This document shows positions 1 to 64,000 of a DNA stretch of 64,000 bases, one piece after another (position 1 is the first letter of the stretch; each line of letters starts with the position of its first letter). The translations under genes and the position numbers were made by a program. The stretch is from Paracyclopina nana (lineage: Eukaryota; Arthropoda; Copepoda; Cyclopoida; Cyclopettidae), in contig JAGUCH010000004.1 of the NCBI GenBank assembly GCA_019096065.1, positions 3,596,001-3,660,000 on the forward strand, written 5' to 3'. A model generated the notes under the pieces. The model did not search any database. It saw only the letters and a program-made list of their open reading frames with translations, and had not been told where the DNA came from.

Positions 1-921
1 AGATTGAAAGGCAGTGTGGTTGTGCACCGCAATATTTCATTGTGATTGTACCAGATGTACCAACTTGCAGTGGTGAAGCAATTAATTGCATGAACAAAAT
101 TAAGGAAGTGATGGGCGACTATCGCTACATATTAGACAAATCAGATGGGAAAACAAAGGTACAATACAATTAAACTATGATGCCAAACAATTGCAAAGTG
201 CTTTCATTTTTTCATAATAATCAGGTATGCCTCTCCAATTGCATAAATCAGGAAAATAGTGTTGTGGTCACGCAAGCAGCTTTTCCAAATCTGAATTCCT
301 TTGGAAATAGCCCTAGTTATTGCTTTATTTTAAAAAAGCTAGTCAGGTCATGCAACAATGACAGAAGACTTGCTTTGGATGCATCATACCCTAAGCTATG
401 TGGCACTATTTCAAAATACTATCCTACAGTAAGTGCTGGTGAGGCTATTAATTGCTCAGTGACATCTATTAGCAATGGAAATTTGGTATGTTCTCTATGT
501 TTAAATAATGGTTTGCTGGCTTATCTAACTGCAAATCTTTTCTGTTTAGGAGCCAAGATTTGATTTGGAAGAGCAAATTGTCGTATACTCAAGGGAAAAC
601 ATAGCAAAAGTGGATATCTTTTTGAAGGATCCTTATGTGAAAAGATTCATCAGAGAAGAAAAGATTTCAGAAATCACATTTGTTGGTACTGTTGGAGGTC
701 TACTAGGCTTATTTTTGGGCTTCAGTTTTATTTCTGCAGTTGAAATTGTCTATTTGTGCGTGCTTGCCTGCTTTTCTAGCAGAAAACCAGAAAAAAGGGA
801 ACATACTGCCCCAGATTTCCCAAAATATGTTCAACCTTACTTCAACACAAAAATCTATGATACTAAATACCCCAAAATTGCCCCTAACACAAAGATTTAT
901 CCTACAAGATGGCATGAATGA
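1..921 (+). CDS. DEG/ENaC (pickpocket-like) sodium channel, 3' part only
   Basis: Three coding exons are visible at about 1-158, 225-485 and 550-921, joined by short GT-AG introns that keep frame; the 5' exons lie outside the window. The first two exons encode the cysteine-rich extracellular domain. The last encodes the pre-M2 region and the pore helix M2, with the run GGLLGLFLGFSFIS. Its G-x-S triplet is the selectivity filter of the DEG/ENaC family. A short cytoplasmic tail rich in Lys, Tyr and Pro follows. Family members form trimeric, amiloride-sensitive, usually Na+-selective channels in the plasma membrane, often with sensory or osmoregulatory roles; the stimulus cannot be read here. 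AATAAA signals follow at about 1001 and 1027. A close paralogue lies directly downstream with the same exon layout, so this is a tandem duplicate. Confidence 0.88.
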
Positions 922-2491
922 ATCTACTAAAATTACTCTGCATTTGCTCATATACAATCCAATTAATCAACATGTATGTACAACCTTTAATTGTCCTTCA
1001 AATAAAAAAGGGGAAATTACTATGAAATAAAATAATTTTAAAAAGTGGTCTCATTTTATATTTAGTTATCTGACCTCTGAGCTTTTGTGAAAAATGAGGT
1101 ATGAATTCGTGTAAGTGCTGACTTGAGTGCAATCGAGAAAGGTAAATAGAATAAGTATGAAACTCAACCATCTAATGAGGTAACTGAAAGCTGATTTTTT
1201 TCTGAAAAATCTCAATAACTTTATGCTTGAACATATGAGTAATTTTTATGTCTTTGCGGAATGTAAGAATACAGCTAGTAAACCAGAAAACTTAGCCTGT
1301 GCACAGTGGTTCAAAATCCCTTCTAGATGCGCACGGGGAAAAAACTCGCGAAATTGTCAGAGTATACTATTTTCATAGGGTTCTAAGCTAAAAATTGACT
1401 TTCAGAGCTCGCACATTAAATCATTAAATGGTGTCTGATTATCATCACTTATCATCATAATTTTGTCAAACAAAAGTTATAGAATCCTGAAAGAAGGCTA
1501 AATTGGGTGCTCTACTGTTTTCCCTCGTGGAAACTGTTTCAGACCAATTTTCATTTTTAAGATGAATTTCAACCTTTTTCTATCAATTATCCCTAATTTG
1601 AGCAATTTTCATGGCTAAAAAGTTCTCCCAAAAAGAAGCTGAAAGTTCGTGGCAAAATGAGAATTTGGTGATTTGGCCGAATTTCTCATGCGCATGGAAA
1701 CGGCTTTTTGTTGAACCACCATTCTGTGGCATGATAAGGTCTGTTTTGCAATAAAACAATAATTACATTACAAGCATACTGTCCTGAAACCTCTTTTTTT
1801 CATTTGCAGTCCCCAATTAGGATAATTGCCAAAAAACCATGGACTGCATATAGCAGCTCTGCTGGTAAAAGGCCCTTTTTGGAAAAGGCACCTACATAAA
1901 TTGACACTTCAAAAAAGGCACCATTCATTTAAAGGTAATTAAAACATTGTCATTACCATAAAGTATGCATTATCTTTTGTCCCAAAAAATGTGTTCCTGC
2001 ATTCACTCATTGCTTAAGTTAATGTTTAGCCAAACTGAGTTTGGTTGCTAAGTTAAGTTGCCAACCTGAACTTACCTACAAAAGAGTTCTCAAATTTGTT
2101 GCTACACAAGCTTGAGTAAATACTAACTTTGCTAATCAGCTTATGATGATATCGAACCCAGTTGTCATGTTAATACAGCAGCCAAGATAGCAGCCAAAGA
2201 AGTAGAATTGTAACAAATATGGGTTTCACTTATCAGAGTTTCTCTACTACTATGAAACACAAATGTATTTATCATAATGTTTCTCTAAAGCAAGTGCATA
2301 TAGAGCATTAGATTTCAAGTCCATTGGAAGCTTGAACTTTTGTAGAATGTTGTATTATGTCAAACCCTGTTCTCATGGAACCAATTCAATTCAGATTTAC
2401 CCTCTTTAGCATGTGCATTATTTATTGTTTTTTGTGGCAAAACAAAAGTCTTTTGCTTGCATAGTAGCTGACAGGAAAGCAATGCAACAAC
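922..2491. other. Intergenic spacer between the two channel genes
   Basis: AT-rich sequence with no coding signal that I can support. It holds poly(A) signals of the upstream channel near 1000-1035. I see no RNA gene or clear mobile element in it. Confidence 0.5.
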
Positions 2492-4947
2492 ATGGCAGGC
2501 AAGGAAAAGGAAGTCAGCTTTACAACTTTCTGTCAAATGACAAGCCTTCATGGATGGAACTTCATTCCATTTAATGGATACACAACAAAATCACTAATAT
2601 TTTGGGTAGCTACAATTGTTGCAGCTCTTTCAAGTGGTGGTTTCATTATATCAAACTTTGCAAATGGCAAGTAGAATCTAACATTGAATTTTATAATGAA
2701 TTCATGAATAAATATGCGCAGAATTTTTGTCATCAACTGTGTCATATAATCTGGAGTCTCCAACTGTGGCATTAGATGATGTGTTTTTTCCATCAGTAGT
2801 TGTGTGCAATATGAATTCCTTGAGAAAGTCATTTATTCAGTCCTTGATGAAGGATCCAACATTAAAAAATCTAACAACATTTGATGATCTCCTCATGCTG
2901 GTAAACAACTTCTACATCAAAGGGATACAATTAGAGCTTTCGCCAAAAGAAGAATTGATAACTAAAGCCATTTTTGATTCTCAAATATACAATGACCTTT
3001 ATGAAGAATTTGTAAAAGCAGCAACATATGAAGATGAAATACCAGATTTCTCTAATGTATATGTAGCAAAGTATCATTCATTGGTAGAAATTGATGAAGA
3101 AGAGAGATTTGATCCAAAATACAAGCTTGCCTATTTTCTGGAAATAGCAACACAATTCAGGCACAAAGAAGTTCTGGTCAATATTCAATTCAATGGAGCT
3201 GGATTTAATCATGATGGCGGAGGCTTTGCAACAGACATAAGTGACACTTGTCACTGGCTTACACCATTTGTTAAAGCCCCGGGAGATTTTCAAGATCTGA
3301 GGTAAAATCATTTACTCATAAAAGATGACTTAATCAAGTTTTCTTGCAGAACAATGGTCACTTTTGCAAGAAATGGTCTGAATAATGGATTGCAACTTTT
3401 GCTTGATGCTGAATCATTTGATTATGCATCAACACAATCTGGTAGTGAAGGATTCACTTTGAGTATTTTGCATCAGCTAGACATACCCATCATGAAAAAT
3501 ACAGGAATAAATATTCAAGCTGGTCAAGCAAGCCAAATTGTGGTTGTGCCTCAGCTAATGAATACTTCGCTAGCTGCAAAGAGAAGATTTACACCAATTG
3601 AAAGACAATGTTATTTTGAAGATGAAATTTACTTGCGACATTTTCCTCCTAAATTCAGCTTCAGGTTATTTTGCTTTTTTTAGATATGTCCATCTGACAG
3701 GCACATGCTTAAAATTATTTCAACACAAAAAATGAGGTGGATTGAAATTATTTTTCACCTTGTAATTTGTGGTCAAAATTTAAAGGATTTTATGTTGCAT
3801 TCTTGAAATTATGCCAGTCTCAAACCTGTTTAATTGTTAAAGCCCATAATTTCAAGCACACTTGCCAACTTGCTTAACAAGCCAGCAATGCAAAAAGATA
3901 AGCTTTATTTTGAATGTAACATACATAAAAATCACATTTAGCTTTAATGACTTAATAGGAAATATTATTCACCCAATTTTTCAGGCATGACATTTCCAAC
4001 TGCCTCTTTGAAGCAGCACTGCAAGAAATTGAGAGGTTATGTGGTTGTGCTCCTCAATATTTCATTGTAATTGTTCCAGATATACCAACATGCAGTGGTG
4101 AAGCTATTAATTGCATGAACAAAGTAAAGGAAGTCATGGGAGATTACAGATACATCATAGATGAAAAAGATGGACAGAAAAAGGTGGAAATACAGTTAGA
4201 ATTTGAAGTACTAAACCTACTTGGCATAAATTATTTTGCAGATTTGCTTATCAAATTGCATTGATCAACAAAATAGTGTTGTTGTGACCCAAGCTGCATT
4301 CCCAAATTTGCAGGCCTTTGGAAGTAGCCAAAGCTACTGTCTCATTTTAAAAAAGCTAGTCAGATCATGCTTTGGAGACAAGAGAGAGGGCCTTGACAAA
4401 TCATATCCTTTGCTTTGCAAAACCATCATAAAGTATTATCCTACCCTGTCTGAAGGGGATTCCATAAATTGCACAAGCACCACTGGACAAAATATTGAAA
4501 TGGTATACTAAACTCAGTCCTTCTTATTTAAATTCAATCACAATAGAAGAATCTTTTGCCTAGGAGACCTGGCCAGATCTTGAATCTCATGTGGTTGAGT
4601 ATTCAAGGGAAAATGTGGCTAAGGTCAATATCTTTTTGAAGGACCCATATGTCAAAAGATTTATCCGTGAAGAAAAAATATCAGAGTTTACATTTGTTGG
4701 AACAGTTGGTGGCCTTTTAGGGCTATTTCTTGGCTTCAGTTTCATTTCTGCAGTAGAAATGGTTTATTTATGCTGCCTAGCTATAATGGGCATGAGAAAG
4801 TCATCAAATTACCATCCAGAAGTGGAAGAGGATATTGCAAAGCCTCCTAAATTCACTGCACAGTATTTATCATCTGCAGACAACTTTGAATTTCAATCAA
4901 AAAAAAATAATCCTCATTTGAACTGGCACAGCAAGTTTCAAAATTGA
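2492..4947 (+). CDS. DEG/ENaC (pickpocket-like) sodium channel, complete, six exons
   Basis: Six exons at about 2492-2666, 2722-3301, 3350-3664, 3985-4183, 4242-4502 and 4564-4947 give a protein of about 637 residues, normal for the family. In order: a short cytoplasmic N-terminus with the conserved His-Gly gating motif (HGWNF, near residue 20), M1 at about 33-55, the post-M1 motif FFPSVVVCN, a long Cys-rich extracellular domain, and M2 with the G-F-S filter near 567-569. The first intron appears to use a GC donor (GCAAGT) rather than GT. The other introns are GT-AG and mostly about 50-60 bases. The extracellular and M2 exons are nearly superimposable on those of the upstream paralogue, and the main difference is the divergent C-terminal tail. 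The likely role is a Na+-permeable plasma-membrane channel; the ligand or stimulus is unknown. Confidence 0.9.
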
Positions 4948-5212
4948 TTTATGAAATTATCAGTCATCAATATTTTGTGCAACATGTTGTCTCACACAAA
5001 AATACAGAAATATCCTTTCTCAAGGCAATAAGAAACTTTATATTCTGTAATACGATTTTTGAGTGTTTTAATGAAGTTACCGGGCTGCCCCGTGCCTTAG
5101 AAAATACTGCTTGGTTTTTAGTTGCTATGTGAATATCACTGGCTCTCATGAGCTAGCATCCCGTGGTTTGGGAGCAACAAAATAGACTTTTAAAAACCAC
5201 TTTTTTAGAGGT

Positions 5213-5290
5213 GCTCCTATGGCACAATGCTTGGCTCTTGATTTAGGAGTCTAGTGTTCAAACCCCAGTCATTCCTTAACTTTTTTTTAT
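5213..5290 (+). repeat. tRNA-like short repeat (SINE-head-like)
   Basis: There is an A-box-like stretch (TGGCACAATGC), a B-box-like stretch (GTGTTCAAACCCC) about 40 bases later, and then a run of eight T. The cloverleaf is poor and no convincing anticodon arm is seen. It reads as a tRNA-derived repeat rather than a tRNA gene. Confidence 0.35.
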
Positions 5291-5346
5291 TTCTCTATTT
5301 TGCTTAAATTATGGTTAAGTCTTATACATAGCATGCAATTTTCATG

Positions 5347-5585
5347 ATGTTTCCATAGCTCAGAGTATTGGAATGCTGATCCAACAGTCTGAGGTTCAAA
5401 CATAGGATGAGCCTCTCTTTTTTGTAACTGATTTAGAATTTGGTTTATTGCCAGGGAATATGAGGGGCATAAAATTACTTAAAATCCTTCAAATTTGATT
5501 CCAGGGCCATTAAGTATTTAATATCCCCCAAATTGCTTAGAAAGAACTGTGATATAAAAGAGCTGAGTCGGATCGGTAAACTGAA
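5347..5585 (+). repeat. tRNA-headed repeat, left copy of an inverted pair
   Basis: A 240-base unit starts with a tRNA-like A box (CATAGCTCAGAG) and B box (GAGGTTCAAAC), continues through a T-rich stretch and an AT-rich body, and ends near GAGCTGAGTC. The same unit recurs in opposite orientation at about 8085-8332, diverged but clearly alignable over its full length. The tRNA-like head favours two SINE copies; the inverted arrangement would also fit the ends of a 3 kb composite element. Confidence 0.55.
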
Positions 5586-5738
5586 TTATAACACGACGAA
5601 ATCGTATTACAGTATATTTATTTATATACAGTATATAACTATTACTATTAGCTGAGATGGCTGAGCAGTACATAAGCTCCGACCATATAATTTCCGTGAT
5701 TTTTCATGGTTGTTTGATGTAGAGGAGGATAATGTAAC

Positions 5739-5887
5739 AATACTGTCCTGATGACGAGTCCATATAGGGTTTTTCGCTCATGAGTAGTCAAATGAAAGAT
5801 CATCGAGTGGCGAAGCCACGAGTGATCTGGAATTTTACTACGAATGAGCGAAAAACCCTATATGGACGAGTCATCAGGACAGTATTG
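5739..5887. repeat. Large hairpin: 50-base inverted repeat with a nested stem-loop
   Basis: Arms at about 5739-5788 and 5838-5887 are near-perfect reverse complements. Between them lies a second stem, AGATCA...TGATCT, enclosing GTGGC-GAA-GCCAC. The sequence just after the right arm (AGGACAGTATTGACATTTTT) recurs in diverged form near 6129, so the hairpin is probably part of a dispersed mobile element. No protein is encoded. Confidence 0.75.
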
Positions 5888-6254
5888 ACATTTTTGTCAG
5901 CTTCGTGAGGGTTAAAAGTCCCAATAGTACTGTTAAATGCTGAAAATTCATTAATTTATCAATTAAATTGGCCTTAAAAACGATAGCTCGTTTGCAGGCA
6001 AAACTTTGCGGTCAATCTCGCGCATCTACAGGTTAGTAACACAAGATCTCAACAATCATTGCTAAATGCGGTGTCATTTCAATAGATGGCGCTTTTTCGT
6101 GCAACTTTAACTTAAATGGATGAGTAATTAGGACAGAATTGACATTTTTGCCAGCTTTGTGAGGTTGCAAGTCTCAAAAGTACTTTTAAATGCTAAAAAA
6201 ATATCAATTTAATTAAGACATTATTAATAATATATGCCAGATTAATTGAGGTTG

Positions 6255-6340
6255 TAAGTGTGTTCTGATAGTACATTGGCATAGTGCAGACCTTTCACAC
6301 AGAAGACCCGGGCTCGAATCCCGGTCAAGTCTTTTTTTAA
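6255..6340 (+). repeat. tRNA-Val-like Pol III repeat
   Basis: It contains an A-box-like TGGCATAGTGCAG, a CAC in an anticodon-like loop (TTCACAC), a strong B box (GGGCTCGAATCCCGG) and a T7 run. It resembles a degraded tRNA-Val(CAC), but the acceptor stem does not pair well. I call it a SINE head or tRNA relic, not a working tRNA. Confidence 0.4.
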
Positions 6341-6597
6341 ATTGAAGAAGGAACTCTCAAGTTGCCAACTGTACAATAATGGATATTATTTCTTCACATG
6401 TGACGAAAAAGTCATTATTGTACGGTAGATGTGAGCGCACGCCAAATCTCAGCAAAATACAGGGATTTTCACTTCACTGCCGTATGTAGTGAACCCACCG
6501 CCAAGTTGACAAAAATGAACATTATGCATCTACAAGTGGATAATGATCATTATGCCTCGCTTGATCCTTGCGCCATCTATCTTGTTTAAATATCATA

Positions 6598-6690
6598 GAA
6601 AAAAAGGAAGGTGGCAGTAAGAATCGAACAGTGGTCACCCAGGTAGCGCGCCGACGCTCTACCTCTAAGCCATCAATTTGATTATGAAAA
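6598..6690 (-). repeat. tRNA-like repeat, minus strand
   Basis: On the minus strand there is an A-box-like TGGCTTAGAGGTAGAGCGTC and a B-box-like CTGTTCGATTCTTAC with correct spacing for a tRNA relic. The arms do not fold into a convincing cloverleaf. It is probably another SINE head in this repeat-rich stretch. Confidence 0.35.
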
Positions 6691-8084
6691 TTGCTTAGGA
6701 GCAAGCGGTTAAGAAACATGGCCAAACAGGCCAGTGCACAATGGGCCACAGAGACCTATATTTCTCCATTTTAGCCAAATTATGTAATCCAGTTTCAACC
6801 ACTTTTATATTTAAAATAGTTGCAATGGGTTCTTGGTGATCAGAATTGACCATTTAAAAGGCTCTAAATTCAATTCAATTTATGAATTGATGATCATTTT
6901 TGAGAAACATCCCAAATTTGTCAAAAAAGTGGCTACTATTCCCTTAGAACTACAATTTTTTTGTTGAAGCCTTGAATTAGAGTTAGTTTAAGTATTTTAG
7001 GCCTCAAGAGAACAGGATTTCATTAAAAATAAGGGTCAAAATTGGCCCAAAAAGATGACTCTTCTATTTGCTTGTAAAACTAAACCAAATATTAGAACTT
7101 TTTAAGTCCAAGGTTGTCCAGCCCCTAACACTGTCAAATTAGAGAAAAAATAAAATGAACAGGGTTGGACAGCAAAAAAAGTGCGTGAATTTGTGTAAGA
7201 CTTTGCTGGAAAGAGTTAAAAGTTCCAGTTTAACAGTAATTTTGGGCTTCATTAATGCGCTGCCAATTTGACGAAAAATCAGAAAAGGAAGAAAATGCTT
7301 CAACGGGACTAAAGGCTCTTTAAACGGGACCCACTGAGCGGCGCGGCATGGTCGCAAGACGCAACGGCAACATGTTTAAGGCTAGACTGCTGGGTCAGCT
7401 TTGAGGAGCTCACGCTCGCTGTGTGCAGCGACTACTAGCTAGCGCGGCCGGTGCAAGCTAGACGGCTGGGTCAACTTTGATGAGCTGTCTGCAAAAAAGC
7501 GAACCCTAAAATTTAAGGCATATCTTGCAAAAAAATGAGGAAGAAAAGCAATTTTTTTTTGACTTTCAGGTATTGCTTGAAATGTTGGGGGTAGCTAATT
7601 CACAACAGTAACATAACAATAACAAACGCAAGTAGCACGCCTAGCGGAGGGAAAGTTGAAACATTTGGGATTAGGGAGTAGTCGATTCAAAATTCAGTGC
7701 TACAAGATCCCTTGATGTGAGCGTGCAGTGAATTTTGGATCTTTTACATCGTCTAACAAGAAAAGGATAAAAAAAAGGACCGATCTTAGGGCAATTTTTG
7801 TGTGCATTAGCAATTTTTTTAGTTTCGTGTTGGCTACAAGTTTTCTAAACTGTTAGAAATCATTAAGATCAATGGAGCCAGTTTTTTGGCACTCCAATTG
7901 AGAAGTCTGGAGATTATTTTGATTCTTCTTTTTAAATTCAGCCTCAAAAAAGTAGTACGGTTGTGTAAACCGTGAACCCTGAAATCCCAAGTATTTCTCC
8001 AGTAATGTCACTTGATGGCGTATCATTGTTATGATACTTTTGTCTATAGTAATAGGATTATACCATTTCCTAGTGTTAGAATTC

Positions 8085-8332
8085 AGTTAACTGGTCTGAC
8101 TCAGCTCTTTTATATCACAGTGCTTTCTGAGCATTTTGTGGGATATCAATTATTAATGTCCCTGGAATCAAATTGGAGGAATTTAAATTAGTTTTATTAC
8201 CCTCATATTCCATGCAACTAATCCAAATTCATAAGAAGTTAGAAAAAAGAGATGGACAACCAAGATTTGAACCTCAGATAGTTGGAATAGTATTCCAGTG
8301 CTACCATTGAGCTATGGAAACTGCATAAATGT
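8085..8332 (-). repeat. tRNA-headed repeat, right copy of an inverted pair
   Basis: This is the reverse-oriented partner of the unit at 5347-5585. On the minus strand it begins with CATAGCTCAATGGTAGCAC, has the B box GAGGTTCAAATC, then the same body (GAATATGAGGG, TTTGATTCCAGGG) and ends at GAGCTGAGTC. The two copies are diverged, so the pair is not recent. Confidence 0.55.
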
Positions 8333-8739
8333 ATCTACTATAAGATGAAAAGTAATTCTTGCATTTATAATTCCATTTACCTATTTGTCTCAGTTTAATC
8401 AACTACACATGAACAAAAGGACTTTATAGGGCAACAAAAGTTATAAAATATATTATAATAAGTGTCACTTTTTAAGATGAATAACAGAAGATAGGAGGTC
8501 CTTATGGTAAGTTGCTGGCAATTTTGGCCTAAATTTACCGTGTTGGCCAAGTTGACATTAATTGATAGCCTGTTTGATTAAGATCACAAATGAGGAGCAA
8601 TGGATGAGACATGCTATTGTAGGGGTTTGAATATCTCCCAAGGGTGACCTACAATGCATCCTAATGAGCTAATGAGATGACATAATAGGGATCTGTACTC
8701 TAGCATATCCGTACATTTACTGACTCTTTGTACAACGCA

Positions 8740-11040
8740 TTTCCACCGGGTAGAGAGCGCACAGCGCCTAGGGCGAGCGGACCCGTGCTCTTGCTACAAC
8801 TTCCCCATACTGAGGATTTGTCATGTCCTCACAACGGGCAGCCGACAACCTTTGCCTGGGTGTAGCAGGCCGCAACGGGGAGATAGGGGGCCCGGAAGCA
8901 ACTTCACCCTCAGAGACAGGCTTCATAGGGGTAAAGGTTGCAGATGGAACAGTTGCTGCTGGTGGCACTGTCAATCAGGTAGTTGTGCATAGACTCATTC
9001 TGTCAGGCCAGCACATCCGCTTGAGCCTGGAGGTTTTTGTAGACGCTATCATGTTCCTTGAAAAGGGCCTCTCTCATACGCTAGCAGAAACCATAGCGGG
9101 AGCCCTTGGGGGCGCTGGAGGCAGCACCATCAGCAGAGCCTGCATTTGCAGAGGCATACTTTGGTGGGGCATCTTCATCATCACCGTTGTCTGAGCTTCC
9201 CAAGTCAGCCAAAGGGAACGCTTGGGCAGCTCTGGTCCTCAATACTTAGCCTGCAAGGGCCCATCTCTGGGTCCAATGATCAAGATTGCGAAGTCTCGGA
9301 GCTAAGTTGAAAAGAGTTGCAGTTGGCAACGGTATATCTGTTGAAATCCGTGTCCGCAAAAATCCGTACCGTAATATTCCGTTCTGTGAAAATCCATGCC
9401 GTTATATTCCGTTCCATAAAAATCCGTTCCGTGATAATCCGTTCAGTCAAAATCATCTCAGTTAAAAAACATTCAATATATTTTGATGAACATCGTCTTC
9501 TAGTAGAAATTTTTGTTTCTTCCTTAAATGACATATCACGATTTTTTGTTTTTGAACCAGAATTGTCGGGGAACTTGGCTGATGCGCAATCACTTTAGCA
9601 ACTTTTTAAATTGATCTCACCAAACCTTCCACAGAAAAGGACTACCTACAGGAAACCGTAAATTGTACTGTATTTATCCTACAGGCAAACTCATAAGATT
9701 TCAGACGGCTGATCGCTGCCTGCACAGTGCCGTCTGAAAAAGCAAAAGGCCTCATTTTCTTGATTATTTTTTGCTAGGTATAATCTTTACAGGCTTAATT
9801 AGTGTCTAAGATTCAAATAGACTAATTATATTTACATCTTACTATATTTAGTGAGCTATCTTTCCTTTCTGGTAATTCATTTGTTGAACATGTCAAATAA
9901 GCGCGCACACTGATGACGTCAAGCCGTCTGAACTCAGTGCCATCTAGTGCAGTCAGCTTGACCTGGGGTTCCTAAATGTATATGCGAATTAACGGAGATT
10001 TGCGGAGCTGATTATCACGGAACGGATTTTTACGGAACGGAATATAACGGCATGGATTTTCACAGAACGGAATATAACGGCACGGATTTTTGCGGACACG
10101 GATTTGAACAGTACATTCTTGGCAACTTGACTGCATGCCCTTGAGGACGAACCTGGAAACCGTTATTCCTCCTCATGGGCCAACAGGAGTAGGTCACCCA
10201 GGTGGCCAGTGCCCCCCATGAGGCTGGTGGAATTTTGGACTTTGTAGACGCTCGTCCTCACATTGAGGGCCTTACGCTTAGGCCACACGATGGTACCCTC
10301 GGCATCATCCTGGATGATGAGGTCCTGAAAGTTGGCAGTGAGGTGATTCGAGAAAACCACCCTTCCATTGGCCGTATTCAGTTTTCCATATTTCAGTTTT
10401 TTCAGTAGATTGACTCCACCAGGGCACTGATGGTTGTGGTCTCATAAGATTGATAGAAGGTCATGCCGCCTCTGGTGAAGGTGGTTGTCATACACTTGTG
10501 GTCCTTCTCCAGGCCTCCCTTGGAGAAGTAGCATAGGGACGCCATGTTATTGAGAGCCACCTCAACCTTTGTGTTCTCAATGATGAGGAAGTGCTTCTCA
10601 GCAGCCTTGCAGCAGGCCTGCAGGGTCACCAGGTAGGGCCAATTGACATCCATCATCTGGCTACCATAGCTGATGCTGTCATAGCCGCATCACATGACCT
10701 GTCTTGAGACATGTACCCAGCAATGGAAGGCCTTGATGGACAAGGTTGAGGCAGTCTGCAGCACCTGGATGGTGATGTTGATAGGTGCCTGGTAGGAACT
10801 GTGGATGTCCTCGCAGAGCTCAGGCTGGCTCAAGGCTTCGTGGATTGCATTGGGGTGGGCACAGTTGTACGTGATGAACGAAGTCACCTTGGCCTCTGGG
10901 GTGTAAAGATCTGGGTTCCGGTTCATCATCAGCTGGCCTTGTTGACCTGGTAGCAGAATGTCAGTGCGGACTTGCTTGCAGGAGAAGGTCCAGCATATGT
11001 CCTGGTAGATCCTATTACGGCTTCCCTTATGTACCACTTT
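8740..11040 (-). pseudogene. Broken coding fossil of unknown family, split by a foldback element
   Basis: Two GC-richer stretches, about 8740-9300 and 10125-11040, hold short open pieces on the minus strand with coding-like composition, unlike the AT-rich surroundings. I do not recognise the protein. It could be a decayed host gene or an old virus-like insertion. It is clearly broken, with several interruptions, and a separate foldback transposon sits inside it. No function is proposed. Confidence 0.45.
9338..10111. mobile_element. Foldback (TIR) transposon, non-autonomous
   Basis: Long terminal inverted repeats of about 110 bases (left near 9338-9450, right near 9998-10111) each consist of short subrepeats based on AAAATCCGTNCCGT and ATATTCCGTTC. 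The interior of about 550 bases has no coding potential. The structure is typical of foldback-type DNA elements with repetitive TIRs. It lies inside the coding fossil at 8740-11040. Confidence 0.75.
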
Positions 11041-11515
11041 GTAATTAATGTCAAATTTCTTTAAGTGCCTTAAGTTCTAGCTGTCATGCATAAAGCAAGA
11101 TATGCATCCATTTAAAATGGGAACTAGTTTGAGCTGATAAATCTCAATTTGCAATTTGGTGGTTCCTCTAGTGTTTTGTCATCCTTCCTTCTCTTAGGGT
11201 AATAAAAGATGCTTAAGTTTGAAAAGAATCAATTTTATTTGTAATAACAATATCCTAGCTTATACATATCAATTCTGCTGAAACTACTAATGGAAAATAA
11301 CTTAAAATTATGCTAAAAAGTAGCAGGATAGAAAAACAGCACCAGAAGCATTTCATAGTTGCTATCTGAAAGCAGGAATTCATATCTACTGCTCATCATG
11401 TCAGCTCAACATATATGCTATGAAAGAGACAAGTTTCTCTGCCATAGAAGAATTATTTACTTTGAAAAAAAGCAAAATATTGAGTAATCAATGCTTCAAA
11501 AAAACATCATTTTTT

Positions 11516-11605
11516 TATATACAGCCTGAGTCGTCAAATACTTTACACGTTACAAAAACTTTTGTACTGAAAGTGTAAAGTATTTGACGACTCAGGCTGT
11601 ATATA
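11516..11605. repeat. 90-base perfect palindrome (MITE-like)
   Basis: Arms of 33 bases (11516-11548 and 11573-11605) are exact reverse complements starting TATATACAGCCTGAGTCGTC. The short loop itself contains ACAAAA and TTTTGT, which extend the pairing. Flanking TA-rich ends and an outer ACAGCCTG suggest a tiny Tc1/mariner-type MITE. A hairpin RNA cannot be excluded. Confidence 0.7.
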
Positions 11606-12169
11606 TATTTAATCATTTTTGCTATGAAAGCTTCAAAAATTGTCTTATAATTGATGACCAGGTTAAAAGTTAGGCATGAAAAATTGTCAACTTCATAAGG
11701 ATATGGCGCTCTAATTCTCATTTCTCAGTATTGAATATTCATTAAAAACAGCCCAAAATTGCTATGTTATGGGATTAAAACATTGCGAAATTGTCATGAA
11801 GTAAACAAACCCCGCATCATGAAATGCTGTCCTAGTCACGTCGGACCATGAATATTGCTGGCAGTTCGGTGCAGCAAAGCTGTGCTGCATTCTCTGTCGA
11901 TTACACTGCGTCTACAGCACTTTTGAGAGCTCGTGTGAGCCACGCTCGGCGGAGCTCGCAATTGTTTTTTGCCGAGCTCCTAGAATTTTGTCAGCTGCAA
12001 CTCGCCAAAATATGACGTATTCCGCCAAAATGAAGCCGAGTCATTGAAAACAGACAGCCATGCAGAGTAACGGCGGCTGTCAGCAAAACAGCATTTACAC
12101 TGAAAAGTAAACATAAAGTCGGCTGAGAAGGTCGCGTCAAATTTTCAAAACTGACAAAAAAGGTGCGAA
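11606..12169. other. Spacer and probable promoter region upstream of the zinc-finger gene
   Basis: No gene is visible. The segment from about 11820 to 12170 is less AT-rich and has several CpG sites, as expected near a housekeeping promoter. Confidence 0.35.
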
Positions 12170-12274
12170 TTGGCGCTGATAGAGGACTCAAATCATACAT
12201 TAGCGCATCCCTTGGCCATTGAGGTCGGCCTCAAGTTCGAATTTCCCGCCTCTTTTTCGTATTTCCTTGACAGA

Positions 12275-14638
12275 ATGAGCGGTGACATGAGCGGAGATCC
12301 AGAGATGCCCGCTGCAAGTCCAGAAATGGAGGCATGTGAAAAGTGCGACTTTCAAGCTGAAAAAGGAAGTGAGAACAAGTTGGATGTGCACATGGTGAAA
12401 AGTCACTTCTTCTGCAAATTCTGCTTAGATTGCAAGCCGGATTTCGTTAGTATACTGCGGCACCTTGAGGTCACGCATAAACAACTAGTGCAATGTGACA
12501 ACTGCGATTTCCGAACCTATCCCAAAGTTGACGTCCAGATTCATTCCCTCAGGGAGCATTTCGACTGTCACCTGTGTGAGGATGGAGGAGAGACGAAGGA
12601 GGAAGTTTTGGCTCATTACAAGGAGGCTCATCCGGAGAGCGATTTCGCTGAAAAAGTGCTGAGTCAAATGCAGTGCGACTGTTGCGACTTCATCGCTACA
12701 TCATCTGAGGAGCTCCGAATTCACTTTGAAAACTCTCATGCTGTGAGGTTTGCCTGCGAGTATTGCGACTTTCGCACTAGCTCGCATGCCAACTTGCGCG
12801 TTCATCTCTTGAGGCGAGAGCGCAACTCTTTCAACCTATTTACGTGCGACTCGTGTGACTTTCGCTCGTGCACCAATACGGGATTGTCGCTTCACAAAGC
12901 CAAGGCCCATGATTTCTCCAACGAGCCGAAAGTGTACCCGTGTGACTTTTGTCCCAACAAGTATGGAAAACGAGCTCTGCTCAATGATCATGTCAGGTCG
13001 AAGCATTTGAAGGACCAGATTTTTGCCTGCTCAGAGTGCTCATTTACGTCGTATGTTAGAAGCACTTTCAATGCTCATCGGCGGTCAAAACATGGCGCGA
13101 GTAAAGGAGAGAAGAGGATGCCGATGACTAAACCGATACGGGCAACCAGTGACGAAGTAATGCATTTGGTCGAGCTGCCCAATCCGAGGGATTTCTTGCA
13201 AGTTGAGCATACGGAAGGGTCGGTAACGACGACAATTGTACATGAGGAGAAGAAGAAGAAGAGCGTTGCCCCAGCGGCAATAGTTGTAAAATCTGCGGAC
13301 TCACCACCTCCTGCCAAAGTGCAGTTGTTTCAATGCTTTAAATGTGCATTTACTTCCACCACAAAAGATGGCCTACGAAAGCATGTGACAACCGTACATT
13401 ACTACGGCCCAACCACGAGGCATTCTGGAATGGTTCAGAAAGGGCCGAAAATAGTGTGTGAGAACTGCGACTTCTTCACGGTGTCTCCAACGATCATGAA
13501 GAACCACAACAAAATCAGGTTGATGAATAAAAACCTGACGGTCAAGTGCGACTGGTGCACCTTCAAGTCTTGCACCAACGATGCTCTGGCATGTCATAAA
13601 TCAAGGGTGCACGGACTGAGCTTTCCAAATCGTACTTTCAAGTGCGACATTTGCGGTGACCGATTCGGAAAAAAGGAAGATTTGAAAAGCCACGTTCCGC
13701 AGGCCCACGCGAATATTAAGTACAGCTTTGAAAAGTGCAGCCATTGCGACTTCAGAACTGACAAGCCAAACGCTTTAAGGGCGCACAAGCACAGCAATCA
13801 TAAGGAAAAAATCATCAACCTTCCCGAGTCTATTTCCGTGGTCAATCGTGAAGAAAGTCCAGCTAAGAAGCTCAAATTAGATGTTCTGCCTCAGGAAACA
13901 TTAGAGTCGGCCAATAGCTCTTTTGATGATGAATCCTCCGGTATGGCGATGTCTTCCTCTGAAGTATCATTTAATGATGGAAACGAGGATGATGTTGAAG
14001 TTGACGTGGAAGAAATCACCATGGATGTTGAGCCCGACTTGATTCTGGATCCTCGCCACAGATTCTCCTGCAACAGGTGTGACTTCAGGTCGACTGAGCT
14101 GAACAACCTTAGGGTGCACATGGAGGCTGGTGCAAAAGCTGGCGGAGAGCCAGAGGCATGTGACTTGTGTGGTTTTAGATCATGCACGGCTGCTGGATTG
14201 TCCTTGCACAGATCACGGGTGCATAATGTTAGCAGCTTGAAGAAACCATTCAAATGTGATTCTTGCAACACTTTTTTTGCTCGCAAGGCTCTGTTGAGGG
14301 ACCACGTGACTTCTATTCACCTGAAAAGTCCAGCTTTTCAGTGCGACAATTGTGACTTTAAGACTCACAGCAGGAGCACGTTCAATACCCACAAGCGAGT
14401 AAAGCATGGGAAAAGGCAAGTCGGTCATGATCCAGCAGATGACATAATTGACTTTATCATTCCTGAAGTCGAAATCAAAGATGGCCCTGACCATTTACCA
14501 AACAGCGTAGAATTGATGAACAACAGGTCGCCTCATAAACGACTGAAACAAGGGAGAAAGTCTGCTGTTAATCATTCTGAAGACATCATTGACTTTATTA
14601 TACCAGAAGTTGAAATCAAGGAGGAAATGGTTGAGTGA
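12275..14638 (+). CDS. Poly-C2H2 zinc-finger protein, single coding exon
   Basis: The frame is open from 12170. I choose the ATG at 12275 (about 787 residues) because a splice-acceptor-like TTTCCTTGACAG lies directly before it. About 18 C2H2 or C2H2-like fingers are arranged in recurring modules: a CDFRT-type finger, then a C-x2-CxF-RSCTN-LSLH finger, then a CDxC-x-RALLxDH finger, then a CxxCxFxSxSTFNxH finger. Modules start near 12760, 13450 and 14060, separated by acidic or Pro/Ser-rich linkers. Some fingers lack the second His. The C-terminus carries two copies of DIIDFIIPEVEIK followed by acidic residues, a possible SUMO-type or interaction motif. It is probably a nuclear DNA-binding protein. 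I cannot name an orthologue. Confidence 0.88.
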   Translation: MSGDMSGDPEMPAASPEMEACEKCDFQAEKGSENKLDVHMVKSHFFCKFCLDCKPDFVSILRHLEVTHKQLVQCDNCDFRTYPKVDVQIHSLREHFDCHLCEDGGETKEEVLAHYKEAHPESDFAEKVLSQMQCDCCDFIATSSEELRIHFENSHAVRFACEYCDFRTSSHANLRVHLLRRERNSFNLFTCDSCDFRSCTNTGLSLHKAKAHDFSNEPKVYPCDFCPNKYGKRALLNDHVRSKHLKDQIFACSECSFTSYVRSTFNAHRRSKHGASKGEKRMPMTKPIRATSDEVMHLVELPNPRDFLQVEHTEGSVTTTIVHEEKKKKSVAPAAIVVKSADSPPPAKVQLFQCFKCAFTSTTKDGLRKHVTTVHYYGPTTRHSGMVQKGPKIVCENCDFFTVSPTIMKNHNKIRLMNKNLTVKCDWCTFKSCTNDALACHKSRVHGLSFPNRTFKCDICGDRFGKKEDLKSHVPQAHANIKYSFEKCSHCDFRTDKPNALRAHKHSNHKEKIINLPESISVVNREESPAKKLKLDVLPQETLESANSSFDDESSGMAMSSSEVSFNDGNEDDVEVDVEEITMDVEPDLILDPRHRFSCNRCDFRSTELNNLRVHMEAGAKAGGEPEACDLCGFRSCTAAGLSLHRSRVHNVSSLKKPFKCDSCNTFFARKALLRDHVTSIHLKSPAFQCDNCDFKTHSRSTFNTHKRVKHGKRQVGHDPADDIIDFIIPEVEIKDGPDHLPNSVELMNNRSPHKRLKQGRKSAVNHSEDIIDFIIPEVEIKEEMVE

Positions 14639-14798
14639 ATTATGCAAAATCCTGCTTTCGAAAAATATACAACTTGTTTGAAGGTTGCGCGTCTCGTTAT
14701 TATTTATTGTTGCGAGATTCTGTCAAATCGTGCATGGTGATTGTAAACAAAGCTTTTTTTCATATTTCATTCCGCTAACCTTGGAGTAGCTCATCAGG

Positions 14799-15287
14799 AT
14801 GGCAACGAATGGGTCAAATAAGGTGGAACGAGAGAAGCTTGAGCCGACTGGAGCCAGTGGGCCAAGTTCAGTGCTCAACATTTGTGGCCCTCCTTCGAAA
14901 AGCGAAAAAGTCCAGGCCAAACCGAATTTTGGAAATTTCCCCAAATCCAGTGTACTGTCCAGTGTCAAAGACTTTTTGCCTCAAATGAAGAAAGCCGAGG
15001 AAGCATTGAAGACTGATCTTGCGAGCGGAAAGGATGTCAACATTGAGAACCTCAACAGTGAAAAATATGTAGAAATGAATGTTGGGCTTTTTGAGGCCAA
15101 CTCTGATAATTGGTCCGTAGATTCTGACCCAGACTCTCCGCCAAGTCCTGCTGAGAGGGACAATGCATTTACAAGCGACAGCGAATCTTCATCATCCAGC
15201 TCAATGTCGTCATCAACTTCTTCTTCGCCAGAACCTCCGACGGCTAGGTCGGCTAAGAAAAAGCCAATTATTGAGGAAATGGAATGA
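14799..15287 (+). CDS. NOPCHAP1: NOPCHAP1-like (C12orf45 family) snoRNP assembly chaperone
   Basis: A 162-residue single-exon frame. The centre, VLSSVKDFLPQMKKAEEAL followed by NIENLN and VEMNVGLFE, matches my memory of the conserved core of NOPCHAP1 (C12orf45). That protein links NOP58 to the R2TP complex during box C/D snoRNP assembly in the nucleus. The tail is acidic and Ser-rich (SSSSSSMSSSTSSS), ending in a basic patch KKKPIIEEME. The start ATG is preceded by a CTAAC branch-like site and CATCAG, and the gene begins only 160 bases after the zinc-finger stop. AATAAA occurs at about 15423. The family call rests on motif recognition, not a search. Confidence 0.65.
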   Translation: MATNGSNKVEREKLEPTGASGPSSVLNICGPPSKSEKVQAKPNFGNFPKSSVLSSVKDFLPQMKKAEEALKTDLASGKDVNIENLNSEKYVEMNVGLFEANSDNWSVDSDPDSPPSPAERDNAFTSDSESSSSSSMSSSTSSSPEPPTARSAKKKPIIEEME

Positions 15288-15539
15288 GAATCAATGTAAA
15301 TTTGAATCATCTTCTCTGAATTCATCATGTTTCGAGTTTAACATAAATTCATGCATAAATCGATTTAATGGACTCGGTATTAGTTGTTCTTTCAGTTTGG
15401 CGCTTTCGTGGTCTAAATTGGGAATAAATACTTGCGACATCGAGCAACTCGTAAATTACAGAAATTCGTCAACATTCTCATTTTGATATCGTAGCATATC
15501 GAATAATTATCGTTTTAGACTTTTATACGGGAAATAGAA

Positions 15540-18500
15540 ATGCCAAAGAAGAAAAAGTCCGCTAGTAAAGGTGACAAGGAAAAGCCGCTTCTAACCGTCC
15601 AAGGTGTATTGAGGCTGGAAAAGTGCTTTGTGTCGGCTCAGCATGACGATGCTGAAGTCATCACTGTCAAACCCACTGATTCTGAAACGCCTAAAGAAAT
15701 CAAGCTGGTTCCCGGCAGCTCTGAGCATGACTTGGTCAAGTACAAACTGGGATACGACATCGGGCCAAGTAATCCTTTCCCCACTAATGAGCCGGAAAAG
15801 GAGATCTTTGAGGCTCAAAGAAAGCTCGAAGAAAAGCAGGAAGCTTTTGAGGAGCTCAAGCAAAAGAGCGAGGCTGAAAAAAAGGAACGAGAGGCGAAAT
15901 TCCGCAAGGAGAATTTGATACCTGAACATGAACTGAAACCTCCTGGGGACGAGGACGAGAGCGAAAAGCAACCCTTGGCCAAAGTTGATCCCAAAGAGCT
16001 CGACCCAGACAATCCTGAAAACTACCATTTACCCCCTGAGGTTGAAAATGAGGATTGTCCAGTCAGAGAGCCAATAGAGACTCCTGAAGCTGTCATTTTC
16101 GAGCCTAACGATGACAGTCAAGAGCGCTTTGAGTTAGATCCAGAGCAAGCTTCCCTTGTTCCTTCTGAAATGAAACCTCTACCAGACGAGCAGAACTTTG
16201 GCAAAGAAATGGCCCTGTCAGTTGCCCTGCAAATGGAGGAAGGTAGACGAAAACAGCCAAAGAAAACAGTCGAGAAAAGCGCGGATGAAGACAATGATGA
16301 GGATGAAATGATTTTCAGCCTGGACGAACTAATGAGAATAAAAGCGCGAGAGGAAGAGGAATCCAGGATGCAGCAGAGGCCACAACCTGATCGTGAGGAG
16401 CTAATCAAAGCCAAAGCTAACGAAGATGCAAAAGCTCTGTTAGATGCCTATTGGCAGTTTGTCAAAGAAAATCCTCAAGACTTCACTGGATGGACCTATT
16501 TGCTACAGCACGTCGAGAACATTGATGTCCTGGATGAAATTCGGACCGCTTATAATGCATTTCTTCCCTTGTACCCTTACTGCTTTGCCTATTGGATCAG
16601 ATACAGTGACTTGGAACTGAAGCATCAAAATAGTCAACGATCTTTGGCAATCATGCACCGTGGTCTAGAAGCCATCCCAATGTCAGTTGACTTGTGGATC
16701 GCCTACTTAGAGTTGTACCACAAAATCTACAAAAATGATGCAGAATTTGACCATCATTTTCGAGAACAATGCGAACGTGCAGTTCTCACAGTGGGCCTAG
16801 ATTTCAAATCAGATCCTTTGTGGGAGAGGTGAGTTAGGTATAATAAATTTGGATATATGATACCAACATATCTTGCCTTTCAGGTACATCGAATGGGAGC
16901 ATGAAAGGAAGAATATCAAGTACATAACAGAAATCTTCAGTCGCTTGATCACCATTCCAACGAAACTGTACAACAAGCATTGGGACAATTTTATTGCTCA
17001 TGTGCGAGATCACCATCCACGCGACATCTTAGATTATGAGTCGTATGATGAGCTGCGCAAAGTGACATGCCAAGAATTGGGCTTGACTTATAGACCAGAT
17101 CCCATCATGGAACCCCACTCGGTTCGTGAGGTGTTTCTGCCGGAGGACAAGTTGAAGGCAGGCATGAAGGAGCGCATTGTAGCGACTCTTGTCTTGGAAC
17201 ACGAGGAGTGTGAGGAGCAAGTCAACAAACGGCTCAAATTTGAGGAAAAAATCAAGAGACCGTACTTTCATGTCAGGCCTCTCGACCTGAAGCAACTCAA
17301 GAATTGGGATGCATACCTAGATTTTGAGACCAAAGAAGGCACCCATGAGAGGGTCGTAGTTTTGTATGAACGTTGCCTCATTCCGTGTGCCAAATATGAG
17401 CAGTTTTGGATCAAGTACGCGCAGTATCTGGAGAACCATCAGAAAAACGGAGGCCAAACTATGCAATCATCAAGTACTAGTTCAAATGATGTAAGTCCTG
17501 CGACTTAATAATTTTACTACTTGATTTAATCCAACTTCCTGCAGGCATCGAGACTTTTGCGAAAAGCCAAGTGGAGCTTCAAAACAGGCCTGACAAACGT
17601 TGATGACATTCGAGAGCGAAGGTGCATGTGGACTCTGCGAGGTTGGAAAGAAACCGACAAAGACGGCAATGAAGTCATGGTAGCTGAAGAGATCCCTCAA
17701 GAAAAGCCAAGAGCGGCTCCTGTTCAGGAAAAGGCTGCAGGTGAAGCGAAAAACGATGACAGAGACGACATAGCTAACGAAATGAGCTCTGTGTGCAAGA
17801 CATCTTGGAGCAACCTGGAAGGCCAAGAGTCAGTGAGAAATGTGTATAGAAGAGGCTGCTACATTCATTGTCCTCAGAAAGCTCTTGTCTACATGAGGTT
17901 CGCTGCCTTCGAGGAATCCTGTGGAAACTTCAAAGAGGCCAAAGACATTTTGATGGCATTGCTGGCAAGATATCCACTACTTATCGAGGCCTCCATGCAG
18001 TTGATTGACCTTGAGAGGAGGTCCGGCAATTTGGCTGCCGTCACCGACTTGTACAAAAAACTGATGAAAAAGGTCCCACAAAATCGGAAATCTCTGAAAA
18101 CTTGGCTGTCCCTCAAGCTGTCACGGTTCCAGTTCAAAGTCACAAATGAGCCTGAAAAAGCACTTGCTACCTTACGGCTTGCCATGAAAAAGGACAAAAC
18201 TGATCCCAAGCTCTACAGCCAAATCATCGACATTTGCTACCAAAGAACTCCAGCAGACATCACTGGCGTATCTGCAGCCATCGAGTTGGCCTTGAAGGCT
18301 TCAGAGCTGAACAACATGCAAAAGTTCACATTTGTCAAGAGGAAAGTAGAAATGATGCAGGAATTCGGTGATATTTTCAAGTACAGAGAGGCCATTGATC
18401 AGCTAAAATCTTATAAGGCAATTTGTGCTCAAGAACTGAAGGCAGAGGCTAAAAAACGCAAGGAATTGGAGCGAGAGGAGCTCCGTTTGAAAGAGCTGGA

Positions 18501-19992
18501 AGAGCTTCGCGCTCAAACTCGAGCCCAGGCAAACTTGAAGGCCAAAATGGCCGAATCAGAAGGCCGTCTCCTTTGCACACAATGTCAGGCATCCATGTTC
18601 CCGAACGCTGAAGGCTTCTACGAATTCGAGGGCTTTGATCCGTCCAGAATTTCGGCTGCTGGCCAAAATAGTGTCAAGCAGTGCCAAGCACCGGCCACTG
18701 CAGCTCCTGATGATGACGGCATCATTGATCTTCTTGACATGGAAATCCCGGAGGAGCAAGAGGAGCTGATTAAGAAGACGCTTGAGGAGAAAACCAAGTA
18801 CAAAGAAGTGGCTCCTACTTGGGAGCTCAACATTGAGACCTATGGTTATGGAAAGCGTCGGAAGGTGTACGATCCGGACTACGAGCATGTGGAGTCCTCC
18901 AAGTTCAGAGAGTATGAGAGGCTCGAAGGCCAAGGCTACGACGAGTCTTTGAAGGATATTGATCGCGATAAGCCAAGGAACATTCGAGCTCCTGGACTTG
19001 GCCTCGATCCACGTGCTCCGAGGTCAATGAAGACCTATAGCGAACCTGAGTCAAACAAGTATACCACAAGTGACTATGTGATTCCACCCAAAGTACCTCA
19101 GTTGCAACTTGGTCCAGGAATTGGGCCAAAACGACCACGCCAAGCTAACGATGAAGAGGATCCTGAGGCGGCAGCCAATGAAGTCTTTGAGCTTCCTCCA
19201 GAGTTGGCCAATCCTCAAAAGGCTCCATGCGTCAATGTGCCGGAATGGTTCGTCAAAGAGGGAGGAGAATTGTGCTTGAGTGATACTACCAATGGCCTGA
19301 GCATTCTGAGGTATTGGCCAAAGTTTCTGTCAGAAAAGGGCAATGCTCTCATGTTCAAGAGGCTGCGAAAATATTGCAAATGGCACCAAAAGCAGGTAAA
19401 ATATGAAATGCTTATAATAATCAGAAAAAATCTTTTTAGCATGTTTTTATAGCACGCTGTGTGCTCCGTTTGAGTTACAACTTTGCAAAGCTGTCAAATT
19501 TTTATGCTGATCCATTTATAGGTGAAAATTGGAGGGGAATGGAAATATGAGACCCGGCTAGTTGCCTGGTATGGTCCTTGTGACTACGTCAATTCCGGAC
19601 TGGAGCTAAAGAAGAACTTGAACTGGGCGCCAGAGCTGCTTGATCTTCTCCACAGACTGATTGGCATGACTCGCCATGAATACAACTCCTGTTTCTGCAA
19701 CCTTTACAGACATGGCCACGACATGTGCGGCTGGCATTCCGACACTCATCCACAGCTCGGTCGAAATCCGGCCGTGGCTTCAGTCTCGTTGGGTGCAGTG
19801 AGAGTCTTTGAATTCCGAAAGAAAAATGGACCTCCGAATTTCATTCGATTCCCCCTCTTTCCTGGCTCGTTGCTCTTAATGGAGGGAGCCACTCAAGAAG
19901 ACTGGCTGCATTGCTTACCCAGAGATGTGAATTGCAAAGAAGAGCGTATCAATCTGACTTTCAGAGTCATGTACGCCATCAACAAGCGCTAG
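15540..19992 (+). CDS. PRPF39: PRPF39 splicing factor fused to an AlkB-type dioxygenase
   Basis: Four exons (15540-16828, 16884-17490, 17545-19395, 19522-19992) join in frame to about 1405 residues. Residues 300 to about 930 carry HAT repeats closely resembling PRPF39, a U1 snRNP-associated factor of 5' splice-site recognition (for example QDFTGWTYLLQHVE, SVDLWIAYLELY). A charged linker with a Cys-Cys pair and coiled coil follows. From about 1217 a 2-oxoglutarate/Fe(II) AlkB domain starts: SILRYWPKF, LVAWYGPCDY, the HxD iron ligands in GWHSDTH (about 1321/1323), the distal His in WLHCLPRD (about 1379) and the 2OG-binding R-x5-R in RINLTFR (about 1391/1397). It is most like ALKBH2/3. Exon 3 encodes the end of the PRPF39 part and the start of AlkB without a break, so the fusion is in the genome rather than created by my splicing. 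The catalytic residues look intact. Confidence 0.9.
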
Positions 19993-20183
19993 TGTTTCGT
20001 CACCATATCATCATACAGCAGGACCCAAGCACAAATATCATCTGAGCAGCCCTGATTTTGCTCAAGAGCCAGAGCAATTTTCAGCAGCCCTCGGATCTGA
20101 ATGCGACTCAAGGAGAAATGTGGTCAAGAATGACCGGATTCTTGACCTCATTTCTCATTGCACTGAATTTTCAGCATGAGCCC

Positions 20184-21310
20184 ATGATGAGGATAGTGAA
20201 TAGCAGACTCTTTGTGAGGGCAACACTCCAATGCTTCTTGGGCTTCATCTTCTTCTGGCTGGGCATGATGTATGATAAGCACCACAAGTGCTCATCTCCA
20301 TTGTCAATGATGTCACCTGAACACGCAGCTCAGTACCCCGAGCTTGCCCAAGCTTGGGATAAAGGCCTCAAGCATAAGAAGACATTTCTGGCTGTAATTG
20401 TGCTGACAGCACCCAAAAATCAAGAGAGGAGAAATGTGATACGACAAACCTGGGCCAACACGCAGAGGCAAATAAGGGAGCATTTTCTGCTCTACTTTAT
20501 CGTTGGAAGTTCCGAGTTGAGCGAGGATGTTGCCAGCGTCATCAGCAGTGAAAATGCTGAGCACAAAGACATCCTTGCTTTGCCAATGTTCGACTCATAT
20601 CAAGACCTCACCGCTAAGTTACTTACTGCTTTCGTACAAATTAACCGTAACGTTGATTTTAAGTACTTGCTCAAGGTGAGGGAAGGCTTCACTTTGTCAC
20701 CTGGAAGCTAAAAATACCCCACTTTTTCAGGTCGATGATGATTCGTATGTTCAGTTGCCATTGCTTATTGAAGAGCTTAAAAATTCCAACTTTGAAGAGA
20801 AGCTTTACTGGGGCTTTTTTGATGGACGCGCGCCCGTTCAATCAAAGGGGAAATGGAGTGAAAAAAGCTACCACATATGCGACCGATACGTGCCATATGC
20901 CCTTGGTGGTGGATATGTACTATCTAAGGTTCGAATTCGTTTTAAAAGAAAGCTAGGAAAATAATTCCAATTTTCTTCGACAGGATTTGGTCCAGTACAT
21001 ATCAGACAACGCCCATGTTCTTCAAAAATTCCGCAATGAAGACATTTCAGTAGGCACGTGGCTTGGCCCCTTGAAAATTCATCGTGTCCACGATGTGCGT
21101 TTTGACACGGAGTTCAAGTCAAGAGGATGCAATAACAAGTACCTAGTCTCCCACAAACAGTCTATTGAGGATTTCAAGTCCAAGCACTACAGCTTGCAAG
21201 CCAAAGGTCAATTATGCGAGAGTGAGTTTCAGTCTAGGATTTCGTATCAGTACAATTGGAATGAGTTGCCTTCAAAGTGTTGCCATCGTAATGACACCAC
21301 CCTTCCTTAG
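20184..21310 (+). CDS. B3GALT6: Beta-1,3-galactosyltransferase 6 (glycosaminoglycan linker enzyme)
   Basis: Exons 20184-20675, 20731-20928 and 20984-21310 join in frame to about 338 residues through two 55-base GT-AG introns. It is a type II Golgi protein with a short N-terminus, a membrane anchor at about 8-28, and a GT31 catalytic domain. The domain shows RRNVIRQTWANT, the DxD metal site as VDDDSYVQ (about 165-168), LYWGFFDGRAPV, YVPYALGGGYVLS, EDISVGTWL and RGCNNKYLVSHKQS; these are hallmarks of B3GALT6 rather than of other GT31 enzymes. It adds the second galactose of the GAG-protein linker tetrasaccharide. The frame is open further upstream, with an ATG at 20058, but an acceptor-like AATTTTCAG at 20174 and the anchor position favour 20184. 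AATAAA follows at about 21315. Confidence 0.92.
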
Positions 21311-22038
21311 TGATCAATAAAAATACCCAATTCATAGAGAACAATTCGTGATTACATATCCAATATAATTTTTAAACAATCTGAAGATAGCACTTGTTTC
21401 AAAGCTGACAAGTACAGGAACAGTTATATGATAGCTTTCCCTTTTGAAAAGCTTAGGCTTGTAGCTTTTCCAAAATTGCGCTGAACTTTTAACCACTTCA
21501 CTTGCAGAACTGCGGGCGGTTCTGGGGACTTTTTTTTGTTGTTACTGTTCGGTTTTTTGGCTATCGCCGATATGCATGAAAAATTGTTACATCGTTGGAT
21601 AGATTTTGATTAGGAGGCTTTCTGATATCATAGCTTGACATTTAAAAGAAATAAAAATTGTAAAAAGTTATCTGAGAAAGAGCGTTATTACCGCAGAAGT
21701 CCATTTTTAAAAGTCCAATTAAAAAATGTTTTTGGTTTTTTTTGAAAATCAAATAATTCTATCGAAAAGCCCTTAATTTTATACAAAATCACATATGGTT
21801 AAAGAAATTCATGTAGAGTGAGAAAAGCTTAGTAAAAGTTATATCATCTTATTACCAACATATTAGTAAATTATTAAAAGTTATTTTGAGTGGTTGTAAA
21901 TTGAAAAGTATTCATTCTTGTTCACAACCAAGAAAACAGCTTTTTATGCTGAGGGCAGAACCTCAATTTTCATTAGTGAAAAGTTGTTTTGAAAAAACCC
22001 TTTGTATTGCTTGGTACTCTTAATAGGCTCTTATTATA
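21311..22038. other. Spacer downstream of B3GALT6
   Basis: It holds the B3GALT6 poly(A) signal near 21315, then AT-rich sequence with homopolymer runs. No gene or repeat family is recognised. Confidence 0.4.
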
Positions 22039-22762
22039 CAGACTGTCCCGTAGATTTCTGCACACTTAGAAATCAAAAGTGTGTGTTACAATTCGAGAAA
22101 TATTAGACACAATGGATGTCATTGGAAAGCTTGAATCTTTGGCCATCTTTTTTTGCTTCAATGGACAAAAGCAATTAAAAGTAAAAAAAATGAGAAAACT
22201 TTATTTTCCTGAGGCAGCCTTAATTTTTTTTTCCCAAAAAAGCAAATTTGCCGAAACTGGCTTTTTTTGGACCAAATTTTCAGCTAAGCCAATCCCGGCC
22301 ATTTTTTGACATTTTTTCACGAAAAAAATCTTGCAGCACTGTGCTGGCTCATCAGAAAGCTGGACAATTGGAAAGGATATTTTTCATAATAAAGAAAAAA
22401 GACAAAAAGGCCCCTGCCTACTAAAAAAATTCAAAATTAGTGTTTTAAGCAACACATCCTTGGGATTTTTTGTTTATGAAGATCAAATGTTTAACCAATT
22501 TTAAGTGACATTGAATAAATATTTTTTTCGTGAAAGTGTTGTTTCATCAAATAAAATCAGGGAGAATGGGCGTGAATTTTGAGTAACTATCAATTTTGTG
22601 GTCTAAATCAAAATTTTAATAAATACTTTTTAAAAAACTCAAAACTAAAAAAGATGGCTTAAGTTTCAAGCTTTCCAACGGTATCCATTGTGTTTGGTAT
22701 TTCCAGCAGTTGTAACACAAACTTTTGATTTCAAAGTGTACAGAAATCTCCGGGACAGACTG
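22039..22762. mobile_element. Tc1/mariner-like non-autonomous element (MITE)
   Basis: Terminal inverted repeats start CAGACTGTCCCGTAGATTTC on the left and mirror it on the right with a few mismatches; similarity extends about 60 bases inward. The element is flanked by TA on both sides, the target of Tc1/mariner. The 720-base interior has no transposase. Divergence between the arms shows that it is not recent. Confidence 0.75.
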
Positions 22763-22894
22763 TATATTCAAGCCCTTGCTATCCATGGTTATAAAAGCCA
22801 AAATTCAGTTATGCGAGAGTGAGTACACCCTTTCATAAAAAATGTGATATATATTCAGCTAAATCACAGATCGTAATTTACATAGCATATCAAG

Positions 22895-23212
22895 TTAATA
22901 ATGTCTCTGGTATCGATTGGGTCTAGCCCTGCTGTTCAACCAGTATTGGTGATAGCTTACAATGAGTGTGAGGACATACAAGGCCACAGCCACTGCACAA
23001 TTAGTTGCCTGTTTGTCGTACGCCTCATCCATATTGTCAAAGTAGGCATTGGAGCCAATCGTATCAGTGTCATTGAAGGACACGTCTTCTATCAAGGCCA
23101 CGCTCCTCGAATAAAAGGCCAAAGCCATGAGTGACAGCTGCACAATACCCCAGATGGAGATGACCATGCCAAAGACAGACATTTTGGGTCCGCAGAATCG
23201 TAGGTCGAGCAT
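22895..23212 (-). CDS. RNASEK: Ribonuclease kappa
   Basis: 105 residues with two membrane helices. FCGPKMSVFGMVISIWG at the start, then ALIEDVSF and a second hydrophobic stretch near 70-95, match the ribonuclease kappa family, about 98 residues in vertebrates. This small membrane protein associates with the V-ATPase and is needed for endocytosis; the purified protein was first described as an endoribonuclease. I choose the ATG at 23212 by comparison with the family. The reading frame stays open upstream for some 60 codons (Ser/Glu- and Arg/Lys-rich) without another ATG, so an upstream exon adding an N-terminal extension is possible. It is transcribed towards B3GALT6. Confidence 0.87.
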   Translation of the reverse strand: MLDLRFCGPKMSVFGMVISIWGIVQLSLMALAFYSRSVALIEDVSFNDTDTIGSNAYFDNMDEAYDKQATNCAVAVALYVLTLIVSYHQYWLNSRARPNRYQRHY

Positions 23213-24230
23213 GATGATTCTCCAGATGCTGGCAGAAATCAGTGGCCTTCGGGCGGATTGCCTCCTCTTTGGCCTTTGCCTGGCCAAGTATTCAGAGTCT
23301 TCTTCAGATGAGTAACTATGATTGTTAGCAGACGAGCTGCCAAGAAGTGGCGCTCTTTGCTCAAGGCTGAACTCCTCCAGGATTCCTGCTGATTAGGTCC
23401 ACATGAAAAGAAAAGGAGAAATCTCCTTTATCAATATTGCAGCTAGCTGATACAGCCAAAACTGATCACAAGCTAAATAACATTTGTTCAGCAGTTGCGA
23501 GCTATTTTCATCTACTAGCATTAAACGTTCTCTGATTCAAATTATATTTAAGGTAACAAGATAATCTCATTGTGATGGGGATGATTATGTATTTATAATC
23601 TAAAAATGCACCACTGCGTAAACTCGGTATTTATATATGAGCCATTAGAGCATTGCTTAGGTACTTACATCACTTGAGAGTAGATGGAAATCATCAGTGC
23701 CTTAACAAAACAGAAAAGTGCTTGTGACACATTGTCAGCTAACTGGATGCAGCTAGGCTAGCACATTCAACAGCTTAAAGCAGACGTAGATAAGCATACA
23801 ATACAGAGTGGATATCACCTGCCCATGTTGAAATGAGTCATATTTTGTATAAATGCCCTATTATGCCAATTACTGAATAGAGAGCTGCACTAATATTACA
23901 GGTTTCTTATGCCTGAGCCTGAGTTCTAGAAGGTGAGGAAAATACTGAAAAAACAGCTTTGAATCTTTGATTTTTGAAGCACACTGTACTTTATACAGGT
24001 GACTCCGGCTTTTTCTTGAATTCATTTTAGCTGTTAGAGGAGAAAAGAGAGGCATTGCATTGAATATTGGCTCGAATTAATGATGCACGCAAAAGTTCGT
24101 TAAATTATTAATGTTACGCGAAAAAAGATGCTTTTTTAGGATTTTATTAAAAAATCGCAAAGTTTCACATATTGAATCTCGCAACCTTCTACTAAAATAT
24201 ATGCAATTATCGACATTTTCTGATACTGAA
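23213..24230. other. Spacer between RNASEK and the receptor gene
   Basis: Probably the RNASEK promoter and 5' UTR on the right-hand side of that gene, then AT-rich sequence. The frame open just upstream of RNASEK may contain an extra exon. Nothing else is recognised. Confidence 0.35.
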
Positions 24231-24262
24231 GATTTTTATTAATAAGTCAATTATTGTACAAT

Positions 24263-25183
24263 TTAGCAGTTCAATTGGTACACAGGGCTTTTTCTTAATC
24301 CTTGCTTCAGCCGTAAAATGGCAAATTTGCGCAGGTTTTTGTGGCTGGTGATGAACAAAATGGGGAGAAGTGCGTGAAATATTTGAATGGAGATCATGGT
24401 GACGATGACGAAAGACCATTCCGACGTCATTATTAGAGGGATGACGAAAAATACTGTAGAAGTACTAATGATCACCACCAATATGCCCAGCCTTAAGCTG
24501 CAGATTTTAAAAAGATCCTCCTCTGTGTCATGCAATTTCTTCTTGAAGAATCTCTTCATCCACCCGTTATTACTGCTGTCCATGTTTTCCAACTCGATAC
24601 AGCCTTGAAGACTAGCAAGCATGAGACATTCCAAAAAGGCCAAAATGGGCGGCACGCAGCCATAGAGGTCACTCCAGTTGTCAGCAAAACTATCCATAAA
24701 CTCTCCAGATCGAAGCAGTGGAAAGTACAGTGTTCTTGTGCAATCAGCCCAAACTGTCATGTCCAAGATGCCAGCAGCCACCGATGAGCAGAGTATCCAT
24801 GCACGAATATGCTTGATAGCCTTGTCCTCATTAAAGTTGAACCAAGACGTGTGAAAAATGCTGAAGTACTTAATAACGAAGAAGAGGAGTACGTTGAAAT
24901 GCATGGCAATTGCAGCAATGTCCATGAGTGTCATAACTGTGCAAGCGCCCACATCACTAAAGTGAGGCATGTGCATGGCATACACTGGGGCCATCTCAGA
25001 AATGAGGCTAAAAATCATGAAACATCGCTGACACTCGATTAGGCAAGTGTCTAGAAATGTTTGCATGCCATATGGTTTGTTGGTGAGGTAACATATTGAA
25101 ATGGATGCACAGCTTGATGAAATCAATGCTGTGATAACGTAGTTCAAAGTCAGCAAAATGCGAGCAGTGAGACCCAGCTCCAT
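24263..25183 (-). CDS. Seven-transmembrane receptor-like protein, single exon
   Basis: 306 residues, mostly hydrophobic, with about seven membrane segments (roughly 8-30, 45-68, 80-105, 125-148, 175-195, 235-258 and 265-285) and a basic C-terminal tail (HKNLRKFAILRLKQGLRK). This layout fits a rhodopsin-class-like or orphan chemosensory GPCR, but I see no clear DRY or NPxxY motif and cannot name a family. It is intronless. An AATAAA signal on the minus strand lies near 24235. Its first 29-30 codons and 1.46 kb of upstream sequence are duplicated at 54341-55877, on the far side of the retroelement. Confidence 0.7.
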   Translation of the reverse strand: MELGLTARILLTLNYVITALISSSCASISICYLTNKPYGMQTFLDTCLIECQRCFMIFSLISEMAPVYAMHMPHFSDVGACTVMTLMDIAAIAMHFNVLLFFVIKYFSIFHTSWFNFNEDKAIKHIRAWILCSSVAAGILDMTVWADCTRTLYFPLLRSGEFMDSFADNWSDLYGCVPPILAFLECLMLASLQGCIELENMDSSNNGWMKRFFKKKLHDTEEDLFKICSLRLGILVVIISTSTVFFVIPLIMTSEWSFVIVTMISIQIFHALLPILFITSHKNLRKFAILRLKQGLRKSPVYQLNC

Positions 25184-26640
25184 TCTTTCCCAACTCTCAC
25201 AAACAACTATGGTAAAATCATAAGTTCAATTAAATTGGATAATGTTTGTAGAGCAATTTTTGCTGCAGAGAGAAGATCACTTGGTTAAATAAAAGTATGC
25301 GCGCTATACGGCTCACATTGACTTGGCAAAGAACCTAACCCAAACTACTTACAACACGTAAGAATTATACAAATTGCTCTGATCACGCTGATCATAGTGA
25401 ACAAAATGGTCACCCAGAACACATTGTTTGTTCTGATCACTCTGATCACGCTGATCACAGTGAACAAAATGGTCACACAGAACACTCAGACTGCTGTGAT
25501 CACTCTGATCACGCTGATCACGCTGAACAAAATGGTCACCCAGAACACACAGATTGCTCTGATCACTCTGATCACGCTGATCACAGTTAACACACTGGTC
25601 CCACAGAACATGCTGATCACTCTGATCACGCTGATCACGCTGATCACGTTGATCACACTGATCACAGTTAACACACTGGTCCCACAGAACACACTGGTCC
25701 CACAGAACACGCTGATCACTCTGATCACTCTGATCACTCTGATCACGCTGATCACTCTGATCACGCTGATCACTCTGATCACGCTGATCACTCTGATCAC
25801 GCTGATCACTCTGATCACGCTGATCACTCTGATCGCGCTGATCTCGTTGATTGCTCTTATTACACCTGTCTTGGCTAGTACATTTTGGATTTTTAGAATA
25901 TGCTTATTTAACTAATTTGACTAAGTTTTGGTTGCATTTGTAGGCTGGCTCTGCAGACTTTGCCATTTTCGGCAAGCATGTGTCCCAATTGTCCAAAAAT
26001 AAGCCTATCACTTCCAATAACATATAGTTTTTAAAACGGTTCAGCGCAAAAGCGGCTCATTTTTTGGAGATAGTTAGCTACAATGACCCCCACTAGTTAG
26101 CTACAATGACCCCCACTAAAATTCAAAAATAAAACTTCAGTTAGTTCATAGTAAAATGACTAGGATGAACAGAAACGGAGATATAGCCATGCTAAAAGTT
26201 GATTACTACCAACTTGAATAATTACGCATAATAAGTTTGGCAGCAAATACCTCAATTTTGAGTACATTTTACAGACTTGCTTATAAAATAAAAAAGTTTG
26301 ATCCTCTTTTTTCAGATGGGGTCATTGCTATTAATAATCGCAAAATATTATAAACTGTAGGTGCTAGCCGTTTTTGAAAATTTTATGTTATGGGAAGCCA
26401 TAGGCCAGGATTTTCAAATTACTACCTAATGAACCTTAGAACAAAAGCTTTCAGAAAATGTATATTTTTGGGTGTTGAAAAGAGTTTGGGTTAGGACCTT
26501 CTTCAAGCCAACGTGGGCTGCAATTTAATCAACGAAAGTATCATTGGGTAAATTGAATTGATTTGTTCGTTAAATGGACTTTGAAAAAATCATCATTATT
26601 CCGAGTTCATCATGCGAGTAAGAAATATAAGGGACGGGAT
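25096..26640. repeat. Flanking duplication A1 (left copy)
   Basis: A direct repeat of about 1545 bases with its partner at 54341-55877. It begins inside the receptor coding sequence and runs through that gene's upstream region, including the minisatellite, to the edge of the left LTR. The first 1.34 kb is almost identical between copies. The last 0.2 kb carries about a dozen differences. Confidence 0.95.
25376..25862. repeat. GATCAC minisatellite, copy 1
   Basis: Tandem 9- and 18-base units of the type CTGATCACKCTGATCACT, with some longer variants containing AACAAAATGGTCACC and AACACACTGGTCCC. TGATCA palindromes recur every nine bases. Because the unit length is a multiple of three, it opens long spurious frames on both strands, which I do not annotate as genes. 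Confidence 0.95.
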
Positions 26641-27551
26641 GGTGTGCGACGGTCACACCCTCTGAAGCCTAGGATGGTTAGCATCGGCTTCATGGTCGCG
26701 GTACCGTTCGCAGCCTCCGGGTGCTGGCCGGATGTCTACCCGCCTTGGACCCAAAGCCGCAGCCTCGGTGCTCCAACTCTGGCGAGATACATCACATGGC
26801 AAGCTTCAGTGCTGTAGACCGGTGATTGGGCCTCCTACCCACGTCCTCAACGGCCTCAACAGCCTCAGACGAGGATGCATAACTGCCCAGGAAACCTCTA
26901 TACAAGTTATGGTCAAACAAAGTCAAACAGGGTTGTCTTATTCACTCAGCTTTTAACACCACACAAATTAATGGCAGCAAATACAAAGAAATAAGTACTG
27001 CAGTAAATATTCTTGTGGCCATCTTCTTCATGCCTCAGCACACTTTGGAGAACTTTGGTGGGACAATAGCAGGGCAGAGCTCACTCAATGGGCCATGTGC
27101 ACTTGGTCCATGTCTTGTTTCTCTGAAGTCCCCCATCGAACTCCCCGAGTCTTCTCCTTCTTCTCCACTCGATGCATTGCAGCAAGTTCCATCAGCTTCC
27201 ATCTGCTTCTCTCCGTTATTATGCAGCTGCAGGTCCTCTCTATATAGCAGCTAGCAACTCCTCCACACAATGGCTAGCAGCTTCTCCACTCAAGGTCAGG
27301 TGAATTGCCATAGGTAAGGCTCAACGCATAGGTAGTAGCAGCAGCAGCAACAACAATCAGAGAGTTGGAGGAGATGAAAAGGTGTTTTTTAAGAAAGGAG
27401 GTTTTGTGATTCTGAGGTGGTGATGTAGCGGTGAATGGGCAACCTTCCGGACTTCTGGCGGCTCCACGGGCTCCACGGTTTCCACAGGTTCCACTGGAGG
27501 GGTCCAATCAAGTCCTATTCTGGTCGTGACGTGCACCAGAGACATGATGTA
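26639..27551 (-). repeat. 3' LTR of the giant retroelement (left)
   Basis: A 913-base direct repeat of 53428-54340, with about three differences seen by eye (about 0.3%). It is GC-rich compared with the flanks. On the minus strand it has a TATATAG box about 310 bases in. The ends are not a clean TG...CA. The element reads right to left, so this is the 3' LTR. Confidence 0.93.
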
Positions 27552-27669
27552 CTTATTGCCCATCATTCCCCGGCCCTAACTTTTTCAGCTTTTGAAATAT
27601 TTTTTAAGCTCTAAAAATATAAAAAAGGTGTCATTTGTCGCATACATCACATTAAGGTTGATACAGTTA

Positions 27670-29529
27670 TTATACTAACGTCGCGCCTCCCAGGCCACTC
27701 ATTCGCACAGTAAGGCGCTGATTTTGATCAGCATCTTTCTTGCGATCTCCTCTATTGTAGCGAAACCGTGAACGGGACGTATTAGGTCTCACATAGCCTC
27801 CATCATCATAGCATCGGCTGCATACTCGCCGCCTTTTCCAAATCAAAATGCCCATACATGTGAATCCCAGTGCCGCAGACAATAGGCTCACCGTGAGGAT
27901 TATTTCCCAATTATTGAATAAACCTCCAAGTTCATCTTCAGGGAATTTTGTAAAGAACTTCACCATATCACTTTCCCAAGGAGAGTCCTCGTATCCAGTA
28001 CTTTGAGTTCCAAGGGAAACCTTGCAATTGCTAAGGATCTGGTAGGATCCTGGTTCCAATACCATCGAGTTCTTGAAGTCATTTAAACAAGTCCTATTAA
28101 TCATTGCACTTGAGACCAAATTTAAGAACCCTTTATAATTTGCACATCCCACATCAGTGAGCGTGTTAGTTTTAAGTGGTTCCAATTCACAGGCGTCAAA
28201 TGGGTCACCCAGAGCTAGCCCCAAAAGTACTTTAGCACAGTGTTGGACTCCTTCTGTCAAGTCAAAGTCCTTGTTTTCACACACGGTTAAATTATGGTCA
28301 TGAACGAAGCAATCACTATAGGTGGGTATTTCCCGAGACACGAACACTAGATCATTTCGGCGGGTCAAATACCTATCATGCAACAAGAATCCGTTTTTGC
28401 TTCGTGACACAATATGATATGTGACCTCTGGGGTAGGGTCCATTTCCTTATACCCGACTATTCCCTGAGTGACAAAATCTCCACTCTGCTCAGTATTCGC
28501 CAAAGGTTCATACACATTAGTAATGGTGGCCGCATTCCTGTCACTATTATGCGCCAGAGTTGGTATGCTGAACCGTGTGCCTGCCTGCCCAAAATTTCTG
28601 GCAAATTGCCCAACTGTGTCAGCATATGACAATACTTGCTGCAGATCATTTGGTATTAATCCAGACTTCAAAAAGACCTTGCTAAAACCTTTCAGTAGTC
28701 GAAAGGCCAAAGAAACTTTCGGTGGAACTCTCAGTGGAGTGGTATTTGCTATCATGCCATCGGTGAATTTTGTCGATTTACCTGATTCTGCTAAGGCCAT
28801 CACGGCGTTGTAGGCCTTTTCAAGGAAGCTTTTCCTCCCAGACAATTCAGATTTGACAAAGTCCTTATGGGTGATGACAAAGTCATTTTGGACACACATC
28901 GTTGCCTTCCCATCACTGTGTGGTGCATGGGCTTTAACCGAAGTCATGGTCTTCTGTCCTGGTCCCACAGTGAAATACCCCGTGATACACGGGTAACCTG
29001 CAATAATCTGATCGTCCGGTTTTTTCTCATACCCCACTTGGGGAAATGTGGTTTTTCCATCCAAGGACATAGGTACCTCATTGACAATCCGAAATTTCAC
29101 ACATAAAGTTACCTTAGGGGCAAGAGGGCTTTCCTTTGCAGTATAACGTAATAGTTCTAGAAAAACGTCCATGTCTTCATGAGTTTTAGGGGCAAATGGT
29201 ACAAACCCTTGACGTTTGGAACAAGCTTTGTCGATGGTGTTAGGGGTACTCTCTTCGCCAACTGCCAACATATTCCCAATATGGACCAAGTCCTCCTTGT
29301 CCTTAACTTCTTTTACCACGGTGTCAATATTATTCAGGACGCCAATTGTTGATTGCAAAAGGCCACTGTAATCCTTCGTATCTAACACCATAGCCTTTTT
29401 CACCATTCTAGGATGATGGACCACTCTAACTGGAACTAGGGCATGTCCAGAATGGCAAAGCGCCTCATCCAGTACAAACTGAGTATTTGGGTAGTTGGAT
29501 AGGCTCCAACCCCACAAAACAAAACTCAA
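27670..29529 (-). CDS. Envelope-like membrane glycoprotein of the retroelement
   Basis: A fossil part of the giant element. About 620 codons encode a Cys-containing ectodomain with N-glycosylation sites (for example NRTC, NLTV), a single membrane helix near residues 540-562, and a basic, Arg-rich cytoplasmic tail. This is type I membrane topology. Its place between the other frames and the 3' LTR is the env position. I do not recognise the glycoprotein family; capture from an RNA or DNA virus is possible but not shown. The upstream edge of the frame lies at the border of an inserted AT-rich TIR transposon, which separates it from its own leader region. Confidence 0.7.
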   Translation of the reverse strand: MSFVLWGWSLSNYPNTQFVLDEALCHSGHALVPVRVVHHPRMVKKAMVLDTKDYSGLLQSTIGVLNNIDTVVKEVKDKEDLVHIGNMLAVGEESTPNTIDKACSKRQGFVPFAPKTHEDMDVFLELLRYTAKESPLAPKVTLCVKFRIVNEVPMSLDGKTTFPQVGYEKKPDDQIIAGYPCITGYFTVGPGQKTMTSVKAHAPHSDGKATMCVQNDFVITHKDFVKSELSGRKSFLEKAYNAVMALAESGKSTKFTDGMIANTTPLRVPPKVSLAFRLLKGFSKVFLKSGLIPNDLQQVLSYADTVGQFARNFGQAGTRFSIPTLAHNSDRNAATITNVYEPLANTEQSGDFVTQGIVGYKEMDPTPEVTYHIVSRSKNGFLLHDRYLTRRNDLVFVSREIPTYSDCFVHDHNLTVCENKDFDLTEGVQHCAKVLLGLALGDPFDACELEPLKTNTLTDVGCANYKGFLNLVSSAMINRTCLNDFKNSMVLEPGSYQILSNCKVSLGTQSTGYEDSPWESDMVKFFTKFPEDELGGLFNNWEIILTVSLLSAALGFTCMGILIWKRRRVCSRCYDDGGYVRPNTSRSRFRYNRGDRKKDADQNQRLTVRMSGLGGATLV

Positions 29530-31412
29530 AATGAACCTGATTTAATCTTGATTTACTACGTATATTAAATCAGGTGTCTTGTAACAAGAATACTGATAAA
29601 AGCGTAACGCAACCGTTTCATAAAATTTTTCGCAAAACCTGATTTTTCAAAAATGGTTGTATCGACTATTTTTTATTTCTATTGTTGCTATTGCAATGTG
29701 CTGATATCAAATTCACTTTAAAATTTTTTATATTACTTATCGTTGTCTGAATAATTATTATTTACTTTTGAATAAATCCGGTTTTTATCTGGTTTAAATT
29801 GATTTCAACCACATTAAATACTTATTTGTTTTTGAATTTTTTTTTCAAATTTTTCTTTTCGGAGTTGTCTATTTATTACCTATTTATTGCCAATTATACT
29901 GATTAAATATACATTTAATATTGTTTTTTCACAAATATAATCAGTATAGTTAATGTAGTTGAAACTGATTACAAATACAATCTGTAAATGCTTTTTATGT
30001 GTATTTTATCTGAATTTAATGTCACTAATATACCATACCATTTATATTTTTATGTATTTATTAATCCCAATTAATTCAGTTGTTATTGTGTTTAATATAC
30101 ACTTCAATTATACTTTTGTCCCTTTAGCCATGGAGTGCATCAGGCTCAGGTCTTGCAAATAGGTGGAGAATAAATGAGCCAAAAATTTTCTGACTCACTC
30201 CATCACTAATTCTAGCTCATCAGACAAGAAGAAGTATGTTTTCAGTAATAAAATAAAATGACTGAATTGCTACAAGTCAGCAATCTTGCTCCATAAGATA
30301 TATATTTGAATAAAACTGAAGATCTCAGTTTTTCTTTGAAAATAAGAAGCATGACACTTTCTAACTCAGTTTTCATGTTGTTCTAAACAACATCTATTAA
30401 TGATGATTTTTGAAATCTTAAAGCCATTAAAAGTTATTGATAAGAACAATTTAGGAAAATTATTGAATTGCAAGCAGAGCCATCTCTGAACATTTTACTA
30501 AGTTGGATTTTAGTAGTGACTAATTAAATCAGTAGAATCTACATTTACACCTGATTTAATACACATATTGATTGTAGTGCCAATAATGTGTTGATGGCAA
30601 TTAGTGCAGAGTAGAAACTGTATTTAGAAGTGATTAAGAACATTGATTTTTTGCAATGACCCCAGGACAACAATATACATTAAATACTGACCTAGTAAAT
30701 CAGATAAATCTAGATGAAAACCTGATATAGTATACCTTAAAGATGCATTTGAAAAAGTCAATGAAAGACAATAAGTAGTGAGTAGGAATAGTAATTAGAG
30801 CTGATTAACAACTGCCAGAATTTGAAGGGACTTATGTGCCAGAATGTACATGAAATACTGGCCTAGTAAATCAGAGAAATCTACATAACAACCTGATATA
30901 GTATACAATTAATCAAAAGCAAACTAATTTTTTAAACAGACATAGTATACAGTTTTTTAAGTATTTGAAATACAAAAAATACTGATTTTATTGATGCAAT
31001 TTTATTAATAAAAATATTTTGACATACTGATTAAAAAAAAGGACGTTGAAATCAGTATTTTATCTGTTTACTACTGATAAAAAACTAAATAAAATGTGAT
31101 TCATAATTTGACAAATATCAAATAATGAACACATAAAATGAAGACCGGGATGCTTGATTAGTCATAAAATGGCAAAAAGTTATTAAAAAAATTAAGTATT
31201 TTGGAACAAAAAACATAACCAAAAAAGTACAAAATGTCAAATTTTAAAAATTCATAACTTTGGAAATAAAAATATCTGACGTAAATATTTGACATTGTAC
31301 ACATCTACACACACCATATTTGTAATTTATCACAAAAAATTTATAATTTATATGTATTTAATTTGCAACGGGGTTTACTACTGATTTACTACTGATTTTT
31401 TGTTTTGTGGGG
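29510..31412. mobile_element. AT-rich TIR transposon inserted in the retroelement (insert 1)
   Basis: 1.9 kb, very AT-rich and non-coding. Terminal inverted repeats are CCCCACAAAACAAAA and its complement, with AA on both sides as a possible two-base target duplication. Subterminal motifs of the CTGATTTAATAC / TTTACTACTGAT type recur throughout. A stretch near 30675-30730 is repeated near 30848-30905, a period of about 172. It shares end sequence and internal motifs with insert 2 at 40363-42642, so both belong to one non-autonomous family. Confidence 0.8.
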
Positions 31413-31698
31413 AAGTGCCAGGTCCCAGAAGGGTGAGTATGAATACCAATTCAAACGACATCTTACCAGCACAAATTCTGATCAGAAACTATATAGGCCC
31501 CAAGACCGCTAACTTTCCTTATAAACCCAGACAAGTGTGGGCACGCCACCTTGCTATGTCTAGACACTCTTTGCTTTTTGCCATTGGTTTTTATTATCAT
31601 AGCATGTCGACATGTATGGTAAAAAATTAAGAGTATTGGCCCACTACCAAGTATTTTATCAATATGTACAATTCGATTTTAAAGGGTAATTTCATTTT

Positions 31699-33075
31699 TC
31701 AGAACTGCCCAACAAATCCATTAATCGCCTCAGTGAATACCTTGATGTCGCTGGGGGTCATTTCCTCCATTTTAGTCTGGAGGAGATAGTTCACACGCTC
31801 CTTATTCTTATCGACTTTGGAGCGCTTAGCGTGCAATATGTCTGGTCCATTCGCTCCTGCGCCAAAAGGGCGCCCGCGAGCTACATCGGCGTACAGTCTA
31901 GGTCCTCGCCTTGGTTTTTGTTGCCAGGACTTCTCCACAAATGCGGCTAGCTTTTGGGGCCTGGCCCCGGCTGTGTACCTCACGCACTGCGGATATGTTC
32001 CAATGGCCCGATCAACAAACTGGGCTACCATGGTAGGCAGGAGTGCGGTCATGTCGATCTTCACGTCAAGTTTTCGTGGGGCTTGAGCCACACCATTGTT
32101 AAGGCAGGACGGCGGTCCCACATACAGTTGCAGGTAAGGTGACGTCAAATCATAGAACATCCGTGGATCCCAAAATGATGAGTCCAATGTTGGCATGATC
32201 TGAATGCAGCCTCGCTTGGTATAATGTTTGGAGACTACTACAGGGAGTTGAGCTCCACCCTGTCCACGAATTCCATGAACATAATACCCAACAGCTGTTG
32301 GGCTCTGGACGGCAGACCAACTTCTGACATTGGCCAACTTATGGACATTCTCGTCATATTCCATCTTGTCAGGCAAATTGTAGACTGGTAGATTGTCTAG
32401 CATCGGAAATATAACAAGGAAATCGGGAATCTCCCCACCTTTACTCACTGGCTCGATAATCAATTCAATGCAATCGAAGTTTTTCACCTTCAATGGCCTA
32501 CGGGCCTCGGTCCGTTCATAGGGTTCTCCATTTATCCGAATCGTCAGGTCAAAAGGCACCTCCTTTCCAACAGTCATGACCTCCTTCGTGGCTATCTTCA
32601 ACAGGCTTGCATCATAATGCTGCTGTATAGTAGCCCTAGTCCGGCTCGCCTCCCTCGTATAGGCCTGTAGCCCTTCCATGTGGGGAGGCCTGATCAAATC
32701 CTCAAATGGCAATGGGTACCCCAAACTGGAGGATACCCTTTCCAATGGGACCTCGAGGGGCTCCTCTTGGTCCTTGTGTCTAGTCGTCTGATTTTGAGCT
32801 TGGTTCTCATTATTGACAGTGGGCATGTTGCGATCCATAACTGGCTCATCGTCCTTAAGCAGCTCCCTAACTTCTTGTTCGTTGAATTCTCCAGTCTTAT
32901 CAGTCTCCATCATGGAGACCATTGCAGATTCTCCTTCAAGGGACTCAGTGATCAGGGACATCCTTAAGTTGTCAAGGCTGTTCAAGCTATCGCTCATTTC
33001 CAGACTGTTGCTATAAGAGCGTAAACTGCCCTTTTTATACGAATCCTTACAGGTATGCCCCACACTCTCGGGCAT
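31699..33075 (-). CDS. Unknown 458-codon protein of the retroelement
   Basis: An open frame inside the giant element. The N-terminal 120 residues are acidic and Ser-rich, and look disordered. Residues about 150-360 look globular, with beta-rich character (VPFDLTIRINGEPY, DFLVIFPMLDNLPVYNLP). The C-terminus is basic (QKPRRGPRLYADVARGRPF) and ends in a short helical segment. No signal peptide or membrane helix is seen. It could be a structural (matrix- or nucleoprotein-like) or regulatory product, but nothing I recognise proves this. It is transcribed divergently from the + strand gene cluster that starts near 33.2 kb. Confidence 0.6.
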   Translation of the reverse strand: MPESVGHTCKDSYKKGSLRSYSNSLEMSDSLNSLDNLRMSLITESLEGESAMVSMMETDKTGEFNEQEVRELLKDDEPVMDRNMPTVNNENQAQNQTTRHKDQEEPLEVPLERVSSSLGYPLPFEDLIRPPHMEGLQAYTREASRTRATIQQHYDASLLKIATKEVMTVGKEVPFDLTIRINGEPYERTEARRPLKVKNFDCIELIIEPVSKGGEIPDFLVIFPMLDNLPVYNLPDKMEYDENVHKLANVRSWSAVQSPTAVGYYVHGIRGQGGAQLPVVVSKHYTKRGCIQIMPTLDSSFWDPRMFYDLTSPYLQLYVGPPSCLNNGVAQAPRKLDVKIDMTALLPTMVAQFVDRAIGTYPQCVRYTAGARPQKLAAFVEKSWQQKPRRGPRLYADVARGRPFGAGANGPDILHAKRSKVDKNKERVNYLLQTKMEEMTPSDIKVFTEAINGFVGQF

Positions 33076-33361
33076 TTAAATGCGTGGGTTGTCCCTTTAA
33101 AAAAAAAACCCAAGGTCATTTTTTGTCTAGGTAAAAAAGAATAAGGTAACAGGACTTATGCCACTTCCTTATAAGATGGGCGCATGCGCGCACGCTCATC
33201 ATCTTATTGCACGGACATTCAACTTCCTAGGTCGCATGACTTAGCGAGGGTGCAACAGGCAGTTGCAACTCTCAGCTTTCACCTGCAGCCAATCACTCTC
33301 CCATCGGACTTCGTCCCAGTCGGTCCATTTTGTAATACTCCAGACTCATATTTTCTTAATC
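33076..33361. promoter_or_regulatory. Probable bidirectional promoter inside the retroelement
   Basis: About 290 bases between the divergent starts of the minus-strand 458-codon frame and the plus-strand cluster. It contains a GC-rich palindromic stretch (GCGCATGCGCGC) near 33180. No other role is visible. The promoter call is an inference from gene arrangement. Confidence 0.35.
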
Positions 33362-33637
33362 ATGGTATTGTTGGCCTGGGTCTCGCTAACTCCCGATGGC
33401 AGCTCAGCACAGGCTCCCACCGAGGCTACATCCAATTCACCCGCCGTGGATTCTGAGGTTATGCGCCCGATGGGCCCGTCACCTGATCTCCCTGAGGGTG
33501 ACATTCTCGATGTGGGGGCAAGGCCTGGCAGTGAGCCAGACCCTGTTGACCCGTTTGAAGTGGAGGTTTTTAATCCCCACGATTTGATGCCGGTGGTACC
33601 AAACAACTATCGCCCCGTATCCCCCCAGAGGGACTGA
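33362..33637 (+). CDS. Small Pro/Asp-rich secreted-type protein, antisense cargo
   Basis: 91 codons from an ATG at 33362. The start MVLLAWVSLTPDGSSAQA resembles a signal peptide with a cleavage site after Ala. The rest is acidic and Pro-rich. It lies opposite to gag and pol, only about 35 bases before the next plus-strand frame, so one transcript could carry both. Function unknown. Confidence 0.4.
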   Translation: MVLLAWVSLTPDGSSAQAPTEATSNSPAVDSEVMRPMGPSPDLPEGDILDVGARPGSEPDPVDPFEVEVFNPHDLMPVVPNNYRPVSPQRD

Positions 33638-33673
33638 GTCGATGAGATATTCAACTATCATCGGTATGGGATC

Positions 33674-34381
33674 ATGGGTTGGATCGGTCTTGGTGCCTCA
33701 ATCGGCATGGCTTTGGTAAGTTTTACCACAGTTGCCCATATTAATGTAATTTCCATCTGTCAATAATTGTCTTCAGATCCTGCTTGGTATGTTGACTTAT
33801 GGATGCGTGTGGGTATCTCGGTGGTGCCGTAGATACTGGACCATGTTCCGCGCGATTCGTGAAGAGGCCGCAAATAGAGAGGCCGTGGAAATGCAGCCAA
33901 CCAAGCCCAGTACCGAGCCTACGGCAGTTTTTCACTGCTGCACCCCAGATCTCAGGGCTCTGTCGCCTGTTTCAATCATGCGGGAACCGGACGTTCATTC
34001 GCTCCAAATGGTGATGGCTGCCATGGACCCCTACGGGACATTGCGCCGGAACCCCAGCGTCATGTCAGGCTTGGCTAATCTGTACGAGGTTCCCAATCCT
34101 AAAGGCTGGGTAAGATCCTATCAATTCATAAGCATCAAGTTACTTAATATTCTTTTCACGTACTTTTCCAGGTACCTGTCGCCGAAGGTTATGGGCGGCA
34201 GACCATGAAGAGGCGATCTCGTCGGGCTCGAGCCCGAGAGAATCGTCACTTGAACTCGGCAACGGAGTCCATTCCGGACAAAGAAGAAGTCAATGAAGCT
34301 GGACCTCTCTCAATTGAAGACGAGGACCAGGACTCGGCTGGATCAAAGGCTTCCCAAAACGTCAACAGCGATGCCAACTAA
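33674..34381 (+). CDS. Small membrane protein gene with two short introns, antisense cargo
   Basis: Open segments at about 33674-33715, 33777-34109 and 34172-34381 are separated by two gaps of about 60 bases with GTAAG donors and TTCAG or TTCCAG acceptors, and the frame is kept. The predicted product (about 190 residues) has an N-terminal hydrophobic segment, a Cys/Trp-rich juxtamembrane part, a middle region without known motifs, a strongly basic patch (KRRSRRARAR) and an acidic tail. AATAAA lies at about 34669. The introns match those of host genes in this window. It sits antisense to the retroelement genome, so it is cargo rather than a standard retroviral gene. Family unknown. Confidence 0.55.
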
Positions 34382-34849
34382 GGATCGCCACGAACTTGCG
34401 AGACGAAGACCACTCTCTTTTCGCACGCATTTTCTGTAACTTTTGCACTTTGTCCTTCTTATCGCGTGCGAATTCTCACTTTATAACTTGCATTTCCCGC
34501 AGTTTACGCAGACTTTTCCACTTTTTCGAGATCTCGCAAACTTTTCGAGGCCTCGCAGACTTTTTAAAGCCGGCTTTTTGCACTTGCACTCGTCTTGTTT
34601 TTATTTTGATCTCAAAGCTTCCAATATACTCGAGTATATACTATAGTACTTGTATTCTATATATATGTAATAAAGAATTCAAATTCAAGTGGGGTAGTAG
34701 GTATTAGCGAAGCCGTTACCTTCATCTAACAGCGCTCCCAGACTTCACGTAGAGGCGCGTAATAAAAAGAGGCTTTTTCACGTAAAATTTGGCCGATTTC
34801 AGACCGGATTTGTCTGGTAGCGCGCCTTGTTTACTAAAAAGTTCAAAAC

Positions 34850-35560
34850 ATGGCGGGCTTCCTTCACGGTTTGTTCGTAAGTTTTTATTTCGAATCGAAT
34901 CCGTTGAATCCTTTCGTAAAACTGTATCTTTTCATTGGGAATGTAGAATCCTTCAACCACTACGGTGGCACCGGCCACCGAGGCTCCCGTAGGGGCGCCC
35001 CCCGCGGCCAAGTCCGCGGCGGGGTGGCCCCAGCCACCTGCGGCCCCGCCCGCAGCCCCCATGGGCCACGAGGAGTGCCCTCCCTGCCCCGTTCAGGGCT
35101 TCGTAAGTGCATTTATTCGTTATCTATTTGGTCAAAGCTCGACTTTTTCTCGTATTACAGGCCGAAGAGATCCTCTAGGGCGTGGCCCTGAACGTGGCAG
35201 GGGCGGCCACCTATTATTTGGTGGCCCTGCCCCTGCTGGCCTGGGTCCACCAGGCAAGGCCCAGGGGCCTCTACCGGCTCGTCAGCCGGGTGTGGGACGA
35301 GCCCACGGACCTCCCCCGCGTGTCGGCGTGGGTCCTCCGCCTGTTCGTGGCGGAGGAGGACCCCATGGAGGGGGTCGTCTAGTAAGTCTAACTTATTCAG
35401 TTAAGCTATCACAGCTTCACTATATTCATCTTATCTTTTGCAGAAATCGTCGTGTTCCCGGTAGGCCACCGCACCGGCCAGGGCTGGCCCCAACGTGGCC
35501 CAAGGCCAGCCCGCCCCCCCCTCGCCAGGAGGCCTCCCTTTCGGGACAATAAAGTCCACG
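34850..35560 (+). CDS. GC-rich small gene region, antisense cargo, unclear status
   Basis: Very GC-rich coding-like segments (near 34850-34876, 34950-35100, 35162-35380 and 35444-35552) alternate with AT-rich gaps that have GTAAGT-type donors and CAG acceptors. They are followed by AATAAA at about 35550. One segment is Ala/Pro-rich with a Cys-Pro-Pro-Cys pair; another has a hydrophobic helix (TYYLVALPLLAWVH) and a charged tail. Composition differs sharply from gag-pol. I cannot tell whether it is a working gene or a decaying one, and I do not recognise it. Confidence 0.35.
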
Positions 35561-37290
35561 TACATAGTACTTTTTGTGTCTACTGTGTATGCCGCAACTC
35601 ATTTCGCGTTTACCTCAGTGGATAGCTCAGCCTCATCTCAGTAGGAAGCTCAGCACCTTTTTAGTCGAGTTCAGCAGTTCATTATCATAGCCAAGCACAT
35701 TTAGTTACATTACATGGCCTAGAGGAGCATGAATACCAGGGTTCGGGCATCGAGTACTGTGCCCTAGGCGCGTAATTAATCAATAGCGGCCCAAATCCGC
35801 AGATTCGGGCCTGTAAATATGCTAGCATTCCAGCTAGGCCTTGAGGCACATAAGCAATGCCCACAAATGGCCATTCATTGGACTAGGCATTCCAGCTCGG
35901 CCTTGACGGTCTTGACACTGCAAACGATGCGTCAATGTTCAAGAACAGCGTTGACTATAGCCCTGCATTCCAGCTCGGGCTTGGTGCATCACCATTATTT
36001 GAGTGTCTGCGAATACTACCGGCTGAGCGTTGGTGCTTAAGGGCTACCAATGCTAATTTGCAGCATTTTTTCCTTTGACATTCCGGCTCAGCCTTGATGC
36101 AAGGGAAATTGTCCCGCATTCCAGCTAGGCCTTGAGGGTGGCTTGGGATTCGTATCATCCCTACAGGACTGGAAAACCGGCCGTATGTCATTGCACATAG
36201 CAAAAGCAAGCTCAAGCACTAGGCAATGGCACAATTTTCTTTTCCATATTGGGCTGGAAGATGTGTATTTTTCATTTTCTCACATGTCAGTCTACAATTT
36301 GTGCTGACCTAGCTTGTTTTGCTAGTGCTGTGTTTAGCGTAACTCAAATTCTCCACCAAAAAAGAAGGGAGTCATGTGGCAGTTGCAAGATAGCCATATT
36401 TCAGCACTTATTTTATTTAACAATATGCCTAATCGTAGTGCACTTTGAACCTTTTTGTCTGTTGGTCCATCTGGCGATCATTAGCGGTATCATTATAACA
36501 TTAGTCATTTAGATCGCTTGACTTTTATGCAACGTTTTATTTTATTCATTGTATTCGCATAATAAACCCCGGAATTTGAGTCACCACTCGAGCCAATTTG
36601 TGGGGTCATTTCGAGTTTGGGTAGGTTCAAAAACCTTCACAGGTGAATTGTGTAGGTGTACCGGCGGCGCCAATCTCCATTGTTCATTTTCGCCTCAGGC
36701 AAAACGTTTTTAGTTCGTGGTTAGGCGCATGGTGGCGCCACCATTCTACATCTCCAAGCGACGCTACTCAAACTGGATTTTACTAGTGTGGGAGCGTCTC
36801 TGGGTCTTTTTGTTCCATAACAACTTTTTGCCCCCCTTGGAGTCGAGTATCTTGCTCAACAGGCGCTGGCTCAGCGTCTTGTTCAATGCAACTCACATTT
36901 CAGTCTATCTTGCTCAAATGTTTTTTGTCTAGCCATTTTGAACAGGCTCGTAGATTATTTTTTATCTATCATCACTGAATTGCATAGCTATTATAGCTCT
37001 GCATTCCAGCTCGGTCTTGATGCGTGCATCAAGTTCGGGTGCTCATAACCGAAATTGATTTAAAAGATTGAGGTTATCAGCTCCAATCTTTTCAGCTAAT
37101 TTCGGTTAGCACTAATAATAATCCATGAAGCAAAGTTTGCACCTTTATGTGCTAGTGTTCAAATTTATAGTTTTTGTGGCATTTTGCCATTTCCAGTTTT
37201 ATCTAGAAATTTTGTTTACAATACTTTCTCAGAGCGCGAGTGCGCTCAATATTTGTGAAATTTTTGGGGCGCAGGCTGCATTTCCTGCGG
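35561..37290. other. Non-coding centre of the retroelement with a dispersed 22-base motif
   Basis: No gene is supported. The motif GCATTCCAGCTAGGCCTTGA occurs in six similar copies near 35825, 35887, 35965, 36078, 36117 and 37001, all on the same strand and unevenly spaced. An AATAAA lies near 36560. Confidence 0.6.
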
Positions 37291-37294
37291 CTAC

Positions 37295-37366
37295 GTATAT
37301 ATACTCCCCCCTCCACAATTTTCTGCATTTTGTGGGAACTGCAGAGAGCAGTCACACAAAATTCAG
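37295..37366 (+). promoter_or_regulatory. TATA promoter and untranslated first exon, antisense cargo
   Basis: TATATATA at about 37297, then a short exon-like stretch ending in AATTCAG with a GTAAGT donor at 37367. The next open frame starts 75 bases later. Confidence 0.45.
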
Positions 37367-37440
37367 GTAAGTATGTTTTCGAATCTTTAACTATAAAAGA
37401 TGTAGCGGCTAGGCTAATTTTATTCAATTTTATTTGAACT

Positions 37441-37854
37441 ATGGCGCCCGTGGGCACCATCCATGATATCAATAACCTAAATCGTGCCACTGTAAGAAAG
37501 GAAGGGCGGCACATATTGAACTTTTATTTTTATTTGGAATTAGTGAGTCCAAAAGGTATTTTCCATACAAGTTCGTTTGTCACACATAGACTGTTGTGGC
37601 AAATGAATGTAAAATGGTATTTTATGGGGAAACACTTGTTCTCCTCCAAGATACCCCAGTTGTATCCAAAGCTGATGATTTTACCAGCATGTAGGCTTTT
37701 CGGTGTCTCTAGTAGCCACAAGGGAGCGGCCCATTCCAATAGAGAAGTGGGTCCCCACATTTTGTTGAGGCAAGAAGACCATAGTTTGGGCTTTTTATTC
37801 GCCCAGGCACAAAAGCTGTATTTAGTATTTCAAGATCCCTTTTTAGGGAGATGA
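37441..37854 (+). CDS. Unknown 137-codon protein, antisense cargo
   Basis: An ATG-started frame downstream of the TATA box and donor at 37.3 kb. The product is basic and rich in aromatic residues and Leu (for example FYFYLELVSPKGIF, GFLFAQAQKLYLVF), with one or two Cys and no clear membrane helix. It may be a small globular protein. No family is recognised. It lies on the strand opposite to gag and pol, in the central block of the giant element. Confidence 0.4.
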   Translation: MAPVGTIHDINNLNRATVRKEGRHILNFYFYLELVSPKGIFHTSSFVTHRLLWQMNVKWYFMGKHLFSSKIPQLYPKLMILPACRLFGVSSSHKGAAHSNREVGPHILLRQEDHSLGFLFAQAQKLYLVFQDPFLGR

Positions 37855-39320
37855 ATCCCATTTTTGTACAGTTTTTGATTGTCATGTTCCATCCTACTCA
37901 AAGTCAGGAGGCGCCACGACCAGGCCTGTTGTAATGTAACTAGGTCATGGTTGAGGCACACTGACACCACAAGCACAGTAGTCGCCTCAACAGAGTTTTT
38001 ATCTGATGGCAAGTACTACTGTGATATTGTTATCGTTTCCATGACTGAACAGTCTTAATTCATAATCATTCTTTTTTTTATCGATGCTAATTGTGACATC
38101 TGTAAAGAAGAATGATAACTGTACAGCGGCTCATTCCTCATTTCGGAGGGTGGGCATTTTTTCAAGATCGTTCCAAGATTTTATATAATAATGTGTCCAA
38201 CACAAGTCCCCTCACCCAATGCGAGGTTTATTGTGTCCCACTTGCACAGTGCCTAGTGCCAACTTGTCCATGAAAAATACCATATACAGATGGGGCCTTT
38301 GCCCCTCTGATACCACGCCTATTTGCAATTTCCCTCTTGCACGGCGCGTTCATAACATTTTATTTTTACCACAGCCAACCTTTATCTAGACCAGTAGGCT
38401 TATTTGTCTTTTGTGGCTTAGTAGGGCTAAGTGCAGTATTGCACGAAGCCCAAAGATTGAAGTTATACAATTTCCTTGTCCTCTACGTATTTATAGCACA
38501 ATGCGTAGAGTTTATAGCCATGTTCTTTGCTTTCGTAAAAGGCATTGTACCTTTATTAAAACGAAATACTTGCTATGTTCACAAAACGGAACGAGTAAGA
38601 TTTGTATCCGTCTTTGCTTTCATAAAAAGCATTTAACTTTATTGGGTACGAAATATTGTAAGCCTAACCCCCTTCTATAGTAGTAAGGGGCAGGCACGCT
38701 TAAGTACCGAGCAAAGCTCGATTTGTATCGGTATTTGTCAGGAAACAGGACGAATTTATTTCCCATTCATATTGTACGAGTTACCTATACAAACTTCGTT
38801 TTATTTTTTCCAAAGCAAGCGAGGTTTGTATTGTTGTTGGATTGAACAAGCCCTCGAGGAAGGTCGAGTTCAATGCTTTCTTGGCATCTATCATTTTTGT
38901 ACATATTCTTAGCATTGCTAACGAACTGCAAAAGGTGCATGTCTCGTTAGTTCGTTGCTTTTGGTTTTCAAACCATTAGGAGGGAAACCGATACCTTTAC
39001 AAGTCTTGGTAACATTTTGGACCAAGTACAGTGTAGAGGTTTTTTCTTGCTGTCAATGCAATGTTCCGCATCTTATCATTACCTTTATGAATATTGTACA
39101 TTACTGACGGGCACGCGCAAGCATATTGCCTGTTAGTATCCATTTCTATGATCTTTTTCGACAAGCGAAAAGTACAGGTTCGCAAGTGTCATTTTAGATT
39201 AAGATAATTTGGGTGCGCTTGATTGGTAAAACGGTGCGCCCATATTGGACTGACAAAGTAAAGATAGTGGTCCCATATAAAGTGGGCACTACATTTACCG
39301 TCAGAACGTCTATTCTTGAG
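37855..39320. other. Non-coding stretch of the retroelement
   Basis: AT-rich with no supported gene. Two loosely similar units of about 80 bases lie near 38530 and 38610 (TTTCGTAAAAGGCATT / TTTCATAAAAAGCATT). A frame at 38337-38636 has two hydrophobic stretches but lacks a usable ATG. Confidence 0.4.
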
Positions 39321-39325
39321 AGTGT

Positions 39326-40375
39326 CTACTTAAACTTTCTAAAAGCTAGCTTGTATAGGTCATCATAGGTGAGACGCAGCCGCTTCATTTCATTTATGTT
39401 GCTATCATCTTGGTGATCCATACCAGTCGCTTTGAGAAACTGAATATAATCAGGGACTGCAGCCATGTTTTTATTCAGTTTCCAAGTAGGAATTACCTCT
39501 TCTAGTAACTCTATCTCTTCATGGTCAGGCTTCGCCTTAGTGTTAGTAAATCTAACACGGGCAAATTCCTTGTCTTCCCGATCCAAAGGAGCTATCCGTG
39601 GAACATTAGGAAAGTATTTTTGCTCTCTACCAACTTTGCTTTTATCCTGTCCATACTTTCTTATGCCCGCCAACATTCGATAATCTACAGGTTCCTTTCT
39701 CTCCCGCAGTTGTCGTCTGGGAAGGATCCGTATTGGAGTGGGCTTACTAATCTTGGGATCAACTGCTGGTTGAGCAGCGGCTGAAGCTTCTGGTTCATTT
39801 GGTTCAACAACCAGTGTGGTTGCCGAGCCACTTGGCTGGTCAGAGGATGTCACAGGGTTCGTGTCTAGGGGCTGCTGAACAGCCGGTGGGGGACTTGTAT
39901 CCTGACCAGCCTTTACTTCCGGTTGAGACAATGCTTTTGGAGTAACCGGCTGTGTGACCGCAGGAGAGTCCGCAGGTAAGTTTTCATTCTTATTATATTC
40001 TCGAAACCCAGCCATTGTCCGGTAGTTAACGTTTTTTCTTCTCCTTAGGTTATGAGGGAGAAAACGTAGTGGAGACAACTTTTCTGGTTCATACGGAGCT
40101 CGTACAGCGGCCCCAGGTGGATCCTGAGTACCAGGTTGTGGAACCATTGGGCTAACTTGCCTGACAGTGGGGTGTGTAACCTCAGGGGTTACTGGATGAG
40201 CAAGGTGCTCCTTTTCAGGCGTAGCCGAGACACCTACAGGTGTACTTTCTGCCGAGGAGTGCTCAAGCACGTCAGTGTTTGGCACAATTTGCGGTACTCC
40301 CGCATTAGGTAACTCACTAGTACTTGGTTGCAAATCAGGTTTTCTTACTGGACTTTTCATTACCCAACCAAACAA
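39326..40375 (-). CDS. Unknown 349-codon Pro-rich protein of the retroelement
   Basis: A frame lying after pol in the direction of the element. It is low-complexity and Pro/Ser/Thr/Val-rich, with two diverged copies of one motif: LRFLPHNLRRRKNVNYRTMAG (about 101-121) and IRILPRRQLRERKEPVDYRML (about 217-237), each followed by a Phe/Ile-Arg-x-Tyr stretch. The C-terminus is charged and helical. Its upstream edge is the border of AT-rich insert 2. Function unknown; a linear-motif or nucleic-acid-binding role is only a guess from the basic repeats. Confidence 0.55.
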   Translation of the reverse strand: MFGWVMKSPVRKPDLQPSTSELPNAGVPQIVPNTDVLEHSSAESTPVGVSATPEKEHLAHPVTPEVTHPTVRQVSPMVPQPGTQDPPGAAVRAPYEPEKLSPLRFLPHNLRRRKNVNYRTMAGFREYNKNENLPADSPAVTQPVTPKALSQPEVKAGQDTSPPPAVQQPLDTNPVTSSDQPSGSATTLVVEPNEPEASAAAQPAVDPKISKPTPIRILPRRQLRERKEPVDYRMLAGIRKYGQDKSKVGREQKYFPNVPRIAPLDREDKEFARVRFTNTKAKPDHEEIELLEEVIPTWKLNKNMAAVPDYIQFLKATGMDHQDDSNINEMKRLRLTYDDLYKLAFRKFK

Positions 40376-42642
40376 AACAAAAAAAACTACTGATTTAATA
40401 CAGATTTACTACCAGTATTATCATCCGTATTTTCCCGGTTTACTACTGATTAATTTGTAACGATATCATAAAATATAAGCTTTTCAAAATACTGATTTAT
40501 AAAATTAAAGTTACAGATTTCTAATCATTATTATTGCCTTCCTCGCACTCTAGCAATGCCAAATATGTAGTTAATTTTTTCAAAAAATGTTTCATTGGCA
40601 AGTTAACAATCTTTTAATTTTAGAATATAAAATTTTATTCAGTAGTTAATCTGTCAAATACTTGATTTCAACACATTAACACCTGATTTTTTTTTCTGAT
40701 TTTTGTGAATGCAAGCCTGTATTTTATCAATATTAAAACTGTTTTTTATCTGTAGTGTACAGTAAAACTGCTGATTTCCACCACACCCAACTACAGCAGG
40801 AAATCTGTATCTGAATTCCTACTTCTGCCACCAGACTACTGAATTTCTACCCCTCCTTTATCCGGCGTTTGACGGTGAAACTGCTGATTTCCACCACACC
40901 CAACTACAGCAGGATATCTGTATTCATTTCAGTACTTCTGCCACCAAACTACTGAAAATCTATGTGTTCTTTGAGGGAGATTTGCAATGACATATATTTA
41001 AGTCATTCAATAAGGGCACAATTAGGAACTTTGCATGCCTTAGATATGATGACTCAATTCTCCACTTAGGTGAACATGTTCCATTCATCAGACTAGGCAA
41101 TTGGTAATCATTTATATGGTTATTTGAATTATAAGCACTTAAGGCAATACCTTCTTTCCTGACAAATACATTTGATTTTTTTTGAAGTTTTACTTATTTA
41201 ATCAGAAATAAGCATGAATGCCATTTTCAAAAGCATATTTAGAAACTTACAGCTAAAAGCTATTAATACTTTTTTTCAAAATCTATAACTCAATAAAAGT
41301 TATTTACAAGAGAATTTTCACAATATAATGAAATGTAAGCAGCGCCATCTCTGAATAGTTTACTAAATTTAATTCATGAAAACAGATAAAATACTGATTT
41401 ACTACTGCTGCAGTAAATCAGGTTCAGACTGATTTCAAACTGATTTAGTACAGATTTTTTAGCAAGGATGAAAAAGCGCACTAGCGAGTTAGGTGGCAGT
41501 AGATAATGTGTTATCTGCTGATATAAGACTGGTGGCGACAGCCATGTGAAAAGTTGCACTTCACCGAATTTCTACTGCTGGAGTAAATCCGGTTCAGACT
41601 GATTTCAAACTGATTTAGTACAGATTTTTTAGCTAGGATGCACTGGGGAACTACCGAGTTAGGTGGCAGTAGATCATGTATTAACTGCCGATATAAGACA
41701 GGTGGCAACAGCCATGTGAAAAATTGCACTTCACCGAATTACTACTGCTGCAGTAAATCCGGTTCAGACTGATTTCAAACTGATTTAGTACAGATTTTTT
41801 AGCAAGGATGAAAAAGCGCACTACCGAGTTAGGTGGCAGTAGATCATGTATTAACTGCCGATATAGGACAGGTGGCAACAGCCATGTGAAAAATTGCACT
41901 TCACCGAATTTCTACTGCTGCAGTAAATCAGGTTCAGACTGATTTCAAACTGATTTAGTACAGATTTTTTAGCAAGGATGAAAAAGCGCACTAGCGAGTT
42001 AGGTGGCAGTAGATAATGTGTTATCTGCTGATATAAGACTGGTGGCGACAGCCAAGTGAAAAGTTGCACTTCACTGAATTACTACTGCTGCAGTAAATCA
42101 GGTTCAGACTGATTTCCTACAGATATAATACCCAAATAATTATTAATTAACTTGAACGTGAATACCGATAAAAAACAGATTTCAAAATAAGTAGTAAATG
42201 GATTAAATACTGATTTAATATATATATGTATGGCAAATAAAATTTATTCTTACTACTGATAAAAATTTTACAGTAGTATATAAGTAGTACAACTGTCAAA
42301 ACCTAATTTAATACTTTAATAATACTGACTTAAAAAATTAACAATATTAAAAAAAATCAATTATTTTTCTTTGCTTGATCCTAGCAACATGATATAAGTT
42401 GAAAAAAATTGGTGGTTTCCTAAAAAATTAGAAGAGTCTGCCAAAGAGCCAAAATGACGCAAAATCAAGTTTTAAAAAAAATCATATCTCTTATGTTTGA
42501 AATGATATTTAAGTAAAAATTACATTTCTGTATACTAAATACCATGGAGAATAAATATTTGAGAATATTTTTTAAAAATTAACACTTTTAATTTTCAGAT
42601 CCGTTTACTACTGATAAACTACGGATCATTTGTTTGGTTGGG
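40363..42642. mobile_element. AT-rich TIR transposon inserted in the retroelement (insert 2)
   Basis: 2.28 kb, non-coding. Terminal inverted repeats are CCCAACCAAACAAA and its complement, flanked by TA on both sides as a target duplication. Its ends and its CTGATTTAATACAGATTTAC motifs are shared with insert 1. It contains two repeats of about 90 bases near 40785-40955 and a 170-base tandem array at 41402-42115. It lies between pol and the next frame of the retroelement. Confidence 0.82.
41402..42115. repeat. 170-base tandem array (4.2 copies)
   Basis: Units start at 41402, 41572, 41742 and 41912, with a partial one at 42082. Each begins ACTGCTGCAGTAAATCNGG and contains TTCAGACTGATTTCAAACTG. 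Copies differ by a few bases, and copies 1 and 4 share variants (GATAATGTGTTATCTG), as do 2 and 3, hinting at expansion by pairs. Confidence 0.92.
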
Positions 42643-45600
42643 TACAGTATACCGAACTTGAGGCTCCCCTCCTTCAGTTCCATAAATCTCCGGTTTCGGG
42701 GCACTGGGCCCTTCCATAGGATTATCGATTGGTGGAGAAGGGGGCCGTTTACGTGGGGATAATTCTAATTGGCGTCGTACAATATCAATTGCACGTTGCA
42801 CATTTTGTTTGATGCTTTTTGTCAGCGGTGTACGCCGCAGATTACGTCGTGCTGTATAATAAAGTGTGGTAGTGTCATCACTATCACTACTTTCATTTTC
42901 ACCCTCTTGTGTATTTCCACCAAATGGTTCAGTAGGAATTGCTAATTGCATACTTTCCAAGCCAGCAGATAATGATTCTAGGTCAGTGTCAAATTTGGAA
43001 GGTGCAATGAAGGAGGCTGCTTTTTCAACTACCTCCTCTATATTATCATTGTCCTTATTAGGAGTCTCGGATATACTTTGGTCTGGAGTGTGGTACTTCT
43101 CCGGACTTTCAGGTATAGCTGGCTCATGTTGATCACGATATTGGCCACGAAAGGCCCACTTTACAGGGCTGACTCCAGCAAGAGTCCCTTCACTGACGTT
43201 CGAGTGATCAGGAGTACTAATATGATCAGGTTTGACACTTGGCAAATTTGGGTATAATCGTTCTTGTTGGGCCATTTCAGCAAAAGTAGGAGGGCCACGT
43301 TGGCTTAAGGCCAGCATGTCCTCGTAAAATGCTTCATCAGGCCCTGTATTTGCACTTAGCGCAATTGCTCGTTCAATAAAATCATCAGTGTCAGTGTCAG
43401 ACAAAGAATCACTTGCTTCTTTGCGAACAATGTTATTATCAGCATTGTCAGCTAGGTATTTTTCCTCTAACTTCTTACGATCATATTGTTCCCATTGCTT
43501 GTGTACGAGTTGCTTGTTTTCCTCTTGTATTCGCAAAATATCCGAGGGCTTAAACAAGCTCGCAGCCTTTTGCATGAGAATAGAGCCAGAGCGCTTATAG
43601 GTTTGGTGAATTGCACTTGGCTCAGTGTCCGTTGCTGATGACTGTGATATTAATGAACTTTGCGAGGCCACTATACTGGAGGCCTTAGTGCGATTCCGCA
43701 GACTATATTCATGACTTTCAGGGGCTGCCCCTTCAAGAAATTCAATGACCTCATTTCTGGCTTTCTTACGCAATATTTCTTCCGGAGTGTAAGGTCGTTT
43801 CAGGAGGTTGGACAATTTCTCCGGAAGGAATCTGTACAATTCGTGGAATCTATAAAGCTTAACATGATCTAGGCTTACTTCGCGAGTGAGCCCGTCATAA
43901 AGGTATGGCTTTACAGTCACAGTCGAATGCTGTCCAATGTCAATAACTTCAAATAAATCATCCATAAATTTATACCGTTGTTTATTTATGGGGTGTTTTA
44001 TTACTAAAACTAATGATCCAATCTCTGGTTTAAAGGAAGGCCTTTCTGTGGCCTTCATTTTTTCTAGGTGGAACTGTTCTTCGAGATCATATTCGCGCAT
44101 GCGTTGACGCCATTCAGCTTTATGAATTTTGTCCTCGCTTTCACTAAGTATTTCAAATACATCCCGTCCTAAATGATAGGTCGGCATTTTATCAAAGAAT
44201 AACGAAAAAGGTGTGGGAGTAATCTTCACCCCTTTATCATCAGTATATGCCAAATAAGTGAGAGGGCGGTTATTTATTGCGTAAATAGAAGTCTTAAACA
44301 CATCGCATAACTTCATATTGTATGAGTTAGAGTTTAGGACTAATGCACTCCTTATTATTCGTATAGCATTTTCAGCGTAAGCGTTCGAATGCTTGTATGG
44401 CGATAAAGTTCGATAATGACATAACTCCTTAATTTTATAACGATCAACAAGGCGTTGAAGGGCCTTATTAGATGTTAACTGGGCACCATTATCTGCGAGT
44501 AATGTTTTGGGCACCCCAAACAAGGAGATTACTTCTTCCATAGCGTTTGCTACCTGCTTATATTTAGCATCCAGTAGTGGCTTAGCAATTATCATCTTGG
44601 AGTAAACATCGACAAATACTAACAAGTCTTTTGCAGATGACCCTTTAACTAAAGTTTCATCAAACTTTGCCAAATCAATCATAACTAATTCCCACGGTTG
44701 GGTCGGGATGCGGAAGCGCCCTTTCCCAACAAACCTAGTATTAGCTTGGCGGTATAAAGCACAATGCATGCACGCACCAATAATAATACGACTGATTCTG
44801 GCTGAGTAAGTCGAATACATAGATTGAGTAAAAAGGGTGTTGGTCTTTTTACTCCCCAAATGGTTATGTAACAAATGAATACATGCCATAAGGTACACAC
44901 AGTTAGGCATACTCATATACACTTTTGTATTAGTGGCAACACTAAAGGGTAACTTTACATTCTTGCGTATAACCAACAAGGCTCCGTCAAGGACACGATA
45001 TTTTACTGCAACATCTAGGGGTACTTTCTCCGGTGGCGAAAGCATAATTAGATTTATTATCTTTTGTGTCTCTTCACAATTTTGTTGCAACTTAATGAGT
45101 AGGTTGCGTGTAATACCTGGTAAATGTGGCGATATTCGCCGTTTAACAGTGACTGTGTCTACTCTTAAATTATTTTCTATATGATTTACTGGTGAATCAA
45201 AATCAGCTTCACCATGAAATGAGTGAGATATTTTTGAAAGTATCTCTTCCTCAAGAAATTCCTCATCATCATGTTTTGCGTGGAGCAAGGTTGACGTGTC
45301 GTCGTGTACAAATGGGGGCTTTGTGCCGATCATGTCTACCCATTTATCATTCAGGCAATGCAACCTTTTCTGGAGTAGAGTCTTACTCATAGTTCCAGAA
45401 TTTACAAGTGTATCATACACATGTGTAAGTAATTCCTGTGTCGTCAGCACCTTATCTTTGATTGCATCGGGCAGAGGGTATTTATTTGAATAAATATCCT
45501 TCGTAATCTGTCCCGCAATAGAGTAGGGCGCATAAAATACAGTTTCACCTTCTGGTGTTTGATGGTATTTATTTAGTAATACATCCACTACTTCAACCTC

Positions 45601-48600
45601 TGTGCGAGGTACCGCTCTCAGTTTCCATGCAACTGGCAAGGAATATATACGAGCTGCTAGTCTATGAGTAAATGCATCTTTACCAGTAAATGAACTAGCA
45701 AGTACGCTAGCGATTGATAAGCAATCAGTAACTATTACCAACCGCTCATAGGCGAATAGTATGCTTTTAAAATGATTTATCATTGTTAAAACTCCTAATG
45801 CTTCACGTTGAAATGAGTGGTATGAGAGGCAAACCGATAGAGGAAAGCGTGCGCTGTGTGCACCAACACACACAGCTTTACCATCCTCATTTACCTCCAT
45901 TAATAATGCCGAGGTACTTATTACCCCAGAATCAACCACTAAATAACCTTCTTTAAAACGTGGCAATGCCAGCGACATACCTGTTTTAATCTCGTCTATT
46001 ACTTTATAGAAACATTTTTCTTGGAAAGCAGTGAAGGTGAACTTTCCTGTTTTTCCTTGTGCTGTCTGTAATACATCAAGCAGTGGAGCTGTGTATGTAG
46101 CCATATTGGGGCAGTACTGGCTTAACCAGTTTGTCATTCCAATAAACTTTTGCAGCTGTTTCTTGGTTGTAGGAATAGGGAAATCATCAAATGCAGACCT
46201 GAATTTATCGGGCATTCGCATAGTCATAATCCCATTTTCATCAATAGATATTAGGTGCCCTAAGACTGTAGCTTCTTTAACACCTAATTGGGTCTTTTTA
46301 ATTTGTAATAGGGCATTTAAGTCCTTGAGGCTTTGAAACAACTTCCTCAAATCACCTAAATGTCGTATGTAATCATCCAACGTAGCAGGCCTAGGCTTGC
46401 CAGGGTTCTTACAGGCCACGACCAAATCGTCTACATATACACATGTAAAGGGCAATATCTCAGGGTTAAGGGCCTGTTGGAGGAGCTCTGCGAACATTCT
46501 CGGAGCAATGGCGATCCCTTGTAGGCATGACTTACTTTTCAAAAAGACCGATCTATATATACTGCGAGGGGACGTTACTGCAAAGCAGCACATATCAGCA
46601 CTATCAGAGTCCACAGGTAGGTTATCGTATCCGGATGTTACATCGAAAGATGACATCAAACATGAATTAGATAACATCCCTAGCAAGGTAGGGATAGGCG
46701 GCACTATGTGCTCCGAAGTCGTAAATATCAGATTTTTATTAAAAGATGTTAAGTCAACTAATAGCCGAGGCTTGCGTTGCTTCATAGGCAGCTTTTCATC
46801 ATTTGGCCTTGAAGTCAAGAAACAAGGGCAGGCCGAGTACCTATTAAGTGACTTATCCACAATCTCAATTAATCCAGATGACAGCATTAAAGCTATTTTA
46901 CGGTCAACCTGGGTAGTTTCATACTCTGACATGTTGAATACTTTTGGCACCAAGGGCTTATCATCCTTTAGCTGGAACTTCATCGGTTCGACATTCCATA
47001 GCCTATAAGATCTAGGATCTTCAGAGAAGATAGTCTTATATTCCAATAAGAGGTCCCTAAAGTCCTCCCTAACTTCATCCGGAATGTGTTCCAAATCCAT
47101 GTTCAAGATCGTTTCCGGTTTTAATGGGAATGTGTACCCTGCCACTCCATTCAAAACACGGAGAGGGTCAAATTCACTTGGAAATTTCAAAAGGAGATTA
47201 TAAACCTCATCATATAGTTTTTGGTTATTTCTCTCATCCTTAGAAAGCTCCAGGCTAGCTGATACAAGATCTAGTTCAGACGGACTCTTCAGAACTGTTT
47301 GTCTGACACTGGTATCGACAATAGGACCCTCATATATAGTAGTGAAACTTTTAAGTGGCACTTTGATGCCCAAGTCCTTTGCCAAGCAAGGTTTGCATGA
47401 GCAACCCGGTGGTTCAAGTACAAATGGTATAAATTTACCAAATTTTGTCTTTATATCCTCTTTGGTAAGGTCATCAGGGTACATTTGTAACCCAGATAAC
47501 ACTAGCAATGCAGCGGTGGTTGCCATACATAGTGGGTCACCTACATGTACGTCACCATCCATAAGTGTTCTAATCCACACATCGTCAGCCACATTTTGGT
47601 ACCGTAATTGACCAATTATTATGTACATAAGAGTGGTTAGGTAGCCAACATTCTCTGCATGTTCGCTAGGGACATGGAATATTAACTCAACATTGTTGGA
47701 CAACTTAAACATGATACCATGAGCTCCAAGAACATTTAGTTCAAAATACTTATCTAGTTCATTTCTTTGATAAGCAAGTGGGTAATTCTCATACTCATGT
47801 ATCATCATAGTTATTATGACCCTATCCATCCCAGTGAGGTAGGATTCAATGGGACACAAAGCAATGGTCATACATGGTGGGCAAATATACTTATATTTTA
47901 GCCATACTACTTTAAGTTTATTTACCATCATATTCATCTTTATTACAATGCGCTTTTGTTCGCCAGACAAAAGTTTATGTCCTGGAACAATAACAGCCCA
48001 CGGTAATTCATCCCATTTTTCTCGTTTTATAAACTTGCTAATTATTACATCAGTTATCTCCTCATAACCATCACTTTGGTTAGATGAGATAAAAACGTAA
48101 TTTCCTTTTCTACTAATCAAAGGCTTGTGACTTCCCCTTAGTGGCTCATAGGCATTAAAAACATGCATATCAGTAAAGGAAAGACCATTTATATCAGTAA
48201 ACTGCACAATTACGTGCGAATCTAAATAATTGCAGTAACATGACTCCATTTCATGCTCCAGGGCCTTTAAACTAATGTTAGCCACATGGGCTGCGACCGT
48301 ACTCTTAAATTTCTGTTTCTTGACAATCCTGGCTCGCCCAATCACTGCATGTGCATTTAAGTAGATGGGATCCTCAGTATTATTCCCAATATTTACTGGG
48401 AAAGTACCTTTACGAGTGACTGCAGTAAGTGCCCCCTCAGAGGTCACTCCGCGGTACTCGTTACTAGGCATAAAGTTTAAGTACTTATCCACCAATCCGG
48501 AATAAACATTTTTCTGGTGATGAGTACGACCAAGTTCGTCATCTTCGTCAGAGTCAGAATCTATTTGAATGTCATTACTGATGACCGGTAAATCATGAGG

Positions 48601-49608
48601 TAAACTAGCCATGGTGGTCACTTCTTCTCCAGGGAGCAGAGTGATCCCTTCATTTATTGCCACTGGGTAGAAAGCCTCTTTTGATAGTAAGAGTGGAATT
48701 TTCTTATGTTTAGATTTTCCAGGGAAATCCATAAAGTGCTTTCCATCTTTACTAGTCATTCGGACATTATTGTCCACTAATAACGAGTTTCCTATCATTA
48801 ATAGTGTATCGCAATCAGATACAAGGAAAACAGCCTGTCTGATTAAAACACGATTTCCAAATGCAACTTGAATAGAGACAGCTTCATTCCCTGGGAATTC
48901 TTCCCCATTAAAGTTCTTAATTACATAATTAGTTTCGACCCGAGGCAGAGTGTAACCAATTTTGTCTTCGATCAGTTTTACAAGGGTGCGTGATATTATC
49001 TGCACCATTGCTCCACTGTCAAATAAAGCGTGCAAACGTATTTTTCCAGTTATCTCCACTGGTATAAAATACCTTTCACAAACATTATGTAGCTTTAATG
49101 AGTATATACTCAGCATGTCATCTTCAAGTTCCGGATTCGGTAAAGGTTCAAAATGTGTTACTGGTTCTGCTTCATTAGCATTTACTGAGGCCAGATATGT
49201 AACGATACCATCATTACTACAAGTTTTTTGCTCATCATTCGTGCTACCTTTTATAAAGTAGTACCATAAAGCTATTATTGCTCCACTACAGATTACTGTA
49301 ATTGGCCAATAATTCCAACCAAATAAGCAATATTGACACATCGTTATTGCAATCAGTATTATGCTAATCTCAATCACAGTCATAGTATGCTGAGGAACAA
49401 ACCGACTTTTTCTACCCCTTATTGCAAGGACCAGAGCCTTTTCGTCCTCACTTCCACGAGTCATAATTTCAGCATTTTTTACAGATTGCTCCTTTAAATA
49501 ATCAAAGTAAACTCGTCCTACTTCTTTGTTACATTCTCCCCTCATAAACGAAGGTAAAATGTAACTATCTTTATCTTTCTTATTGGGATTTTTTGTACTT
49601 GGTACCAT
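42619..49608 (-). CDS. pol: Pol polyprotein of the retroelement (protease, RT, RNase H, integrase)
   Basis: About 2330 codons, open throughout. Two hydrophobic helices lie near residues 77-120, before the retropepsin-like protease (FDSGA at 196-200). Reverse transcriptase follows, with FDVTSGYDNLPV and YVDDL (about 1058-1062) and LGHLIS, then RNase H (about 1200-1350). An HHCC-type zinc site (HLLHNHLG ... CMHC) leads into a DDE integrase with LADNGAQL (about 1705) and AYAENAIRI, and a GPY/F-like module. A further 450 residues after integrase are acidic and disordered, and unusual. The frame starts 6 bases after gag ends, in the same frame. The RT is Ty3/gypsy-like. The 3' end of the frame runs into insert 2. 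Confidence 0.92.
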   Translation of the reverse strand: MVPSTKNPNKKDKDSYILPSFMRGECNKEVGRVYFDYLKEQSVKNAEIMTRGSEDEKALVLAIRGRKSRFVPQHTMTVIEISIILIAITMCQYCLFGWNYWPITVICSGAIIALWYYFIKGSTNDEQKTCSNDGIVTYLASVNANEAEPVTHFEPLPNPELEDDMLSIYSLKLHNVCERYFIPVEITGKIRLHALFDSGAMVQIISRTLVKLIEDKIGYTLPRVETNYVIKNFNGEEFPGNEAVSIQVAFGNRVLIRQAVFLVSDCDTLLMIGNSLLVDNNVRMTSKDGKHFMDFPGKSKHKKIPLLLSKEAFYPVAINEGITLLPGEEVTTMASLPHDLPVISNDIQIDSDSDEDDELGRTHHQKNVYSGLVDKYLNFMPSNEYRGVTSEGALTAVTRKGTFPVNIGNNTEDPIYLNAHAVIGRARIVKKQKFKSTVAAHVANISLKALEHEMESCYCNYLDSHVIVQFTDINGLSFTDMHVFNAYEPLRGSHKPLISRKGNYVFISSNQSDGYEEITDVIISKFIKREKWDELPWAVIVPGHKLLSGEQKRIVIKMNMMVNKLKVVWLKYKYICPPCMTIALCPIESYLTGMDRVIITMMIHEYENYPLAYQRNELDKYFELNVLGAHGIMFKLSNNVELIFHVPSEHAENVGYLTTLMYIIIGQLRYQNVADDVWIRTLMDGDVHVGDPLCMATTAALLVLSGLQMYPDDLTKEDIKTKFGKFIPFVLEPPGCSCKPCLAKDLGIKVPLKSFTTIYEGPIVDTSVRQTVLKSPSELDLVSASLELSKDERNNQKLYDEVYNLLLKFPSEFDPLRVLNGVAGYTFPLKPETILNMDLEHIPDEVREDFRDLLLEYKTIFSEDPRSYRLWNVEPMKFQLKDDKPLVPKVFNMSEYETTQVDRKIALMLSSGLIEIVDKSLNRYSACPCFLTSRPNDEKLPMKQRKPRLLVDLTSFNKNLIFTTSEHIVPPIPTLLGMLSNSCLMSSFDVTSGYDNLPVDSDSADMCCFAVTSPRSIYRSVFLKSKSCLQGIAIAPRMFAELLQQALNPEILPFTCVYVDDLVVACKNPGKPRPATLDDYIRHLGDLRKLFQSLKDLNALLQIKKTQLGVKEATVLGHLISIDENGIMTMRMPDKFRSAFDDFPIPTTKKQLQKFIGMTNWLSQYCPNMATYTAPLLDVLQTAQGKTGKFTFTAFQEKCFYKVIDEIKTGMSLALPRFKEGYLVVDSGVISTSALLMEVNEDGKAVCVGAHSARFPLSVCLSYHSFQREALGVLTMINHFKSILFAYERLVIVTDCLSIASVLASSFTGKDAFTHRLAARIYSLPVAWKLRAVPRTEVEVVDVLLNKYHQTPEGETVFYAPYSIAGQITKDIYSNKYPLPDAIKDKVLTTQELLTHVYDTLVNSGTMSKTLLQKRLHCLNDKWVDMIGTKPPFVHDDTSTLLHAKHDDEEFLEEEILSKISHSFHGEADFDSPVNHIENNLRVDTVTVKRRISPHLPGITRNLLIKLQQNCEETQKIINLIMLSPPEKVPLDVAVKYRVLDGALLVIRKNVKLPFSVATNTKVYMSMPNCVYLMACIHLLHNHLGSKKTNTLFTQSMYSTYSARISRIIIGACMHCALYRQANTRFVGKGRFRIPTQPWELVMIDLAKFDETLVKGSSAKDLLVFVDVYSKMIIAKPLLDAKYKQVANAMEEVISLFGVPKTLLADNGAQLTSNKALQRLVDRYKIKELCHYRTLSPYKHSNAYAENAIRIIRSALVLNSNSYNMKLCDVFKTSIYAINNRPLTYLAYTDDKGVKITPTPFSLFFDKMPTYHLGRDVFEILSESEDKIHKAEWRQRMREYDLEEQFHLEKMKATERPSFKPEIGSLVLVIKHPINKQRYKFMDDLFEVIDIGQHSTVTVKPYLYDGLTREVSLDHVKLYRFHELYRFLPEKLSNLLKRPYTPEEILRKKARNEVIEFLEGAAPESHEYSLRNRTKASSIVASQSSLISQSSATDTEPSAIHQTYKRSGSILMQKAASLFKPSDILRIQEENKQLVHKQWEQYDRKKLEEKYLADNADNNIVRKEASDSLSDTDTDDFIERAIALSANTGPDEAFYEDMLALSQRGPPTFAEMAQQERLYPNLPSVKPDHISTPDHSNVSEGTLAGVSPVKWAFRGQYRDQHEPAIPESPEKYHTPDQSISETPNKDNDNIEEVVEKAASFIAPSKFDTDLESLSAGLESMQLAIPTEPFGGNTQEGENESSDSDDTTTLYYTARRNLRRTPLTKSIKQNVQRAIDIVRRQLELSPRKRPPSPPIDNPMEGPSAPKPEIYGTEGGEPQVRYTVPNQTNDP

Positions 49609-49614
49609 TATTGA

Positions 49615-52179
49615 TTATTGTTTACGAGCAGGTCGCGTCTTCCAACACTGTTCTCCCCTAAACTCAAGGTGCAATCCTTTACACAATGGGCACAATGTAC
49701 CATCGTTTCTAATCGAGGTCAAATTTGTGTTCGGATAATTCGAACACTGTGTAGCGTAATGCAATTGGTTGCAGAACAAGCACCCACCAGTCTGAAGAGG
49801 GTTTCCTTCAGGCAACTTAGATGTATCTATGTTGAAAGTTTTTCCCAGCCTATTTATTTTCTCGGATGGTGATTCAGCTTTCATCATAGCTACTTCAACA
49901 GCTTGCCTACTCAATTCAAAATTTGCTCGAGCCAACTCGCTTTGTAGCTCATTTATTATTTTAGCACTTCGTTGACTACGGCCAGAGGCTGCCGACATAG
50001 TGCTAGCACTATCTAACACCTCTTCTTCAGTAGCTTCAACCATAGCAATTCTAGGTTTGGCACGCATATTGGGTACCATTGGCAGCCTCTCCTCTTTATG
50101 AGCCCTATCCAGGTCCCTTGGCACATAAGTACCTAGGTCACTACCAATTAGGTTCATCATGATGTTGTAGGCGTGCAAACTCCTAGCGGGTATATTCGCT
50201 CTCAGCAGATAGTCGTTGTATTTGTTTACTAACGACTGGTAATTCTGAGGCCAATGACGTCCTAGGAGTGCAAAACCATCAGAGATGGCTTCAGAGACTG
50301 CATGAGCATCTCCGCCATCTCCAATGGTTGTGCTATGTATCTTCATTCGTAGTCGAAGAATTGACTTAAGTGTGGCAGTGAAGCACTCAGTAGGCTTCCG
50401 GATCATCTCCTGAATGAGGAAGTATGGGTCCTCTTTACGTACAAACTGAGTGTAATTAAAGATATCTTGCCATAGCAATTCCATACCATCTTTTCCTTCT
50501 CCAGCCATCCCCTTAAAATACTCACTAGTATTCTGGGATGAAGCCTCACACATGGCTGTTAACAAGGCTGCATGAGACCAATGCTGTCTGCCAGCCTCGT
50601 TTGCCATATAGTCCAAAAAATTTATTATATTCTCAGCAGTTAATGAGGAACTATGTAGGTCAAACTTTTTGGTGTATTTGTGCCTAATCTCCTTCATTGA
50701 CTGTGAGCTTGCATACTTAACATGACCATTCGTAGGTACAGCAATGTAACCTCTCATGGTGGTCGGATCATAAATGCTCCTAGAAGTGTCAGCTGATACT
50801 CCAGCGGCTACACTTATCTCAGGGGTCTTTAAGTAGCCTTCTGCCAATATTTGCTTTTGGAGAGAAGTAAACTCGTCCCTTGTGCTAAGTACACTAAAGA
50901 GCTTCTGCATCTCAATCATTTTCTTTCCTGAGGATAAGTTTGGGTCAACCATCTGAAGGATTACTCGTCGGGCTGATTCCACATCCTTAATCTCATCAGT
51001 GTTAATTAACTTAAGCCTTTCTGAAATTGGAGCAGACTCATCGTAGATGACGTCAGTTTCCGGAACCATTCTTTCCTTCGTCGCAGCATCTACTATGCTT
51101 AAGGTTCTTTCTAGATTCTTACTGAAAATAGACTCTACTTTAGCCCCAACCATGTGTTTAGCCGTGATTTGTGCAGAGGCAATAATTTTATTTGCCGTGC
51201 TCGCATCATGCATTTTCGTGTAGTAAGCTTTTACCGTGTTCAATTCCTGAATATTCAAATGGCCTCCTGACAACATCTTTTGTACCATCCTATGTACAAC
51301 TTCCATTGGAGGAAGCGTGATTGAATTAGTCAAGTTATGCAAATCACGAGGATTCATCTTAGTCGAGGTCAGAACTGACTTATTTTGGCCATCCAGGTCA
51401 GCTCCTGTAGTGAACTCATGATGGTTAGTCCCAGGTGGGCTAGCTATCGAGGACATATCGGGAGCAGCAGAACTCGTCTCATTATTAGGAAAATGTACAT
51501 TCTGACCGGGGTTTTTCCGTGGTTTCAGGTCAAGCGGTTCCCTTAGGAAATAATCACTTTGTAGCCCGTAAAGCCTCGCTACAATAGCAAATCCATCTCC
51601 AAATGTCCGTATCTTTTGCCAATTCCTTGATATCAATGTTGCAACCATTTCATGCGTTCCTAGCATTGAACTAGTCAGGAAGCTACCATCAAATTCTTGC
51701 GTCCGCTGTGTAGTTTTCTTTTCCTCAATACAAGTTAGGAACTCATCCAGGCCAAAACAAATGCATAACAAGGCACATGTAGTGCTTGTTAATGAAATAG
51801 GGTCCAGCGCGTCGATGTATTTAACCACATTTACAACTTGGCCTACTGGGTCCTTAAGGGGCATAGTTCCGATGATTGTCTTAATATGGTCATCCAAAGG
51901 TCTAATTGGCTCCCTAGGGACAAGTACTATTTGAGTCCTATCCCATACAGCTGCTACTTGTGCTTGAGTTACTGTGACAAACTCTAGTGCTTCAGGGTAA
52001 GCAACGTGTGGTATAAACCTTTGCAACTCAGCTCTGCTATTCCCATTCGGAGTGCATTGGGATAAGTACCCTTGAAAAGTGTCCTCATTAATCCCAAGAT
52101 GGTTTAACAATCGCTCCTTTACTTTCGTAACTTCCTCAGCCAGAGTAGGTCCAGCGATCCTAGAATCCTGATTAGCCAT
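49615..52179 (-). CDS. gag: Gag polyprotein of the retroelement
   Basis: About 854 codons, open. The long N-terminal and central part is alpha-helical and capsid-like (for example near 540-720). A Ser-rich stretch and coiled coil lie near 760-800. The C-terminus has two zinc-knuckle-like sites: CLFCNQLHYATQC, a CCHC with C-x2-C-x3-H-x4-C spacing, and CPLCKGLHLEFRGEQC. It is larger than most gypsy Gag proteins. Pol follows directly in the same frame, so read-through or re-initiation could link the two products. Confidence 0.85.
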   Translation of the reverse strand: MANQDSRIAGPTLAEEVTKVKERLLNHLGINEDTFQGYLSQCTPNGNSRAELQRFIPHVAYPEALEFVTVTQAQVAAVWDRTQIVLVPREPIRPLDDHIKTIIGTMPLKDPVGQVVNVVKYIDALDPISLTSTTCALLCICFGLDEFLTCIEEKKTTQRTQEFDGSFLTSSMLGTHEMVATLISRNWQKIRTFGDGFAIVARLYGLQSDYFLREPLDLKPRKNPGQNVHFPNNETSSAAPDMSSIASPPGTNHHEFTTGADLDGQNKSVLTSTKMNPRDLHNLTNSITLPPMEVVHRMVQKMLSGGHLNIQELNTVKAYYTKMHDASTANKIIASAQITAKHMVGAKVESIFSKNLERTLSIVDAATKERMVPETDVIYDESAPISERLKLINTDEIKDVESARRVILQMVDPNLSSGKKMIEMQKLFSVLSTRDEFTSLQKQILAEGYLKTPEISVAAGVSADTSRSIYDPTTMRGYIAVPTNGHVKYASSQSMKEIRHKYTKKFDLHSSSLTAENIINFLDYMANEAGRQHWSHAALLTAMCEASSQNTSEYFKGMAGEGKDGMELLWQDIFNYTQFVRKEDPYFLIQEMIRKPTECFTATLKSILRLRMKIHSTTIGDGGDAHAVSEAISDGFALLGRHWPQNYQSLVNKYNDYLLRANIPARSLHAYNIMMNLIGSDLGTYVPRDLDRAHKEERLPMVPNMRAKPRIAMVEATEEEVLDSASTMSAASGRSQRSAKIINELQSELARANFELSRQAVEVAMMKAESPSEKINRLGKTFNIDTSKLPEGNPLQTGGCLFCNQLHYATQCSNYPNTNLTSIRNDGTLCPLCKGLHLEFRGEQCWKTRPARKQ

Positions 52180-53406
52180 TCTTATCTTGTAAAAAGCGTG
52201 ACGGAGTCACACTGAGTAATTCTTATCTCTTAGAGGTGCAACGGAGTCACACACAATATTCTAGTCTTAGTACACTACTGTGTGTACTAAATTCGGCAGT
52301 ACCGAATTAAAAGCTATACGCTGTTCAAAGCACAGGGAAGCTTGTCCTAATTACTACGCCGCGTCAAGTGACACAGAGAAAAAGGTTGCAATTACTAAGC
52401 TCGTTTATTTATTTTTTGTCAAGGCTATGAGCGGCCAAGACAAAACACACACACACACACGCACAGGTACACTCACTTATTGTATTATAAAGAAAGGTTT
52501 AAGGTTTAGCACTACTGGTGCTACAGGTGGAAGGGTTTTTCTAAGTTCTTCTGAGGTCTCTGAAACAAAGGTGCATCAACTTTTTACGCAAAAAAGGTAT
52601 GCCACTTCGCCAACCAGTGTCGACTCAGTGAATGAAAAATAATTTTGCCCACTCCTCCTCGAGTTGCGGGCCGGCCAACCTTCCCTGTGCCCTCGGCATC
52701 TTGTCCAAGGTTAGCCAGTTTTTTGGGCCCCCAAACACGCATATTCCTTTGTGGCTCCCACGCTGGCTCCATGCATGGCCTATTTGGGGTTCTTTGACCC
52801 TCAGCGGGGTCATGGATTACATCATCTTCTTCCATCTGTGTGGCCAAACCCACGGACGAGACCCACTAGTGTCGCAACACTCTTGCGCTCACTCGCCCCA
52901 TTATGGATAGGCAACAGAGGCTCAGGTCGCAACCTGCACCTTGGCTGGCTTTCCGGCTGCCATGGCACCCATACTCCAAGCTATGCCATGCGGAGCCTGC
53001 ACGCATGCATTCACCTCCGGGAAAGACAGTGTCATTGTTACTTTGTGTAGGCCCATCATCATAACAATGGTCCATGGAAGACATCATCAACGGGCTGGTG
53101 GTACGTCACGGCCTGTACCTTCTTGCACTCCCCGCGCGCCAGTTCCAACCCGCCAACGGCATCAATGCGCAATTTGGGTCTAAGGGAATCTAAAGCCTAC
53201 GCACCACATAGGCCCAAATGCCATCGGAGTGACCCCCATCGGCTCGTCAGCCTTCGGGATTTTGTACTGTATTAGACACACCCTGATCGCAATCAGCGTG
53301 CGGCCCAACCTGCGCCGCAGAGCAGGAATCCTGATCCACACCAAGACATTTTCCGGGACTTCATTGTATTTTGGTCATCAAACCTTTAGGAGAGAAAGTG
53401 GCCTTC
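52180..53406 (-). other. Leader between primer-binding site and gag
   Basis: About 1.2 kb. The gag-proximal part has repeated ACGGAGTCACAC motifs near 52200-52255 and a CA dinucleotide run near 52446-52462. From about 52640 the composition turns GC-rich, like the LTR. It would hold packaging and translation signals of the element; none can be named. Confidence 0.5.
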
Positions 53407-53425
53407 AATCCCTCCGGGGCCTCCA
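53407..53425 (-). promoter_or_regulatory. Primer-binding site, tRNA-Thr type
   Basis: On the minus strand, TGGAGGCCCCGGAGGGATT starts 2-3 bases inside the 5' LTR. The usual eukaryotic tRNA-Thr 3' end (…AATCCCAGCGGGGCCTCCA, from memory) is complementary to 17 of the 19 bases, including the first 11. This fixes the orientation of the element. Confidence 0.75.
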
Positions 53426-53427
53426 AA

Positions 53428-54340
53428 ATGGTGTGCGACGGTCACACCCTCTGAAGCCTAGGATGGTTAGCATCGGCTTCATGGTCGCGGTACCGTTCGC
53501 AGCCTCCGGGTGCTGGCCGGATGTCTACCCGCCTTGGACCCAAAGCCGCAGCCTCGGTGCTCCAACTCTGGCGAGATACATCACATGGCAAGCTTCAGTG
53601 CTGTAGACCGGTGATTGGGCCTCCTACCCACGTCCTCAACGGCCTCAACAGCCTCAGACGAGGATGCATAACTGCCCAGGAAACCTCTATACAAGTTATG
53701 GTCAAACAAAGTCAAACAGGGTTGTCTTATTCACTCAGATTTTAACACCACACAAATTAATGGCAGCAAATACAAAGAAATAAGTACTGCAGTATATATT
53801 CTTGTGGCCATCTTCTTCATGCCTCAGCACACTTTGGAGAACTTTGGTGGGACAATAGCAGGGCAGAGCTCACTCAATGGGCCATGTGCACTTGGTCCAT
53901 GTCTTGTTTCTCTGAAGTCCCCCATCGAACTCCCCGAGTCTTCTCCTTCTTCTCCACTCGATGCATTGCAGCAAGTTCCATCAGCTTCCATCTGCTTCTC
54001 TCCGTTATTATGCAGCTGCAGGTCCTCTCTATATAGCAGCTAGCAACTCCTCCACACAATGGCTAGCAGCTTCTCCACTCAAGGTCAGGTGAATTGCCAT
54101 AGGTAAGGCTCAACGCATAGGTAGTAGCAGCAGCAGCAACAACAATCAGAGAGTTGGAGGAGATGAAAAGGTGTTTTTTAAGAAAGGAGGTTTTGTGATT
54201 TTGAGGTGGTGATGTAGCGGTGAATGGGCAACCTTCCGGACTTCTGGCGGCTCCACGGGCTCCACGGTTTCCACAGGTTCCACTGGAGGGGTCCAATCAA
54301 GTCCTATTCTGGTCGTGACGTGCACCAGAGACATGATGTA
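53428..54340 (-). repeat. 5' LTR of the giant retroelement (right)
   Basis: 913 bases, nearly identical to 26639-27551. On the minus strand a TATATAG box lies at about 54029-54035, the likely start of element transcription. The outer end abuts the second copy of the host duplication directly, with no short target duplication of its own. Confidence 0.93.
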
Positions 54341-54428
54341 TTGAAATGGATGCACAGCTTGATGAAATCAATGCTGTGATAACGTAGTTCAAAGTCAGCA
54401 AAATGCGAGCAGTGAGACCCAGCTCCAT
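54341..54428 (-). pseudogene. 5' fragment of the seven-transmembrane receptor gene
   Basis: An exact copy, as far as I can see, of the first 29-30 codons of the receptor gene at 25096-25183. It is cut off by the LTR and cannot make a receptor. Its promoter copy is intact, so it could drive transcription into the retroelement. Confidence 0.85.
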
Positions 54429-54620
54429 TCTTTCCCAACTCTCACAAACAACTATGGTAAAATCATAAGTTCAATTAAATTGGATAATGTTTGTAGAGCA
54501 ATTTTTGCTGCAGAGAGAAGATCACTTGGTTAAATAAAAGTATGCGCGCTATACGGCTCACATTGACTTGGCAAAGAACCTAACCCAAACTACTTACAAC
54601 ACGTAAGAATTATACAAATT

Positions 54621-55092
54621 GCTCTGATCACGCTGATCATAGTGAACAAAATGGTCACCCAGAACACATTGTTTGTTCTGATCACTCTGATCACGCTGAT
54701 CACAGTGAACAAAATGGTCACACAGAACACTCAGACTGCTGTGATCACTCTGATCACGCTGATCACGCTGAACAAAATGGTCACCCAGAACACACAGATT
54801 GCTCTGATCACTCTGATCACGCTGATCACAGTTAACACACTGGTCCCACAGAACATGCTGATCACTCTGATCACGCTGATCACGCTGATCACGTTGATCA
54901 CACTGATCACAGTTAACACACTGGTCCCACAGAACACACTGGTCCCACAGAACACGCTGATCACTCTGATCACTCTGATCACACTGATCACTCTGATCAC
55001 GCTGATCACTCTGATCACGCTGATCACTCTGATCACGCTGATCACTCTGATCACGCTGATCACTCTGATCGCGCTGATCTCGTTGATTGCTC
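54621..55092. repeat. GATCAC minisatellite, copy 2
   Basis: The same array as 25376-25862, one 9-base unit shorter and with a unit changed to CACTGATCACT. It is part of the flanking duplication. Confidence 0.95.
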
Positions 55093-55879
55093 TTATTACA
55101 CCTGTCTTGGCTAGTACATTTTGGATTTTTAGAATATGCTTATTTAACTAATTTGACTAAGTTTTGGTTGCATTTGTAGGCTGGCTCTGCAGACTTTGCC
55201 ATTTTCGGCAAGCATGTGTCCCAATTGTCCAAAAATAAGCCTATCACTTCCAATAACATATAGTTTTTAAAACGGTTCAGCGCAAAAGCGGCTCATTTTT
55301 TGGAGATAGTTAGCTACAATGACCCCCACTAGTTAGCTACAATGACCCCCACTAAAATTCAAAAATAAAACTTCAGTTAGTTCATAGTAAAATGACTAGG
55401 ATGAACAGAAACGGAGATATAGCCATGCTAAAAGTTGATTACTACCAACTTGAATAATTACGCATAATAAGTTTGGCAGCAAATACCTCAATTTTGAGTA
55501 CATTTTACAGACTTGCTTATAAAATAAAAAAGTTTGATCCTCTTTTTTCAGATGGGGTCATTGCTATTAATAATCGCAAAATATTATAAACTGTAGGTGC
55601 TAGCCGTTTTTGAAAATTTTATGTTATGGGAAGCCATAGGCCAGGATTTTCAAATTACTACCTAATGAACCTTAGAACATAAGCTTTCAGAAAATGTACA
55701 TTTTTTGGGTGTTGTAAAGAGTTTTTGTTAGTACCTTCTTCAAGCCAACGTGGGCTGCAATTTTATCTACGAAAGTGTCATTGGGTAAATTGAATTAATT
55801 TGTTCGTTAAATGGACTTTGAAAAAATCATCATTATTCCGTGTTCATCATGCGAGTAAGAAATATAAGGGACGGGATTT

Positions 55880-56017
55880 TGCCTTGCATAGAGCCGTTGG
55901 TTGTTTTAGAAAGCACCGAAAGCATCACCGCTTCGGTTGTCCGCCGAAGCCGCAATTTGCTTCCACATATCACTGAGCTTCCGATAAGATAACGTCGCAT
56001 TTCCCACACAATCAGGG
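55880..56017 (+). promoter_or_regulatory. Probable non-coding first exon of the BTB gene
   Basis: GC-richer than its surroundings and ending in AATCAGG with a GTAAGT donor near 56018. It starts within a few bases of the end of duplication A2. An acceptor TTCACTTTTCAG near 56324 would join it to the coding exon. This is inferred from splice signals only. Confidence 0.4.
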
Positions 56018-56366
56018 TAAGTAATTTTCGCCTTATTGCACATTTTCCTGCTATTCTTGCAATTGCTTTAGAACAAAGATTCAGCAATGAATTCACCTTT
56101 CCAATTAGCTTTTCCGAACTGTAAAATCATTTTGCTAACTATATAGTATATCCTCGTTCGCTGTGAGGAGGACAAAGTTTGCTGTTGCACACAGGAACGC
56201 ATGGCGTTTTAAATGGTGCAGTTTGAATGGAAAGCCTGCAGTAAATCAGCCCCACAGTGAAATTTGGGGTGAGAAGGCAAACTTTGTGTCACCGATAACA
56301 TGGAACATCTGGTTCACTTTTCAGAACTTTGGCTCCGGCTCCGCAGATATTAATATAACAACATGC

Positions 56367-57695
56367 ATGCAGCATGAATTAAGGGAAAATAGCATGGAGA
56401 TCATCACTGGGCAAGAAACGCAACTAGCAAAGATGTCATCATCAGGAAGTGGTGACCCAAGTGTCAACCTAATGTCACAATTTCAAGATTACCTTGTCAA
56501 TGGGGCCTTCACTGACATGTCGGTATCGGTGCTGCAGAGAAACGTCAAGTACACCATAAGGTAACTGGTTTCAAAACTATATACTATAGGTGCGGCCATA
56601 TAAGGTTGATTTCTCCAGGTGTCATCGATTGGTGTTGGCATCCAGTAGCCCATTTCTAGCGGAAATGCTCTGTCAATACAACCAAGAAGACGACGAAGCC
56701 ACGCTCATCTTCACTGACATCTCCAATGATGAGTTGGAGCTGCTAATCTCCTTTTTGTACTCAGGATTTGTCACTTTTACCACATCTTGTGCAGCTCAAA
56801 GGTTGAAGGCTCTGCTCAATCATTTGGGCGTTCGCCAGTTTTCCATCATGGAGGAAGACGATTTGAGCAGCCTCATCGCCACAGAGGACTTTGCACATCT
56901 CACCTCTTCCACAGTGGATCAAAGTGCCATTCTTTATGAATTTCAGTCAGCTTTCCACCAACCCATCAACAATCCTAACGCTACCGATCATCAGGAAGAT
57001 GTGAACAAAATCCTGGAGGAAATCATTTCAGACTATGACAAGAGCAGCAGTAACTAAAAAATAATCCCAAAAAACCTTCACCTAAATTTCAATTTTTTTC
57101 AGGGCCAAAAGAGGTGAATGGCTGCAGTTTCGGCATGCAAAGCTCTGTTGAACCTACGAGCAAGAAAAACAGAAGGAGCAAAGTCCTGCACAATTGCTCA
57201 CAATGTCCCAAATCCTTTCCAAGCGGACACTACTTGAAATTTCATGTGTCGAGTGTCCACTCAAAAATGAAGTCAGTGCTCTGTGATTTATGCAGCAAGC
57301 CCTTTTCCGGTGACTACTATCTGAGACAACATATCAAAAGGATGCATTCATCAGTGAGGCCGTTCGTGTGTGACAAATGTTCAGCCAGTTTCAGCGTTAA
57401 ATACGACCTGGTCGTCCACTCCAGAACCCACATCAAGAGATTTGCTTGTGAATCCTGCTCAAAAGCTTATGCCACCCAAAGAGCTCTGAAGGAGCATTCG
57501 AGAACGCACACTGGGGAAAAACCCTACCAATGTTCGTTGTGCAAAAAGTGCTTCGCACTGCCCAAAACTTTGAGAGTTCATTTTAGACAGCATTCTGGTG
57601 AAAGGCCTTACCTTTGCAGCCATTGTGGCATGACTTTTGTGCAAAACTCCACGCTGAAAAACCACCTCAAAACCAATCATGACATCAAGCAATAA
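56367..57695 (+). CDS. BTB-C2H2 zinc-finger transcription factor
   Basis: Exons of about 56367-56560, 56619-57049 and 57103-57695 keep frame through two GT-AG introns of 50-60 bases, giving about 405 residues from the ATG at 56367. Start codons at 56394 and 56430 are alternatives. An N-terminal BTB/POZ domain (FQDYLVNGAFTDMSV, then CHRLVLASSSPFLAEML and LLISFLYSG) is followed by an acidic linker and six C2H2 fingers. Fingers 4-6 are joined by TGEKP-like linkers (HTGEKPYQC, HSGERPYLC). Proteins of this layout are nuclear transcription factors that dimerise through BTB; in arthropods they are common, but I cannot name the orthologue. AATAAA overlaps the stop codon at about 57692. It was originally the divergent neighbour of the receptor gene at 24.3-25.2 kb. 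Confidence 0.87.
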
Positions 57696-57699
57696 AGTT

Positions 57700-60600
57700 A
57701 GCTGCTATTCCCCTTCCTTATTGGATTGTTGGCATCATGTTGGTCTAGAATCAAGCAGGGCTCTGCGATTCAGCAACAGCCCATTCAAGAGCGTTTCTAT
57801 TGCCTTGAAAGCCCCACCAACCATAATTGAAACGTTGACTTCTATATCATGAAAATGTGTTTGAGTCAAAATACTATAAGCCTTGCATTTTAGTGCAAGA
57901 AAATATAGAGGGAGCTCATTTCCAGCGTTTCAGAAAATTCCTCCGCTGATCTTAGGCCTCTGAATGCGGCACCGTTTATAAAAACTGATGATATTGCAGC
58001 ATTAAACCAAAACATGAGCTGACATTTGAAGACATTTGCAAAATGTTCCTGTTTTCACAGAATTTTCTTTTTGCCACAAGCATTGTTCCAATCGATATTG
58101 AGTTTTTGGGTGAATATGCCATGCACAAACGGAGATTTTTTTACCCAAATTGTTGTTGAGAAAAATACTAATGAGTTTGTTTTCATAATTTTCGAAGGTA
58201 CTGCATAGGTTTCAAGAAAAACTCAAAAAAACGTGATTTCCCTTTGCTATGCCGCTGCGTTGATACTAGCTCTATTTTCACAATAGGGGGCGCTATTTAC
58301 CTTCGACGACAGGGACTATCTTCAGTGGAAGCATTAGTTTCAGAAGAAGGCAGGCATAAGGCCAAAAGTTGACTTTGCGCTCAGTCGGGATGCAGTGAGA
58401 TGTCTTTTGAAAATCCAATTACACGGCTATAATTCTTGCGCTGTCAGATATATTAAAACTGTTGAAAAGAATGCCATTCTTTTGTTGAATCTTTTAATGG
58501 CTGCTAGTAGAGAAAGCGTGAGCCATATTTCTTTGCCACAAGTAAGGGGAAGTAAGAGAAAGTTTTTTGTCATCCTGACATCGTCCAAAGGAGCTGGGAT
58601 GGAGCGCTTGGTAATCCATGCCATCAATGACGTGAACTACCCACTGGAATGTCAATGTGGAGCATCCTGGTGCACTCTGCCTGACAAAAGGTACACTTTT
58701 CACATAATCTAAGAATGTTTGTTATGCAGCTTTCATTTTAATCTTGCAATAAAAATACTAGGTACTTAAAAGCACATAGTGCGCAGTTTTTGTAAAAAGC
58801 ACATCCTCGCACCCTATATGAGGTCTGCAGACTCCATTATCCTAGTGAATTAGAGGGCAAAGTATGGCCAATTTTTCTCCGCCCTTTACTTTGATAGACA
58901 GTCACATGAAAAAGCCATCTATTCATTTACAAACTTTGCGCGAGGTGAATCCTGCTTGATTTGATGGATATGCTTTCTTCTGCCAATACAGTGCTGCAAG
59001 AAATCAGGAGCATTCCGGTTAATTACATCATGTATGCTGGTCGCACTCATCACCAACCCAATCCATGTTTGCACACTCAGGCTTTCCACAAATCCCATGG
59101 GATATACCTGCATTTTGCCCATGGGTCAGAGTTCTCTATTGAGCAGACAGCAGAATGCGGGCTGAATACAAAGGCTTCAACACTAGCTTCTTGACTTTTC
59201 CCGCTAATCCAGCTTGCTGGCTACACCGAAACCCAGTTTTGCTCTTATACTTGCTATATGCAATGGAGGACATCAAGTCAAGGTGTTAACAGGGTGATTG
59301 ATAGGAAACTGCAAAGGTTACAGCTGGCACCCAAAAATGAATGCTTGTCGATACATTCCACCTTGCAGCCATAAATTATCAGATTCTACAGTTGGAAAAT
59401 GGATGACTTTCCTCCCCTCTATGTACGTAGTAGTACAGTAGTACGCTTAGTAACGTAGGCAATTTAGGTATAAATATCATCATGAGCTGCTGGAAGCTAC
59501 AGATGTTGCGCGCCCATTATCAGCAAGCTGTTGTGTCCTTTTATTACCATGTTCTACAACTTTTCGCGATGTTATTTGGGTGACCCTTCAAAATAACTTT
59601 TTCCTTTATTTGACACTCCATCGAAAAGGCAGCATTATTTTCCTTGATGCTCCTCTGGGGCCCTGACATGGAAAGTCTGATGCAGTGGCAGAACTGTGTT
59701 AATCTCCTTTCACTCAGGATCCCCGCTAAATACTTCCACAAATACTCTGGAGATCTATTAACTACTAATAGCATTACAAGAATTTTCTCCTCGTTCTTTT
59801 GGATCCTAAATGACTGGTTGGCACATTTATGTCGATAATGCCCACATCTCACTTATCACTTGTACTATAAGAATTTTAAAAAAGGGAAAAGCTACGATTT
59901 CTGAAATCTTCTCATTGAAGTTGTGCTGTAAATATTATATGTTTTATTATGCGAGGATCGAAGAACTTTCCCATTGATGACTCGATGAATGAAGCTTTTG
60001 TCCGACATTCTACACGCATTGTCATTTGTCCAATACAATTATGCGAATCCCCCTGAAGATCATTTGGATAAGTAGGAGAATGACATAAGGAGGCGCTCAT
60101 GTTCGCTTTTACACATGGAGGCAGAACATAAGCAGATGACCGGGGTCAAGCCAAATTAATGGGTCTAATGATGTGACTTGGAGCATGTTGTCAAGTCCTT
60201 CTGGCTGGCCCCCATCGTTGCCTCTTGAGGCGGCTGTTGAGGTGAATTGCTTTGGAAATTGTGGGATGAAAGTGAATCAGACCTCCATTGAGAGGGACTC
60301 TTGGGGACCATCATATGTGTTCTCCTGTGAGGAGCAAGGAGAGGAGAAAAGTAGTTGGCAACCGAGCCAAAAAATGAGCTTGGATGCCCCATAAGGGTAG
60401 ATATGGGGTGACCCAAACCAAAAAAAAAAATTAAATTTCTTATGTTTAAATTTACTGCTGCAAGAAAATGCCTTCATTTTTAAATTACTGATTTTGGTGC
60501 TTGAATTGCATATCGTCACTCCTATCTTTTAAATTATTCAATCGCTGAAAATGCAGTTGAAGTTTGTTTTTGCTAGCCTTATTTGTGAACAAAATACTGA

Positions 60601-61590
60601 TTAGAAAAAACCAGAACTTAAACTTGAGTAAATGGTCACCAAGCTCCTCGGCTACTGATTAATTGAGAGCTATTTGCTGATGATCATTCACACCAAAGTC
60701 CATTACGGTTACAGGGACCAGAATCCCCTTATAAAAAAGAAAGCCATACTCAGATAGTCTTCTTCCTAGGAAGAATTTTGTCACGTAGCTTAAAGTTGCT
60801 GGTCTGCATACATCCATCTGGCTTGTAATGGAAAATGTATCAAAACGAACAAATTGCATCCTTCATGCCCCGCATACATAAGCGCGAAGAAGGCGGGATG
60901 CTTCATTGTATTTGAGCAAGTGAGGAAGGGGAAAAAGTAAATTAGATTACCATCGTAGGTCAGATATCTTTGCTGTTAACTTTGTTTATTTAGTGAATCC
61001 ACGTCAGTAGAAGATCGCACGCGCTGCTGCAATCACACAGGATTTTATATGCACCCAGGGAAGAATTTTGAGTTAACCACAAAGTTGCACAGCGGCCATA
61101 TTGCACCAATAAAATTAGCATCCGAATGTCAACTTCATTGGCTCACGGCCAAGCTGCCTTGTTTCACTACGAGTAGAATGGAAAAAAAGTAGCTTGTCAG
61201 CTTTGGAAAGCAGGCAAAATCTGAATCGAGTCATGACGTTGAAATACCAGGCCAAGAAAGAAATCGTTGAATATTTCACGGTTCAATGAACACCTTTCTT
61301 ATTTGGTGACATTGCATTAAATCTTCCCTCACTCTTGTCTTCTGAATTACAATGAGCTCCTGAAATTGAACTCGTCCCTGTGCTGCTGATACTGTAGTGC
61401 TACATATACACACTGCCGCAATATCAAAAATTGCCAAATGGAATAATGTAAAAAAAGGTCCCGTGTAATAAGATATGCCACATGCGAGAACGAAAAAAAT
61501 GCCTCTTTCAAAAACACACAAAGTGTATTTGCACATAGAAAAAAGCCAATAGTGTTGCTAAATTCAATGGACCAATTACAACTTATATTA
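57700..61590. other. Long intergenic region without supported genes
   Basis: 3.9 kb, moderately AT-rich. I find no coding exon, RNA gene or repeat family that I can support. A frame at 58395-58712 has no domain features and no flanking signals. The part near 61590 is the 3' side of eIF3a. Confidence 0.45.
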
Positions 61591-61591
61591 T

Positions 61592-64000
61592 TCATCGTTT
61601 GACTGTGGTCCAACCCTCATCACCTTGGACAGGTTCACTTGATCCTTGCTCAGGTTGGCTACGTTTCTCTTCTCTTGGTGGACCACGCCGCTCATCGCGA
61701 TCTCGTGCAGGAGGAAGAACGCGCGGGGCAGCTCTCCAGTTGTCATCTCCACCCTCGCGGTCACCACCTCGGCGGAATCGGTCATCCCGACGTGGACCTC
61801 CACGGTCACTATCCCTGGGACCACGATCATCCCGATCTCTTGGACCGCGATCATCCCGATCTCTTGGGCCACGATCCATTCTAGGTCCGCGGTCGTCACG
61901 GTCCCTCGGAGGAGGGCCACGGCTTGAGCCTGACCTCCAAGAGCCACCCTCATCTCGGGCAGGGGGACCACGATCATCCCTGGGCCCACGGTCATCCCTA
62001 GGTCCGCGATCATCACGATCACGTGGAGGAGGCCCACGACGTTCATCACGACGCCAGTCACGTTCGTCATCTGGGGGACCAGCACGACGAGGCCCATCAT
62101 CCAATCTCTTACGATCATCAAAGTCTCTACGTGGAGGTCCATCTTCTCTTCTCATTGGAGGCCTTTCATCCCTGGGATGCCTGTCATCACGTAGTGGCCG
62201 ATCATCCCTTGGAGGAGCATTTTCCTCGCCCTCAGACTTGCGAGGAGCCCATTCCTCGTTTTTGCGGCGCTCACGGTCTCTCCAGGATCCCACGCCGGGC
62301 TTCCAGGCTGATCCACCACGCTCTTCACGCTCGGGACCGCGGCTATCTCCACGCCTCCAAGTATCATCAGCAGGAGCATCACGTCGCCACTCTCCTCTCT
62401 CTTCCCTCTCGCCTCTTTCAACTCGGGGTGCTGGTGGAGCACGGTCACGATCACGTTGAGCCAGCTCAGCCCGACGACGAGCTTCCTCCCTTTCACGCTC
62501 CTCCACTTCTCGCTCACGTTCTCGCTTTTTAGCCTCCATAGCATCCAACTTCTCCATACGCTTCTTGTATTCTTCGGCCTCGCGTTCCTTACGCTCGCGC
62601 TCTTGCTTTTCCTTCTCTTCCCGTTGACGTTTCATTTCTTCATCACGTTTCCGTTGGAATTCCTCCTCTTGTTCCTTGAGCCATTTGCTTCGCCGCTCCT
62701 CTTTTCGGGCCGCCTCACGCTCCAACATCCTGACTCGCCTCACCTGCTCAATCATCTTGTTGTAGTCGGACAACTTCTTGTCAAACTCAGCCTTGCGCTC
62801 CTTGAGCAGGTTGTGCATGAACGCATTCTTGTCATCCTTCATGCGAGACAACCGGTCACGAGTCTTGACAGCCTCTTCGCGCTCAATGATGGCAGCCTTG
62901 ATGCGCTCTTCCTCCTTGTTTTTCCAGATGACCCTATCCTCCTCTTCATCATTGACCATTGCAGTCTGGATGAGAGGGATTTCCTCTTTCCGCTTGGCAC
63001 GCTCGAAATGGTCCACCTTCTTCTCTTGGGCCTTGAGCCTGGCAATGAGCTGGCGCTTCTCGTTCTCCAGCTCTTCCACTTGCTTGATCATGATGGCATT
63101 GGTGTCCAGCTCGGCCAACTCCTTCTCATCAAGCTTGTTCAGGACCTTTTTGCCAATTTCAGTCTGAGCAATCTGGTGCATCTTGTCCTCAATGTGCTTC
63201 TTCTGGATCTCCCGGAGTTGCTCTTCAGCCCGCTGGCGTTCACGCTCCTTGCGCTCCTGCTTGAGCCTCTCTTCTTCCAGCTTTTGTTGCTCACGAAGGG
63301 CAGCCTCAGCTTTGCGGGCCTCTTCTGCCTCGCGATGGATGCTCAACTTCTCCAAGTACTCCTTTCGCTCCTCAATGATCTTGTGGCGGCCCAAAAGACG
63401 TTGGTGATCTCTAGCCTTGGACGCATGGTAGGCTTCAACAATTTTCTGTCGCAGAGCATTGTTCTCAATCTTGATTTTGTCCGGATGGATCGTTTTCAAG
63501 GACCTATCCAGGACCTCCAGCATGAGCATCAGTTGCTGGCGAATTTGCTCAGACGGCATGTCTTGCAAGTGGGGTCCCTCCATGACATTGTAGCTCTGGG
63601 CTCCATTCAAGTCTGATCCAAAGTGAACAGTCCTTGTACGATGGTCGACCCTGACCTGCATATCATTGTGTCGAACACAATCAACGATGATCCTCTCAAG
63701 AGTGAATGCATCGGTGAAACTGGCCAACCCAAGGAGCCGGTTGAAGCAAATGCTCTGATAAACCTGGGCCACTTGCTGCAGAAGCCTCACAAGAGTGATT
63801 TCTCTCAAGGAAGGCAAATACTGCTGGAGGGCAGTCATTTCATCCGAAGCCTCGATGTACTTCAAGGTGGTTTCAACGCGTCCGCACAATTTCAAGGGGT
63901 GGAACTCCACCTCCAACCAGTGGTAGAGCTCTTGCAAAGGCTGAGTGGCAGATTGCACCACTCCGAAACGAGCAGCATCCTTGATCAGGCTCTGACGGGT
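61592..64000 (-). CDS. EIF3A: Eukaryotic translation initiation factor 3 subunit A, C-terminal part
   Basis: About 803 codons, open to the window edge; the N-terminal PCI region lies outside. The visible protein starts in the region after the PCI domain (LYHWLEVEFHPLKL, SLREITLVRLLQQVAQVYQS). It continues through a long charged coiled coil (about 150-520, rich in Glu, Lys and Arg), the so-called spectrin-like and eIF3b/g-binding part. It ends in an Arg/Asp/Pro-rich tail with decapeptide-like repeats DDRGPRDRDD and a terminal GWTTVKR. eIF3a is the scaffold of the eIF3 complex on the 40S ribosome. No intron is seen in this portion. The low-complexity tail opens long antisense frames, which I do not annotate. 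Confidence 0.95.
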   Translation of the reverse strand, partial: TRQSLIKDAARFGVVQSATQPLQELYHWLEVEFHPLKLCGRVETTLKYIEASDEMTALQQYLPSLREITLVRLLQQVAQVYQSICFNRLLGLASFTDAFTLERIIVDCVRHNDMQVRVDHRTRTVHFGSDLNGAQSYNVMEGPHLQDMPSEQIRQQLMLMLEVLDRSLKTIHPDKIKIENNALRQKIVEAYHASKARDHQRLLGRHKIIEERKEYLEKLSIHREAEEARKAEAALREQQKLEEERLKQERKERERQRAEEQLREIQKKHIEDKMHQIAQTEIGKKVLNKLDEKELAELDTNAIMIKQVEELENEKRQLIARLKAQEKKVDHFERAKRKEEIPLIQTAMVNDEEEDRVIWKNKEEERIKAAIIEREEAVKTRDRLSRMKDDKNAFMHNLLKERKAEFDKKLSDYNKMIEQVRRVRMLEREAARKEERRSKWLKEQEEEFQRKRDEEMKRQREEKEKQERERKEREAEEYKKRMEKLDAMEAKKREREREVEEREREEARRRAELAQRDRDRAPPAPRVERGEREERGEWRRDAPADDTWRRGDSRGPEREERGGSAWKPGVGSWRDRERRKNEEWAPRKSEGEENAPPRDDRPLRDDRHPRDERPPMRREDGPPRRDFDDRKRLDDGPRRAGPPDDERDWRRDERRGPPPRDRDDRGPRDDRGPRDDRGPPARDEGGSWRSGSSRGPPPRDRDDRGPRMDRGPRDRDDRGPRDRDDRGPRDSDRGGPRRDDRFRRGGDREGGDDNWRAAPRVLPPARDRDERRGPPREEKRSQPEQGSSEPVQGDEGWTTVKR

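What the first reader, a model, noticed from the sequence alone, without database searches (positions are those of the whole stretch)
26639..54340. A 27.7 kb env-bearing LTR retroelement with a block of foreign-looking genes
Seen: 913-base LTRs about 99.7% identical, a tRNA-Thr-type primer site, open gag and pol, an envelope-like glycoprotein, two unknown frames on the same strand, and a central block with genes on the other strand. Known: Ty3/gypsy elements are usually 5-12 kb and carry no antisense spliced genes. Inference: this is a new giant retroelement lineage that has acquired a multi-gene cargo, possibly a captured viral module. Even after removing the two inserted transposons (4.2 kb) it is about 23.5 kb.
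Basis: partly seen in the sequence, partly recalled or inferred. Interest (0 to 1): 0.88.

Follow-up and report, generated by a model that had tools for sequence, protein, structure and literature searches.

The report
Giant retrovirus-like element with antisense genes
An unnamed 92-Mb genome, probably an animal's, carries dozens of copies of a 23-kb retrovirus-like jumping element that includes two intron-containing genes written backwards, kept across three related families, which is very unusual for this kind of element.

Summary
Window 26640-54340 is one copy of a multi-copy element in a 92-Mb genome. Twelve of 17 other LTR pairs span 23.1-23.55 kb, 16 of 17 have matching 4-bp target duplications, and 13 of 17 show no mismatch between LTRs. 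The window copy reads 27.7 kb because two inserts (1.9 and 2.3 kb) sit in env and pol.

The central block is integral: 20 of 20 copies fetched carry it (three with internal gaps). It holds two spliced antisense genes (AS1, AS2) under purifying selection, each predicted to encode a single-pass membrane protein, then about 3.7 kb with no coding signal. The AS2 membrane exon occurs at 79 loci in three families (RT about 100, 87 and 51% identical); 76 of 79 have the RT on the opposite strand. The copies read from each family keep an in-frame UAG just before it. ORF-X (458 aa) has a weakly modelled p53/Grainyhead-like core.

Nesting and mis-join are excluded for the block; a recent viral capture is not supported. 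Function is inferred; no transcripts were available. A fourth family (7 RT loci) shows no AS2.

The parts
26640..27565 (-). 3' LTR (sense of the element is the minus strand), about 926 bp, TG...CA
   Evidence: ends set by comparison with 17 other LTR pairs
53429..54340 (-). 5' LTR, lacking its outermost 14 bases in this copy
49615..52206 (-). gag frame, 863 aa, one CX2CX3HX4C zinc knuckle, ends in TAA
42619..49614 (-). pol, same frame as gag after the TAA: two predicted TM segments, protease, RT, RNase H, integrase; C-terminal end cut off by insert 2
   Evidence: 2669-aa frame in other copies
40364..42642 (.). insert 2, 2279 bp, short inverted ends, tandem repeats inside; not in the 20 other copies
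39326..40363 (-). C-terminal piece of pol, separated from the rest by insert 2
   Evidence: dN/dS 0.14-0.64
35600..39320 (.). about 3.7 kb without coding signal, present (with gaps in some) in the 20 copies; 35825-37022 holds six copies of a 22-nt motif (4-6 in each of the 20 copies)
34850..35553 (+). antisense gene AS2: exons 34850-34876, 34947-35102, 35161-35379 (in-frame TAG at 35176-35178, then TM exon), stop 35380-35382, 3' exon from 35444 with AATAAA at 35548
   Evidence: ATG, three donors, acceptors 1 and 3, TAG and stop in 21 of 21; acceptor 2 in 20 of 21; dN/dS 0.17 (exon 2) and 0.33 (exon 3)
33362..34381 (+). antisense gene AS1: exons 33362-33715, 33777-34109, 34172-34381; predicted single-pass membrane protein of about 298 aa (from coordinates); this copy has a premature stop in exon 1
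31699..33075 (-). ORF-X, 458 aa, strongly conserved; core 172-342 modelled as a p53/Grainyhead-like beta sandwich (low confidence)
29510..31414 (.). insert 1, 1905 bp, short inverted ends; separates the env signal peptide from the rest
27670..29508 (-). env-like type I glycoprotein, 612 aa left in this copy, one TM near the C-terminus

Best explanation
This is a giant endogenous-retrovirus-like element of the Ty3/gypsy (Metaviridae-like) kind, about 23.2 kb when no other element sits in it. Shown: LTR-gag-pol-[noncoding]-AS2(antisense)-AS1(antisense)-ORF-X-env-LTR is one unit, copied by retrotransposition, recently and many times. The antisense genes carry GT-AG introns of 58-70 bp. Inferred: the block is a divergent gene pair, with ORF-X/env read one way and AS1/AS2 the other from the roughly 290-bp gap at 33076-33361. 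Because the genomic RNA is sense, splice signals of antisense genes are not removed when the element copies itself, so intron-containing genes can persist in this orientation. Most likely AS1 and AS2 are membrane accessory proteins, and ORF-X is a nuclear DNA-binding regulator of the element. AS2 probably makes a short and a membrane-anchored form, by UAG readthrough or by choosing between two closely spaced acceptors.
Against: No transcript or protein data. Nineteen of the 20 fetched copies already had a block match, so that count is not independent of the block; the RT-based count is. Family D (7 RT loci, 66-68% identical) shows no AS2 and, by eye, no ORF-X or env match, so the module is not universal. 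Sense-strand frames are open over most of AS2 exon 2 (34802-35092) and exon 3 (35158-35400), with ratios 0.23 and 0.54; in AS1 the mirror frames give 0.35-0.51. AS1 in families B and C is recognised by place and plan and one weak match (28 bits). The ORF-X model is poor overall (mean pLDDT 44, pTM 0.41), its matches are below the level the tool calls safe, and no sequence profile supports them. The env model failed (pLDDT 33) and env has no significant Pfam match. In the window copy AS1 has a premature stop, env lost its signal peptide and pol is split.
Confidence: 0.85

Rival explanations
1. Nested insertion: a gag-pol-env element of ordinary size into which a separate mobile element with the antisense genes inserted at this locus.
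For: This copy does hold two younger inserts, so nesting happens here.
Against: 20 of 20 other copies fetched carry the block at the same borders; 76 of 79 AS2 loci have the RT in fixed orientation and 76 of 84 RT loci have AS2; three families share it.
Confidence: 0.02
2. Assembly artefact: the block is a mis-join.
For: The window copy has an odd right end: LTR short by 14 bases and a 1.54-kb flank present on both sides.
Against: The odd end lies outside the block; the block recurs in all 20 copies fetched.
Confidence: 0.02
3. The antisense frames are not genes: they reflect constraint on the sense strand or a conserved cis-acting RNA region, and the introns are chance.
For: No expression data; sense frames are open across most of AS2 exons 2 and 3 with dN/dS 0.23 and 0.54; the exon 3 mirror frame is also alike in family B (55%, 76 bits); no significant Pfam match for 33750-34208 or 34947-35552, the two antisense frames tested.
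Against: The antisense frame has the lower ratio in each exon and matches better between families: 67% and 93 bits against 55% and 76 bits in B, 48-49 bits against at most about 27 bits on the sense strand in C. ATG, donors, acceptors, stop and poly(A) signal agree among 21 copies apart from one acceptor in one copy.
Confidence: 0.1
4. AS1 and AS2 are short membrane fusogens (FAST-like) or receptor/immune decoys that help cell-to-cell spread, rather than general accessory proteins.
For: Predicted single-pass topology, Thr/Ala/Pro-rich outer part and basic stretch after the TM in AS2 (by eye); Drosophila MDG1-group elements use such proteins (PMC11952523, passages).
Against: No MGxxxS/T N-terminus in the A, B or C copies read; the insect candidates in that paper are all sense-oriented; this element already has an env-like gene.
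Confidence: 0.25

Closest known systems
Burro giant gypsy-like elements of planarians (PMC6431247, passages)
   Same: Animal Ty3/gypsy-like, over 20 kb, env homology, extra domains
   Different: Burro has env inside one 4873-aa ORF1 polyprotein and apoptosis/ubiquitin-type domains; here pol, ORF-X and env are separate frames, and the extra genes are antisense and spliced
Plant Retand / Grande / RIRE2 elements with antisense ORFs (PMC11963269 and PMC7264820, passages)
   Same: Ty3/gypsy elements with a long pol-to-3' LTR region and antisense ORFs there; Grande gene23 has its own antisense promoter
   Different: Retand antisense ORFs mostly encode a TRP28 domain, and no sense ORF there has TM regions; here two intron-bearing membrane-protein genes plus env and ORF-X
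Retroviral antisense genes, HTLV-1 HBZ and HIV-1 ASP (PMC10186651, abstract start in listing; details recalled)
   Same: Antisense coding in a retroelement with env
   Different: Those use promoters in the 3' LTR and (recalled) overlap sense genes; here the antisense genes appear to start inside and overlap no known sense gene
Drosophila MDG1-group sORF2 / FAST-like proteins (PMC11952523, passages)
   Same: Small single-pass membrane protein in a Metaviridae element
   Different: 63-107 aa, sense orientation, usually an N-myristoylation motif; elements lack env
Bdelloid rotifer LTR elements with extra ORF3 types (PMC5408684, passages)
   Same: Animal LTR elements with env-like or short TM-bearing extra ORFs
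   Different: No antisense spliced genes in the passages seen
Foamy virus Tas with internal promoter (recalled, no call)
   Same: An element-coded transactivator and an internal promoter are what ORF-X and the divergent gap suggest
   Different: No shown relation; promoter activity untested

Membership tests
Ty3/gypsy (Metaviridae-like) | RT nearest to Ty3 among solved structures | tested here: met
   Ty3 E 1.9e-24, ahead of 8r0s (5.8e-14), 7kse (1.5e-10) and 7o0h (1.9e-9). No tree with reference sequences was built
Ty3/gypsy (Metaviridae-like) | Domain order PR-RT-RH-IN | tested here: met
   pol residues about 184-279 (protease, below cut-off), 981-1120, 1195-1306 (RNase H, below cut-off), 1654-1729
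Ty3/gypsy (Metaviridae-like) | TG...CA LTRs and short target duplication | tested here: met
   16 of 17 pairs with 4-bp duplications
Env-bearing endogenous retrovirus | Envelope with known fusion-protein relationship | tested here: inconclusive
   Signal-peptide-like start, N-glycosylation sites, Cys, TM; no significant Pfam or PDB match; model failed
BEL/Pao | BEL/Pao-type pol domains | tested here: inconclusive
   None among Pfam matches to E 1, though the gag knuckle spacing CX2CX3HX4C is also seen there (recalled)
Burro | env in frame between gag and pol in one polyprotein | tested here: not met
   env is a separate frame near the 3' LTR
Plant Retand | Antisense ORF between pol and 3' LTR | tested here: met
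Plant Retand | TRP28 domain (PF04195) in the antisense ORF | tested here: inconclusive
   No such match for 33750-34208 or 34947-35552; other antisense exons were not scanned
FAST-like sORF2 | N-myristoylation motif MGxxxS/T | tested here: not met
   AS2 starts MAGF, MAPF, MSFI in one copy each of A, B, C. The paper says two Drosophila members lack it too
p53-like DNA-binding fold (ORF-X) | p53/Grainyhead-type beta sandwich | tested here: inconclusive

The most novel reading that the evidence does not exclude
A lineage of giant animal endogenous retroviruses runs a divergent internal gene pair: sense, a self-coded p53/Grainyhead-like transcription factor followed by env; antisense, two intron-bearing membrane-protein genes that survive reverse transcription because they are written backwards. 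AS2 uses a UAG kept across three families to switch between a short and a membrane-anchored product. The element would be a natural counterpart of the antisense-intron reporters used to detect retrotransposition.
Probability: 0.3. Interest if true: 0.88.

Novelty: new variant of a known kind. Interest (0 to 1): 0.76.

Why it matters
Elements over 20 kb test the limits of reverse transcription and packaging. Here dozens of copies with near-identical LTRs show that 23 kb can be copied repeatedly. The antisense, spliced, membrane-protein genes are an accessory strategy for which I found no animal precedent in the listings of the eight paper searches made, and the conserved in-frame UAG gives a sharp, testable prediction. 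If the ORF-X fold holds, it would be a rare retroelement-coded p53-like regulator.

Tried and rejected
Nested element and mis-join: rejected by other copies. Recent viral capture: not supported; no relatives of ORF-X or env confirmed in viral contigs. Host origin of AS2: 76 of 79 AS2 loci have the RT in place; the three without (C8:6615979, C6:6501187, C5:3003734) were not read. Non-coding RNA: no Rfam family at gathering score in 26600-54400. Host identity: the nematode cuticle collagen family gave no match, but the control did not ring either, so it says nothing firm. Env fold: single-sequence model unusable. ORF-X by sequence: nothing in PDB or Pfam, only an insignificant PHROG. BFVD search with the ORF-X model: nothing at E 0.001 or better. 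First-pass env N-terminus was in the wrong frame; corrected. Repeat motif at 35825-37022: found 4-6 times in 20 of 20 copies, nowhere else in the window, not in the B or C pieces; meaning unknown. C. elegans Cer1 CERV (PMC10309623, passages) was looked at as a possible parallel for ORF-X; no relation was tested.

Full report
Setting. The window is C4:3596001-3660000 of a 92-Mb genome in 10 contigs. Flanking frames encode C2H2 zinc-finger, PRP39 and galactosyltransferase-like proteins, so I take it for an animal; the species is not known to me.

The observation. Self-comparison recovers the two LTRs. The element lies on the minus strand. Pfam places protease, RT, RNase H and integrase in order in a 2331-aa frame (protease and RNase H models below their cut-offs), and by sequence the nearest solved RT is Ty3. 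The gag frame ends in one TAA and pol follows in the same frame, with an ATG two codons later, so pol is reached by readthrough or reinitiation (not distinguished).

Copies. A search with the LTR scored 40 of 127 candidates; all 40 are full or nearly full length. From these I paired 17 LTR pairs besides the window's, leaving 4 single LTRs: spans 23,100 to 23,550 for 12 of 17, and 29.0-35.8 kb for 5 of 17. Sixteen of 17 have identical 4-bp duplications; the exception is a copy whose left LTR is preceded by element-internal sequence, so probably a tandem pair. LTR pairs differ at 0 to 3 sites, 13 of 17 at none, small gaps aside; the window copy at 3. Insertion is therefore recent.

The block is part of the element. 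I fetched the stretch between env and pol from 20 of the 40 places listed for env; all 20 carry the block in the same order, with internal gaps in L011 (ORF-X), L015 and L020 (AS1). Nineteen of these 20 had already matched a piece of the block, so I rest more on the RT count below. The window copy alone among them has the two inserts.

Coding signal. Against six of the 20 copies, dN/dS is 0.03-0.16 over ORF-X and 0.22-0.41 in three antisense stretches in alternating frames; the mirror frames of the other strand give 0.35-0.51, as is common for paired frames; there is no open, low-ratio frame from about 35.6 to 39.3 kb. Those stretches are exons of AS1, with GT-AG borders and frames that run on across introns of about 60 bp. 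The protein has a Pro/acid-rich part, one hydrophobic segment formed across the exon 1-2 junction, a Cys/Arg cluster and a tail with LYEVP or IYDVP; a family B frame has IYDVL (by eye). In the window copy exon 1 has a premature stop. Of the 20 other sequences 18 show an open stretch of 137-207 aa through the conserved end of exon 1; L016 gives a frame that runs on in another reading and L020 has a deletion there.

AS1 is unusually variable: 63-68% identity to the window over 33415-33915 in 16 copies, 79% in one, against 92-98% in three, while 34415-34915 is 88-98% identical. Old AS1 versions seem to be shuffled among young copies, presumably by recombination. This is not explained.

AS2. Start, donors, stop, and the first and third acceptors agree in 21 of 21 copies, the second acceptor in 20 of 21. 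The family B copy has the same four-exon plan and an AATAAA; the family C copy has the same start, introns and TM exon. In all three copies exon 3 opens with a few codons and a UAG in frame, then the conserved TM frame. The nine bases around the UAG are identical in 21 of 21 family A copies. UAG with G after it also reads as a splice acceptor, so two mechanisms are open. Against the gene reading: sense frames are open over most of exons 2 and 3, with ratios 0.23 and 0.54 against 0.17 and 0.33 for the antisense frame; between families the antisense frame matches best.

Depth. The AS2 exon gave 80 rows at 79 loci, all 82 candidates scored; the family C query added no new place. For one search I merged second fragments in the RT list and dropped three RT rows at 25-27% identity, leaving 84 RT loci from 107 rows. 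Of 79 AS2 loci, 76 have an RT on the opposite strand in the expected direction within 16 kb; of 84 RT loci, 76 have AS2, and the 8 without are 7 of family D and one family B fragment. By identity I count 56 AS2 loci in A, one intermediate, 15 in B, 7 in C; family C pairs 7 of 7. RT hits were limited to the scored candidates (106 of 369), so totals are lower bounds. ORF-X and env of family B are 46-49% and 43-45% identical to A; by eye neither was detected at family C or D loci, though in the C piece an acid-rich sense frame starts in the place of ORF-X.

Why antisense matters. Introns on the sense strand would be lost in the genomic RNA; introns of antisense genes are invisible to splicing of that RNA. 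This follows from how retroelements copy themselves and explains how a retroelement can keep multi-intron genes.

Comparison with print. Giant animal gypsy elements (Burro) and plant elements with antisense ORFs (Retand, Grande) are known. In the listings and passages I saw I found none with two spliced antisense membrane-protein genes. The paper library is partial and the protein database was off, so novelty is limited to what could be searched.

Noticed in passing
window 25094-26638 and 54341-55877: 1.54 kb of flank stands on both sides of the element (98.6% identical) and the right LTR lacks 14 bases. It looks like a 1.5-kb duplication made at insertion, perhaps across two homologues, or a haplotype join in the assembly.
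   Followed up: partly
window 25377-25851 and 54622-55087: The duplicated flank contains repeats offset by about 63 bases that stay open in frames on both strands.
   Followed up: no
window 35825-37022: A 22-nt motif (GCATTCCAGCTNGGCCTTGANG, up to 3 mismatches) recurs six times in the noncoding part, 4-6 times in all 20 copies, nowhere else in the window, none in 20 single-base shuffles.
   Followed up: partly
window 33415-33915: AS1 falls into at least two very different versions (63-68% vs 92-98% identity to the window) inside otherwise similar copies.
   Followed up: partly
window 49250-49380 (minus): Two predicted TM segments at the start of the pol frame, ahead of the protease.
   Followed up: no
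G000 C4:860000-906000: Two element copies appear to stand in tandem sharing an LTR (left LTR at 882909 preceded by internal sequence).
   Followed up: no
G000 family D RT loci, e.g. C6:1149722 and C8:5341270: Seven related RT loci without AS2, ORF-X or env matches nearby; what they carry instead is unknown.
   Followed up: no
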